Of a stretch of 64,000 bases of DNA, positions 1-64,000 are shown in pieces; the stretch's first letter is position 1; every line of letters starts with the position of its first letter. The notes below the pieces were generated by a model. That model saw nothing but the letters and a program-made list of their open reading frames with translations, ran no database searches and had not been told where the DNA came from. Made by a program: the position numbers and the translations under genes. Source of the stretch: Owenia fusiformis (taxonomy: Eukaryota > Annelida > Polychaeta > Sabellida > Oweniidae); contig CAIIXF020000002.1 of NCBI GenBank assembly GCA_903813345.2, positions 6,315,772-6,379,771 of the forward strand. Direction: 5' to 3'.

Positions 1-855
1 ATGAAGCATTATAAATTGTAATGTTCTGAGGAATTCAATGAGTCAAATAGATTATATTCAGATTTATTATCCAAGCAATCAATTAAACAAACACACAACA
101 TTTCACGATCAACATGTATACAAAAGATATCAAAATCCTTTGTTTGTATTTGTCCAGATGTTCAAGAGGAACACATTCTAGCAAACTTCCAAAAATCATT
201 TTCCCTTCTAGGCTCTTCTATTTACATTATGTCACGATGCCATACTTTCATCTCTCAAATTCATGAGAATGGAGGGAAACAAGCCATAGGGTTCAAAGAC
301 AATATCACTTATTTGCGAATTTGTGACTCTAAAGCAGTTACAGTTAAATCAATTCCTCACTATATTGAATGCACTTGTAACTGATCACACAGACACTTTG
401 TGACCACATTGACCGCTAACACCCATAGTTTTAACTCATTGTCACATTTTATGTTGACCATCACCAGATGTAATTTTGAGGTAATGATTATAACATTCTT
501 CAGCATTAAAAACAGATGTTTGGAGGTACCACAGTGTGTTTTAGAATATAATTTTCAGAAAATATACCCAATATCCCCTCTGACTATTCATGTGATTTTA
601 CAATTTTGACAATGATCTTAATATATATCTTAAAGGATCTTAAGAGTCTCAAATGCATCTTTCATGACCTTTTATGGAAGTATTGGAATGGGGATATTGT
701 TATGATTGCTGAACTACTACTGATTGGTTATATGTACAAGCTAGATTGATGAATCATCTCTCATTTATAGAGGGAATTTGACATTGCAGTCTAGCAAAGG
801 GTACTTAGATTCATAACAATCAAATATTCATCCCGACTTTATAACAAGCCATTAA

Positions 856-980
856 CAAAATGAAATGTCACCAGGTAGAAAAGTGTAACATTTGTTACAG
901 AAAGTGACACCAAGCACCAAAGTTGGTCACTGAAAATAACTGTAACAATATATCACCATTTCATAGTAATGACATAACAT
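856..980 (+). mobile_element. M2 MITE, diverged
   Basis: It runs from aaatgtcaccaggtagaaa through tttgttacagaaagtgac to gtaatgacataac. Confidence 0.55.
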
Positions 981-2089
981 AATAAAGTAGTACTTCATGA
1001 CAAGAATTAAATCATTGGACTTGTATTTAACTCGGCTGGGACTTATCCTTCTACTTACATTTACTGCCTACCCCCATCCTATTGCCGGAATTGATTCTCT
1101 TGATTTTGCCCTCGTTGTATTGAGGCAGACCCGTAGCATATGGATTGTGCATGATGGTTTCAATAGGTACGGGTATTTATCTACGGGGGTATTAACAGAG
1201 ATTTCTTTCACTTTGGTTCATAAGTTAATACTTTCTGCTAGAATTCCATTTCGTTATTAGTCGTGAGATTATTACCAAGTTGCGGTTTTACTTTCGCGGA
1301 TAGGTTTTAATTCATAAATGAAATCAGCTTTATGCAAATGTAATCCAGTATAAATATTGTTCCAATTGTATCGTTTTAATAATATTAATCCTCAATTTTA
1401 ATTTAGTTTCTCAGGATGTTCAAAATCTTTAGGTCAAGAGATCGAACATTTCTAGAGATCAAACATTTTAGTTGTGCATTATTCACTTTGTGTTTTTGTA
1501 AATAAATAATCCAGAGACTAGCTGATGATATATATTCATTTGCCCTATTCCAGAGGGTAGTGGTTCCTACTACCCTTTGAGCCTCAGGATCATCAAATGT
1601 CAATCAAATGAGGAGTACCAAATATTTTATCGCACCAGAATTGCACCAAATTCTGATGCTCACCAAACTGCACCAGGAAATCCAGAATGTATGCCCAATA
1701 TTTTCCTAACCAGGATATCAATATTTATAAAACCCTAGAATTTTTGAAGTGCGATCTATTATATGAGCAATGGTGTAGTATTTACATATCCTGTACTTCC
1801 TACTTTGAAATAACTTAATTAAACGTATGCCGCTTAATCCTGGCACTTTCTTATGCTAACTTTTCATGAATTTCTTGGAGTTATCTCAGAATTTGGACTT
1901 CCTGTTCTGCATTATTCTCTCCAGTTCGATCAAATCTTTTGTTCAATCTTTTCCCTCCGAATATGTTCAGTTATCTAATCCATGCATATGTATTGAATTT
2001 CGTACAATCAATGTTTACTAAGAATATACTGGTGAAATTCCTGGTTTAATGTTTGAGGTTTTCCCTGCAATTTTATTCTAAGTTTGTAT

Positions 2090-2540
2090 ACATATGTTAC
2101 TCATATTGTATATGTACCAATTTAATTAATTTTCTTGTTATGTACAAGTATATGTTATATTTTCAGCATCTGTATTTCATATATTATATTATGTACACAT
2201 GTATATATGTTACTCATTCAGCACATATATTTTACTATTCATCCTTTAACATGTGTTACAAATCTCATTTTTGCGTTACAAATGTCACTGATGTTACAGC
2301 TCTCATTTATATGTTACAAATTCACTACATCCATAATACACTTTCAGTTCATTTATGTTACATCTCCAGTATGACTTCACGTTACAAATCCATTTCATGT
2401 TTTATATATTCTACATATATGTGTGTTACATCTTCAACACGACTCCAGTATGAGTGTTACGTATCCAGTACATTCATTATATATGTTACGTCTCCATGTA
2501 TTCCTGTATTACATATCCAATACATGTGTAGTATATATTC
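2090..2540. repeat. Degenerate tgttaca-rich tandem region
   Basis: Units of about 20 bp built on tatgttacatctccagtatg recur irregularly. The 169-codon open frame here is a by-product of this composition. Confidence 0.6.
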
Positions 2541-2682
2541 AATCCACATTTACAATGAGTGATCTCTCCATAGGTATTATATAAATGCTCATTATCTCAG
2601 CTGCCTGGTATGCCAAGTAACAGTGGTGCTAATTAATTAAATCCACGAGTTGCACAGAGCACCTTGCCAAAATTGCAAATGT

Positions 2683-2975
2683 AGCATTTGATCATTTGAC
2701 TCCACCTAGCTTTAAGGATAACTTAGTGTAGTAGCTCCCTTGGTATATACTCCAGAGTAAAATTGTAGTATTTATAGTATTTATTAATCATTTGACTCAA
2801 TGTAGCTGTTAGAATATTTTATCAAATGTGAAGTATAGTAGCTCGCTTGGTAAACCATCCAGAGCAAATTTGAAAATGTAGTATTTCACCATTTAACTCC
2901 ACCTAAGGTAGCTTTAAGAATAACTTATTAAATGTGTAGCGTAGTAGCTTGCTTTGTACGTACTACAGAGTATTT
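2683..2975. repeat. About 100-bp tandem repeat, three copies
   Basis: catttgactc recurs at 2693, 2789 and 2890, each followed by a tagct(g/t)ttaagaat block, then gtagtagct(c/t)gcttggta and a ccagagta end. Confidence 0.8.
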
Positions 2976-3223
2976 TTGTCTTGTTTGTTAGAGATTTTTT
3001 CTTGTGTGATAACTGAATGCGTCCTGAAGTGTTTTGCTTTGTTCCAGCGTGTATACACACAGCCTTAATATTTGTTTTTTCATCACTGATAAAAACTGAT
3101 TGAATGTGATGTTTTCATCCAAACTTTTATTGCGATATAACTGTCTGATTTGTGCTGCTCATTATACACAGACTAATTTAGACTTGAATTGATAGTTTTC
3201 TGGTATAATATTATTACTGTCAG

Positions 3224-3297
3224 GTGACCTTTATGTACATAGACTTCAGGTGACTTATTTTATGTACATAAACTTATTTTATGTACATAAACTTATT
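3224..3297. repeat. Short tandem of ttatgtacataaactta
   Basis: Three to four units of about 19 bp around tttatgtacataaac, each containing the palindrome atgtacat. Confidence 0.75.
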
Positions 3298-5062
3298 CAT
3301 CGGATGTATGATCATCCAGGGGAAATCAATATTTACAAACTTGTATGTTTTCTTAAAAGTTCCATTCTCAATTTGGTTTGAACCAATTATAAATGAAACA
3401 TGTTTCAAAGCCTTTTCAGAAAATTTCTCAAAATTAGTATGAAAGAAAAACAATTTTATTTGTAATCGCATGGAACGGGATATTACTAAATTCACAAGTA
3501 TTCAAAAATGGATACATTAGGGTTTGTTTTCATTGTTTTAATTTAATTCATAAGCGCATGCACTCAAATCTTTTCCCATTGGTGGTCTGAGTTTCAAAAT
3601 TAACGAAAAGTTTTCGGGAATGTGACAATTGTGGTCGCTAATCTCAAGTTATTAGCACTTCATACTTAGTTCATAATTCTCAGTTTCACTTGTGAATCAA
3701 TGGAAATGTACACATTTAATTTAGTTTAGATACTCCAAAAAATAACCGCAATTTTGAATATGGCACGAAACCCCCTCAAATGTCACCTAAAGGTGTCAAC
3801 CTCCAGTGTTTATGAAGCAAAACATAGGCTACATTTATCTCTTTAAATCCTATGTTTTTTATTCAAAAGATGCCATTTTATAAATGTGATGTCAAATGTA
3901 TAAAAAACAGCAATGCCATAAAATTGTTTACTCATTTGATCTTGGGCGATTAAATTAGTCCGGGTGATTTTTCAAAATATTTATGGGTGTTATGGTCAAC
4001 CTATTGATGGATAATTGGCCAGATATAATAATTCATCCATTAAAAGGTTTTTTCAATTACAGGGTCATGAAAATAGGCATCAGTCTTATCTTGCTTCACC
4101 TTGAAGCAAAATAGAAATTGATACATTATTATGGTATCAAACATGAAACAGAGTGTCACTTTGCATTACCCTGACATGTAAATAATGGTAAATTATAACT
4201 GGGTACTCCAGGAAGACCAGCTCCTATAATGATTATAAGCTCAAATCTAACTCAACAGAATAATTCTTGGCTGCAGATAAGGCCATGATTAAAGGCATCA
4301 TATTGTCTCTTAAATGAGAAATAAAACTTCATACCATCCTCAGCATCTTGCATCTTGTTAAAAAATAAATAAAGAGGTAATCCCTACATGTACTAAAATA
4401 ATATACCAATGATCTCATTCCACAAAGGGCAACATAGTGAAATATAATCCTTCTAAGCCAGTACCCCTAGAACAGCCCCCCTGCAAGGTGGTAATAATAT
4501 GTTTCAAACTTATTTATTGAATTATATTCTATGAAAAACTTCATGACACGTCAACTTAAAAAATAGATTCTTGCACTAAAATATGGGTCTAAGAATGCAA
4601 TTTATTTATGTCACTCAGTTATATGGTGCCACTAATGGGCATTATCTCCATATTTTTTTCTTTGTGAATCACCAGTAGGCTTTTTGACCTTTCTTTGATG
4701 TTCCTCATAGACATTATGATGCAGTTTGATTTTTTTGTGAAATAAAAAATTAATGGTCGTGCTTTTTTAATACATTTTCTTGCATTTTCTAGTTTAGAGG
4801 AATTGTTCTGATATGGACTGACATAAAGTCAGAGATTTTATTCGAGTGAAAAGACTGGTAAATCGCCATTTTTGTAGAAATTTCAAAAAGTTTGAATAAG
4901 CCTATTGTTTTTGCACAATTATATTAATAGCCAAATAAAGCTAAAAGCAATCACGAGGAACTCCGCAAATATGTATTTCCAAAACATTTACTGAGCTACT
5001 CCTCCCATATCATAACTCACCCTTAACATTTTCCCTCAATTCCACATCTATTTCATGCCCGT

Positions 5063-5205
5063 TCTCTCTAAAATTTGAATGAACCGCCTGATTTTCTTGG
5101 ATTTCTTTACAATTTAGAGTGTTAACTATATGCCTATGTAAATCATTCCTTGCTAATTCCACTCTTTTCCACTCTTATTTTCCATTTCAAAACATGATCA
5201 CCATG
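5063..5205 (+). repeat. R1 repeat, copy 1
   Basis: R1 is recognised by ctctctaaaatttgaat, then tacaatttagagtgttaact, tactttattccttgct, ccactcttttccactct and aaaacatgacc. This copy has all blocks, with actcttattttcc in the penultimate one. Confidence 0.85.
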
Positions 5206-5504
5206 ACAGGGTCGTTCAGAGTCTCTGGCATTATTAATGGGGTTTTGATCATTGGAGTATAACATGGGGAGGGGAATCATTCATGTGTAGTAACATTAAT
5301 CTAACATGGTTGATTGCATGGTCAGCGTGTCACAACAATAATCAGAATTCCAAAAAGGCCATCATAGAAAAACTCAAAGAACTGTAAGGGATGCAAGGGG
5401 TCACCAGAAAATATGAATGTATATAGAGGGAGAGCCATTCTGATAAACCAGGTTCCATTTTTATCTAGAGCGAGGAGAGCAAGTACTTTCTTCAAAAGAT
5501 AGTA

Positions 5505-5688
5505 CAGTAAAACCTGTCTTATCCAAACACCCCTGGGACTGGCCAAAAGTGTTCAGATTGGCAGGTGTTCACATTTCAAGGTTTTTAACATTGAAGTCAA
5601 TGGCGGATTCAAAAATGGAACCAAAACTCATTTACATTGAGAAGTGTTCAGATTAGAGAGGTGTTCAGATATACAGATTTTCTTATAG
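5505..5688 (-). mobile_element. M1 MITE (Tc1/mariner-like ends)
   Basis: The left end TA|CAGTAAAACCTGTCT and right end atatacagattttcttatag are imperfect inverses. Inside are spaced gtgttca motifs (aagtgttcagatt, aggtgttcaca, aggtgttcagat). Confidence 0.72.
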
Positions 5689-6108
5689 AACATAGAGAAT
5701 GTGATAACCCAGTTTGATTTTGGTTTGATTCCCTCAGAAACTTCTTCACTTAAGATAAATTAAAGAATTCAAAATCATTAATTCTAAATCTTCAAGAGAG
5801 AAACTCAACAATACAAAATTGAAATACTGAATACACAAGAAAAAGGACATTACTCATTAGCGTTGACTCAAAACAGTTAATGAAATAAAAATTAACTATA
5901 AAGTGTCAAATCAAATTCATAAATAATTTTACAAGAGTAAATGATACACTACTTTATTGAACATTTTCTCATATCTGATTTAAAAATGAAATAAAATCCT
6001 CCAGGAACTTTATAATTGGAGAGATGTGTAATTAAGAGCAGACGACAGTGACCAGTACAACAGTAAACCCATCCGCAAATTTTCAATAATCATACCTACT
6101 TTACCCTA

Positions 6109-6250
6109 TTTCTTTAAAAAAATTGAATAAATTGTCTAATTTTCTTGCATTTCTATACAATTTAGAGTGTTAACTACATGTCTGTTTACTTTATTCCTTG
6201 CTAATTCCACTCTTTTTTAGTTTATTTTCCATTTTAAATCATGCCCATCG
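6109..6250 (+). repeat. R1 repeat, copy 2
   Basis: All blocks are present; the first reads ctttaaaaaaattgaataaa. Confidence 0.85.
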
Positions 6251-6408
6251 TGCTTTTTAACTCAAAGAGTAATGACAATCACAAACAATAACTGAAAAAT
6301 GAGGTAGAATATGCATCACCTAAATGAGGTGTGAGGTCAAAGGTTGCTAAATGAGGCGGTTACTGTATAGTGAGGTCAGAAGTTTCCACCTGACTGATTT
6401 CTTAATAG

Positions 6409-6505
6409 AAGTCTTGCATGGGGTTATTTGTCTTGCATGAGGTTATTTGTCTTGCATGGGGTTATTTGTCTTGCATATGGTTATTTGTCTTGCATGGGGT
6501 TATTT
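6409..6505. repeat. 19-bp minisatellite, 5 copies
   Basis: gtcttgcatggggttattt is repeated five times with one or two changes per unit. Confidence 0.9.
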
Positions 6506-6867
6506 CATTATGACCAATTATACTCTTATATGTTCCCATCTAACTGTTCTTTATACCTTTTGGTCTTTTCCCCTTTGGGATTTGCATATACACATCTATG
6601 ACTGGCAGACATTAAAAAAACATCAAAGGAAGGGGAGGGTCACTCAAGGCAGTTTTGATTGGTTTTATTAAACAGCATTCAGATGTGATTAATTGAAAAA
6701 CAGACAATTAATCAGAAAAATGTACTTTGCAATCATCTATCCTGCCCCACTTAATAGCCCCATTTTACACGAGCAAGCCTGGCTGACAATATTTACAATA
6801 AAGATGGCACTGATAATGCCAGAATGAATTTCTTGAACTGAGTTCTAGTATACAACACATACACAGA

Positions 6868-7065
6868 CAGTAAAACCTGTATATCGAAACACATCTCTAA
6901 TCCAAACACGTCACATGTGAACACGTCACATCTTGGTCCCAAATTTGTAATCTTCCATTGACTCACATGTTAAGAAACCTTGAAATATAAACACCTGTTA
7001 ATTTGCTAATATGAACACTTTTGGTCAGGATCAGGTGTTTAGATTAGACAGGTTTGATCATACTG
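6868..7065 (+). mobile_element. M1 MITE
   Basis: cagtaaaacctgtatatc at the left and gacaggtttgatcatactg at the right are inverted; TA follows the right end. The inner region keeps ccattgactcacatgttaag. Confidence 0.75.
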
Positions 7066-7321
7066 TATATATTTATGTATATGCCAGACATCTGTGTTTT
7101 GTTTTATCAGTGAGTTTATTTCCTCACAAGTTGAGTACAGAGAATATCTCCTATCAATTGCCTTTAAGGCTTTACAGGTAGTTTTAAGGTATAAAGGGAA
7201 GAATTCAAAAGGAAAACTGTCCAAATCTACTCTACACAAAAAAATCTTTATTTTGAATCCTAAAATTCAAGATACCGTATGTTAAACATAATTCAAGGTC
7301 TCTTTAAGGAACAAGCAACAG

Positions 7322-7352
7322 ACATTTTGTTCTAACAGATAGAACAAAATGT
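7322..7352. repeat. Perfect 13-bp hairpin
   Basis: acattttgttcta and tagaacaaaatgt are exact inverses separated by five bases (acaga). Confidence 0.85.
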
Positions 7353-8154
7353 TTGATCGAACAAGATAGAGATGGGATCTAAATATCAATCTAGGGTCAG
7401 TTGGGATGTCACCTCAAAAGTCCACTCATCACTCATCAAGAAACCATTTCTTTGATATTATCACAAAACCTGAAGGGACCCAGAAATTTCAATTTAGCTC
7501 TAAGTGAAACTGCTGTCCTGAAGATTCCTGTACTGTAGTTTTCACGATTCTTTAGTATTTTACTGCCTTATGAAATCAAGGAACAGGGAATCATGTCAAT
7601 TAAGAATTGTCAATTTGAGACAGGTAAAATTCATGAATCTGACCTAATTAGCAAATTACAGCAGAATTAACATAAAATGAAACTAACTTTATTTACAGTA
7701 CGTATGTTTGGTATATCATCTCTCTAATATAGTAAAGCACTGAATCCAATGGAATTAACAGGAGGTATCCAAGCTTAAAATTATGCAAGATTAAGTCAGA
7801 TAATTAAAAGAAATTAGATTCGATTTTCTTTTGTTTCTAAGACAGGCATTGAATTTAATACAATCCATGCATATCATTTAGTAGAAGGGGTCTATCAAAG
7901 ATTGAGAGATGAGACTATCAAAGAAAGAATCTCCGATTTTCTGTCACAGTGTAGCGTACCATGAAACAAATGATGCTCAATAATTCTTAAATTCTTTCAT
8001 CTTCGTTGCAATCTGAATGAATAAAGTCAAAAGTTCATATTTGGAAATTACTCCCCTAAAAATGATATTTTCTGGACCTTTTGCCAAGCTATCATGGGCA
8101 AATTATTACCCATCCCTAAAGTCCTAGGCATGGATTTATGCCTAGAGTCAATGT

Positions 8155-8284
8155 ATTTTTCTTTAAAATTTGAATGAATTTTCTTGCATTTCTATACAAT
8201 TAGAGTATTTATAACATGTCTCTTTATTTATTCCTTGCTGTTTCCACTCGTTTCCTCTCTATTTTTGCACTTTAAAATGACCGA
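8155..8284 (+). repeat. R1 repeat, copy 3
   Basis: It lacks about 11 bp after ttgaatgaa and ends ctttaaaatgaccgat. Confidence 0.82.
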
Positions 8285-8587
8285 TTAGACATTTTCTCAA
8301 GGTAAAAAAGCAACTTCATTGAACACAAAATCTGACTGATTTATTTTTCAACTGAATATAAAATACAATTGTATCTTTTTTCAGTATCAACTCTGATCTG
8401 ACAACACTTTTTATATCAAATAAATGATGGGTCTTGTTTAAAATGAATAATTGGTCTTTCTTAAGAAGTCTCAAGATCAAAGTAAACTTCTTTAACAACA
8501 TATGTTAGTCAAACTAATTAGTAATAAAAAATGAAATTGTTAATATGTCCAAAAATGCCCTGCATAGTCCATGGTGGGACAAGAAAA

Positions 8588-8744
8588 ATGTCACCACTTT
8601 ATGTCGCCATTCTATTACAGCTGCCAAATGCTCAACACCAACCGCTGACCACCAAACACCAACCACTGAACAACAACCACCAAACACAATCCAAAACAAA
8701 AGTTGGAGCCTATAACAATTTGTCACCACTTTTGGTAGTGACAT
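8588..8744 (+). mobile_element. M2 MITE, 157 bp
   Basis: The ends atgtcaccactttatg and ttttggtagtgacat are inverted. The middle is a degenerate array of ccaaacaccaaccactgaa units, which accounts for the open frames on both strands here. Confidence 0.78.
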
Positions 8745-9379
8745 AAAATTGGAAGATAAGAAAGAAGTAAAATCAAATATTTGGAAAGGGCGCAGTTCTA
8801 CCCGTATAATATCAAATTATGTTTTATGATAAACTCTGAATCTGATCTGAGAATTCCAGAAGAATCTCCTTAATTAAATTTCCTAAATCTTGTGGTGACA
8901 ATATAAAAGATCACAGGAATTCCCCTTGAAAAAATCTGTTGAAAAATATTCCTCTTTTCCTCCCTCCCTCCCAACTCCCCCTTTCCTTCCCCTCTCTATA
9001 AAGATGAAAAGGCAACCAAAAGTGAGAAGAAACAGTATACTGTCTAAATTAAAACCAAAATAATGCATAATTTACATTTATAAACAATGGAATAAATGCC
9101 CAATAAAAATGAGAAAGACATTGACACAGTACATTGACGTTTAATTAAAAATTTATGTCAAGTTTTTATATCACCAACAACTTGGGAAATTAGACGCATG
9201 ACTCATCAAGATAACTATTGTCTTAGCGTTTGATAATTCTTGTCCTTAATCAATTTTGAAAAATATATCACTTTATGTTATGAAGTTCTTAAATGAAAAA
9301 CATTGTTTTAGTTTCCACCATAGATATTGAGCTGAAAGTTAACATCCAGGAATAATCTGTCAGAAAGGGAGTTCAGGGA

Positions 9380-9490
9380 AATATTAAGCTTTAATATCAA
9401 AGTAATAAGCATTTATGTTGAAGTAATAAGCTTTGCATTAAAATAATAAGCATTGGTGCAAAAGCAATAAGTTTTGGTGTGAAGGTTTGG
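9380..9490. repeat. Degenerate 20-22-bp tandem (gtaataagc)
   Basis: Five units share agtaataagcttt or close variants. Confidence 0.65.
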
Positions 9491-9842
9491 CAGGATAATA
9501 ATGAGGTATTTTTCATGAGGTCAGAACAACCCTTAAGTTGTCAGCTTTGATCAAATGTTTTCCTAAATTGAGAAACATCTCTGTAACATACCTTTAACAG
9601 AACTTCTTCACCTCTTGAATCCCAGGTTCTAAACTTGGGTTTGAAGCCAAGGAATCTTTCATTTTTGCCAGCCTTCGACATTTTACTGCATGTACATACA
9701 TATACAACAGGCGATGCTCAACTTAGTGAGATCAGTCGGCAGAGATCATTTCTACACATTTTAATTTTTACACATTTTGGTGTAAATTGGATGAAACTGT
9801 CCAAATTAGAGCGATTTTAGTGAAAAATTTTGTGACCGATTT

Positions 9843-9885
9843 TCTCGTCACTTTAGGTTTCAAGGTCATTTCTAAGGTGACGAGA
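9843..9885. repeat. Inverted repeat tctcgtcac / gtgacgaga
   Basis: tctcgtcactttag and ctaaggtgacgaga pair over about 13 bp with one mismatch around a 15-base loop. Confidence 0.7.
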
Positions 9886-10585
9886 AATCTTGTCACTTTG
9901 GGAAGTCAAGAGGTTTAAGAGATGTACATTCCTTCACATAAGTTTGGCAACTGATTTAGTCTCATCCAATCAGATGAGGTCACATTATTACTTGCATAAA
10001 AGTCATGCAGGATTTTGTGCCTGTGTAACCCTCAAAAATCCTAAGTTACTCAGCTTTTTTATCAAAATGCTTTGAGTAATTAAACCTACATTGTAACTCT
10101 AGCCTGTGCCTACTAGAATCATTGATGTATTCTCTCTCGGGCTCAAGAAGCTAAAGCCCTGTTACAAATTGCTATTAACAATGAAACACTATTAAGGACA
10201 TGCTTACTTAACTCTTAATCTCCAAGATATTTGATACATCCATCCAGTGCAAGGGGCTTATATTATGAGATAGACTTATCAAGCGTTGCATCGCAGGCAA
10301 ATGGGAATAAAGTGAACAATTACAAATAATCCCAAAAATTTTCATCTTTATAACAAGGTAACATGTCATAGCATGAGAGGTATACTATACCAGGGGATTT
10401 CATATTCCATACAGTTGACCTCATGAGAGGTGAACAATTATCTATGATATTTCAACTGTATAGCACAAAACATACCAGAGATTGCATTCAAATTTTACAA
10501 AGAAAATGTGAGAATATCCAAATGTCTAAATTGCAAGCAGGAGCAGGAGCTCAATAATATTTATGATTTGACTTTTTGAGACAGG

Positions 10586-10593
10586 ATAATTTC
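10586..10593. repeat. Target-site duplication, left copy (ATAATTTC)
   Basis: This 8-bp sequence is identical to 11802-11809 and directly abuts the inverted terminal repeat. Confidence 0.92.
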
Positions 10594-11801
10594 TAGAGAA
10601 GGGTCGGCTACGGTTCGGTTCGATTAACCGCGGTTTTTGGCCTCACGGTTCTACTGGGACCGTCTGATCACCAAGAACCGAGCCCAGAACGGTTCCATCA
10701 TTCCCGGGGAAATACTTTATTTTCGTGCAGTGTAACATGAATACCAATTTTTTTGCGCAAATAATTACAGCTCTATTTCATCTAAATAGCGAATGAAAAA
10801 AACATTTAAACGACAATTGAACAACTTTAAACGATCCATACGGTAATAAAATCGTCTCCTTGGATATTTCATTGTTCTTCCACGTCTCAAGGGAACATAA
10901 TTCTACTTGCGAGCGTGAATTTATTTCGTGCGGAAACACTTGTGTTTTAAAAATGGCGGACAGTTTTCGAAGTCTTAGGCAAAGAGCTAGTAAAACCATA
11001 ATAGAGCCTTTCCCTGCAATGCCTAAGTTGGATGCTTGGAAGTATTCGGTTTCTACGATGAAAATACGTCTACCCTATGTCGGTTGTGCAACACGACATT
11101 GAAATACGCTGCAGGTTTCCAATTTTTGTGATAGAAACTTTTTGTAAATTTTTTTAATTTTAAAAATTAAGACCGCGATCTTTATTAGACTTCAATTCAT
11201 TCCCTATCTTGTAACTGCCTCCTATTACCCACTCATATGCCTCCTATTACCCACTCATAGTAACATTTTTTATGACTGATATATACACTTTTTCATGTGT
11301 CCTACCTCAGGTCCCAAGTCAGGTTGAGAATTTGGGTAAACACCCCTAGCTCCACTGCACTGTTATTCCCAACTGGAGGACAACTGTGCTATCCATATAA
11401 TTTTAGTTTTCAGGAAACACATTGTCTGCCGTGAGGAAACATATTGAAAGGTCTTACCCAACCAGACCCAGTTTAAAAAGGAATCCCTCTCATCTAATAC
11501 GGGGCAAGCAACTTGTTGATAGCCACATACAAATAATTCAATTCTAGTTATTTAATTCCATAATTATTCAATGATTATCAGCTATCATCATTCCATATTG
11601 ATCATTTATAAGATTGAAAATGAAATTATATCCCCTAATAATACAAAATAAAAGTGAAACACCTTTTTATGTTGCCATATTTGTGGCACCAATTGCAATT
11701 TATGAGGCCCACCTTATTAAGTATATGATTGAAGAACCGACCGAACCGAGAGACAAGAACCGAGAATCGTACCGAACCGAACCGTGACCGACCCTTCTCT
11801 A
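10594..11801 (+). mobile_element. hAT deletion derivative, 1208 bp, with 8-bp target duplication
   Basis: The left end TAGAGAAGGGTCGG is the inverse of the right end CCGACCCTTCTCTA, and both are flanked by the direct repeat ATAATTTC (10586-10593 and 11802-11809). An 8-bp duplication and this end type are typical of hAT elements. Subterminal DNA is packed with CGGTTC/GAACCG motifs on both sides, likely transposase-binding sites. Inside are remnants of a BED-finger transposase (separate entries). The catalytic core is missing, so it is non-autonomous. A 22-bp tandem duplication (cctattacccactcat) sits at 11217-11260. Confidence 0.92.
10953..11483 (+). pseudogene. BED zinc-finger exons of a hAT transposase, frameshifted and truncated
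   Basis: Exon 1 starts at ATG 10953 (MADSFRSLRQRASKTI) and reads to DAWKY. A one-base loss at about 11046 then shifts the frame, after which FGFYDENTSTLCRLCNTTLK is readable up to GCTGCAG|GTTTCC at 11114. A second exon after ttttcag (11414) continues NTLSAVRKHIERSYPTRPSL. Together these give the C-x-x-C...H-x(3-5)-H pattern of a BED finger. No catalytic domain follows. The frameshift and truncation make this a relic. The finger may once have bound the CGGTTC repeats at the element ends; that is inference. Confidence 0.75.
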
Positions 11802-11809
11802 ATAATTTC
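11802..11809. repeat. Target-site duplication, right copy (ATAATTTC)
   Basis: This is the right partner of the 8-bp duplication at 10586-10593. Confidence 0.92.
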
Positions 11810-11947
11810 GAAAGATGAGACTATCTATTTTCTATCAGTTTCTATTTACCAATAATTATCATTTGTTTGCAGTACAGATATCTTTATCAATTTCCACCTA
11901 AAATGTGGACATATTGACTGGACTTCTGGCATGATTTTTATAAGAGT

Positions 11948-12027
11948 GTTGAATTCATGTCTGTTTACTTTATTCCTTGCTAATTCCACTCTTTACCAAT
12001 GTATTTTCAATTTTAAAACATTCTCAT
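11948..12027 (+). repeat. R1 repeat, copy 4, 5' truncated
   Basis: It begins at catgtctgtttactttattc and continues to ttttaaaacattctcat; the first hairpin block is absent. Confidence 0.75.
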
Positions 12028-12513
12028 AAGTCATATCGATGAGATGACTCCTGTTGACCATATAAGTTGACAGGGAAAAGGTCTTCCTGAAGTATCGGAT
12101 GTTCCCAAATGCAGGATATTAAAGGAAATTGTTGCAGAAAGTTCAAATATTCAGTTTCAAAACCTTATAAAAGTCTACTTTACCTCAAAATGTATTTACA
12201 TTTTGCTACACTTCCCCCCATTGAAATAAATTCAGAGAGTTCGTCCTCAGATTATATCTCATAACTACTAAAAATCTGTCAAATGATATTGTGACAATAT
12301 TTAGATAACAACCGAGAAATAAGATCAATACAGAAGCAATTTTAAAAGGGTTATAATTACGAATTACAGAAAAAATTATGCATGAATTGAAATTATACTC
12401 TATGATGTTATTGTTAAGGATGATAGTAATTAACAAGTGAGTCACGCTCTATGGACGTCTTGTCACACAATTCGCCACCAAAAGATTTCTCCGATCCTTC
12501 ATATTTTCCTCAT

Positions 12514-12655
12514 TTCCTCTCTAAAATTTGAATGAACTACATAATTTTCTTGCATTTCTATACAATTTAGAGTGTTAACTACATGTCTGTTTATTTCATT
12601 CCTTGCTAATTTCACCATTTTCCATTCAATTTTGGAATTTAAAACACGGCCCTCA
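12514..12655 (+). repeat. R1 repeat, copy 5
   Basis: Complete; ccattttccattcaattttgg replaces the usual double ccactct block. Confidence 0.83.
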
Positions 12656-13035
12656 TGAAATATTTACGCAGGTTTTTGAATGAGCATTTTTATGATTGAT
12701 AGACATTTGAGACACTATGGGAAGCATAGCATTGATTGTTTCAGATTCTGAGAGCTCTAAGAAGTATGATTAAGAATAATTAAGATTTTGAATAACAGAG
12801 TTACATCAGTTCCTAATTACAGTTTTATATCAGTTTCTAATGGTCAGTCTTACATCAGGTACATTTTAGTTTCTAATTGACAGGTTGACCATATTTGGAA
12901 CAACTAATTCAGTTCTTTTAAACCTGAAGTGAGGATAAAGCACGAACAGCAACATTACATGTTACATCAATTTCCTGTGATTCTCTCTTTATGTTTTGTC
13001 TTCTTCACACAAACATTTTCACCACAACTTGTCTA

Positions 13036-13179
13036 TTTCTCTCTAAAATTTGAATGAAATGTTTGATTTTCTTATATTTCTGTACAATTTAGACCATTAT
13101 ATACATGTCTGTTTACTTTATTCCTTGCTGATTCCACTCTTTTCCACTTTATTTTTCTTTCTAAAAACATGATCATCAT
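13036..13179 (+). repeat. R1 repeat, copy 6
   Basis: Complete; it ends only 40 bp from the putative teneurin exon 3 donor (13218), making it the copy closest to a coding exon. Confidence 0.83.
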
Positions 13180-13218
13180 AAAGCTTTTCTAAAATTTAAA
13201 TTAATAAATATTACTTAC

Positions 13219-13548
13219 CTGGAGGAGGTGCGTGTGGATTAGGAATATACACAGTGCCCGATCCAGTCTGAACTAAATAATGGGGCTCAAAGTCCGTATC
13301 CATATCTCCGCTATTTATATCCTGGTATGTCCCTGTGCCGCTAAAATACGAGCCGGGCATTGATATGTTGCTACGCCGATCCATGCTTGGGTCATACTCG
13401 CAGTAGTTCCCTCGTTGTGATGGACCGAAGTGATTGAAGTTTCGTCGTTGTGGGGGTGGGGGAATGTGACTCGGCGGTGGAGGGTCGGGCGGATCTTCCG
13501 TAGGAGGTGGCGGTATTGGTGGGATAGGTGGCGCTACTGGTAGCGTGG
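13219..13548 (-). CDS. Ten-m: Teneurin, third coding exon (poly-proline and TGSGTVY region)
   Basis: This is a 330-base internal exon, phase 1 at both ends, with acceptor ttgtttgtattttcag and donor CCTCCAG|GTAAGT; it encodes 110 residues. The first third is proline-rich (PPIPPIPPPP, DPPPPSHIPPPP), corresponding to the poly-proline, SH3-binding part of teneurin cytoplasmic domains. The last third contains FEPHYLVQTGSGTVYIPNP, which aligns with the HFLFKTGSGTTPLF segment just before the membrane span in vertebrate teneurins; this is the strongest single piece of evidence for the family. The next exon should carry the basic/CSWKC juxtamembrane sequence and the membrane span, and I do not see it in bases 1-13218. 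It joins to exon 2 through a 36.7-kb intron without a frame change. Optional small exons between them cannot be excluded. Confidence 0.75.
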
Positions 13549-14408
13549 CTGAAAATACAAACAAAATTGATAATTACTAATTATATAATTATATTTAATT
13601 CGTATTCATTTGATTGATTATTCTTGATAGCTTAATCATACCCTGAACTCAGGTAGGAGTAAAGATAAAACTCTCTTTAAAAGAAACAAAATCAGAATAT
13701 TGAAGAGCCAGCCAAATAACTATGTTGTTAATTTAATATAACATTACAACAAAACATTTAGTAATTAATGCAATGTGCATTCCATTGTCTGGTGAGGAAA
13801 CCAGTCCATATCTAGATAACAGGCTTTCCTCATGTGTTTAAAGCAGATAATCACAGGGGGTCACAGACTGGATTCACAGAATGACTGCTTCCTAAATTTA
13901 GTCTTCTATGAAGCCCTTAACCCCCTCCTCAAGCTATATATATCTAGCCCACAGAATAGATGAATGGCGGGAGTCGGGAACTTGTAAAATTTAAGACAGG
14001 TGTGATGTATTCTATGTTTTGCATCCATACTATTTTTGCATCTATTTTATAGGTCTGCTGCATGCGTAATTTCACCACATATTTCTAAGATATGAAATTT
14101 TCCTTATATCAGAATCAAATCCTGTCTAACTTACTGCATTAATTGTCTTTAACAAAGAGTTTTTCCCATTTAAACTATCTGTTTTTATCCATGTATTTTC
14201 CACTTAAATATTCCATAAATATGAATTTTTCCTAATTTTTATCCCTCTCTGGCTCCTGCAAGGAACATCCATAAAGGATTATATTTTCCATATTTTACAT
14301 GTATTATCTTATTGCCTGGTTAATGCTTAAAAGAGCATTTCATGTAAAACCTGCAAACACTTAAGAACTTCCTAGAACTCGACATGATAAGTTCTTAAGT
14401 TTTTAGTA

Positions 14409-14475
14409 CAGTAAAACTTGTTTAATGCGAACACCATTGGGACAGGCCAATTGTTCAGATTGGCATGTGTCCTCT
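14409..14475 (-). mobile_element. M1 MITE fragment
   Basis: cagtaaaacttgtttaatgcg followed by cattgggacaggccaattgttcagattgg; only one end is present. Confidence 0.6.
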
Positions 14476-14548
14476 GAATCAGATATTCAATTATCTGTGT
14501 AGGATGCATAAACAAAAATGTTACAATGATATACAAAGCATAACACGA

Positions 14549-14648
14549 AAAATGTCACCACCTGCCATTTGTTACAGATGCTGACCACCAAATGCCAACC
14601 ACTGAATGCAAACCGTCAAACACAATCCAGAAAAAGTTGGAAACTAAA
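14549..14648 (+). mobile_element. M2 MITE, right end lost
   Basis: aaaatgtcaccacctgccat, ttgttacagatgctgacca and cacaatccagaaaaagttgg are present. Confidence 0.68.
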
Positions 14649-14962
14649 GAGCAGAAAAAGGCCAAAGGCTTACCACCAAACAATAATTGAGAATAGATAA
14701 TTATTAGCAAGCTTGGAGTTATTTCAATGAATTATTTGTACCTTTCACATATAAATTCTACATTGTTTTTCAGATTCTTTTTGGATTATGAATATCTATT
14801 AAAGTTTCTAAGCTTGGCTGAATTCAATCTGCTAATATTGATATAATATTTATTGAGTCAGACTGAGATATTGAACTGAACTAAATATTTTATATTTTCA
14901 TAAATCTGTTGTTACATCACATAAAATGTTCATTTTTTCCTAGACATGCCTGGATATAACTG

Positions 14963-15168
14963 CAGTGATCTCTCCAGGATTAAAGCAAGTGGGCACAGCA
15001 CCCACCTGAGATTTTGAAAAAAGACTTGCACCCGACTGAAAATTCATTTGCACCCACTTGAAAATGAGAAAAATCATGAAAAATAGGCATATTTTGACCA
15101 ATTTTGGTCTGAATTGTGCAAATGAGAATTTTGCACCCACCTGAGAGAAAATCCTGGGGAGATCAATG
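14963..15168 (+). mobile_element. M4 MITE, 206 bp
   Basis: The ends cagtgatctctccaggat and atcctggggagatcaatg are inverted repeats. AACTG directly precedes and follows the element, giving a 5-bp target duplication. Confidence 0.8.
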
Positions 15169-15229
15169 AACTGTATAATCTTGACAAACCATTATTTACA
15201 ATTCTCATTCTTTTCTATTTTAAACTATA

Positions 15230-15305
15230 TGAGGCAGATGAGGCAATCGCCTCACCAAAATTGACAGAATTTTGGCCTTACCAATCTAAATTTGCCTCAC
15301 CATTT
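15230..15305. repeat. gaggca / gcctcacc repeat
   Basis: tgaggcagatgaggcaatcgcctcacc resembles tgaggcaaatttaaataggtgaggc at 21313-21350 and the inverse at 21450-21485. Confidence 0.5.
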
Positions 15306-15384
15306 ATTAAACCAAATGTACACACTTTTGAAATTCTTTAACAACACATACATACCTCAGTTTTTGACTTATAACAGCATCATT

Positions 15385-15432
15385 CTTATCATCATCATCA
15401 ATTAATTAATTAATCAATCAATCTTATCATCG
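15385..15432. repeat. Simple-sequence tract (atca / atta)
   Basis: tcatcatcatcaattaattaat followed by caatcaatc units. Confidence 0.8.
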
Positions 15433-15899
15433 ATAATCCAATTTTCTATATATCCATAAGTATTTCCAAAAATTGGTTTGGACTTATCTATTGTGACTCT
15501 GTGGTGAGACGTGCAATGAAAAAATAACTGTATTCTTATATCTAACATTACAGTATACTGTAAATTGATTAAATTCAGCAGTATTTAATTCAGCGAATCT
15601 GACATATTCAGAACCTTGGTAGTCATTTATGTGGTTGATGTTTAGAGAAAATATAAGAAAATGACTTTGGAAAACATGGCTATTGATTAATTGTCCACTG
15701 AGTTGAGGATTTTGTACAGAATAAGTGAATTGCTGAATTAAATCAACTGCCAAATTTAAACAATTTACAGTACACTTCTACAGCCCAAGCAGAGGAATGC
15801 TGTGGTATGATTACAAATTACAGCACTGATGAGTTGTAGCATCACTATTTAGAATGTCTTCCTGCGTTTAAACACAACATAGTGTTTAACAAGACAGTA

Positions 15900-15998
15900 A
15901 CATGCAAAATATCACTGCCTGCCATTTGAACACCATCCACTACCACAAAAAGTTGAAGCTGTAACATCACTTGTGGTGGTGTCATAAAACAAGATGTA
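15900..15998 (+). mobile_element. M2 MITE, short
   Basis: acatgcaaaatatcactgcc to ttgtggtggtgtcataaaa; an internal deletion shortens the central array. Confidence 0.68.
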
Positions 15999-16222
15999 TT
16001 GAAATTAAAGCACGGGTTTAAACAGTGCAGTTATTCAACAGAAGTGTTCATTGTTAACAAGTAATGAACAGTAAATAAGCAATTTGATTGGTCATAGTAT
16101 TTGGTCATAGTTGAACTTAAGATAAAATTCTTTTTCATTGTTTCTTTAGATACCTGTATATGTATATTACATAATCTGGCTTGCTAATTTGCCATAGTAG
16201 ACCATGCAGTAACATCAACTAA

Positions 16223-16391
16223 ACTCTCAAATATATACTAATAAGTAAAATCTCATATCAAATACACTCTCAAATGGATACTGATCGTAAAAATTCATTT
16301 CAAATATACTCTCAAATGGATACTGATCTGTAAAATCTTATTTCAAATACAGTTTCAAATGGATACTAATGAGTAAAATCTCATATCTTAT
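16223..16391. repeat. 43-bp tandem repeat, 4 copies
   Basis: actctcaaatggatactgat recurs at 16223, 16266, 16308 and 16351 (the last as agtttcaaatgg). Confidence 0.85.
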
Positions 16392-16589
16392 AGTTTAAAA
16401 TAGTTTGGATGTGTTGAAGCCATGGAATACCCCCAAACTCTGCAACCAGGATTGGTAAAAAATGAAACTCATACAAGGCATGTTTGTTTATGTAGCTTTA
16501 CATCACGGCTTGTCACATCCTATTTCACTTTAAAAACCCACCTCAGAGATACCAGTGTAACTAATCCTGACCAGTCATGCCTTTCATGG

Positions 16590-16722
16590 TATTTCTCTGT
16601 AAAATTTGAATGAACTATATACAATTTAGAGTGTTAACTACATGTCTGTTTACTTTATTTCTCGCTGATTCCACTCTTTTCCACTCTTTTCCACTCTATT
16701 TTCAATTTCAAATCATGACCAA
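16590..16722 (+). repeat. R1 repeat, copy 7
   Basis: It lacks the gattttcttgcatttc block but triplicates the ccactctttt block. Confidence 0.82.
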
Positions 16723-16795
16723 CTTTAAACTTTTCATGGGGTACTTGTAATCCATAGTTCTATTCTTCCTACAAAAGTTAGCCATTTTAACCCTT

Positions 16796-16858
16796 CTCCC
16801 CCCCCCCCTGTACACACCACAAGGGCGTGAAGTAGATGGGGGGGGGGGGGTGAGGGGG
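16796..16858. repeat. C-tract / G-tract hairpin
   Basis: An 11-base C run (16798-16808) and a 13-base G run (16838-16850) are 29 bp apart and can pair; flanking ttct and tgag extend the stem loosely. Homopolymer lengths may be unreliable. Confidence 0.7.
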
Positions 16859-17646
16859 TTGGTACAGAAACTTGATACTAGACAAATTCTTCTCATTTTG
16901 ATCTCTGTTTTTCAAAAACAGGAGATCACGACTTTTTGACATTTGGTTGAAATATTACAACCTTGGCTCAGACAGGTTTCAGCACCACACCAGAGGTGGG
17001 TATAATTATGAAACTAATCCTAGATGACATCACTTCCTAAAACATTTTTTTATGGCATGAGGTTGTATTTATTTTTGAGGAGAAGCCCTTCAAGTTAACC
17101 AGTCATTTTGTATCTTTCACTGATATCAAAAGTATTTAGTGACTCAATAATTCATTTTCATAACATTCAAAACCAAAATTAGGTTCAGGTGTTCCGAACA
17201 CATTTATTTATTTGAAGGGGTTGTTTCGACTTTGAACGTTAACTCAATTTTGAATAAACTCCAAATGAAGCTTAGAAAACAACCTAATTGGAAAAACAAC
17301 GATAAATTGAATTTCCTGACATTGACTTTAAGGAACTTAATTGTTATTCTCTAGGTTATTGTATACTGTGATTATTGTACTCTATGTCAAGATGACAATA
17401 CTTTCATTAGATAATATCAACAAAATAAGATTTCAATTTCGAGAAAATTGGCTCTGGTATATCAAATTTTGGAAAAAGCAAATATTTTCTTTGAATGAAA
17501 AGAACTTATATTAAGTATCATTTTGTTTATATGTTTCCAAAACTTTATTGAACTTAATAAGTCTATGACTGACTACATGAGTAATTGCTTTTTCTACAGT
17601 ATGGCTCCTATACAAGTAGTATATGACACAGTCAAGAAATAGGCGA

Positions 17647-17808
17647 CCCCCCCTGGCCAAAAATTCTTTCAAAATCATGCAGTTTTTCACCATTTTGACC
17701 ATTTCTCAAGTGATTTTAGCCATATTTGGGCCAAAATTGTCAAATGTGAACCCCCCTGGAGATTTTTGAAAACTGAACCCCCTTGGCAAATCCTGGCTAT
17801 GGGCCTGA
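17647..17808 (+). mobile_element. M3 repeat, copy 1
   Basis: It runs from cccctggccaaaaattctttcaa to aaatcctggctatgggcctg and matches 59358-59520. Confidence 0.75.
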
Positions 17809-18417
17809 TACCCTTTTCATAAAGAGTGAGTTCTCAAATCCTGGTATTATTGTATCTTGCACATGATATGATGATAATAGTAAGGGTCTTTACATTATTC
17901 ACTCATTTCGCAACAACAAATCCTCGTATTAGCAGTCAGCACACAGTATTGAGGGGGAGGGACTATAAATCTTAGATACTGTACCATGAGTATGCATTAA
18001 TTGGATAAATACTTTGAGATGAGACAATTCTTAGCATCTTGATACTTATAGCATCTCTTTCTGATGCATTGTAGATTTCAAGAAGAACAGAGATGGAGAA
18101 GACAAGGTAACAACAATGAATGAGATAAGCTTTTTTCTGGCGCCCTTGAATGAATGCGCTCTTGATGAATGTTTCCATGTCTGTTGATACCTCTATTTTC
18201 TGATACAGTAACACATAAGTTAATGGATTACAAGGTTACAAGGGGCCAACCAGGGAGTCCTTTCAATTTTTAAATGAGTTGTAACAAAACCATAGATTTA
18301 ATTTTAAATGTTAAGGTTTAAATTGCATTCTATTCAAATGCTATCATTGTTAAACCATATATCTGCTTTAAATGGCCTAATTGGCCTTTTGCAGATTATT
18401 GATGACGTAGAAGAAAA

Positions 18418-18600
18418 GTGTTCCACTTGAGGTGTTCCACTTACATAGGTGTTCAATTGTATTCCACTTTACAAGGTGTTTTACTTACGGAGGTGTTCCA
18501 CTTGCAGAGGTGTTCAACTTATAGAAACGTTCTACATATAAAAGTGTTTAACTGGAGGTGTTCCCCTTATGGAGGTGTTCAACTATATAAGCTTGACTGC
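18418..18600. repeat. Degenerate ggtgttcca minisatellite, M1-like
   Basis: About nine ggtgttcca(c/a)tt units run to tatataagcttgactgcac. The unit and the final (ac)tgca block resemble the inner motif and end of M1. Confidence 0.7.
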
Positions 18601-18930
18601 ACTCTGATCTTTACCACTTCTTGACTTGACATTACCTTTCCAGCCATATATCATAACATAGACTTAGCTCTTTTATGAATGAGTCATGAGAAGCTTACTT
18701 ACGGAGGTGTTCCACTTGCAGTGGTGTTACAAATTTAGATGTGTTAAACTTATGAAGGTGTTCAACTATATAAGTTTCACTGTACTCTCTGATCTTTACC
18801 ACTTCTTGACTTGACTTCTTGACTTGACACTCTGATCTTTACCACTTCTTGACTTGACATTATCTTTCCAGCCATATATCATAACATAGACTTATAGCTC
18901 TTTTATGAATGAATCATGAGAAGCTTAAAG
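18577..18930. repeat. Direct duplication of ~125-160 bp
   Basis: ttcaactatataag...gatctttaccacttcttgac...tcatgagaagctta occurs at 18577-18698 and again at 18768-18930. The second copy has an internal tandem of acttcttgacttgac. Confidence 0.85.
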
Positions 18931-19755
18931 TAATAAATCATCCATTCATTCATATAACAATTTATAACATATAGATGGCGCTTTGAGACTTAGATACATG
19001 CGCTGGTGAAGATATGCTTCAACTCATGCACCAACTCTTTCCAATTCATGATATTACATCACAGTATTATTTTTCAAGCCTTCTCTCTTGAAAATGAAAG
19101 TAACTGGATGAGTTTTGCATATATAGTTCAAAGGACCACACACATATATATTTTATTTCATGCACGTTTCCCTCCATTTCTATTTTAAAACAAAACACCC
19201 GATATATCCTTTAAATATTTTTTCATATCTTCACATCAGATTAAATTCCTTGTATATTATTTAATACCACTCTTCCATTGATTTGCATGTAAAATTATAG
19301 AAATAATCCTATTTGTGGGTTACTATAGTTTCATCAGATCGTCTATAGCAACGCATCAGTGAAAATCCACTAATAACTAACTAATAGCCTCAAAACTCCC
19401 ATGATGTAGAAATACTTTGTGAATTTCCACATCATCTTATTTTCATGAAGAGTAGATTTAGTCGTAAAATACACGTGTTTACGCAGAACATTCTATCCAG
19501 GATCATTAACGAAGACTATAAAAAGTTAAGAATTCCTATATTGCATGGATATGATGACATATCATTGTAAGAGAACAATTGGGCTTTGGAATCTTAAATT
19601 CACAAAATTTCTGTTTGTTGTATATTTATGTAATAAATGAATTTTAATGTAAGCGACATCTTTTACATATATAACTTATTTGTAATTGCAATTTGCGCAT
19701 GCTTTTCTCTAGTTCATATTGTACGTGTAGCAAGGATAGGAGTGGACAGCTTTTC

Positions 19756-19796
19756 CTAAATTAAGAATGTTTTGGAACATTAAGAATGTTTTGGTT
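19756..19796. repeat. 18-bp tandem pair
   Basis: ttaagaatgttttggaac and attaagaatgttttggttg lie head to tail. Confidence 0.75.
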
Positions 19797-20870
19797 GTCT
19801 TGTGTCTGTGTAACAATTGTTCACTTAGTCCATCTAAAATATGCTCATTAATGACATGTTCCACCATACTCATTGGAATTCATATACCATTCTCTACGCA
19901 ATAATCAGAGCCGATATGACAATAAACCATAATCCATCAGAATTTAATGATGTCTTCGGGCAATACATAAAAACATCCGATTCATGAGTGACCTAAAGTA
20001 TCACCAGTTCAACAGTTCAAATTTTTCAAATAAGCGCCAAATGACATGTCTTTTGTAGAATCTGCAATGATTACCGAGTACCAGTTTCGAGAATGTCAGA
20101 ACGGCATTCCTCGTCTTTTCACTCTGTACTGCACAATATTTTTATGTTGTTAGGTCAAATAAATGAATAAATGACTGTCATACCTCCTTTGGACCTCTCT
20201 TGTTTGATACCCAGAGGGGAATTATGGGAATACAACATCATTGACCAGTAAAACATCATTGACTTAAATAGCACTATTAATATTAGATAGCAACCAAACT
20301 GGACAAATAAATATTGACAGCGTCCACTAAAATATTGACGATTCACTATAATATTGACGCCTGTTTGTGTATAAATCAGGAAAGATCAAAGACCCACTGG
20401 ACCAAAAGTCCTGGTCATTTATGGTATTATAGTTTACAAAATTGTAGCTCAATGAATCAATAGACATGACCGGAACTGCGGGCAAGTTAAGAATTCAATC
20501 ATCTGATGCTTCTCCAAGGCAACAAGGCAAATAAAGCGATTGGTTCGGTCATTTTTGCATTTTCTATAATTCATCAATTCTTGTTTTAGAAAAAAATGGC
20601 TTCTAACATTTTACATCCTCTATTCCTTATCATTTCTTCAGTATTCTAAATCGCATTGAAGATCAAGCTGGTTACAAATGGCAACACAGTTATACTGAAT
20701 AGCAATCTCACTAAATGACGTCCTTAAAAATGTCCCAAGTGATCTATCTTGTGATCTATCTGCGAGTAATCCACCCATCTTCATTCCGATCACATCTCTC
20801 CTAAACTGATATTAAACTTTATATCCTTATCCAGGCCAAAATGTTCCCGAGGGTCATGCCTTTTGCAGGT

Positions 20871-21014
20871 TTTATCTCCCTAAAATTTGAAAGAACTACT
20901 TTCTTTTTTGGGATTTCTTTACAATTTATAGTGTTAACTACATGCCTGTTTACTTTATTCCTTCCTGATTCCACTCTTTTCCACTCTATTTTGCATTTTA
21001 AAACGACCATCATT
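20871..21014 (+). repeat. R1 repeat, copy 8
   Basis: Complete; the segment happens to be open over 67 codons on the plus strand. Confidence 0.83.
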
Positions 21015-21300
21015 CCAACTATCTCATGGGCTCAGATCCGGTAGAATACAGAGCACAAACAGCTTTTATATTTCAATCTATCTGTTATCTTATGATTCCA
21101 GATCCAATAATAAAATAAAAGTGCAGATATAAGTTTTCTTATGTTGGTTGTCAAGGAAACAATATATTATTGAAACCCACATGCCAAATGGAGCTCTGTA
21201 AAACAAACTCTTGAAAAGGATCACGAGAGTCGAAAGTATATCAAAAATAAAGCAATACTCAAAATTATTTAAAAAATTGAATTATTTTAAGGGTGTGGTA

Positions 21301-21490
21301 AAGTACCTCAATTGAGGTGAGGCAAATTTAAATAGGTGAGGCAAACAGCAAACTAAGGTCAAATGAGATATAATATTATAATGAGACATCATTTCCAAAG
21401 ATTCTTCTGTACAAAAATACTAGAATAAATAAGTATCTATAAAATTTTGGTGAGGAAGGTGCCTCAGATGCCTCGCCTGCCTCTTGGTTG
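21301..21490. repeat. gaggca repeat with distant inverse
   Basis: aattgaggtgaggcaaattt at 21308 and ggtgaggaaggtgcctcagatgcctcgcctgcct at 21450 frame a 150-bp spacer. It may be a decayed MITE related to 15230-15305. Confidence 0.45.
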
Positions 21491-22039
21491 GATGCACATG
21501 TGATTTTATTCAATTTATTTATAGAAAGGAGTGGATCAATAGGAAAACCCCAATTTACATTTTCTGCTTGAGAACAGCATCGAGCACGCAACCAGAGAGC
21601 TACAAAATTAGGCAAAATGAAAAATGTCTTGTTTTTATGGAGCCATAGGAAATTGGTCATTTTTCCCCATCTTGTCCCTATGATAGACTCCATAATGTGA
21701 TTGTTTCTTTGATAAAATAGATTGAATATACTAATAGTATACCCAAATGGTTTGGTTTCCATGGAGAAGTGGTCAATCATATGACATTTGATCATCCAGG
21801 GCTCTATAAAATTATATGGCCTTCCATTTAATAAATATTGTGGTGGGGTCAGCCACTTTAGGAGGGGGAGAGTGATACCCATGGCATCAGTTTAACTGAA
21901 CATGAAGTGGTGAAGGTTTGATGGGGAGGTGCAACACCCATCTCACCAGCTAGAAGAGGGTTTGGGGGTGTGAAGAGGGAGGTCAGACCCTGGTATGCCT
22001 TTATCTATAGCTTATGTAACAATTGCAAATGTAAAGATA

Positions 22040-22235
22040 AAAAATAGAGGAGGGGATGGTTAAACCATGCTATGTCTCCTATAAATGAAACAATTCCAAA
22101 TGGAAATAAAGAATTGATTTGGAAATACATAGAGGAGGAGATGGTTAAACCATGCTGTCTCCTGCAACTAATGAAACAATTCCAAATGAAAAGAAAAATA
22201 AAGAATTGATTAGGAAATACATGGAGGGGAGAAAA
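22040..22235. repeat. About 90-bp tandem pair with ggttaaacc palindrome
   Basis: gatggttaaaccatgct, gtctcct, atgaaacaattccaaatg and aagaattgatt(t/a)ggaaatacat occur twice in order, with a partial third unit. Confidence 0.78.
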
Positions 22236-22621
22236 TTTGAACTCATGTTACGACTAGCTATATATTAGCTTAACAATTGCAAATATAAAGAACAATTTGA
22301 ACGGCCAATACAAAACATTACTTCTATACATGTATATGGGAACCAACCATCATTTATCATCAACTACTAACTAACCTAAATTCCTGTTTCATCAGATATA
22401 ATTGAACGCAAACTCATTAGTCTGCAGCGTAACAATGCTTGCATATCATAAAAATTATAACAACAATAAATCACCCATTCACAAGAACAATCCTTCCTTT
22501 CATTGTGAATGATTAAAAAAACAACTTTTAATTTTATATTTTCTCTTGTTAGCCTGGTTATTTTTCAGGATAACTCAGGGGTCTTGTTAGAATCTCTAAC
22601 AACAGCGAATAAGGTATTAAC

Positions 22622-22690
22622 AAGAAAAATGTCACCAGCTACCATTTGTTACAGATACTGGCCAGCTAATAATTGACACCAAAAATCTAG
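22622..22690 (+). mobile_element. M2 MITE, left half
   Basis: aagaaaaatgtcaccagctac to gccagctaataattgacacc. Confidence 0.55.
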
Positions 22691-22837
22691 TCTGACTCGT
22701 TTCAGTTCTTATATGAATCTATATTGGATTCTACATGGTGTGTTGTGAGGCTTCTAGTAATTTAACAGCTACGTTTTACAACTCACTTTTATATTAGAGA
22801 AGGCATGTCTAATTGTCTATGATTGAAATATACTCCC

Positions 22838-23109
22838 ACCGTGATGTATGGCACAGGGTTATATATGGCACAGTGTGATATACGGCACAGCGTGATATAT
22901 GGCACAGCGTGATATATGGTACAGCATGATATATGGCACACCCTGATATATGGCACAGCGTGATATATGACACAGTATGATATATGGCACAGCTTGATAT
23001 ATGGCACATCATGATGTATGACACAGCATGATATATGGCACAGCGTGATGTATGACACAGCATGATATATGGTACAGTGTGATATATGGCACAGCAAGAT
23101 ATATGGCAA
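22838..23109. repeat. 17-bp minisatellite, ~16 copies
   Basis: tgatatatggcacagcg is repeated at 17-bp spacing with point changes. Three units equal 17 codons, so all minus-strand frames stay open and mimic a 106-residue repetitive protein. Confidence 0.92.
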
Positions 23110-24310
23110 TGAATTATGTCACTGTAAAATTAAGCATACAACTATTTACACAATTTCCTTTTTATCAGGTATCATCTATACATATATGAATATAATGTAA
23201 TACCCAACACATTTGAATAAGATTTCAAATTCAAATCAAGATCTTACCATTGTTTCTGCACCATTTTTCTGAAAATGATAACTGACACATTATTCTTACG
23301 ATCACACTTATTTCTTCCGAAATTTTAACGATGATTGATTGCCTCATATTCTATATAATTTAGATTGATGATCATCGTTTTACATATTTATGATTGTTCC
23401 ATTCTTTTGTGCCGTATTGTATATTCTGACAGGCAAACTAGGCCAACTAGTCAGATATGATGAGGTTAAATATAGATGATTACCCAAGGAATATATAACA
23501 ACACCATTCTCTGACCATGTCAATATTCATTTGCATATATTTGCATACTATTTCAAGTAGGTAACACTTCTCCCTTGTTAGATAAATCGTCGTTCTCACA
23601 CAAAATCATATTTTGTTATTACATGAAGTAGATAGCTGTGAATTGCTACAATAATTGTACTTTATTCTTAATACAAAGAAAAGAAATAACAATTGCAACA
23701 TATGAACAATAAAGAGCATAAATATGTCTAATGTCACGAGATTGTGAGCAAAAATAGAGAACTTGCCAGATTTGATCTTACATGCAAAAGGTGTTGACTT
23801 CCTCTATAATGAATATCCTCTATAAGTTTGTTTATCAAATTTTGGGTTATTTGGGGTTTGTTTCCCTTGAGACTGGTTGTACTTGTTTATGTTTCATTTT
23901 CTCAATCTGCTTTGTAACACTTTTTAGTATTTTCTTTAAGCACTTGTAAATTCATACTGTATTTATCTATTTATATGTGCTGACAAGGAAAATGCCAACC
24001 AACCCATCCCGACCACCAATTTGCTGACAAACAATAGACATTAAGACATATTCTTCAAAATGAACGCAGATTTTCTGTTTATCAATGCATGATTGCAATA
24101 TCAAAGCAATATTATAGTTTCTCCAATATATCTTTAGAGAGATTGTGCAGCTAATCACCCAGATTTCCTAGACAATAAAATCAATGAGTGAAGATCAGAA
24201 ACCAATATGGTCTCTGGTTTGAAAGAAACACCTCTTTCTGTCATATGATCATGATCCTGTTAATATAGATATTCAGCGTATATTCTTCTTCTAAAATTAT
24301 ATAGCCATCA

Positions 24311-24405
24311 ACATGCAAAATATCACTACCTGCCATTTGTTACAGATGCCAAACTCTGACCATATAACACCATCCACAAAAATAATATGTCACCACACAT
24401 AAAAA
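24311..24405 (+). mobile_element. M2 MITE
   Basis: acatgcaaaatatcactacc, tttgttacagatgccaaac and atatgtcaccacacataaaa. It lies 140 bp before the foldback element. Confidence 0.65.
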
Positions 24406-24547
24406 TAACATTTACTGTAATTATTCTCAGATACTTCATAATTCTGCTAATATAAAGTTTCAGCACATATTCTCTCAAATAAATTTGAGAAGTTCAGCAT
24501 AAAGTTGTACATAAAAGATTCTATTATATTAATCATCATAATTATTA

Positions 24548-25350
24548 CTCTAGTAGCTCATGCTGGTTGAGTATGCACTTCTATGTCCAGAGATTTTCTC
24601 TTCAGAAATCATCTATGTGAAGGTCATTGATCAATTTTGGCTTGGTAACATATTTGCCACTGAAGGCGAAATAGGTCAAATGGCCACGCCCTTTTTTACG
24701 CAAATACTCCCCCCCCCATTTTTGCATCTCCGGAACCGTTGGACATAGAAGGTTGTGTGACCACTCAAAATGTCCGGAATGGCCACATTATAGGGGGTCA
24801 ATAATACATTTGTATTTAAAAAAGTCAATGGTTCTCAAGATATTTCCCAAAAACTGATTTTAGAATGAAAACTCCACTATTTTCTCCTTTGATCCTGTCC
24901 CTAGCTCCGATTTCGTTACTCGGCTGGGAAAAAAGGTTTGTTGGTATCATTTTGTTCCAGACACTCTCTAGAATAAATTCATCTTGGTTGGAATAAAAAT
25001 GTGTGGTAAACGAATTCGCTATGGGCAGTTTTCAAACAGGGGGTAGGGGTATAAAATAATCTTTTAACACATTTTAATAGTAAAATGACATTGAAATACT
25101 AATAAAATCTTATCAAAAACATTATTTACAATCAGTATGAATTTTCTTGTGTGGATTAGGGTGAAAATAAGGGCATATCTTGAAATTCACTACAGGGGCG
25201 CCACCTATTTCTGTACGTGTACTAACTTATTTTAGATTCGTTAAGGTACGAAATGTACTGAAAAAATTCATTCTGAAGGACCTATACATGTTCATACCAC
25301 ATACTTAAAATTAGATCAATAGCTTATGTACCAGCGGAGAAAAAATTTAA
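24548..25350 (+). repeat. Left arm of the foldback element
   Basis: The arm runs from the TA-flanked end to aaaaaattt near 25350 and matches the reverse complement of 26999-27821. Inverted pairs this long can extrude cruciforms and are prone to recombination. Confidence 0.88.
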
Positions 25351-25628
25351 GTCCAGATATTTTCTCTTCAGAAATCATCTATGTGAAGGTCATTGATCAA
25401 TTTTGGCTTGGTAACATATTTGCCACTGAAGGCGAAATAGGTCAAATGGCCACGCCCTTTTTTACGCGAATTCTCCCCCCCCCATTTTTGCATCTCCGGA
25501 ACCGTTGGACATAGAAGGTTGTGTGACCACCCAAAATGTCCGGAATGGCCACATTATAGGGGGTCAATAATACATATGTATTTAAAAAAGTCAATGGTTC
25601 TCAAGATATTTGCCAAAAACTGATTTTA
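25351..25628 (+). repeat. Extra direct copy of the outer arm segment
   Basis: This 278-bp segment repeats 24585-24862 at a constant offset of 766 bp, with a handful of substitutions (gtccagatatt for gtccagagatt, gcgaattc for gcaaatac). It breaks the symmetry of the foldback, being present only on the left side. Confidence 0.9.
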
Positions 25629-26141
25629 ACATGTTACGCACAACAGTTTTCATCTATCCTGCATCATTTAAGACTGAATCCGCAGCTTCAATCTAGTCAG
25701 ATCAGCGAAGGAAACAAACTTTTTTGGTTGTTGAGTTGAAAATTAAAATTTTTTAAATGTATAATCATATTCCTACATCTTATTAGTATAATATTATGAC
25801 AAAGCAAGAGTACATACACCATTTTGAGTTTATTTGAGATACATATGCTCCATATTTTGGAAGTTATTAAGGTGACATATGGTCACCCCTGGGACGTCAG
25901 AAGCCAAAATGAGAATTAATAATTTCTAAAATGTACAATCATTTTTCTACTTCTTATTACTAATATTATGACAAAGCAAGAGTACATACACCATTTTGAC
26001 CACATTTGAGATACATATGCTCCATATTTTGGAAGTTATTAAGGTGACATATGGTCACCCCTGGGACGTCAGAAGCCAAAATGAGAATTAATATTTTTTT
26101 AAATGTACAATCATTTTCTTACTTCTTATTACTAATATTAT

Positions 26142-26517
26142 ACCCTGCGTGCAGAGTCTAGTTAAACTACACTCTGCCTAGTAGAGACCATATTACAGTT
26201 TAGTAGCCCCGCCCCAACGACGGGTACCGGTGACAGTTTGGGTAATAAATCACTTCTGACCTACGCGCTGACCTTTCTTCCACCAGTCAGCGAGCTTGAA
26301 GAAACATACGCCAAATGCGTTCTAGTTAAATATGCGCATGTCATTGGTCAATTCCGGGCTCAACGATGACGTTAGAAGGGATGACCATATATAGAACGTC
26401 GGTCAAATTTGGCCGACGAACACTGATTGGCGCGGTGAGTTCACAGGTTTATTCTAGTTTGAAAGAGTGAAGACGAAGCTCTCTTTTAAGAAGTGAAGTC
26501 AAACGAATGCAAAGGGT
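26142..26517. mobile_element. 376-bp GC-richer insertion with 11-bp target duplication
   Basis: The insertion interrupts one satellite unit and is flanked by ACTAATATTAT on both sides (26131-26141 and 26518-26528). Ends are ACCCT and AGGGT. The first 40 bp contain a hairpin, GCAGAGTCTAGTT paired with AACTACACTCTGC (one mismatch, almost no loop). Its base composition is clearly richer in G+C than its surroundings. The middle holds CCCCGCCCC, two ATTGG (inverted CCAAT) sites, TGACGT and TATATAG, like an RNA polymerase II promoter. No open frame is seen. The class is unknown: short inverted ends plus an 11-bp duplication do not match one superfamily cleanly. Confidence 0.85.
26206..26440 (+). 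promoter_or_regulatory. Promoter-like cluster inside the 376-bp insertion
   Basis: A GC box (ccccgcccc, about 26206), an inverted CCAAT (cattggtca, about 26343), TGACGT (about 26365), TATATAG (about 26387) and a further ATTGG (about 26426) lie within 235 bp in a plausible order for plus-strand initiation. The cluster is read from motifs only, and the expected transcript would run into the satellite. Confidence 0.35.
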
Positions 26518-26998
26518 ACTAATATTATGACAAAGCAAGAGTACATACACCATTTTGACCACATTTGAGATACATATGCTCCATATTTTGGAAGTTATTA
26601 AGGTGACATATGGTCACCCCTGGGACGTCAGAAGCCAAAATGAGAATTAATATTTTTTTAAATGTACAATCATTTTCTTACTTCTTATTACTAATATTTT
26701 GACAAAGCAAGAGTACATACACCATTTTGACCACATTTGAGATACATATGCTCCATATTTTGGAAGTTATTAAGGTGACATATGGTCACCCCTGGGACGT
26801 CAGAAGCCAAAATGAGAATTAATATTTTTTTAAATGTACAATCATTTTCTTACTTCTTATTACTAATATTATGACAAAGCAAGAGTACATACACCATTTT
26901 GAGCACATTTGAGATGCATATGCTCCATATTTTGGAAGTTAATAATGTGAGATATGGTCACCCCTATCCTGCATGATACCAAAATTTTAAATTTCAAT

Positions 26999-27821
26999 AA
27001 ATTTTTTCTCCGCTGGTACATAAGCTATTGATCTAATTTTAAGTATGTGGTATGAACATGTATAGGTCCTTCAGAATGAATTTTTTCAGTACATTTCGTA
27101 CCTTAACGAATCTAAAATAAGTTATTACACGTACAGAAATAGGTGGCGCCCCTGTAGTGAATTTCAAGATATGCCCTTATTTTCACCCTAATCCACACAA
27201 GAAAATTCATACTGATTGTAAATAATGTTTTTGATAAGATTTTATTAGTATTTCAATGTCATTTTACTATTAAAATGTGTTAAAAAATTATTTTATACCC
27301 CTACCCCCTGTTTGAAAATGAATAGATGGCGCCTCTTTAACTGCCCATAGCGAATTCGTTTACCACACATTTTTATTCCAACCAAGATGAATTTATTCTA
27401 GAGAGTGTCTGGAATAAAATGATACCAACAAACCTTTTTTCCCAGCCGAGTAACGAAATCGGAGCTAGGGACAGGATCAAAGGAGAAAATAGTGGAGTTT
27501 TCATTCTAAAATCAGTTTTTGGGAAATATCTTGAGAACCATTGACTTTTTTAAATACAAATGTATTATTGACCCCCTATAATGTGGCCATTCCGGACATT
27601 TTGAGTGGTCACACAACCTTCTATGTCCAACGGTTCCGGAGATGCAAAAATGGGGGGGGGAGAATTCGCGTAAAAAAGGGCGTGGCCATTTGACCTATTT
27701 CGCCTTCAGTGGCAAATATGTTACCAAGCCAAAATTGATCAATGACCTTCACATAGATGATTTCTGAAGAGAAAATCTCTGGACATAGAAGTGCATACTC
27801 AACCAGCATGAGCTACTAGAG
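26999..27821 (-). repeat. Right arm of the foldback element
   Basis: This is the inverted partner of the left arm. It keeps a short segment (gcccatag preceded by tagatggcgcctcttt) that the left arm has lost next to ctatgggcag, so the arms are no longer being perfectly homogenised. Confidence 0.88.
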
Positions 27822-29410
27822 TATATAGGATCAATCAACAGATATCAACAAAATATTAATTATATCCGGGGACGACACATATGTCTAAAGTGGGGAGAAG
27901 TGTAGCCTCTGCTATAGAATAAATTGCATGTAAATGTGATAGACATAAACCAGACACCTGAAGCACTCATTAGCAAGTATCTTTTACAATACCAATGTAG
28001 CACTAATCCAATATTAATTGGACATTATCTACAGGGGATACAACTATAACACTATTATCAATGAGAGTCTGTATATGAGACGATTCGTTTGTCACGAAAC
28101 ACTCCATCGAGTTAGGAACATGAAAAGTATCGCCTAAATATCATCAAATATGCATGATTTTTTAGACTATTGAATATTGAACCAGACATTTATAAACAAT
28201 GGTGTTAACATGCAAATATAAGCTATCTAGTACTTTTGAATATAGGAAAAAATTCTGATTTTCTCATATTAAGTTCATGAAGTGTGTCTTTCTTTGTATT
28301 ATGATGCATGTACAGGGTATCATAACAAAGGTATGCTTCCAACCTGTCTTTATTAATAATGCTGGATTTAATATCATCTTAACTGATTTGTTTATAGAAA
28401 CATAAATAACATTATATCTGGGATATAATGCTCTTTATTAATAATTACATTGTACATCTTATGATTTAAATCAAGTCATCTCACGCATAAATAAGAATGA
28501 AATTCAACATGGTGGTCACGTACTGACTTTGACAGTAGAAAATATTATCAAATTAATGTGAAATTTTATGCATGGGAAATAGATCTACAAATGAAGGAAT
28601 ACCTGTAAATAAAATATAACTTTTTTTAATTGTTTAGGCATATTTTTTTCTATCAATTTAAACTTGGTTATTTTTTAATCATTTTTAAATATTCTTTCTC
28701 ATTTATCTGATGCTAGTCAGAATATGTCCACTTTGGAAATATATATTTCCCTCGGGATAAACTCAATATTCAAAACCTCCAAGTGCATAACCCTTATCCA
28801 TAGACAAATAATAGGTTTATATTTTACAATATCAACTTCATAAATCTTGCAATCATTTCAGACAAAGGACTCTCATAGAAAGTTCCCAATAATAACATCA
28901 TATTGACAGAGTACATTATAAAAAATAACAATATAAAAAACTTGTCAAAACAGTACATTATTAATTCATTTTGTAATATCGGGGAACTTGATAATTTCAA
29001 TAATTGATAGACGTTTTATATTTACCTGTCATTCAGCCGAACAATCATATGATTCTGTCTACGATATTGTTCGATTATACTCTCTACGATCCTACTAGAA
29101 TTGTAACTCTACGATCAAATAAGATCAATCGAACTATTTGATTTATCATATTGCGAGCGAAATTGTTGATTTGCAACCAATCATATTCTAGCTGTCAATT
29201 TTATCAATCAAACCAGTTCAAAAGATTTCACGAGTAGTGCATATTTTACGATATTCCTCTTTAATTTTGATTTCTTGAGTTGTTTGCATTTTTTATAATT
29301 TATAATGTCAACTAAATTATCTTCTGTAGCAGTTGTTGCCTCCTCACTTTTGATTAAATTTTTCATTAATTTTGATCTCACTTTATCTAAAATTCATGCC
29401 AATTCCTTGT

Positions 29411-29552
29411 TTTTCTCTCTAAAATTTGAATGAACTGTCTGATTTTCTTGCATTTCTATACAATTTAGAGTGTTGACTACATGCCTATCTAATTTATTCC
29501 TTGCTGATTCCACTCTTTTCCACTCTATTTTCCATTTTAAACCATGACCCCA
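29411..29552 (+). repeat. R1 repeat, copy 9
   Basis: Complete and close to the consensus. A diverged relative (ttcctctttaattttgatttc) lies just upstream at 29255-29390. Confidence 0.85.
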
Positions 29553-30329
29553 GGGATAGCGTCTCAGAGGATTCTATTCTAATGATAGCTGTTCAATATG
29601 ATTGCTTCCAATAATGACAAATACAACGATCAATATACCAAGAAATAATAAAACATTATCGAAATATTTTTCATTAATATGAAATCATCGCAGAAAAACA
29701 CCCGCAAATATATTCTATCGTGTTAAAGTAATGTAAATGCACAAAAATCAAATTGGCTCTAATACAATAACTGATGATAAATATATAAAGGATATGTATC
29801 GAAAACATAAATTGAGTTGACACCAAATTTTTTTCACAAAATGTCAGAAGGCCATGCCTCTTTAGGAAGATATGGCAGAAAATTCAGCATGTTTTGCATC
29901 AAACCCCCTTATCTAACTCCGATCCCTATTTTTAACATAGGAAATCTAGATAGGAAAGACAGGGGCCTCCAGACCAGATGCAATACTAGAGAAACCCATT
30001 AACACCTTATATTGGCAACTAAAAACATCAATTCATCTTACGTTCTGTAATCTCTTTTACCGGGAAATAAGTAAAAGTGATTCAAAATCAATAGAAATTT
30101 ATTCGATTTTTGACATAATAGAGCTTCGCAGAATATAAGTGGCAAATGTGAAATGAAAATCCTGTGGCTTACGATTCAATTTCCCTGCGAAGAACTTGAA
30201 TAATTCAATAGATTTCTTGCTAAATGATTACAAATTAGTTTTTTAGATGGGAGAAGAAGTGTAAGGTTAGATTAATGTTGGTTTAGAGACTGTGTCTCAA
30301 TTTTCTTTCTGGACATGCTTATTTTGCTC

Positions 30330-30472
30330 GATTTCTCTCAAAAATTTGAATCAACTATCTGATTTTCTTGCATTTCTTTACAATTTAGAGTGTTAACTAC
30401 ATGCCTGTTTACTTTATTCCTTGCTGATTCCACTCCTTTCCACTCTAAATTCCAATCAAAAATATGACTATT
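30330..30472 (+). repeat. R1 repeat, copy 10
   Basis: Complete; followed by attttttcttatgggttt, which shows the 3' extension of the family. Confidence 0.84.
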
Positions 30473-32080
30473 TTTTCTTATGGGTTTAATTCATTCTAAT
30501 GAAATAGCATCTCAAATGTGATCTAATGTCCAGATCAATGACCAATTCCCGAAAACACTAAAATTGAAAATGACATCTCAAGGACGCTAACTGACCCAGA
30601 TTCTGACCGCAAACTCAGATGATTTTAAAATCGTAATTGACAACGGGAGATATTTATGCCTCACTGCATGATACCAAACAATCCAGTTCTGATAAATAAC
30701 TATAAAATAAATAAATGTAATACTCTACCGCTACCCTTTTCAATCGTTTGGTTTCAATACTTGAGAAAGCGTCATCTATACTCTTTAATTTAGCCTTAAC
30801 CAATCAGATTGGATGGATCAAAATCAAGCCACCCAATCAGAGCTATATCGCTGCATTTTCTACCTCAATAAGTAACTGGTATTCCTTTCATATTCAAATG
30901 TCCATAAAAGGCAATGACAGATTCATTTTAGATCGTTAAGATCCACAAGCATCTAAACTGCAAAATTATATATTTTAGTCAGAGCGAAGTTATTAGTAAT
31001 TACTCCTATCCCACGGGAATCAACGTAAAACCTTGAGTACATTAAACTACAAACCTGTACTACATTCATCATATTTCATTACACATTCAATTACATAAAA
31101 AAATAAATTGTATTTTCTAACGAAACCTGCATTGATCTCCATTGAAAATTATAACCTTCCAAACCTATTACATTGTTCATATGAAATTCTCAAGTTTATA
31201 ATGCATTTCCCTCGAATGAAATACGTCCCTTGAATAAAATTCAATTGTCTAACAATTGTTGCCGTTTTCTCAAAGAATTGGAGAATATGTATGATTTTTA
31301 GGGATTTTAATACAATTTAGAATCCATATGTTATGTTAGACCTTCAAAATATGTGTCAGGTCGTTAAGAATTGTTTATCTTTAGCGATTAAAAAACTTAT
31401 CACGATTAAATCTTACCAAGGGAGGGGTATTTATTCTGTCTGCTAATTTCTTTATTGATTTAACATGGGGAAAGATATACATGCAATCCCGGGATCAATA
31501 TAATAAATTACAAGGTACATCTAGCTAAATATATATCATAACCCACTTCAATCTTGTACAATTGATACTAATTTCTATGAATATGATTGAATACTGTTGC
31601 AAAATGAGAGTTGGTGATCATCTACTGATTTCGGTCACATTCTGCATTGCATGAATATACATATAAGCTCTTGTTTTTAAATGGGACACCCCACAGTGAC
31701 CAGGCTATCGATATTTACTTTTTGGCCAATACCCATACACTGTATGAACATTATTCAAAAACGTATCTCTAAAAATAAAACTTTTTTGAAAAGAGATCAT
31801 ATCCAAATGTACCGATATTCAGATCCTATTTTTTCACCAGGAGAATCATCCTCACTCTGATGGTCAGTAATAATAGCTATTCTCTGACTTGGATAGACAA
31901 ATCTACAGATAAGATGCTGATTACATTTAAAATGCACCCCCCCCCAAAAAAGTGTCAAAATAGTTGCCTTGAAGAGGAGTTTCAATTTCAACTTATTTTC
32001 AAAATTTCATACAAAATGAAATTGAATTACTGAAAATAGGAAGCTGCTGCTAGGAAAGTCAGAATTTGAAATTCCAAAAA

Positions 32081-32146
32081 GTGAAAATGGATATATTCTG
32101 AGTGAAAATGGATAAATTCTAAATGAAATGGATATATTCTGAGTGA
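32081..32146. repeat. About 21-bp tandem, 3 copies
   Basis: gtgaaaatggatatattctga and variants. Confidence 0.78.
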
Positions 32147-34019
32147 GAGCCCCCTACCTTGCTGTTGGTTCGATGAACCTTCTACTTCAAGTGTGTAGTA
32201 CATCCTCTTATAGGCTTTCCGATGGTATAATCAATACATGCCCATATTTGTCACAGTCACTTATCTTTCAACAATATTTTCATTAAAGCAATAGCTGCAA
32301 GTTAAAACACTACTTTTCCATTTAGTGGAACCTAAGGACATCTACTCCAAGTTTTTTGTATTATTTATCTTAACAGTTCATGTTTCTATTTTAAAAATAA
32401 AAAGTTGCTCCATGGGGAATATATCCTTTTTTATAGATAAATAGAGACGACAGTGTCTCTCAAGAAGTTATTGTTACTAATAATCTATCCAATTGATTGA
32501 TACGCTGTACCTAGTGTAGCTACTGCTCTTTTATAATCCAATATTTTTTTGCGATAAAATTTTCCCAAGTATAATTAATACGAAATCTCTCCTGGTTCTA
32601 ATATAAACTGATATAATAAACTTCCTAATTTTAGTCTGGTTTAAAACAAGTTCGAAACATAAATATGTCACATATGGTTTTACTGTCAGTAAAATCCAAG
32701 TGTTTCTAAACTGTACTGATCCGACTGAAGTTCCGATACTGACTGAGATGAGATGATTGAACTAGATCGGGAAGTATGCATATTGATTCACGATGTCATA
32801 CTTTTTGAATCAAGATCTCCCCTGCTATTAAGTTAATCCTTTAGTAAGTCATTTTTTCCAAGGCTTGAATAGCTAATGGCCATCTTATGTTTTAACTAAT
32901 CTCTAAACAAAGCCTAACCATTCAACTCTGATAATGAAACCCACATTCCAATGCAAATTCATATTAGATTGAAGTGAGAGGCAGAATTGAGATAAAATGG
33001 ACCAATGACAAATTGTGGTCATAAGCTACCAAAGTGGGAACTATAGTCTCGTTAAAATGCCTCCAATGAATAACATTTGAAAATTAATATCATATCAATA
33101 TTGACATGAACTTAAGTGACAAAAAATTGTCGCATTCTTTCATAAAATTGTGGGTGCCCTGAAAAACTCATAAAAATAATGATTTGTCTACAATTATCAT
33201 ATTTCATCAAATTGCATAAAAGGCATGAAAAAGGCGAGAAAATAAAGAGACTAGGGTTAAAGTATATAAACCTAAATGAGCAAAATTTCAGAAAAATGTA
33301 CACTTTTTACCGAGAGAAAAATTGGAGGAAACAGCGTGATCAAAGTGAAATTATATTGATGAGCAGTTATACAAATAGTATGGTTTGGATACAATAAAAC
33401 CACTGATAAGCCTATTGTTTCGAAAACCTAACCATTATTCTAATGCAAACCATAACTAAGGAGTCTTATTAAAACTTAATGCAGTCTGAATCCTACCATT
33501 GAACAGAACCAGTGTTTTCTGTAATTATCATTTGAACAGCATAAGAAAAAATAACAAAATTAGCCGACAAAAAATAACAGCATACAAGATGAAACGCAAT
33601 GAAATTAAGCTACTCAGAGCACAATTGTAACAATTAACGAGCCTAAAAAAAGAAGAATAACGAACGTAGACCGGGTCGCTGATAAAATTCTAATTTGTTT
33701 AGCTTTCTATTGAAGTTAATCTCAATTTTATTAGTCAAATATCCGAAGACGTCCCGTCAATAATACATGGGGAATGATTCATACACTTTAGTAGGCCGCT
33801 AAGTGTTTTCTGGTATCCTATTGTTTGCATATACTTTAAGCCAGTAACTAAATGTTTAAAAATACTACTTAATGTATCGGTTATTGCTCATCTCCTTCTA
33901 GATTAATCACAAAGTTAATTGATAAAAAAAATTGAGATGTGTGCTTTTGGGTTTTCACTTTGAAGTGAATATCTCTTAAGAAGTAAATGCAATTTTAAAG
34001 AAAAAATGAATTCTGTTTA

Positions 34020-34255
34020 AAGAAGTCAAGATTTCTTTCAAGATTAAGTCCTTTCTAAATAGATGAACATATCTTTAAATAAATAGCACCTTTCTAAATA
34101 AGTGAACATATCTTTAAATAAATAAACACCTTTCTAAAAATATAATTTCAAGAAATGAACACCTTTCTGAAGAAGTGAACACATCTCTAAAGAAATGAAC
34201 ACCTGTAAATGCATCGAATGAACACCTTTCTAAAAAAGTGAACTTATCTCAAAGT
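34020..34255. repeat. Degenerate gaacacctttctaaa tandem
   Basis: Units alternate gaacacctttctaaa with gtgaacatatctttaaa at about 17-20 bp spacing. Confidence 0.65.
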
Positions 34256-34931
34256 AAACATTGAACTATAAAATAATAAAAACAATTTTTTTTTGAAAAA
34301 CCTTTTATCTTGCACCTATATCAAATATTTAACGTCATTCTTAATATCATTCTCCTTCAAATTCAAATTGTCATGTCTCATACACAAAAAATTGCACAGT
34401 ATAATTATTCAGCATAAATACTCTACAATTCTGAAAACTTCGCTTAAACGCTAATTCCCGCAAAATGATATTGCATCAACCCTTTCTGGTAAACAAATCT
34501 ATCGTCAATTACAAAACGACATCCTCATCCCTAAGCAATTTATTCAAGATTATAACTGTATCGAAGTGTCATCAGATTCTAATACGAGGATTCTACGGAT
34601 GCAGTGATGTTGATAGCTCGCGTCTTTGCGTCTTTGGCGCAATTTTAACAGGGAAGACGCAGATTCCTTACCTCAGTGCGTCCAATCTGTAAAATCATGA
34701 CGCAGTCTACGATCTAGATCAATACTTACTTGAAATCTCCCGACATTGAACTAAATAAACCCCTCTAAGTTCTAAATTCAGTTTGTTTATTTATCTTTTT
34801 TGACCTTTCCCCTTTCGGCGATTGATTACAATTGCTAGACCCCTCTGGGAGTCAATTACGGGCCTAATTTAGAGACGGGAAATCTGATTAGTCGAAAGAA
34901 TGTAGCGTAATCGGGCAGAACTCCCCACTGA

Positions 34932-34936
34932 CCAAT
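34932..34936 (+). promoter_or_regulatory. CCAAT box upstream of the hAT-like gene
   Basis: CCAAT in the context gaccaatcag lies 39 bases before the proposed ATG. No TATA box is evident between them. The assignment is by position and motif only. Confidence 0.3.
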
Positions 34937-34974
34937 CAGTAATAACGTTTCATTCCTGAGTCTGGGTTTTAAAA

Positions 34975-35046
34975 ATGCCGCCAAGGAAGAAACTAAAAAA
35001 CATCCCCAGCGGCAATTTAACCTTGGCGGCATTTCTTCAGAGAAAG
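34975..35046 (+). CDS. hAT-like gene, exon 1 (start codon)
   Basis: This exon encodes 24 basic residues, MPPRKKLKNIPSGNLTLAAF followed by LQRK. It ends AAAG|GCAAGT, an exact match to the consensus of GC-type donors. A short basic start followed by L-x-x-F-L is common in transposases of this kind. The nearest GT (GTCATT) is a poor donor and would break the frame. Confidence 0.65.
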
Positions 35047-38000
35047 GCAAGTCATTTTGCATTTTATTATTTATTACTCTACTATTTCTACTGAATGTGC
35101 AATGACATGGACTTTTTTCACGATTATTCTCCCACATTGACATACATTTATTATCATCCAAATTTTCTGAGTCAGCATTCTCCCTACCCGAATTTGTTTG
35201 ATTTGGAACTTCATTTTTTAAATGCCGAACCACCGGCGAGTAAGTGTAAAATACAGAGAACCTCTGGCTAATTTTTACTGCCGTACCCCATGAGATAAAG
35301 TGAAACCCCTGAATGAAAAATGATAAAATACAGGGGAACCCCTGGCCAATTTTTTTAAAATATAATTTTGATAAAATACAGGGGAACCCCTGGCCAATTT
35401 TTTTAAAATATAATTTTACTTTATTGCTTGTTTCAGAAGCAGGAGCAAGACAAATCAGAAAGTGACTCAGATGAGGAAAACCAATGCATTAAATCAACTA
35501 ATAACACTATATCTAGTAATAGTGCTGCTGAAAATGTTGGGACAGAAAGAGCAAAAAAACAAAGCAGCCTGAAACTCGGCAAACCAAGAACATTCAATCC
35601 AAAATGGACTCAAACATATAGCTGGCTAAGATATGATGCGCAAACAGGAATGTGGTGTGATACCTGTCTCAAAAACAAGAAAAGTAATGCCATGACAACC
35701 TTAAAAAACCAAAATTACCGTCACTCAACCTTGACACGACACGTTCTTCTAATTGATCACAAGCAAAGTCTTGAGAACAATATTTTGAAAGGCCACAGGG
35801 AAAAACAGCTCCAAAAATATGTGAGTGAAGAAGATAAGGCTGCTAGGGCGTTGCTGCAGATAATCAACTGGATGGCCATGGAGGACCTTCCAATGGCAAA
35901 ATTTCCTTCATTCATGTCATTGTCACACACACTTAAAGTCCCTGATATCTCTATTCTCCAGAAAGGCAAAGACATTCACTATGAGTCACGTTATGCCGCA
36001 ATGGAACTTTTAAAAGCCCTCTCTGACGCTGCAGATCAACAGACTATCAAAATTTTAAAGGACTCTCCGTTTGTCACCGTGTTGGTTGATGAATCAACAG
36101 ACATTTCTAATACAAAACGATTGAGCATCTATGCCCAGCATATTAATCCAACAAATTTTGAACCAGGCACAACTTTTGTAACAAATATTGAGTGTAATGA
36201 TGCAACTGGAAAGGGAATAGCAAATGCTATACAAACAGAACTAGGAAATAGAGGCGTTTCTATGGAGAAAACTGGGAGCCTTGGTAGTGACGGCGCTTCT
36301 GCCATGACTGGCCAGGATAAAGGTGTGTTCATTATTTTGTGACTAGAAAGTTGTAAAAAATAAATACATGTATAAGTGTACAGTGAATAGTGTAAAATTC
36401 CAATTATGAACAAATGCTATAAAAGTAGAAAATATAAAATTGCATTTAAACATGTAAACATATTATAAAATTAAGTTAAACATTTCATGCACGTGTAAAT
36501 CATCTGTAAATAACAATCTGATTGTATCTGCTTGTAGGTTGTGCTGGTATGCTCAAGCGGTTGAACCCACATCTTGTCAACATTCACTGTATGGCCCACT
36601 GTCTCGCTCTGGTGTCGTCACAGGCAGCAGATTCCATTCAAGATCTGAAAGAACACCAACAAGTACTCACAGACTTATTTTACTACTTTAAAGCCAGTCC
36701 AAAACGTGCCAATCAAATCAAAGACTTCCAGAAAGTCCTCAACGACCCAGTATTGACTTATAAAGAACTACACTCCGTCAGGTGGTTGTCATACTATAAT
36801 GCACTACAGAGTGTGTTCAGAACACTGGACAGTCTACTATCATACCTATACGATGCAGCAAGTGACCTATCCAAGAATCCTAAAGCAAATGGATTGAAGA
36901 AAAAGGTATATATATTTACAAAAAATGTTATAAATATTATATATTTAGAATGTGATAATAAATACTTAAAAGATTCAGTACTGCTAAAGTAAACTTTTTT
37001 ACATACCCAAATAAATCCTGTTACATGAAAACATTTTCAAAATTGCCATTTGCTGTTTTAGATTGGGAGTGAGAAGTTCATCCTGCTCACAGGAATAATG
37101 ATGGATGTTATGGCACCGATCACCATCCTGTCTCAGTTCCTGCAAACAGAAAACCTTGATATTGCTTTAGTGAAGGTAATTGAATTATTAATCTAGAGTT
37201 TGAGAAAATCAGATACCAATTATAGGAATGTTACTGTATTATTTTTTACAAACAGCTGTCATGTGGGCGGCATTATCATAATATTATAATTATCACTTTG
37301 ATCTAAATTTAGGTGAAGCTGGACCAGTGCAGAGATGACCTAAACAAGTTGAGAGAGGGTGGGCACTGTTGGAATGAAGTGAAATCATCCATGCAAGAGA
37401 TACAAGATGGAGAGCTGTCATACCTATCATACAAAGGCCATCGAATCACCAAGTCAGCCCTAGACTTTGAACGCCTAAGAAATGGGTTTATTGACAAGAT
37501 TCTCGAGAACCTAGATAGGAGGTAATTGGAGCCTTAATATTTAATATAAATAAAGCAAGTTAGGCTAAATGCCAAGTTGTATGCTCTACCTATAAGTACA
37601 TGTATTGTTACACATTTAAATTGTATGTAAATCATGCTTGCAATTGTCAGTCTGTTGTATTTATTATCAATTCATTTGGCTTCAGGTTTCCGGAGAATGA
37701 CACGAACCTGGTGCACTGTTTTAGCGTGTTAGCCATGCGACCACTATCCTTTCTGAGTGCTGAAGAGAAGGAGCAGTATGGATGTAAAGAGATGGATGTG
37801 CTTCTACATTTCTATGGCAAGGAACAGAAAAAGGTGTGGAAAGAAGATGGGGCTACACACATGAAATCCAGCCCACCAATTGTTGACCCTGTGAAGTGTG
37901 CAGAGGAGTGGCAGGAGCTGAAGGAGACTGTTTTGGCAGAGCAATTCCCAAGGGATACAATGTGGAAACTATGGTCACTAATAAATCAGTACCACAGTGA

Positions 38001-38238
38001 TAAATACCCCAATATGATCAAACTTGCAATGCTGGGTCTGACATTAGCCATTCAGACTGCTGGTGTTGAACGGGGATTTAGTTCCCAAAACCTTATATTG
38101 ACTTCACACAGAAACAGACTTACTCCTGGCACTCAAGATATGTTGCTGAGAGTGAAGCTATGTCATAACATTGACTTTGATTCAGCCCTTCGTTGTTGGA
38201 AGGGGTATAAAGATCGCCGCCTTTATGAAAAGAAGTGA
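34975..38238 (+). CDS. hAT-superfamily transposase-like gene, ZNF862/KIAA1586 type, six exons, 733 residues
   Basis: Exons are 34975-35046, 35437-36322, 36538-36905, 37062-37175, 37313-37521 and 37686-38238, and all joins keep the frame. A TTF/BED-like zinc finger is visible (C98-D-T-C101, H126, H132). The hAT catalytic core follows: D242 in VLVDESTD, D309 in GSDGASAMTG, the HCMAH motif encoded in exon 3, and E678 in GVERGFS near the C-terminal dimerisation helix region. Members of this family either cut and paste DNA or are domesticated nuclear proteins. All key residues are present and no stop or frameshift interrupts 2.2 kb, so the gene is under constraint or very young. It lies in a teneurin intron on the opposite strand. 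No hAT terminal repeat or 8-bp duplication was found around it, so domestication and an element with decayed ends both remain possible. The start is the ATG at 34975 (AAAATGCCGCC), whose exon joins in phase 0 through a GC-AG intron. Confidence 0.85.
35047..35436 (+). other. GC-AG intron of the hAT-like gene
   Basis: This 390-base intron starts GCAAGT and ends tttcag. The acceptor is followed by AAG and CAG, giving three in-frame AG acceptors in a row (35436, 35439, 35442), so one- or two-residue splice variants are possible. It contains a 48-bp direct duplication (listed separately). Confidence 0.6.
35322..35417. repeat. 48-bp direct duplication in the GC-AG intron
   Basis: Two identical 48-bp units start gataaaatacagggg at 35322 and 35370. 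Each contains the near-palindrome caggggaacccctgg. A diverged third copy (aatacagagaacctctggc) starts near 35250. Confidence 0.8.
35437..36322 (+). CDS. hAT-like gene, exon 2 (zinc finger and first two catalytic Asp)
   Basis: The exon encodes residues 25 to about 319: an acidic Ser-rich lead (SESDSDEEN), the zinc finger CDTC...HSTLTRHVLLIDH, and the start of the RNase H-like fold with VDEST (D242) and GSDGASAMTG (D309). The donor GATAAAG|GTGTGT is in phase 1. Confidence 0.85.
36538..36905 (+). CDS. hAT-like gene, exon 3
   Basis: The acceptor cttgtag joins in phase 1 to give DKGCAGMLKRLNPH. It carries the HCMAHCLALVSSQAAD segment typical of the hAT core (C-x-x-H). The donor is AAAAAG|GTATAT. 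Confidence 0.85.
37062..37175 (+). CDS. hAT-like gene, exon 4
   Basis: This 38-codon exon runs from IGSEKFILLTGIMMDV to DIALVK between the acceptor tgctgttttag and the donor GTGAAG|GTAATT. It has no initiating ATG of its own and is supported by phase and by the family pattern of a long hydrophobic helix before LSQFLQ. Confidence 0.8.
37313..37521 (+). CDS. hAT-like gene, exon 5
   Basis: The exon runs VKLDQCRDDLNKLREGGHCW to LENLDRR, with acceptor ctaaatttag and donor ATAGGAG|GTAATT in phase 2. It belongs to the helical insertion domain that separates the second Asp from the final Glu in hAT enzymes. Confidence 0.8.
37686..38238 (+). CDS. hAT-like gene, exon 6 (dimerisation domain and stop)
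   Basis: The acceptor ttggcttcag joins in phase 2 to give RRFPENDTN. The exon contains the hAT C-terminal dimerisation region, QYHSDKYPNMIKLAMLGLTL followed by GVERGFSSQN (E678) and HRNRLTPGTQDMLLRVKL. It ends KDRRLYEKK and a TGA. Confidence 0.85.
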
Positions 38239-38340
38239 AATTATTAACTACTGCAATGAAATTCTCATGTTCATTGAAACAATGAAGTACCTTCTCAAAG
38301 TGAATTTAAACACATTGATTTGTTAAGAATGTGTAGGATC

Positions 38341-38346
38341 AATAAA
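38341..38346 (+). terminator. Polyadenylation signal of the hAT-like gene
   Basis: AATAAA lies 102 bases after the TGA of the hAT-like gene, giving a short 3' UTR. No competing canonical signal was seen between the stop and this site. Confidence 0.55.
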
Positions 38347-38432
38347 GTTATTGCATTGCACATTGAAAACCTATTGTATTTTTTATTAATGGATTTTATT
38401 GCAATACATGAATATAAATTCTTATTAAATCG

Positions 38433-38503
38433 CGACGGAAAAAATGTCCCCAAAAAAATTGAAATGACCCACATTTTTAGTTGGAGTGGGACATTTTTTT
38501 TAT
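38433..38503. repeat. Inverted repeat aaaaaatgtccc / gggacattttttt
   Basis: A 12-bp stem spans a loop of about 40 bases just downstream of the hAT-like gene's poly(A) signal. Confidence 0.6.
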
Positions 38504-38612
38504 CTGTGTCCCATACTTTAAAATTTCTATCAACATCACTGCGGATGTTTAAATTTTCTCTTCAGGCACACCTATTCTTACACTTTTCTAGATATTTGGA
38601 AGGATTTGAGCA

Positions 38613-38733
38613 TCAGGGATCTGTTTTTGGAACTGTTGTAACTTACAATTTGGTCAAAGTCATTGTTCATCAAAAAGTAAGCAATGGTTTTCTTGGAATT
38701 GTAAGTTATGATTATACCAAAAACGAACCCCTG
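38613..38733 (+). mobile_element. M7 MITE, copy 1
   Basis: The ends cagggatctgtttttgg and accaaaaacgaacccctg are imperfect inverses. The middle (gtaacttacaatttggtca ... attgtaagttatgat) is itself an inverted pair. It lies about 375 bp after the hAT-like gene. Confidence 0.7.
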
Positions 38734-38745
38734 GGTTAGTCTATA

Positions 38746-38928
38746 CAGTAAAAACTGCATATCTGAACACCTCTCTAATCTGAACACCTCTCTATGTGAA
38801 CACTTTTTCTTAATCCAAATTTGTTACCTCCCATTGACTCACATGTTAAAGAAACCTTGGAATGTGAAGACCTGCTAATCCAAAAACTTTTGGTCAGTCA
38901 GTGATTTCAAATTAGACATGTTTTATTG
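38746..38928 (+). mobile_element. M1 MITE, best-bounded copy (183 bp)
   Basis: TA|CAGTAAAAACTGCATATC and GACATGTTTTATTG|TA give inverted ends with TA on both sides. It is the clearest evidence that M1 belongs with TA-targeting elements. Confidence 0.8.
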
Positions 38929-38959
38929 TATCAAGGTCAAACTACAAGAAGAAGTATTA

Positions 38960-39140
38960 TTCCAACCCTCTAAATGTGAACAATACTCTTAATGTGGATA
39001 CCAGCTCAAAATCGGAAAATCTCTCAATGTTAATACCTCTTGCTGTTAACACCTCTAGTTGTGAACACTTCTCAATGTTAACATCTCGAAATGTTAATGT
39101 GAATACCTCTTTGTGTTACCACCTCTTAATGTTAATATCA
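38960..39140. repeat. Degenerate aatgttaacacctct tandem
   Basis: About nine units of aatgt(t/g)aa(c/t)acctct follow an M1 copy and share its core motif. Confidence 0.65.
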
Positions 39141-39592
39141 ACTATTCCTTATTCTGATTTAATATTCAATATTCCTGACTTTTCTAAAATATAATCTGAA
39201 ACAGAAAAATATCTGCAATTTGATTGGTTTTGAAACTAATGAGAAGCCAATACATGCGTAAACTATTTGGAGTAATAGATATGATATAAATGGTATGTTG
39301 TAAAATATCTGTTTACATCGAGCAAACATCCTTGTTCATTCATAACTTAGATTTATATTCCACCTCAATGAATATTAACCTCCCACCCCTGTAAATGCCA
39401 TCATGGATGATTCCATTAGTAAGTCAACACAGAGTTTGATTAATTCAGGGGTAGAATGGTTAATGGAATGAACCAATCAGTTATGTTGTAAAAAATCTTA
39501 GTCGTTATCCTTGCATGAAGTTATATTGTGCCCCCCCCCGCCTTCCTCCAACCCCCTAGTATACCTCGCAATATCTACCACTGACCAACATA

Positions 39593-39757
39593 TCAAAAAC
39601 CTTGATTATTTGAACACGTTTGGCTCGTCTTGGAGGCATTTAGATGAATCAGGTTTGACAGTAACCTCTCTAATCAGAACACCTCTTTATGTCCTAATAT
39701 TTTATCAATCGACTCACATATCTGAAAACTTGGGGACATTCAGATGAGACTGGTTTA
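39593..39757 (+). mobile_element. Two overlapping M1 fragments
   Basis: A right half (caaaaaccttgattatttgaacac to atcaggtttga) abuts a left-lacking copy (cctctctaatcagaacacctc to gatgagactggttt). Confidence 0.55.
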
Positions 39758-40028
39758 AGGGACTAATTCCAATTCCTTATATGGTACAAAAAGGTCCCAG
39801 AATCATCTTGAAAATACATGAGAAATAACCACAATTAAAATCATCGTTTACAGCACCAATAAATCGTAAAAAGACTGATCTTATGTTTCTATTACGTGCT
39901 AAGAACTTATCTTACCTAGATCGCTACTCACTTATTTATGGCCATTTTGTAGCAGACGATAAAACGATTCTAGCATGCAATAATGTGATCATTTCACTGT
40001 AAGTCTAATCACAGAAAAACTTGATAAG

Positions 40029-40175
40029 GTCACATTTCAAAATTAAAATACAGCAAAAATAAGTGAAATCAGCAAGGAATAAAGTAAACAGGCATGTAGC
40101 CAATACTCTGAATTGCATAGAAACCCAAGAAAATGAAGCTGTTCAGTCAAATTTTACAGAGAAATTAGTGGAAAG
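40029..40175 (-). repeat. R1 repeat, copy 20 (inverted)
   Basis: agcaaggaataaagtaaacagg, actctgaattgcatagaaac and caaattttacagagaaa read as the inverse of the family. Confidence 0.8.
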
Positions 40176-40306
40176 AGAGAAAATATTCCATCACGCAATT
40201 CAATGTTCAGATAATTTGTAACTGCAATGTCAGGTAACTGCAAGTCCTTCAGTGATATACATGCGAAGACTCTGGATAATCTAATCAGAAAGAAAAACTT
40301 ACGGGG

Positions 40307-40444
40307 GTCTTAAAAAGTTAAAATTCAATCAAAATTAGTCAAATCAGTAAGAAATAAACTATACACACGTGAAGTAAAAACTCTTAATTGTGTCAAACTG
40401 TAAGAAAATACAGCAGTTTATTCAAATTTTAAAAGAGAAAAAGA
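40307..40444 (-). repeat. R1 repeat, copy 21 (inverted)
   Basis: agtaagaaataaactatacac, actcttaattgtgtcaaac and tcaaattttaaaagagaaa; 130 bp from copy 20 in the same orientation. Confidence 0.72.
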
Positions 40445-40694
40445 GTGGAAAGAGAACTAAGCAGACGGCAAATTTCAAGCGTGAGAGTATGCTCTGACGT
40501 AATGTATCAAGTAAGTATCTCATAGGACACTGATTTCATTCCATACATCAAATGTACTTACAGCTAATTATTTGAGAAGAATGTCATGGTACTCAAGGTT
40601 TAATAGCAAAATTAAGTAGAAAAAGATCAGTTATAAGAGAATAAGTAGTTGTTCATCCAGGGATTCTGACTCAAAGCGTACACACGTCACATCT

Positions 40695-40728
40695 GGGGGT
40701 GACGTAGATTGGGGGTGACGTAGATAGA
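40695..40728. repeat. 16-bp tandem pair gggggtgacgtagat
   Basis: Two adjacent copies, both containing the CRE-like core TGACGT. Confidence 0.75.
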
Positions 40729-42044
40729 ATAAGTTTATGATATTATAAAATTGGTGTGATATTAGCACAGCTGTACTTTAACCAATTCTTAGTGCTGAAA
40801 GAAACTAATAATTCTGTCATCACACTTTAAATTCCATTTTCGGAAAATCAATTGATCAATACACATCATCTTAAAAAACCATTGTTGAACGGTCTGTTTA
40901 CAACATACAGTGATATACATAACCTTAGAGCATACAATTCTGCATCAAGAGATTTATACAGGATCATAGTGCGATCATTTATCATAATAATACTTCAGGG
41001 AAATATCTTATAAAAATGATATATGTGGAAATTGCCACTTAGCAATGACGAGCATGTAACTCTATCAATCGGGTGAACTGTAACAGTTATGTAATCAGCT
41101 ATGGAATAAACGTGAAATATGATTCAATTAACATGAAAAATTATTCAAGGCAGGTATGAATATTTTAACCTCTTGAATGTCAAAGCATTTTTCAACTTTT
41201 GCTATTTTTATATAAGGTACAATATATGATTTTCATTTTGGTAATATAAGTACATGTAATAGACCCCAAAAATCAACAAGTGCTTGAAAAACAAAAAAGG
41301 ACCATAAAATACTTTCCAAGTATTCACCTTGGTAAAGAATAAAAAAAAATATCGGGGAGATAGAATAACATATTTTAAAAAAAAATAATATTTTGAGATA
41401 ATAAGTAAGTAAGGTTTTCATTTTAAGTAACATCTTTTTTGATAACATAACCGATTAAGTTACCTATTAATTACCCCTACTTCCCAGTCCCCCTACACCC
41501 CCCTCCCATTTTACCAAACCACAATGAGACAGATAAGTCATTATTGCAACTACTCAGTGTCATGAGCTCATTTCATTGAAACTCTAGCATTCCAACTGAT
41601 GCATATACAGTAGCAAATTCAGCATTATTGATTCTTTCATCCAAAATTAATCCAAGCCATTTAGGAATACAAATTGAACGAAAATCCCAAATGAAAAAAA
41701 GAGAATTATATTAACTTGTAACCTGCAGAAGTAGCACCTCTTAGAATTCTTGATTGTATATAGCAAAGAATTTTATTTTTAGTGTCTTGTGAGAGGTGAA
41801 TATGTAAATGTGCCGAAATATGGTTCACGGTGATCAGATGTATTTTATGGGGTGTGTCATGGTTAAAGATCAATGAGCATTATTTGAAAACAAAAACAAA
41901 TGAACAACGCACTAGTAAGACAAAAAGTAACCTGCAAAAGGTTACAGAAGTGTAACAATCGTTACATACATGGACATCAACTGCTGATACTGACTGCCTT
42001 TTATTTTTCAAATATTTCCTCCCAATTTTACAACAAGGTATTAA

Positions 42045-42162
42045 CATGCAAGATGTCACTAGTACACCAAACACCAACCACCAAATGCTAAACACCAACT
42101 GCCGCCGCAAAAAAAGTTGGAGACTATTGTTACAATATGTTACAACTTGTGGTGGTGACTTA
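42045..42162 (+). mobile_element. M2 MITE
   Basis: acatgcaagatgtcactagt to acttgtggtggtgacttaat, with caccaaccaccaaatgc units in between. Confidence 0.75.
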
Positions 42163-42264
42163 ATAAAAGTAAAATGAAATCATATTATTTCAGTTTGATC
42201 AACACAATGAGGTAAAAGAAGTAAAAGTAACTGAAAAAGTAAATATTCCTAAAACATAAAAACT

Positions 42265-42585
42265 AGAAGTAGCACATGAACCTCTCTTTTAAAAAAGCAA
42301 AACTAAACTATTAGAAAGGGAGATGGAGATGTAAGGAGATGAGAAAGAAAGAAATTTGCGGTTTGTGTGTAGAAATACATGTATATGAAAATCTCTTTTA
42401 AAGAAGTATACTCAAAAAAAACTATGAAAATGGTATGAAAGATGTGGGGTTTAAGTTTTGCAGTTTGACAGAGTGTAGAAATACATGTACACGAAGCTCT
42501 CTTTTAAAGATGTAAATCCAAACTATAGAAAAGGGCATGAAAGATGTAAGAAGACCAGAAAAAAGGTTTTGCGGTTTGACAGAGT
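42265..42585. repeat. About 107-bp tandem repeat, 3 copies
   Basis: ctcttttaaa recurs at 42284, 42393 and 42499, each followed by an a(c)tatgaaa/agaaagg block, gagatgtaag or gaaagatgt, and a tttgcggtttg...gtagaaatacatgta block. Confidence 0.82.
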
Positions 42586-43234
42586 GGCACATCGGGCAAT
42601 CATATATAATCCTCACTTATCAAGTTCTACAAGATGACTCACAGCTAACAGCTGTATTTAAATGCTTACAGACAAGGATCGAGATTCACGTATTCTCCCA
42701 AAAGATCATCAAATTGATCACATTGTCCCAAAAGATTCAAGAAATGATGATCGGTGATGATCAATGAAGATAGAGTGATGATATATCAGGTCTGCAGGGT
42801 GCACAAAAGTGAAAAATGTTTTCAAGAATTTAGTCCTTTTATGACCAAAGTACCCTTTTGCTAGAAAATTTATTTTGAGAAATGCACATTTTTGGTCAAA
42901 AAATGCACATTTTTGGTCCCAAAAATGATAAAATCTAGACTCTCAGAAAAAATAGTTGAACTCCAGCTACACAGGAGGAACCATATCCCATCATACCATG
43001 CACTAAAATGACCCAAAGTGCATCATTGTTATTGTAACCTTTAAACAGCCTGCCAAACAACTTCATTTCATGGACAATTGACATTCAGGTTTAAAATAAA
43101 AAAGTAATCCAAATTAAATGTCCCATGTTATTGTAAATGGCAAGCCATGAAATCAAATCACCATAGGTTTTAAGTTCTAATGATGGGAAGTTCTCTAAAT
43201 TCTGCAAGGAGAGTGAGCATTGGCAACTGTACTT

Positions 43235-43425
43235 GATATGGTATGGGAAGAAATTGTATGGTATGGGAATGTATGGTATGGGATGGTGAGTACGGTATGG
43301 GAATGTATGGTATGGGATGGTGTGGTATGGTATGAGAATGTAGGGTATGGGATGGTATGGTATGGTATGGCATGATAAAGTATGGTACATTCTTTGGTAT
43401 GGTATATAGTACGGTGTGTTACAAT
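43235..43425. repeat. GGTAT-type pentanucleotide satellite
   Basis: ggtatgggaatgtatggtatgg units built on TGGTA repeats fill the stretch; open frames on the minus strand are artefacts. Confidence 0.88.
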
Positions 43426-43444
43426 AACATGATAAAAATATCAT

Positions 43445-43565
43445 AATATGAATACCCCTGAATGTGAACACCTCTTAATAATTGAGAACAATTCTTATTG
43501 TTAACTCCTACTTTCATGAACATGCTTTCCAGCCCACAAGCAATCAGTTTAGAGAGTTTTACTGT
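43445..43565 (+). mobile_element. M1 MITE, diverged
   Basis: It runs from ctgaatgtgaacacctctt to gagagttttactgta, keeping the right inverted end. Confidence 0.5.
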
Positions 43566-43752
43566 ATATTTATTAAACAATATACTATTATGATTATAGC
43601 CATATATGTTATGAAATGATAAAATATGGGGATTGTTATTGGATTGTCTTATTAATAAGGACCTATTATATGGACAGGTCTATTATATCATACAAGGCTG
43701 ATGTATACCTATCCTAGACTAAAATTTTCATACTTACCTCACTGATTTCATA

Positions 43753-43897
43753 CTTTTTCTCATAAAAATTTGAATAAACTACTGCAGATTTTGGCATTTC
43801 TATACAATTTAGAGTGTTGTCTATATGGCTATGTATTTTATTCCTTGCTGATTTCCACTCTTTTTCACTCTATTTTGCATTTGAAAACATGACCAAC
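43753..43897 (+). repeat. R1 repeat, copy 11
   Basis: Complete, with tctcataaaaatttg at the start and tttccactctttttcactct near the end. Confidence 0.83.
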
Positions 43898-44222
43898 ATG
43901 GAATTTTTCTGGTTTCTGTATGCATTTGTATTAATAACCAAGATATAATGTCATTGTGTATTTACCCATCAAATGCCAGCACTGATTAGTAAACACATTA
44001 ATCCAAGTACAAAAAAAAACAAATTGTAAATACAGGACATAATACCCTTACATAAGTTAATATCACAATATAGCATGCAATTTAGCAGTTTCCTTGACAA
44101 CCATTCATTTAATGCTATTTTCTCATTTCTGACACAGAGGAAATACCTAAAACAACCAGATCCAGATGTTAACATGAACAAATTATTCTGCAAGATCACT
44201 GTGGTCACGCCATACTTCACTC

Positions 44223-44365
44223 ATTTTCTCGAAATAATTTGATTGAAGCCACATATTTTTTTGCATTTCTTTACAATTTAATATCTTATCTTTAGCTCTA
44301 TGTACTTTATTCCTTGGTATTTCCTCCCCTTTGGGGAGAAATCCCCATTAAAAAACATGAACCAT
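44223..44365 (+). repeat. R1 repeat, copy 12, diverged
   Basis: ctcgaaataatttgattgaa, cattttctttacaattta-like middle and tactttattccttgg remain; the ccactct block has become cctcccctttgggg. Confidence 0.7.
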
Positions 44366-44977
44366 ATATTTTTAAAGCACCTACCTTCAGTGTAAATATT
44401 TTCAGTCATCATGAAAAGGTCTTATCCAATACTTGTAAATTACTAATTCAGGGACAGAATTCAGACAAATCGCCACATTCTATCGCCATTTTAACAGTTC
44501 CATGCTGTAAAACACATTAACAGTTTCAGCCTTCGCATCAAAGACGATGTTGTATCTTAAATTCTTTCACATAAAAAGCCGCTAGCCTTTCAAAGCGATC
44601 TTCTATTCCCAGAATGAGTTTCAGTCACTCTACAAATCAATAGTTTATTATCGTGCATTCTGCTTTGCTCACTCGGAGTAACTGAGCGGCATTCTGATTG
44701 CCTCGGACTGTATTAGTTGCCAAGAAGGCCGATCATCCTTATGATCATCCCTGACAAAAAATTACATCACATCATCAATGTTGTTAATTTGCAAAATAAT
44801 TTTAATAATTTTATATATGGGACATTTTAATTTAATGAATTTGATTATTCTTTGTATTGTTTTAGCATCCACTTATCTTTTCTCGTCTTTTTCAAGGAAA
44901 GCATGACATCCATGAAATAGAGAGGAAAGGGTTTCCCCTGCAGGATTTTTCTCTGCAGGTACAGCCTATTTCACACT

Positions 44978-45117
44978 TTTTCTCTCTAAAATTTGAATAA
45001 ACTGTTTAATTTTCTTGCATTTCTATATGATTTAGAGTCTTCCCTCCATGCCTGTTTACTTTATTACTTGCTAATTCCACTCTTTTCTTGTTTATTTTCT
45101 ATTTAAAAAGATAACAA
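44978..45117 (+). repeat. R1 repeat, copy 13
   Basis: Complete; tatatgatttagagtcttcc replaces the core. Confidence 0.82.
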
Positions 45118-45405
45118 TGATGACATTTTTTCTTCTGGATGTCTCTCACCCTCTTAGATTGATTTAATCAATCACATCAAGATACAATACATTTCCATTA
45201 AAACAATTGTCTTTTAGCAGATTCAAAGAATAGACTAGTATCAGAAAGTGTTTAATCCATGCGATATTCTTGCTTCAAATCCTTTGATTGCATATGTATA
45301 CAAAGTCATTTATCATTTCCTGTCATTTTTTTTATTTTCTCTCCATTCATAATTGATCCTGTCTTATCCACGAAATCTGCCGTCTGCTCGAATGTTTATT
45401 CCTCC

Positions 45406-45542
45406 GATTTTCTCTTTAAAATTTGAATAAAGTGTCTGATATTTTTAAATATCTATATTCTCTGGAATGTTAACTTTGTGTATTTCAACTTTTTCCTCCC
45501 TTATTCCTCTAGTTTCCTTCACAGTTTCGATTTGTAAACAAT
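45406..45542 (+). repeat. R1 repeat, copy 14, diverged
   Basis: ctctttaaaatttgaataaagtg and ggaatgttaactttgtg are clear; the 3' half is poorly matched. Confidence 0.6.
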
Positions 45543-45884
45543 ACATAACAATGCAATGTTTATATTCTGTTTGAATGTACATTATAACATCCTTATAGAG
45601 AACTCAGCCATTGATATAGATGACAGCCTTCTATCTGATACAGTTAATAACTTTAAGAGTTTCCATTCAATTTTGAGTTCTATCCAATATTGCACATAAA
45701 TAATTGAACTATTGATACTTTGTATCAAAATAATTTTCTCTTTTCTTTTTGCAAGTTCTATGTGGGAAAAAATATCAGTAAGTATTATCTGTTTGAAATC
45801 ACTGTAAAAATACATGTCGTGACAGTCTCAAATAAAAAAAATAGAGTATTATACTAAATTATCAAACAAGGCATTTACGTGCGA

Positions 45885-45992
45885 AATGTTACCACCTCCA
45901 TTTGTTACAGACACGCCAAATACCAACCACCCAAACCGAACACAGTTTTCAAAAGAGTTGACAGCTAAACAATATGTCACCACTTCTGTATT
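45885..45992 (+). mobile_element. M2 MITE
   Basis: gaaatgttaccacctccatttg to caatatgtcaccacttctg; the right end is altered. Confidence 0.65.
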
Positions 45993-46300
45993 TCATAAAA
46001 ATCAGAAATCTGAAATTTTCGTTGATACTGATATTGTACATTCCATTGATATGCATTCTTATGTATCTGATCCATCTGTCTATAGTAAATGATTGTCTTT
46101 TAGTGATTTATTTATAATCCCCAATTGTTTTCTTGAAATAATAAAAAAAACATTATTGTATTGATAAGCTTGTGAAAATATTATATTTGCTCAAAATTAC
46201 GTGTTAATTAACTTTTTGTGTATTGTGTACCCAGAATTCAATAATCAATCTTCAGAAATCGACCCAAAAATTCCTCAACGATGTTTGAGATTTCTTCTGT

Positions 46301-46447
46301 TTTTTCTTTAAAATTTGATTGAAGTTATGAACATCTTTAGATATTTATGTAGTTTACAGTCTTGTCTTTATTCTTACTTAAACCTCTCTCACTAATCTAT
46401 CTTGTTTTAACATTATTTCGCGATTTAAAACACGAGCGTCATGACTT
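46301..46447 (+). repeat. R1 repeat, copy 15, diverged
   Basis: ttttttctttaaaatttgattg at the start and aaaacacgagcgtcatgac at the end; the middle is altered. Confidence 0.6.
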
Positions 46448-47244
46448 TTGTATGGGTTCTGTTTACCTTCGGTTCTTTAATCATCTTTTCATTATTGAGT
46501 GTCAATCAATCAAACCGAGAGTAGGAAACCATGGGTTATGACCAATATGAGGGCAGAATGCCTTTTTCAATGATCTCAGGGGATGATGTGGAGGATAATG
46601 TCCTGTTATCAACAGTTGGGGATTTACGAAGTTAGTTTCATCAAGGGGAAGAGGTTAATAATGGTTTTATTTGTGAATAATGTTGATCTTTTTAATATCC
46701 AATTGAAAGACAAATCAAAATTTTCAAATTCTGTTAGATGATGGGAGGGGGTTCAAACCATCACAAAATTAATTTCATTTTCCATGACTGTTGATAATTG
46801 GACATCATTCCTAACATAAGTCAGGATTCAAAAGACTGATTAATTAATTAGGCAAAACTTAAGCCATAAGAGGATATAGTACTTCCAAGTGAAATCATTT
46901 CCACAGTTACAGTCAAAAGAACACATAGTCAAAATAGTCTGTAAAATGACCATATACCAAGAGAGAATCCAGCAAGAAATAAAGTAAATAAAACAGATAC
47001 CATGCTGAGCAATAAGGTCGTTCCCTTCCAATTTTCTATATGGACTATTCCAATACCAAAAATCAGCGAGATTATCTGTTAAACGGGTTACAACTACAAT
47101 ATAGAGCCACCTATAAAAACAACTCATACTAAATAGCAAGCACAAATGCCGATGAAAATGAAACATTACCCCATTGATTGGAGGCAAATTCTTTGAATCA
47201 TTATTGAATCTCCAATACTGAAGAGTTACTGTTAATAGCAATGA

Positions 47245-47411
47245 ATCCGAACACCGCTGGGACCACCAGCCAAAAGTGTTCGCATTAGCAGGTGTTCACA
47301 TTTCAAGGTTTTATAAATACATCAATGGGAGATAACAAATTTGGGACTGAGAAAAGTGTTCACATTGAGAGGTGTTCATATTAGAGAGGTGTTCACATAT
47401 ACAAGTTTCAC
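47245..47411 (-). mobile_element. M1 MITE
   Basis: ccgaacaccgctgggacca, aaaagtgttcgcattagcagg, gagaggtgttcatattagag and acatatacaagtttcac follow the M1 order in inverse orientation. Confidence 0.68.
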
Positions 47412-47564
47412 AAACAATATTAAATGAAACAATATCAATATCAAAATACCAATCAATAAAGTCTACAGGTAATGTTGCATGTATTATACAATAATACAAC
47501 ATTAAAAGAAAAGGAAAAACCTTCACGCGAAAGAAATGCACAATTAATACTTGTATAATCTATA

Positions 47565-47704
47565 CAATAGGGAGTTTAAGCTTGCATATAAAATCGAAAC
47601 GCCAACCTATACTTATGACTAATCGCCAATTCAAATGCATCGCTTCAATATTTTCCGGTCATGTTTAGGTTGTGAAAAACATTGCAAGTTTAAACTCCCT
47701 ATTG
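47565..47704. mobile_element. 140-bp MITE with 22-bp terminal inverted repeats
   Basis: The ends CAATAGGGAGTTTAAGCTTG (plus ca) and their inverse at 47683-47704 differ at one position. No clear target duplication is visible. It sits between an M1 copy and an M2 fragment. Confidence 0.85.
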
Positions 47705-47718
47705 CCAGAAAATTATAT

Positions 47719-47760
47719 TGACTATAACAATTTGTCACAACTTGTGGTGTTGACATAAAA
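47719..47760 (+). mobile_element. M2 MITE, right end only
   Basis: actataacaatttgtcacaac and ttgtggtgttgacataaaa. Confidence 0.6.
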
Positions 47761-47764
47761 AATG

Positions 47765-47838
47765 GGACCAAGAAAAAGTGTTCACATTAAGAGGTGTTCA
47801 GATTAGAGAGGTGTTCAGATATACACATTTTACTGTAC
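47765..47838 (-). mobile_element. M1 MITE fragment
   Basis: accaagaaaaagtgttcaca to gttcagatatacacattttactgta; one end only. Confidence 0.6.
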
Positions 47839-47994
47839 TTATAATCTTCCGCTGTCTCCGTTTCTTTGGTTATAATACCTTTCAATGAAAAATAACCCCT
47901 AATGACCACAGATTACACATGGGTGTATTAAAAGGGATGTATATGACAGACATTTTGATCCTCATGAGCTATACCCGTAAAAAAAACATCCAAA

Positions 47995-48135
47995 AGTTCA
48001 TGTTTAAAAATGCAAAATAGAGTGGAAAAGAGTGGAATCAGCAAGGAATAAAATAAGCAGGAATATAGTCAACAAACTAAATTGTATAGAAATGCAAGAA
48101 AATCTAGTGTTTATTCAAATTTTTGAGAGAAAACG
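47995..48135 (-). repeat. R1 repeat, copy 22 (inverted)
   Basis: gcaaaatagagtggaaaagag, agcaaggaataaaataagc and tcaaatttttgagagaaa. Confidence 0.82.
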
Positions 48136-48414
48136 TGTAAAAGCTGGATGATCTGAAAAATTATTTAGACATGGACAACAATATAATCCTGCCGAGAAGG
48201 AAACCTTACAATTGTCTGTAATACAGGAGCATACATGTGTCTGGGAAGACTTGTATCAAGACATTCCCCTTTATTTATTTCACCTCCTTGAAGATTTGAT
48301 GTGTGTAACATGGGAATTAGAAGGGCCTAAAGTAAGACTAGATCAGACATATGGAAAATGGTATTTACTAATAATGGTAGAGACCTAAGCGTTATATGAA
48401 AATATTGGCCATAT

Positions 48415-48600
48415 TGGTATTTGAACCAAAGTGGTATATGGACCTATGTGGTATATTGACCATTGTGGTATATTGACCGTTGTGGTATGAACCACATGGA
48501 CCTATGTCATTGTGGTATATTGGACCATAGTAGTAAATGGACATACGTGATATTTATGAACCATTTACGGATATATGGACCCATATATTATATATGGTCT
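48415..48600. repeat. Degenerate gtggtatattgacc tandem
   Basis: Units of about 18-20 bp around gtggtatattgacca decay towards the right end. Confidence 0.68.
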
Positions 48601-48871
48601 ACATTTGAGCATGACATATCAACTATGACTAAAAAAAGATCTTCTGAAGCTAAAAAAGACTGTTTTCTTTAAACTGGTGATTAAGCCATGATGAAGATCC
48701 CCTTTCCCACAGGTGTTAAATATAGGATACCTAATATTTATATACACCCATGACTCATTTATAAGTAAATTCCCTCCAAGTAACTTTTTACCATTAATCC
48801 AGAAAGGATAATTAAAGTCCATTAGTAGCTAGTCAGACTAAAAAATCTCACAAACATCGCAGCTAATTTTC

Positions 48872-49015
48872 ATCAATTTCTCTAAATAATTTGAATAAAG
48901 TGTCTGATTTTTTTGAAGATCTATACAATTTGGAGTTTAAACTTTACACCCATGTATTTCATTAGTCGTTATTTTTCCTAGTTTTGCTGTAATTTCAAAA
49001 AGAAAACGACACCCA
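48872..49015 (+). repeat. R1 repeat, copy 16, diverged
   Basis: tttctctaaataatttgaata, tctatacaatttggagttta and aaaaagaaaacgacacc. Confidence 0.62.
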
Positions 49016-49360
49016 AGTTGGTTTTTATTCTTAGGTGCCGTACTAATGAGTATGCATGTTTGTCCATTTCCTGAATTGCTTCATCCAGTGATTATAGTAA
49101 TTGTAGCTTTTATTTATTTATCTAGGGCCACTAAGGTGTTGCCCTGCAATCAATTTGCAAGCAGATAAACATTTCCCGGAGTGATAGGATTTGTTTTATT
49201 AAAGACATGAATCTGATATAAAACCTCCCAAATACAGGAATAGGTAAAAGTAAGCAACTTAACCAAAAGGCCCCGCAATATTTACCAACAATGGACTTAC
49301 ATTGATAAAACCTCTTTTACTGTAAACGTGTGAGGTTGAAAGTATTCAATGTGTAGTCAT

Positions 49361-49433
49361 GAATTGAACATGGAAAAGTTGAAAAACAACAACAGGCGAT
49401 TTTGTGAACACAACCTGTGAAAATCGCCTGTTG
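49361..49433 (+). mobile_element. M6 MITE fragment
   Basis: Only the inner half is present: gaacatggaaaagttgaaaa to gtgaaaatcgcctgttg. Confidence 0.6.
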
Positions 49434-49529
49434 AGACATACATATAGCTAGACCATTTACAACTAGACAAATTTTTTATTTTTCTCTACAAAATCTTTCG
49501 CTGCAATTTTGGTAAGGCATGCCTAGCCT

Positions 49530-49809
49530 TAGTTCAACAAGTTAAACCCAATACCACGGCTTTCATTTTTTAATCTGAATGTTCGTGTTGCCGTGGTTGG
49601 GTTTAACTTCCGTGCTATGCTTTCATTTGTTGCAAATTCTCACCATCAGTTATATATTAAACCCGCATAGAATTCCATGCGCTACCATAGGCCACCATTA
49701 AATTTTTTTGCATCAAGGGCCGAATAGGCACGGAAGTTAAACCTAGGGCAGGCCACAAGATATGTCAGATAAGAAATAAGGCCCAGACTAGGTTTAACTT
49801 GTTGAACTA
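49530..49809. mobile_element. 280-bp inverted-repeat element with 9-bp target duplication
   Basis: The ends TAGTTCAACAAGTTAAACC and GGTTTAACTTGTTGAACTA are perfect inverses, flanked by GCCTAGCCT on both sides. Inside, a second inverted pair (GGTTTAACTTCCGTG / CACGGAAGTTAAACC) and a CCACGGC / GCCGTGG hairpin give nested foldback structure. A 9-bp duplication points to Mutator-like or similar elements; there is no coding sequence. Confidence 0.88.
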
Positions 49810-50278
49810 GCCTAGCCTCATAGCAATCTACACCCATATAGAGCATACGAGAGTCATTTTCTCGCTTGAGTGACCATTTATCACCCACCAACAAGCAGAT
49901 CAGTTTGGACACCTCAGCTGAATTAATCACTTAATTTTCCCAATCCAATCAGTGAACCATGTATACTTTGTACACACACATTTTTACTTCCTAATCAGAA
50001 AATCTGACACACTTAACTCAAAACAATTTGTCTTCGACGTAAGCTTCGACTTTCCACAAACCATATTTTCTATTTTGGTCATGCAGTGAGACACTTTTTC
50101 CGTTAACAGATTTTTCAAAAGCACGTTGTGGTTGAAATCCTATATAACTTCTTGGCCAACAATTTGTTAAGCAGAGAGAATTAGCTTTAATAACTCGTTA
50201 GAATAAATGATCCTTAAAAGGATCAAATGATCAACAATCAATCATAAAATACGAGGAAATTACAAAAAAACAACTTAC

Positions 50279-50638
50279 TCATTTGGCTTAGTCTTTTCTT
50301 GATTGGCTCCTCATTATCCGAGTCACTATATGACCTTGAACTCTCAGAGGTCATCGACCTTGACCTTGGCGTTTGAGATGTTTTCCTTGGTCTATGGTCC
50401 TTGTAATTATCCCTATGGTTTCTAGATCCTCGTGGGTAATTATCCACATGGTCCTTGTTGTAATCCCTATTATCCTTATAGTTTCTAGATTCCCGTGGGT
50501 AATGTTTGTTGTAATTGTTGCCATGGTGATTTGGGGATTGCGGGTGATCAGTTTCTACATCCCCATCCGAGCCACTTTGATAGTTATAAAGTCTACCCAG
50601 CGTATCCATTTGCTCTCCGTCTTCATCACCTTTTAAAC
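50279..50638 (-). CDS. Ten-m: Teneurin, second coding exon (acidic and Arg/Asn-rich cytoplasmic region)
   Basis: This is a 360-base internal exon in phase 1 at both ends, encoding 120 residues. The acceptor is tttttattttttccag and the donor is CAAATGA|GTAAGT. A second possible acceptor upstream (attttattag) does not match the phase of exon 1 and is rejected. The product begins with an acidic stretch (LKGDEDGEQMD) and a SGSDGDVETDHPQSP segment comparable to the STGSDADSDTEGGMSP region of vertebrate teneurins. It then has a low-complexity stretch of NYKDN, NHRDN and YPRGSRN units, and ends with SRSYSDSDNEEP, which matches the LTDSDNE motif conserved in teneurin cytoplasmic domains. PIKKRL after it is a possible basic nuclear-localisation cluster, of interest because teneurin cytoplasmic domains are reported to reach the nucleus. 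The Asn/Arg/Asp-rich middle looks lineage-specific. Confidence 0.72.
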
Positions 50639-51147
50639 CTGGAAAAAATAAAAAATCTGGGTCAGGTTCCCAATCTACATCTTCCAATAGCTCCATTCTA
50701 ATAAAATCATCACAAATCATTGATCATTGAATATCATATCATTCAAATGTTTATCCACTGTTTAAGTGTTTCCTTTCATACGTGATATACAGCTTTTAAT
50801 AATTTGATTTGAAATTGCACATTTTAGCATAATTTGTGGTTTGTGATTTATGCCCTGTCTGGGGCAAGCAACAAAACAATCAATAACAACAATCAATAAC
50901 AACAATCAACATCATTGTTCCTTTGAAATTATTATTTAATCTCCCACTTAGATTCCAATTCATGAATACAAGAAATCAAATAAATTGCACTGAATGTTCC
51001 TCAAATCTTCTTAATCTTGCGTGCTACATCCACCAACAACATAATACAAATTGCAAGGCCACCGGGTACAAAATTACAAAAAGTACTAAATGAGTTGAAA
51101 AATGCAAACATAACAGAAGGAATATTCAAGAGAAGACATTGACGTAC

Positions 51148-51276
51148 AAAACATCACTACCTGCTATTTGTTACAGATAACAAACATCGAACACCAACCA
51201 CCAAATGCCGAAACACTGTCCAGAAAAAAGTTGGAGACAATAACAATATGTCAATAATTCTGGTGGTGACATAAAA
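51148..51276 (+). mobile_element. M2 MITE, nearly full length
   Basis: aaaacatcactacctgctat, ttgttacagataacaaac, ccagaaaaaagttggagac and attctggtggtgacataaaa. Confidence 0.75.
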
Positions 51277-51856
51277 TCTGTCCACAGGAAACAAATCCAA
51301 ACAGCCCAAAAATCTAAAGCTAGGTACACATAGCCCACATCGCAAGCAGGAATTGTTGTTAAAGTATACACTGATGACCACAGTTTTATAGTTACAATGT
51401 AGATGAATCTCTCTTTTAAAGAATAAACCAATGAACTTTAAAAGTAGCTTCAGCAAAAACTGAAGGAAAATGTTGTCATAATTGTGAAAAATCGCACCAG
51501 TAGTAATCCATTGAGCCCAAAGTAACATTTTTCACAGTTCTGTGAATCAGCGAAGCAGAACTGCTATGACATTTAATGACATGGTCACATTAGCAATTCC
51601 TCGAGAAGCTAAGTAAATGATGCGTATAACATTCATCTTTTTTATTAAGAATCTATATTTAAACACACATTGTAAAATCATACTTTATGGAAACTAAAAC
51701 GGAACTTTGTCCTGATCGATATCTATCACGAGTTTCGAAGTTATTTCATAATTCATTTTCTATAAAATGAGAAAACTGTTTGTTGATGGTAAGTATTACA
51801 AAATAGAATCAGAATATAACTCAAGGCTAATCATATTTTATTAATTTTACTGCTAA

Positions 51857-51960
51857 TTTGGAACCATCGTAAGTTACGATTTGGTCACAAGGCTTTGTTT
51901 GTCAAAAAGTAGACAACAGTTTTCTCAGAATCGTGATCATACCAAAAACGAACCCCAGGG
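51857..51960 (+). mobile_element. M7 MITE, copy 2, left end truncated
   Basis: ggaaccatcgtaagttacgatttggtca to accaaaaacgaaccccaggg matches 38628-38733 with scattered changes. Confidence 0.65.
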
Positions 51961-52182
51961 TAAGTGTTGACAAAATACTCCAATTACTCTTTCAATTATT
52001 TTCTCTGTTATTTCTATATTCTCAACAACAGCCACGGTGACATTTAGGTCATTAAAAAGACATTACCTAACAGAATCCAAAAATAACTGAGATCCAGATG
52101 ACAAAAGACTTAAGAAACACCAAATTGTGCCTGAGCAAACTTGCATATTTAGCCTCCCAAAAATTTCACTTTTTGTCTTTCT

Positions 52183-52322
52183 ATTTCTGTAATTTCCCTC
52201 AAAATTTCAATGCCATTTCTTGATATTTCTAAACAACTTTAAGTATAAATGTTACACCTATTGTGCTAATTCTTTGCTATTTCTCTATTTTCTCTCTAAT
52301 TTAAACAAAAAACATGAAATAA
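52183..52322 (+). repeat. R1 repeat, copy 17, diverged
   Basis: tttccctcaaaatttcaatg, gctaattctttgctatttc and aaaaaacatgaaat; it lies 120 bp before a complete copy in the same orientation. Confidence 0.6.
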
Positions 52323-52442
52323 GGTGATATTTTATAAACAGGTAAGTGACTGTTCTTACTTATCCTTCAGGACAACTTGATTGATTGTATTCAACATCCC
52401 ATTTCAAAATTTTCTCTGGATTGTCATGGCGATTTCTCACTT

Positions 52443-52587
52443 TATCTCTCTAAAATTTGAATAAACTGTCTAATTTTCTTGCATTTCTACACAATTCAAA
52501 GTATTAACTACATGTCTGAATATTTTATTTCTTGCTAATTCCACTCTTTTCCACTCTATTTTGCATTTTAAAACATGACCCCATGAC
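52443..52587 (+). repeat. R1 repeat, copy 18
   Basis: Complete; ends aaaacatgaccccatgac and is followed by attttcactccatggg. Confidence 0.85.
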
Positions 52588-53334
52588 ATTTTCACTCCAT
52601 GGGAGCATAAAGACCCATAGTTTTTTGTTCTCACATACCTTTTGATCTCAGTTTCTCTCTATTAAAGCTTTGTAAGTCGTATTGACGTCCAACAGCTAAA
52701 TCCATTTTCTACTTAATTAATCTTTTTTTCAATTTGTTGCTTATTGTATATCATTTTGTTATTGTATGTCATCGATAAAATATCAATACTTAGAGACGTA
52801 AACATTTGAAAGATTCATTTCATGAACATCCAGTTGCGGGGCTTTTAGGCGTCTGCTTGGTTCGAATGAATGAATGTAACTATCAAAGTATTCGGCTGTT
52901 TCTTAATCTTGATCTAATCAAATATCCCTTCAAAACAGATCAATGTTTTATCATTATCCAAAATGAAGGATTGCTCCAAAAGTTTTAAGAATACGTAAAT
53001 GAATAAAACACTTAAAAGCTACCAAATGTTGGTTAAATCACAAGTTTTCATTTATCTAATTAAGTTTTATTTGCTATAAGTAAAGCCTTTAGTAAGTTTT
53101 CAAAAAACTTGTGATACACTTTTTGGTAGGGGTGCTTCTAATCTAATATATCAGAAGTTCTGAGAAGATGTTTTGACTTACTTTAACATTACCAAGGTAA
53201 AACATACTCTTAATTGAAAAATGAGGATATATTTGATTACAAAATCAACATCTTGGTAAAATAAATCAGAAATCTTCACCAGAAACATGCTTGGCCCATG
53301 TACAAAACATCATCTGAATCATTCATCTTTTGCA

Positions 53335-53477
53335 TATTTTCTCTCTAAAATTTGAATAAACTGTTTAATTTTTGGGCATTTCTGTACAATTTAGAGTATT
53401 TACTACATGTTTGTATACTTTATTCCTTGCTGATTCCACTCTTTTTTACCGTATTTCACATTTCAAAACATGACCAT
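53335..53477 (+). repeat. R1 repeat, copy 19
   Basis: Complete; ttttttaccgtatttcac replaces the double ccactct block. Confidence 0.84.
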
Positions 53478-53680
53478 ATTGAGATTGTATTTTGTGGGTT
53501 GGGTAATATCTCGAGGTACTATGGGGTCAGCTGATACATTTATGGGTGGCTTAAACATGGATTTGAACCCATGATCCGTGATCTTTTTCAAGTTAATCTG
53601 AAGACAAACAGCTGGGACTTAAATGAAACACTATCAGATATACAATTGGGTGTGAGTCATGCTTTTCTGTGAAAAAGAGG

Positions 53681-53740
53681 AATTAACATGGAATAAACTA
53701 AATTAACATGGAATAAACTAAATTAACATGGAATAAACAG
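53681..53740. repeat. 20-bp tandem, 3 near-identical copies
   Basis: aattaacatggaataaacta starts at 53681, 53701 and 53721. Confidence 0.92.
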
Positions 53741-54424
53741 AACTGATTATGATATATAATAAAATGACGAAAGAGATGTACATTTTTGAGATGAAAGAAA
53801 TGAAATGCAATAAAAAGTAATAAAATGCAATGAATGGCTGTAATTTTTTGTAAGGGACATGTGTTTATTCGATAGGGTCAAACACTAATTAAACAATGTA
53901 TTTTACATTGAAAATATTTTTATTAGAATTCTTGGGATTAAAAATGTTAAAAGTCAATATGAGAAAATGTAATTGGTTTAATCAGTATTATAAATACATG
54001 TTCAACAAATATGCTTTTCTTGAACTTTCTTGAAAGCTTATTTGAAGTCAAAATGTCACAAAAATATTTGAAGAAGAAAAAGTTTCAAACTGAAAGAATT
54101 TGGAGTTGGTTTCAATAAAAACAAGAATATTATTTTAATTTTGAGAAAACACAAAGGGCAACATAAACTCATAAAAACACACAAAATGAAAAAAATCAAC
54201 CTTGGTATGAATTTAATACTCGTATTAAAGCATGTGTCCAGGTCAGTGCTTCATAGTTACCACTTTAAATAGTTATTACTTTATATTTTATATATTTAAA
54301 TTCATGACACCCTTAATAAACAAGATGCATAAAAATCAATTTGAAAATACTTCAGGATTCTTACGAAAACCATCATTATATTGAAAATGGCCAAAAAAAT
54401 ATCTCTCGTGAAATTAATACGTAT

Positions 54425-54586
54425 GGGGGTTTCATTCACTTAGGAAACAGGCAATTTTCAGAGGTTGTTTTTATAAAATCACCTGTTGTTTTTAGGGACT
54501 TTTCAGCTTTTCCATATTAAATTCATGATTTTGCCTGATGCTTTCATATATTTAGCCCGTTGTGAGAAATTCTAGTGAAACCCCTG
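54425..54586 (-). mobile_element. M6 MITE, copy 1 (inverted)
   Basis: It starts gggggtttcattcac and ends gaaattctagtgaaacccctg, so the ends are inverted GGGGTTTCA. Matches the inverse of 56429-56600. Confidence 0.75.
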
Positions 54587-54974
54587 TTAGTATATATAAA
54601 AATTCCCAAAACTATAAAATTAGAAACCATATATGCTGTAGTATCAAAAAATTCCTATCGATATATCTCAGAAAAGTTATATCTATTTATATGCTAACTT
54701 TGTTATGGGATTAGACACCGTTGAATCGTAACTTCAGAATTCCGCTATTATTATTGATTTCTCTACAAAAATATTACAGATGAAATGTCTTAAATGTCTT
54801 CCGATGAAACAAGTTATATTTCCAGAAGGGATTTTTACGAGCAAATATGCGATTAGTTTTGCATTCTACGATCATAAAGGGCACAAGGCTCATAAAGAAC
54901 TGGTCTGTTTTTATCATCTTTTCTGGCCACAATCTTATTAAAGTAATGCAACTAGATTCTGTATCACACGAGGC

Positions 54975-54986
54975 GGGGGGGGGGGG
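54975..54986. repeat. G12 homopolymer
   Basis: An uninterrupted G run follows aggc; length may vary between reads. Confidence 0.7.
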
Positions 54987-55218
54987 TATTTTGACTTGGG
55001 CTGAGTATTAAAATTGACAAAAATGGCCTTAGCATTGAGGGCGAGTTTCTAAAATCTTTTTGAGAAGTTAAAGCCAAAATATACCACTTTTAGGTTCCAT
55101 ATACCTACAATGATATCTCCCCCCCCTTCCCTGATCAAGCTGTGTAAAGTGCAAGAATGAAAAGGATAGAAGGGGTAAATACAAGAGAATTAGTTGAACA
55201 GGACACGGCAGCATCAGA

Positions 55219-55414
55219 CTCGTAGCCAGGATTTGTCAAGGGGGGGTCACTTTTTGAAGAATTCCAAGGGGGGTTCACTTGTGACAATTTTTGGACGTAA
55301 ACACTTAAAATGTGCTCAGAATAGTGAAAAACTGCGTGATTTTGAAAGATTTTTTGGCCAGGGGGCTTCGCTCGAACCCATCAACCCCCCCCCCCCCCTT
55401 GGCTACAGGCCTGG
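55219..55414 (-). mobile_element. M3 repeat, copy 2 (inverted)
   Basis: It starts gactcgtagccaggatttgtca and ends with a 14-base C tract and cttggctacaggcctgg. It is inverted relative to the other two copies and carries extra bases near the C tract. Confidence 0.75.
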
Positions 55415-56269
55415 TAAATACCAACAAGAACTTATTCTTCAACAGAAAGCTTTATACCAAGGTATCTACCTGGATTCTTTGAAGAGAGAAGGAAACTGTT
55501 ACCTGATGATAAATCCTGACATTTATCTCACTGACTGGAATCCCTATTCATAACCCTTGCGTAAAATAAATGTGTCATGTTTCGATAAATGATTCTGTTT
55601 ATAATTTAAATCTTCTGATTATGTAATACTATATTTTTTTGTAAACGCTTTAGTGAATTAATCATTTATTTATATTGTTCATTGTTCATGCCTCTCTTTT
55701 CTGTACTAAGCATAAAAAAAATACGAGAAACAGTATGAAATTTTATTCAAGAGAAATTCTATATTCCAATTAGCCAACCTAGAAAGGTATTTTTGCCCAG
55801 AAAAAAATCACACTTTAATTATATTTTGTACAATTTCCATGAAAATATTTAGAAATCACTGCAAGATAAGAAGTGGTTATATCTGAATTCAATCTTCAAT
55901 CAAGAAATTCTTCATCGATTTCACTGTATTTCATAAAAGGCTATTTGATGAGGATCTTATTTTCAGGATAAAGCCCAGGATCAGTGTCAAGAAGATCAAA
56001 GAGGCGGCTGGGGTTGTATTCACAGAAAAGGAATTAGAGGTCATTAAAACACAATTAAAAGGTGATTGGAGAATATCTAACTTCCTCTTGTTGGATAAGA
56101 CCATTGACAAGTTGAATAGTACACACTTTACACGAACAACTGGTAATTGTATATTTCTTGTGGAAAATTGATAAAAATTGATACGTAAAAACCAATCAGA
56201 GATCCTTTCTATTTACTTAAAAAACTGTGAAATGTTTAAGAGCTGCATTGACATTAAAAACATTAATGA

Positions 56270-56368
56270 AATAAAACCTGTATATCAGAACACCTCTCTC
56301 ATCCGAACACCTCTCAATGTGAACACTTTTTGGCCCCATTTGAACTGCCATAATATATTACCATGTTA
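56270..56368 (+). mobile_element. M1 MITE fragment
   Basis: aaaacctgtatatcagaacac, ctctcatccgaacacctctc and atgtgaacactttttggcc are present; the right end is missing. Confidence 0.62.
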
Positions 56369-56428
56369 ATGAATAACTGGTGATTAAAACACTCTCTTTA
56401 AAGAAGCGAAGTGGAACAAATATAAATG

Positions 56429-56600
56429 CAGGGGTTTCACTAGAATTTCTCACAACAGGCTAAATGGATGAAAACAACAGGCAAAATTAATTGAAATCAC
56501 AATTTAACATGGAAAAGTTGAAAAGTCCCTAAAAACAACCTGGCAATTTTGTGAAAACAACTGGTGAAAATCGCCTGTTGCCTGCTGCTAATGAAACCCC
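56429..56600 (+). mobile_element. M6 MITE, copy 2
   Basis: It starts caggggtttcactagaatttc and ends gctaatgaaacccc. Internal gaaaatcgcctgttg is shared with 49361-49433. It lies just 3' of putative teneurin coding exon 1. Confidence 0.78.
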
Positions 56601-56646
56601 AAAAAGGGCATATACATGTATATAAGTTTTATGTACATTTACTTAC

Positions 56647-56855
56647 CTAAATCAGGTTTTGTATTGGTAGATGCATCTCGAACATCTTCATAAATATTAT
56701 CTCCCGTCCCATATCCCGACGGATCATCCTCACCCTCTGAGGAACTATAACCACAATGCCCTCTATTATGACCCCGAGGTTTCGGCGAGGGCTTCGTTAT
56801 TGATGTCTGTGGGTACGACATTGTGATGTCACAATACTATCTTTGTCTCATATTT
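56647..56855 (-). CDS. Ten-m: Teneurin, first coding exon (N-terminal cytoplasmic domain)
   Basis: This exon encodes the first 58 residues of a putative teneurin, a type II transmembrane adhesion receptor whose N-terminus faces the cytoplasm. Read on the minus strand, an acceptor (ttttacttgcag) is followed by 34 bases of 5' UTR, then ATG at 56821, and the exon ends at TTAG|GTAAGT in phase 1. The peptide starts MSYPQTSITKPSPKPRGHNR and carries a CGYSSSEGEDD patch that resembles the CRYTSSS...SED start of vertebrate teneurins. Because the ATG follows an acceptor, at least one non-coding exon should lie further right; I could not locate it. The teneurin call rests on all three exons together; this one alone would be weak. 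Start choice: it is the first ATG that stays open to the donor. An earlier ATG in the exon opens only a four-codon uORF. Confidence 0.68.
56837..56851 (-). promoter_or_regulatory. Short upstream ORF in the 5' UTR
   Basis: Between the acceptor and the main ATG, the minus strand reads ATG AGA CAA AGA TAG, a four-codon uORF ending 15 bases before the putative teneurin start. Short uORFs of this kind can reduce initiation at the main ATG. That role is inferred, and the uORF exists only if this acceptor is used. Confidence 0.4.
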
Positions 56856-57564
56856 CTGCAAGTAAAAATGGCAATATTATTACTTTTTTAAAAAGTTAAG
56901 AGTGAAGAAATAATATTACGGCTTACAAGTGCTGAATTATGTCTTTATCCATCAAGATATTTCATATGTTTTTTTAGAACAGTCTTTGTAGTTGTAGTTT
57001 GTAGTTTTTTGTACATTGTAGTGACTGATATTGAGTCAATAAAAGATATATATATGTTAAATTCCAAGATTTATAACAATCCATTTTTCTATATTTCTAC
57101 CAATGTCCAAGCTGCATGTTTACATAACTAAATCTTCTTTTTAAGTTCCTTCTTTCTTGTGTGAAAATTTCAAAATAACTGATAGTACCATATCCCATTA
57201 GAAGTACATGTGAAAAAAATCCCACAACGAGAATCGTATTGTTTTTATTCTTCCGCTTCATTTAACCAAAATCTTTGATGAAACTTTCATGGCGTCCTAG
57301 TTATAAGTATACCATTGTTATGCCATTCAGTAGAATGAGTCAGAACCATTCATGCATCAATACCAAGCAAGTACCCACTTCAATCCCATAATGCAAACAA
57401 TATAATCCCATAATGCAAATACATTAGCAGACGTGTTGAAACTTCAGGTAATTAATAACCGTTATATAAGAGTATCAATAACAGTGTAGTATGCTATTGT
57501 TCTAAGAATGGGCAATATTGATAATACTCCCAATAATTCATTAAACCAGTGTAAATGCCTCACA

Positions 57565-57710
57565 TGGGTCATGTTTAGAAATGCAAAATTTGGTGTGAAA
57601 GAGAGAAATTAGCAAGGAATAAAGTAAACAGGGATCTAGTTAACACTCTAAATTGTATAGAAATGCAAGATAATCAAACATTTCATTCAAATTTTACAGA
57701 GAAATTGAGT
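57565..57710 (-). repeat. R1 repeat, copy 23 (inverted)
   Basis: catgggtcatgtttagaaatg, agcaaggaataaagtaaac, actctaaattgtatagaaat and caaattttacagagaaat; it retains the catggg 3' extension. Confidence 0.83.
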
Positions 57711-58051
57711 GAAAAAGGCATGACTTTAAGATACATTTTAAGCATGGAAGAATCCATTGTTAGTCTCTCTTTAGGCCATAGTCAATGGTGTCAACTTAGA
57801 TCCCTGCTGTCCAAATGTAAGAAATGTGCCCTATGAAGCATGTCATCCCAATAAAGGATGTCATCTTATTCTGAGTTGATGTCATCTCATTTTAGGTAGG
57901 TCTCATAGCCTTTCGGTCTTTCTCAATCTTTATGCATAGAAAGACTCTGATAAATCAGAGATAATAAAAAGCAGCTTAAGTCTTGACAAAAAAGCTTCAT
58001 AGGAAGGAAGGTGTTATACAGTAACAAAATCCTTTGTTATGTGGCTTTTTA

Positions 58052-58070
58052 CCCCCCCCCCCCCCCCCCC
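58052..58070. repeat. C19 homopolymer
   Basis: This is the longest homopolymer in the window and could form an i-motif on one strand and a quadruplex on the other. Assembly error in its length is likely. Confidence 0.75.
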
Positions 58071-58611
58071 TCCTTCCGGCATGAAACCTCTTATTACACC
58101 TTAAATAACAAGTAACTCAAAGGCCCCACTCTTCCAAACACCTTGACTTATCCAGAATGACAAGATTTTGCATCACAATGAAATTAATTCTGAAGCCAGC
58201 TAGAATGACCAGATAATCTGTCATGGAATTTTTTTCACTTCAACTATTAAACTAAAGACAAAGTAGAAATTTAATCACTTTAAACGCAGACAGGTAACCC
58301 ATCCATTATCAGACACGATTTTGATTAATCGAAACAACATCAATGATCCGTGACCAATCAAATTACAGCTAAAAGACTACATAAACTGCTATTAGTATTA
58401 TAGCTGCAGCAATTATCTTAGACTTAAAATCCTTGTTTATTGTTCATAAAGCTTAGATATCATTTTATCCTTGTTTCCGAAGGCTATTCGGAATTAAGCG
58501 ATTATCCCATCTTTAACTATGTCCAGAATTGACCATTTATAAGCAATTGATGATAAAACAGACATCTATTGATTGAGAGTTTTTTTATTATTCCTATGGG
58601 ATGATGTTCCC

Positions 58612-58707
58612 GATTGAGTGTTTTGTTCAATATTGTATTCAATTTTGAACAAAATACTCGATCGGCCGGGCGCCGTAGTAAAAGTCGAATAATGTGACCA
58701 AGGCATA
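58612..58707. mobile_element. M5 MITE, second copy, left end lost
   Basis: The inner hairpin (gagtgttttgttc / gaacaaaatactc), the ggccgggcgccg block and the right end aatgtgaccaaggcat are retained. The matching left inverted end is not recognisable. Confidence 0.7.
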
Positions 58708-59357
58708 AACTCAAAGAAAGCTCTGCCCTTTCTGTAAAAGAGACCCTCGGCTACAAATTCACTATACTAGACTTTGACAATCATAAGATCTATTTACTTA
58801 AACGAGACAGATTTCTAGATTAAAATAAATGTTATGAACTGGTTTCAGAACATACAACCATAATAAATATCCCAGGTACAAGATCTATGGTAATCTACAG
58901 GTAAATATTGTGGTTCTATCACCCATACATAAAATCTCGCTCCAATTTTAAATAAATATCCCACATCTTTCTCTCGCAAATTCAAAACAACTGCTAACGA
59001 TGCAATATGTAAATCTAGGATCCGTCAATCATTACATATTTACCCGATTCCTTGTTTTATCCTTTTTTGCTTGTTTTTTCTTAAGATTTTATGAAATGCA
59101 CCTGTGTGTTATTTTATTAATGGGCTGTCTACAGACTGCTTCATTAATCTAAGGTAAATGATTTACCTGGTTTACCTGCATTAATTAATCCAGATCTGAT
59201 AAAACATTTCATTATCAAAATATAATCAATGTATAAAATATAATCGTTTATTAAGAGAAATTGGAGGATGCTGAGAATAGTATGATAGGTCGGTAAGTAA
59301 ATGAATAAATGAAAAACTTTGCCATCCTTATCATTTTTCAAAATATATGTACTCACT

Positions 59358-59520
59358 CCAGGCCCCTGGCCAAAAAATCTTTCAAAATCATGCAGTTTTT
59401 CACCATTCTGAGCACTTTTTAAGTGATTTTGGCCATTTTTGGACCAAAATTGTCACAAGTGAACCCCCCTGGAATTTTTCAAAAAGTGAACCCCCTTGGC
59501 AAATCCTGTCTACAGGCCTG
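59358..59520 (+). mobile_element. M3 repeat, copy 3
   Basis: It runs from ccaggcccctggcc to cctgtctacaggcctg. The outer ggcc...ggcc ends are inverted, consistent with a MITE. Confidence 0.75.
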
Positions 59521-60420
59521 CACTCAAAGGGATGATGTCCAAACATGAATGGTTGTGAACTGTTATAAATAAACCTCCTCCCAACTCATATAACCAGAGA
59601 GATCTGAAAATCATTTGGACGGTGGGCTAAAAAATGTGCTCATGAAAAAATTTAGGGAGTAATTTTGAAATTTCGGGCCCCATATCTGAAAATGTGGGCC
59701 CAATTTCATAGAAATAGGCTCAAATATAAAACAATGCCAAGTAATGGCTTGTTACCTAGATTACCCAATTTATGTGGTAAGAAACAAATTTTAGGCCCTA
59801 AAACCCTCAAATTGTTTTGGAAACACCAATTGCCCCCCCCCCCACCAGGTTCGTCAGTGAACCCACTACATAAACAACATGTTTGACTAAGAAATATCAT
59901 AATTTACCCCATTCCCCATCCCCCTACAAAATTACCTTCGTTCTGCAACAGATGACGATCAAGCACCACCCTAAAGTCAAGATGTCTAGATGCTTGACGG
60001 AAAACTAAGAGTGGCTCAATGCTCATTTATAAGTGCAGATGTATTAATTTAGTCATTTCATCATCAATTCTACCCTCAAGTTATTCACAAGTGAGGAAGG
60101 CAATGTCTTGAATGGCCTTCTCAAAAAACACCAAATTAATCGACAGATTCTTGAGCATCCAAAACAGCCGCTTAGTGATCATTTATAATCATAACGTGTG
60201 ACTTTATTACTTCGGTTACAGCATAATCAGTTTGGCTGCATGCTTGGATGGTCACATCGTTGATAAGACATTTTATTGGTTTCGACTTGATGTACTAAGT
60301 CAGAGTGACCATTATTTACTATTCCTTGACGAGTTGGACTTTGAATCTCAAAATGAGTGCAATTCGGATTTATCAAAGTCTGATTTATCTCAAGCTTGAT
60401 CGCTTTTGCCTCTCCATCTA

Positions 60421-60535
60421 ATGCCTGGGTCACATTTGCTACGATTCATGAGTGTTTTGTTCAATTCAGTTTTCAACAAAATACTCAATAGGCTGGGCGC
60501 CGGCTGATGTATCGCAGCAAATATGGCCCAGGCAT
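60421..60535. mobile_element. M5 MITE, 115 bp, with an inner hairpin
   Basis: The outer inverted repeats are ATGCCTGGGTCACATTTGCT against AGCAAATATGGCCCAGGCAT. Inside, GAGTGTTTTGTT (60450-60461) pairs with AACAAAATACTC (60475-60486), next to the palindrome GGCGCC. The strand can fold as a stem carrying a second hairpin. Confidence 0.82.
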
Positions 60536-60596
60536 AACTGAAATGAGTGAACTCCTTGTGTTTTGTGAAAGCAATACATCTTTGATCTTAAATGAT

Positions 60597-60965
60597 ATGG
60601 CTCTTGCATAAGATGGCATGACTCTGCATGATATGAAGGGCATGACTATTGGTGGGAGGCATGACTACTAAAGTAGAAAGCCAAATGTCATGACTGCTGC
60701 AAGAAAGGTTGTGACTAATATATAAAAGGAATGTCACATGATGTAAGGCCAAGACTGATATAACGAATGGTATGACTGATATTGCAAATTTCATGACTGT
60801 TACAAGAAAGGGCATGACTTTTAAATGAAAGTCATAATTATTGCAGAAAATAGCATGACTGCTGTATGAAAGGCCATGACTGATGCAGCGAATGGCATGA
60901 CTGTTACAAGAAAGGGTATGACTTGGTATGACTGATACAGAAAGCAGCATACTTTATGTTATGAC
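60597..60965. repeat. Degenerate gcatgactg tandem (~20 bp period)
   Basis: Some 17 units of the form ggcatgactgttacaagaaa occur with heavy divergence; the 120-codon minus-strand frame is a by-product. Confidence 0.75.
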
Positions 60966-61532
60966 TGCTAGAGAAGAGGACTCGCTAGAGAAGAGGACTT
61001 ACTACATCGAGACATAATAAGAAATCAGTTAATGTGTTTTCTATGACCAGATTGTCTTATTATATCCTGTGATTTATGGACCTTGATTTATGGATTCGTC
61101 GGTTATTAGATCATACATTTAATCAATAGGGGCGATTAAGTCCATCACGGAAAATACAGCCACGATTACTCCTAACACGTCCTCAATTAGATAAAAAAAA
61201 AAAAAATCAACAATGAGCAACAATGAAAAAACTATACTTAACCTTGAAAATTATGTAGAAAAATTTCAGATAGTATATAAGACATTATCAATGAATATTG
61301 TGAAAATTCATGACATCGGGGTGTTTTACGGACGGACTACAAATGAAAAATGCCAGAGCATGGTTTGTGGATGTTTGATATAATAATGAAGGCGACATAC
61401 CCATACATGATCTGCTATAGATCTTCAATATTGGACATTAAGGCCCATTGGGAACCTTATTAAAACAAGATTATTTTATCAGTTAATGATTCTATCAAAT
61501 GGGCAAGCTAAATCAAAAGTTATATACATTTT

Positions 61533-61738
61533 CAGTGATCTCCCCGGCATTAAAGCAAGTGGGCGCAGCACCCACCTGAGATTTTGAAAATAGGCTTGCA
61601 CCCACCTGAAAATCCATTTGCACCTACTTGAAAATGAGAAATATCATGTAAAATTGGCATATTTTGACCGCTTTTTGTCTGAATTGTGAAAATGAAAAAT
61701 TTGCACTTACCTGAGAAAAAATCCTGAGGAGATCACTG
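61533..61738 (+). mobile_element. M4 MITE, second copy, also 206 bp
   Basis: It has the same length and orientation as the copy at 14963. The inverted ends cagtgatctccccggcat and atcctgaggagatcactg are intact. Flanks ATTTT and ATTTA agree at four of five bases. Confidence 0.8.
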
Positions 61739-61772
61739 ATTTATATATAATAACTTATAATTGTAATTCATA

Positions 61773-61965
61773 CAGTAAGACCTAGATATCCGAACACCTC
61801 TCATATCTGAATGCAGCACCAATATGAACACCAACAGCGCCAATATGAACACCCGCAGCGCCAATATGAACACCCGCAGCTTCAATATGAACACCCGCAG
61901 GGCCAATATGAACACCCGCAGCGCCAATATGAACACCCGCAGCGCCAATATGAACACTTTTGTCT
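61773..61965 (+). mobile_element. M1 MITE with an internal 21-bp minisatellite
   Basis: It starts TA|CAGTAAGACCTAGATATCCG and ends at gaacacttttgtctggtccc. Its central tgaacacc motif has expanded into the array at 61820-61960. Confidence 0.75.
61820..61960. repeat. 21-bp minisatellite (6.7 copies)
   Basis: The unit caatatgaacacccgcagcgc recurs every 21 bp, starting at 61820. Because 21 is a multiple of three, both strands stay open, which gives spurious seven-residue peptide repeats (RQYEHPQ on plus, VHIGAAG on minus). Confidence 0.92.
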
Positions 61966-62602
61966 GGTCCCAGTTGCATTCAGATTATTGAAGTATCATT
62001 TTGAACATCTGAATTTAGAACAAAAGTCATCTCTTTATTTTTTGGCAGAGAAATAGAAATTTCAGATTTGGAAATATTCTGAACATAATTTTGTGAATTT
62101 CTTTCTTTAAGCTTATGACTATGCTGAGTTTATTAAATTATAAGCCAAGTAGGATTCTTAGACATTCAGTTCCATTAATAACCTTAAAGGAAAATAATTA
62201 TATTTATCAGAAATATGATTTACTAGAATGCATGAATAGATATTCTCATGCAATATGTTATTAAATGGAATTTTGATGGATGAAATCATAGTTTTTTAGA
62301 CATATGAGATTTCTTACAATCAAATGGTCTTAATGAAGTGTGACATTTACTAGAACGTAGCATGCACGCTTGATCCATGTGAATCATATCTTTGACACTA
62401 TCAGAAAGCACTTTGGAGCATGTTTTGTAAAATGGCCATAAAATCATGACCATTTGGGATAGACCAATGAGACTTGGGAGAACGAAGAACATTGAACAAG
62501 GTTTAATTGTGCGAATTAGGATTTTAGACTTGCTGGATGGCTGAGTTATTAACATTTGTTTGGGTTACCTTTTTTGGGTCACCATGTAGTTAATTAACAT
62601 AC

Positions 62603-62688
62603 AAAATGTCACCACCTGCAATTTGTTACAGACACAGAATACTGACCACCAAACACCATCCACAAAAAAGTTGGAAACTATAACGATA
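62603..62688 (+). mobile_element. M2 MITE, left part (split by the mariner)
   Basis: It begins aaaatgtcaccacctgcaatttgttacag and runs to aactataacga. The remainder resumes at 63795 after the mariner. Confidence 0.8.
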
Positions 62689-63794
62689 CGAGGGGTGATC
62701 CAAAAGTCTTGGACGCCTCGCTCTAACTTTGCTATTTTCTAATATAATTACATGAAACTTTCAGATAATAAAGATCAACATCTTAACAACTTTGTGTATA
62801 AGTTTCACCAGAAAATAATATATTTTAGCTACTTTTCTAAATATTTTTAAATACCGGGTCCCTGCCACCCGGAACGGTATTTAAATATAGCAAATCACGT
62901 CACAACTGTTAATATGGCAAATACCAGTGCAGGTGCAGGTGCACAGCCTAATACCAGTCATGATATGAGAGATTTTCCGATTTTCAATCTGATTGTCATC
63001 TGCCATCATCATCTTCACATATTAAGACCTACTTTTCTAATATTTTAAACAAATTTGAACACAATTTTCGTACTGCTTTACCAATGAATGTAAGACATTC
63101 ATGAAACTGCCATTGCTTATGTGATACAAATGCTGCTGGAGTGCCAATCTAAACCTTATCCAATGAATAAAAACGTTTTCTTTCAACGTTTTCTTTCAAC
63201 CCTCCTTTTCAACTTGGAGAAAAGGAAGAAATTCACACGGAGCCATATCTAGACTGCATCGTGCATATGGTAGCTGCTCAAGGTCAATAATAGTGAGAAT
63301 ATGTTTGTAGTATTCTTTGTTCCACTTTGATTTTTTCATGTTCTGCATTTCAGCAGTCATCTTGGAGCACAAATGATACCAGAATGAGGGTTGCTTGTCT
63401 GATGTCATTTTCTTTGAATTTGACATATATTGCCATCGTCATATGTGACATTATAATTAAAACATAATTACACGGTGGCCTAGTAACAAAGGAAGTAAAC
63501 TAACATGGTTTAACACTCAAAATTCAAAGAAAGATAGTGGTCAAGACTTGCGAAACAAGTCAAATGGCGGCAACATTTAAGGCTGAAAGTTGCCATGTGT
63601 GAATACCGTTCCGGGTGGCAGGGTCCCTCTATTAAAAACTATCTAGAAAACTACATAAAATATATCATTTCTCCATGAAATTAATACACAAAGTAGTTAA
63701 GTTGTTGGTCTTTATTATTGGGAAGTTTGAAGTAATTTTATCAAAAACCAACAAAATTAGAGCAGGGCGTCCAAGACTTTTGGATCACCCCTCG
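62689..63794 (-). mobile_element. mariner-type element relic, 1106 bp, ~190-bp terminal inverted repeats
   Basis: The ends CGAGGGGTGATCCAAAAGTC and its inverse are flanked by TA. Inverted similarity continues for about 190 bp through the motif ccctgccacccggaacggtat. A minus-strand frame contains the C-terminal mariner signature DMAPCEFLPFLQVEKEG (the S-P-D-x-A-P-C-D-F-F type). The N-terminal and first catalytic regions are missing, so it is an internally deleted copy. It sits at a TA inside an M2 MITE (cgata / tatgtcac). Confidence 0.88.
63030..63426 (-). pseudogene. mariner transposase remnant
   Basis: The minus-strand frame opens at 63426 and reads through LDMAPCEFLPFLQVEKEG to a stop at 63196. 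Below it, in another frame, NGSFMNVLHSLVKQYENCVQ resembles the mariner C-terminus (W/F...RYEKCV). Only the third catalytic Asp region is recognisable, so the gene is broken by internal deletion and frameshift. Confidence 0.6.
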
Positions 63795-63832
63795 TATGTC
63801 ACAAATTCTGGGGTGATGTGAAAAATTATAGA
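63795..63832 (+). mobile_element. M2 MITE, right part
   Basis: tatgtcacaaattctggggtgatgtgaaaa completes the M2 copy that begins at 62603; compare the intact copy at 51150-51275. Confidence 0.75.
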
Positions 63833-64000
63833 AATACTAGAAAATCATGCAATTCATTCAATGTTTAGAAAGAGATACGTAAAATATACATCAGAAGAAA
63901 TAGGACACAAATTGTTTGTCATTCATTATCATTCCAATTGATTAATTTTTGAGATATAATCTACTGAGCGCATCTACCGCAATTTAGTGCTCGAAAATCT

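Follow-up and report, generated by a model that had tools for sequence, protein, structure and literature searches.

The repeat R1 is a real, non-coding dispersed element with thousands of copies in the genome of the annelid Owenia fusiformis. It is probably an old non-autonomous DNA element of ~184 bp with imperfect inverted ends and a core resembling a satellite; it is confined to certain regions and may have been homogenised in a patchwork fashion. The 64-kb stretch of DNA analysed here (the window) most likely falls within the 5' part of a teneurin gene on the minus strand, and no Pfam family was identified in its three putative 5' exons.

An iterated profile search of the window (nhmmer, E < 0.01) gave 28 R1 matches: 24 strong (20 plus and 4 minus, with scores of 39-130 bits) and 4 fragments (Table 1). 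The original prediction of 23 copies, with 19 on one strand and 4 on the other, was therefore right within one copy, and all five of the ordered sequence blocks it described recur many times in the stated order. The extra fragments it placed near 31262 and 63820 are also profile matches; nothing separate is present near 29255. Independent repeat finding in the window identified the same family again (D2-D4, D6 and D9). R1 is a genome-wide family: with as many as 3 mismatches allowed, a 23-base block of its core has 2067 occurrences in the 498 Mb (0 for the reversed control), nearly balanced between the two assembly strands (985:1082). Since 15 of these occurrences fall within the window, core density there is ~56-fold above the genome average.

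Table 1. R1 copies and other features of the 64-kb window
Feature	Position	Strand	Basis
R1 copy	5052..5197	+	nhmmer 117.0 bits
R1 copy	6101..6245	+	nhmmer 111.8 bits
R1 copy	8150..8280	+	nhmmer 74.6 bits
R1 fragment, left part	10451..10514	-	nhmmer 22.8 bits
R1 copy	11887..12021	+	nhmmer 78.3 bits
R1 copy	12506..12650	+	nhmmer 115.5 bits
R1 copy, ~40 bp from putative teneurin 5' coding exon	13032..13172	+	nhmmer 101.4 bits
Putative teneurin 5' coding exon	13214-13573	-	by eye; no Pfam match
Control MITE D14	14954-15177
R1 copy, short TTCCACTCTT triplication	16583..16720	+	nhmmer 87.5 bits; TRF 16669-16697
R1 copy, very diverged	19073..19193	+	nhmmer 39.5 bits
R1 copy	20865..21005	+	nhmmer 107.6 bits
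R1 copy, window's best-preserved core (93-97% identity to reference), both ends decayed (left 48%, right 44%)	29406..29549	+	nhmmer 129.8 bits
R1 copy	30323..30467	+	nhmmer 119.8 bits
R1 fragment, left half	31262..31335	+	nhmmer 25.5 bits
R1 copy	40029..40173	-	nhmmer 102.6 bits
R1 copy, core diverged, left end CCGTCTGC retained	40310..40449	-	nhmmer 76.1 bits; end listing
R1 copy	43747..43894	+	nhmmer 112.9 bits
R1 copy	44216..44361	+	nhmmer 85.4 bits
R1 copy	44970..45114	+	nhmmer 105.1 bits
R1 copy, core diverged (60-83%), left end 92% retained	45400..45541	+	nhmmer 73.6 bits; segment identities
R1 copy, old; GTATGGG after right end	46294..46437	+	nhmmer 50.9 bits; end listing
R1 copy	47997..48141	-	nhmmer 106.8 bits
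R1 copy	48869..49012	+	nhmmer 78.1 bits
R1 copy, very diverged	52189..52317	+	nhmmer 39.6 bits
R1 copy	52434..52580	+	nhmmer 114.9 bits
R1 copy	53331..53475	+	nhmmer 116.1 bits
Possible R1 fragment, weak, overlapping 20-bp tandem repeat	53663..53717	-	nhmmer 16.7 bits; TRF 53681-53738
R1 copy	57567..57713	-	nhmmer 118.4 bits
R1 fragment	63827..63880	-	nhmmer 26.0 bits

The full element includes a left end, AAATGTCCGTCTGCTCATGC, followed by the core and a right end, CATGACCATCATGACATTTT, and is longer (~184 bp) than the ~140-165 bp first proposed. The left end carries the conserved motifs CAAAATTTTC..GGTCATGCC, and the right end carries CATGACCATCATGACATTTT. Terminal inverted repeats, which had been thought absent, are present in an imperfect form: 17 of 23 positions agree, with the pattern AAAATGTC-N6-..TCATG at both ends, and none of 20000 shuffles was equally good. 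All 20 loci fetched with an exact left-end 19-mer have the R1 core directly downstream, and an A precedes AATG in 17 of 20 end-selected copies (that is, they are T-flanked in the opposite orientation). The 'catggg' extension reported in many copies is reduced to a weak GGG motif ~20 bp past CATGACC. The only candidate for a right-end palindrome, AAAACATG-accat-CATGacaTTTT, was read by eye and is weak.

In some copies the core is multiplied in tandem, with a unit spacing of ~105 bp (for example, exact matches 104-105 bp apart, six from C12:10463226 and five from C4:4240003). The arrays read carry up to ~10 units arranged head to tail, and each of the four with both ends read (L003, L024, L069 and L070) is bounded by R1 ends, one left and one right. 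Most of the dispersed copies read share one fixed form with constant ends and are not in random unit phases.

Among 58 core-selected copies, the ends are 52-72% conserved versus 88-95% for the core. Because selection with a 23-mer biases core conservation, a 144-kb region was also searched by profile alone. In 47 copies obtained without pattern selection, identity to the reference is ~80-82% for the core versus 67-70% for the ends (random flank, 53-59%), and a sharp left edge appears only among copies picked by their left-end motif. The much poorer conservation of the ends in the core-selected copies is opposite to the pattern of ordinary MITEs and counts against reading R1 as a DNA element. 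The control MITE D14 resembles R1 in being a non-coding dispersed element (~210 bp) with inverted ends, but is 94-100% conserved up to sharp edges, and the 40 of its 2849 candidates that were scored hit all but one of the twelve large contigs. It also has a 5-bp target duplication in 21 of the 22 copies carrying both end motifs (of 39 loci), whereas in 20 end-selected R1 copies target duplication was no better than in shuffled pairings. R1 therefore shares terminal inverted repeats, although imperfect, with MITEs, but lacks their fixed-length target duplication and sharp-edged ends as conserved as the interior.

Flank words of at least 10 bases common to both sides were found in 3 of 70 R1 copies (0.4 expected). 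Those at L016 and L057 lie within R1's own ends or far from the edge; the 12-bp word at L067 is located where a target duplication would be and may be a real one. With this single possible exception, the absence of an obvious target duplication noted originally holds for both the 70 copies and the 20 end-selected copies, which show no consistent one. No empty sites were found among 160 joined flanks: the four spanning matches were judged from their coordinates to be R1 array units or self-matches. Local duplication, suggested originally, can be rejected in the form of segmental copying of spacers, since no two different spacers of less than 1.2 kb match each other; one repeats internally.

We infer both the mobility of R1 as DNA and the type of enzyme. 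R1 probably spread as DNA, with the machinery provided in trans: either a transposase after which no target duplication persists or a rolling-circle mechanism of the Helitron/Helentron type. Its internal segment can grow into short 105-bp arrays, so that the element reads left end - core(n) - right end. Insertion or survival is focused on certain chromosome regions, and the teneurin gene lies in one of them. Rep domains of the Helitron type have 58 matches in the genome, many of them within open frames of ~1500-3400 codons, and a rolling-circle source may therefore be available. No autonomous element with R1 ends was found, which, like the lack of empty sites, speaks against this reading: no R1-like ends were seen at three Helitron loci, which were read in the ORF interior only, short of the element ends. 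A comparison made without Repbase/Dfam found no catalogued match for R1. The foldback element Tetris of Drosophila virilis is a DNA element with internal tandem repeats that give rise to satellite-like arrays. Its repeats are ~220 bp long and lie inside its TIRs, while R1 has the 105-bp unit at its centre and inverted ends of ~23 bp (PMC4079207).

The distribution of R1 is very uneven. Places with an exact core number 70 of 129 on C4 (8.3 expected), 29 on C10 and 0 on C1, the largest chromosome (16.1 expected), and 69% have a neighbour within 100 kb versus 5% expected. The exact left-end 19-mer is distributed differently, with 49 of 91 on C10 and 15 on C4 (Fisher p=4e-9 for left end versus core over C10 and C4).

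A narrower form of the preferred explanation, with overlapping odds, is that R1 belongs to the HINEs, non-autonomous Helentrons whose central repeats are satellite-like, such as Cg_HINE of the Pacific oyster and DINE-1 of Drosophila. The general anatomy is alike: HINEs are described with a left flank, central tandem repeats of ~100-180 bp, a right flank, inverted repeats near the ends and no target duplication (PMC7492417, PMC4067079), and the Rep domains noted above are consistent with a source for them. Like R1, Cg_HINE in Crassostrea gigas is non-autonomous and occurs in both orientations, with some copies inside genes; however, it has 11-12-bp subterminal inverted repeats and no chromosome preference, whereas R1 has imperfect terminal ones, often a single 105-bp core unit, no noticed microsatellite and strong clustering by chromosome (PMC7492417). 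DINE-1/HINE derivatives of Helentrons are, like R1, short and non-coding with inverted repeats and possible central repeats. They have defined subTIRs, a 3' palindrome and TT insertion, features not assigned to R1, and the DINE-1 target analysis was inconclusive about target modification (PMC4067079). The inverted repeats of R1 are not of the 11-15-bp subterminal type, no microsatellite was noticed in its left flank, its right-end palindrome is weak and its ends are linked to no autonomous element. We consider a HINE possible, but doubtful.

It is somewhat less probable that R1 is primarily satellite DNA, with 105-bp units dispersed through euchromatin, singly or as short arrays, and gene conversion homogenising them within regions, the inverted ends being incidental. 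The head-to-tail arrays, the regional clustering and the regional variants of left end and core all agree with this, as does the loss of linkage disequilibrium (LD), which is down to sampling noise beyond ~12 bp (94 of 125 copies used). The fixed form of most dispersed copies and the position of the four fully read arrays between R1 ends argue against it. The Drosophila 1.688 satellite, a case of such homogenisation, is similar to R1 in having related repeats in euchromatin, concentrated on one chromosome; unlike R1, its units are 359 bp and it is not known to have inverted ends. As regards this comparison, nothing marks C4 as a sex chromosome. The euchromatic TCAST-like elements of Tribolium also occur as dispersed satellite-like monomers or short arrays, many intronic and some in a DNA-transposon-like unit. 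TCAST, unlike R1, is a major pericentromeric satellite, and its euchromatic elements occur on all chromosomes without local or chromosome-level homogenisation (PMC3411249).

The ends and the core of R1 seem to vary independently of each other. In 52 pairs with similar cores (at least 92%, from 70 copies) the outer ends are dissimilar, although similarity is greater in the inner left end, GTCATGCCTATT. Copies selected for the exact left end (17 of 20 loci, after filtering) exceed unselected copies at positions 22-65 but not at 90-162 (permutation p=0.003). Among the 42 copies of the 144-kb region, the correlation is -0.42 between the left 40 bp and the right core and +0.57 between the halves of the right core; the first value becomes 0.08 once 79 core-selected copies are added. 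We tentatively infer exchange between copies: R1 may, although this is rather doubtful, evolve in patches after insertion, stretches of ~20-90 bp being copied between neighbours within a chromosome region, with C10 swept to a common left end and C4 to a common core. A star-like history with hypermutable sites would equally give the decay of LD. In the control family D18, also picked by an exact 19-mer (19 of 20 used), pairwise values fall from 1.00 to 0.63 away from the mer because D18 has deletion subfamilies, so that fall-off alone is not diagnostic of mosaicism. The control D14 is too young for the LD test (8 sites).

The strand skew most likely reflects a local run together with where the window happens to lie. 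The copies in the window are, as originally claimed, mostly antisense to teneurin (20:4, p=0.0015), but those farther along the gene, in its 3' part, divide 11:10 (Fisher p=0.051 for the two parts). The lack of strand bias relative to genes, named originally as a refutation, applies to the rest of this gene, and a strand rule by transcript is rejected for teneurin. The ratio is 2:3 in 20 kb on the other side of the window, which may or may not be teneurin, and 13:13 over the 80 kb read outside. Neighbours less than 1 kb apart share their strand in 15 of 26 cases, and nine copies alternate in strand at C2:6293782-6298392. It is improbable that selection sets R1 orientation, the pyrimidine-rich plus strand providing cryptic 3' splice sites and sense copies being purged from introns while antisense copies stay. 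The window's skew would fit, as would the repeat D12, antisense in 11 of 11 places (nine in the window and two within the next 7 kb; p=0.001), but the rule fails inside one transcript. A striking strand bias of one window can vanish elsewhere in the same gene.

We give very little weight to R1 as a conserved functional or structured intronic element, although its core exceeds its ends in unselected copies: there are thousands of copies, the window has no Rfam match, and eight folds (four copies, both strands) gave z scores of only +0.18 to -1.93, none significant, so that a structured RNA is rejected and the conserved structural element raised at the outset finds no support. A normal SINE had already been doubted and is likewise rejected, since there is no tRNA in the window, no poly-A or simple-repeat tail in the listed ends and no consistent target duplication; no head derived from tRNA, 5S or 7SL with a pol III promoter was recognised, its A and B boxes being looked for by eye only.

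R1 resembles a mobile element but has a satellite core, lacks a consistent target duplication and is very unevenly distributed over the chromosomes, which makes it a useful case for the link between transposons and satellites. If the patchwork is true, scattered single units of R1 would be evolving in concert outside arrays, with bead-by-bead resolution. If regional gene conversion decouples its ends from its core, the family would allow short-tract exchanges between non-allelic sites to be counted.

The five sequence blocks by which R1 was originally recognised recur in the same order again and again across the window, and a repeat finder returns the same family. A profile built from a starting set of eight copies and then iterated (cut-off E<0.01) gives 28 matches in the window: 24 strong ones (20 plus, 4 minus) and four fragments. 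The original count of 23 copies (19 plus, 4 minus) was therefore correct to within one copy. A genome-wide search, as originally proposed, identifies R1 as a genome-wide family. A 23-base block of the core occurs exactly 197 times in the 498-Mb genome, nearly all of which seems to be contained in twelve contigs, and 2067 times with up to three mismatches (985 forward, 1082 reverse; control, 0). Since the same relaxed search recovers 15 matches in the window against the 24 strong copies there, a total of several thousand copies is a fair extrapolation. The density of R1 in the window, which spans C2:6315772-6379771, is about 56 times the genome average.

R1 is about 184 bp long and comprises a left end (AAATGTCCGTCTGCTCATGCTTATTTCACTC), a core and a right end (AAAACATGACCATCATGACATTTT). 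When between 62 and 85 copies are aligned together with their flanks, conservation extends beyond the limits initially assigned, which were too narrow. Twenty loci were chosen for an exact match to a 19-mer from the left end. The core is present downstream in every case (57-117 bits) and the upstream sequence, compared by eye, seems unrelated between loci; two of them (L166 and L174) carry a second, partial left-end motif immediately upstream. The ends are inverted repeats of each other, although imperfect ones: they agree at 17 of 23 positions, and none of 20000 shuffles was as good. The earlier statement that R1 has no terminal inverted repeats is therefore incorrect. They are easily overlooked because the ends are decayed in most of the copies read. 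Several copies include core units of 105 bp, from two to about ten in tandem, and each of the four arrays read at both ends has a single left end on one side and a single right end on the other. Exact core matches are also found at a spacing of 104-105 bp, including a run of six that starts at C12:10463226 and a run of five that starts at C4:4240003 (C numbers denote large contigs).

No consistent target duplication is found in the R1 flanks, as had been reported from the sequence alone, with one possible exception (locus L067), where a 12-bp word is shared by the two flanks at the place expected of a duplication. The longest words shared by the left and right flanks of 70 copies are as frequent as expected from shuffling for lengths of up to 8 bases, and words of at least 10 bases occur three times (0.4 expected). 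There is no excess of shared words in 20 copies whose left edge is known. In a simpler form of the same test, 21 of 22 copies of the control MITE D14, a young family with ends CAGTGATCTCCCCAG, have a 5-bp target duplication. No empty site was found among 160 joined R1 flanks searched against 274 kb.

The distribution of R1 is strongly regional. A complete listing of two exact core 34-mers gives 149 matches at 129 places, with 70 on C4 (8.3 expected), 29 on C10 (9.7 expected) and none on either C1 (16.1 expected) or C6 (10.6 expected). A neighbour lies within 100 kb of 69% of these places, compared with 5% under random placement. The control MITE has hits on eleven of the twelve large contigs (40 hits scored). 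For D18, a control repeat with deletion subfamilies, there are 2614 exact matches, and the first 100 listed fall within 27 Mb of C1. Clustering is also seen among the 50 R1 copies in the 144 kb around the teneurin gene: gaps of less than 1 kb make up 53%, where 33% would be expected (p=0.0004). The short spacers between copies in this region show no match from one spacer to another.

The ends and the core appear to vary separately. The outer ends of pairs whose cores are at least 92% identical are no closer than those of distant pairs. For the 42 copies taken from the 144-kb region, how well the left 40 bp is preserved does not go together with how well the right core is preserved (rho -0.42), whereas the right core's own halves are preserved together (rho 0.57). 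Copies selected for a perfect left end surpass unselected ones in preservation only within some 65-90 bp of that end (p=0.003), and variant sites more than about 12 bp apart show no linkage above noise. In addition, C10 carries most of the exact left ends (49 of 91 matches), and most exact cores are on C4 (70 of 129 places; p=4e-9). Short-tract gene conversion between neighbouring copies would produce such a pattern. We retain this as a reading rather than a conclusion because the fall-off is similar in a control family (D18) that has deletion subtypes. Alternatively, several old source lineages, together with constraint on particular stretches, could be the cause.

On the minus strand, the YD-shell domain of teneurin occupies C2:6252954-6255329, and coding stretches resembling NHL, EGF and transmembrane regions (named by eye) follow in order from it toward the window. 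The window itself includes three putative minus-strand exons, none with a Pfam match, so that its assignment to the 5' part of the gene is likely rather than proven. With this assignment the plus copies of R1 are antisense to the gene, as originally proposed. The strand bias relative to teneurin is, however, lost in the rest of the gene. Using matches of more than 35 bits with arrays collapsed, plus and minus copies number 20:4 in the window, 11:10 in the 60 kb read on the 3' side and 2:3 in the 20 kb read on the other side (13:13 outside the window overall). The total of 33:17 (p=0.033) is due wholly to the window. The bias does not track the teneurin transcript. At C2:6293782-6298392 (L074-L075), nine R1 copies occur within 4.6 kb with strictly alternating strands (- + - + - + - + -).

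Other elements in the region are listed in the table. D12 (CACCACCTGCCATTTGTTACAGA...) is a second strand-skewed family, antisense to teneurin at 11 of 11 places (p=0.001). The Ty3/gypsy-like element has two long open frames and lies upstream of the transmembrane-like exon. Of the hAT-type domains, Dimer_Tnp_hAT is above its cut-off, and zf-C17orf113 and DUF4371 are below theirs. The palindromic element contains 172-bp tandem repeats. At L151:271-325 an R1 fragment (19 bits, model positions 49-102) directly adjoins a copy of the control MITE, which has perhaps inserted into an older R1.

Repeats and mobile elements located in and around the window
Feature	Position	Strand	Remarks
Control MITE (D14)	window 14954-15177		
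Control MITE (D14)	window 61524-61747		
Palindromic element, large, near-perfect	window 24546-27823		arms 485, 321, 286 nt, 98-99%
hAT-type transposase pieces	window 35407-38235	plus	Pfam-type domain matches
D12	window 8578, 14541, 15893, 22613, 24305, 42040, 45870, 51135, 62593	plus	
D12, two further places	within 7 kb past window end (L077)	plus	
Ty3/gypsy-like element	C2:6305099-6309880 (L075-L076)	minus	named by eye

A keyword search of the open-access literature found no published description of R1. The nearest published anatomy found is that of HINEs, non-autonomous Helentron derivatives with satellite-like central repeats (PMC7492417, PMC4067079). These resemble R1 in having a core between left and right ends and in lacking a consistent duplication. 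Their subterminal repeats are not seen in R1, nor is the even chromosome spread reported for oyster HINEs; no microsatellite was noticed in R1. R1 is accordingly not assigned to the HINEs here. Helitron-type Rep domains are present in this genome (58 matches, many within long open frames), which makes it possible that R1 has used a Helitron-type route. R1-like ends are absent from the three Helitron-type loci read (L199-L201), which span the open-frame interior only. These loci include 54-bp tandem repeats within the open frame. Rep open frames reach about 3400 codons, and many, including these three, are on small contigs. In sum, R1 is a transposon-like repeat that is confined to certain regions and whose core can form satellite arrays.
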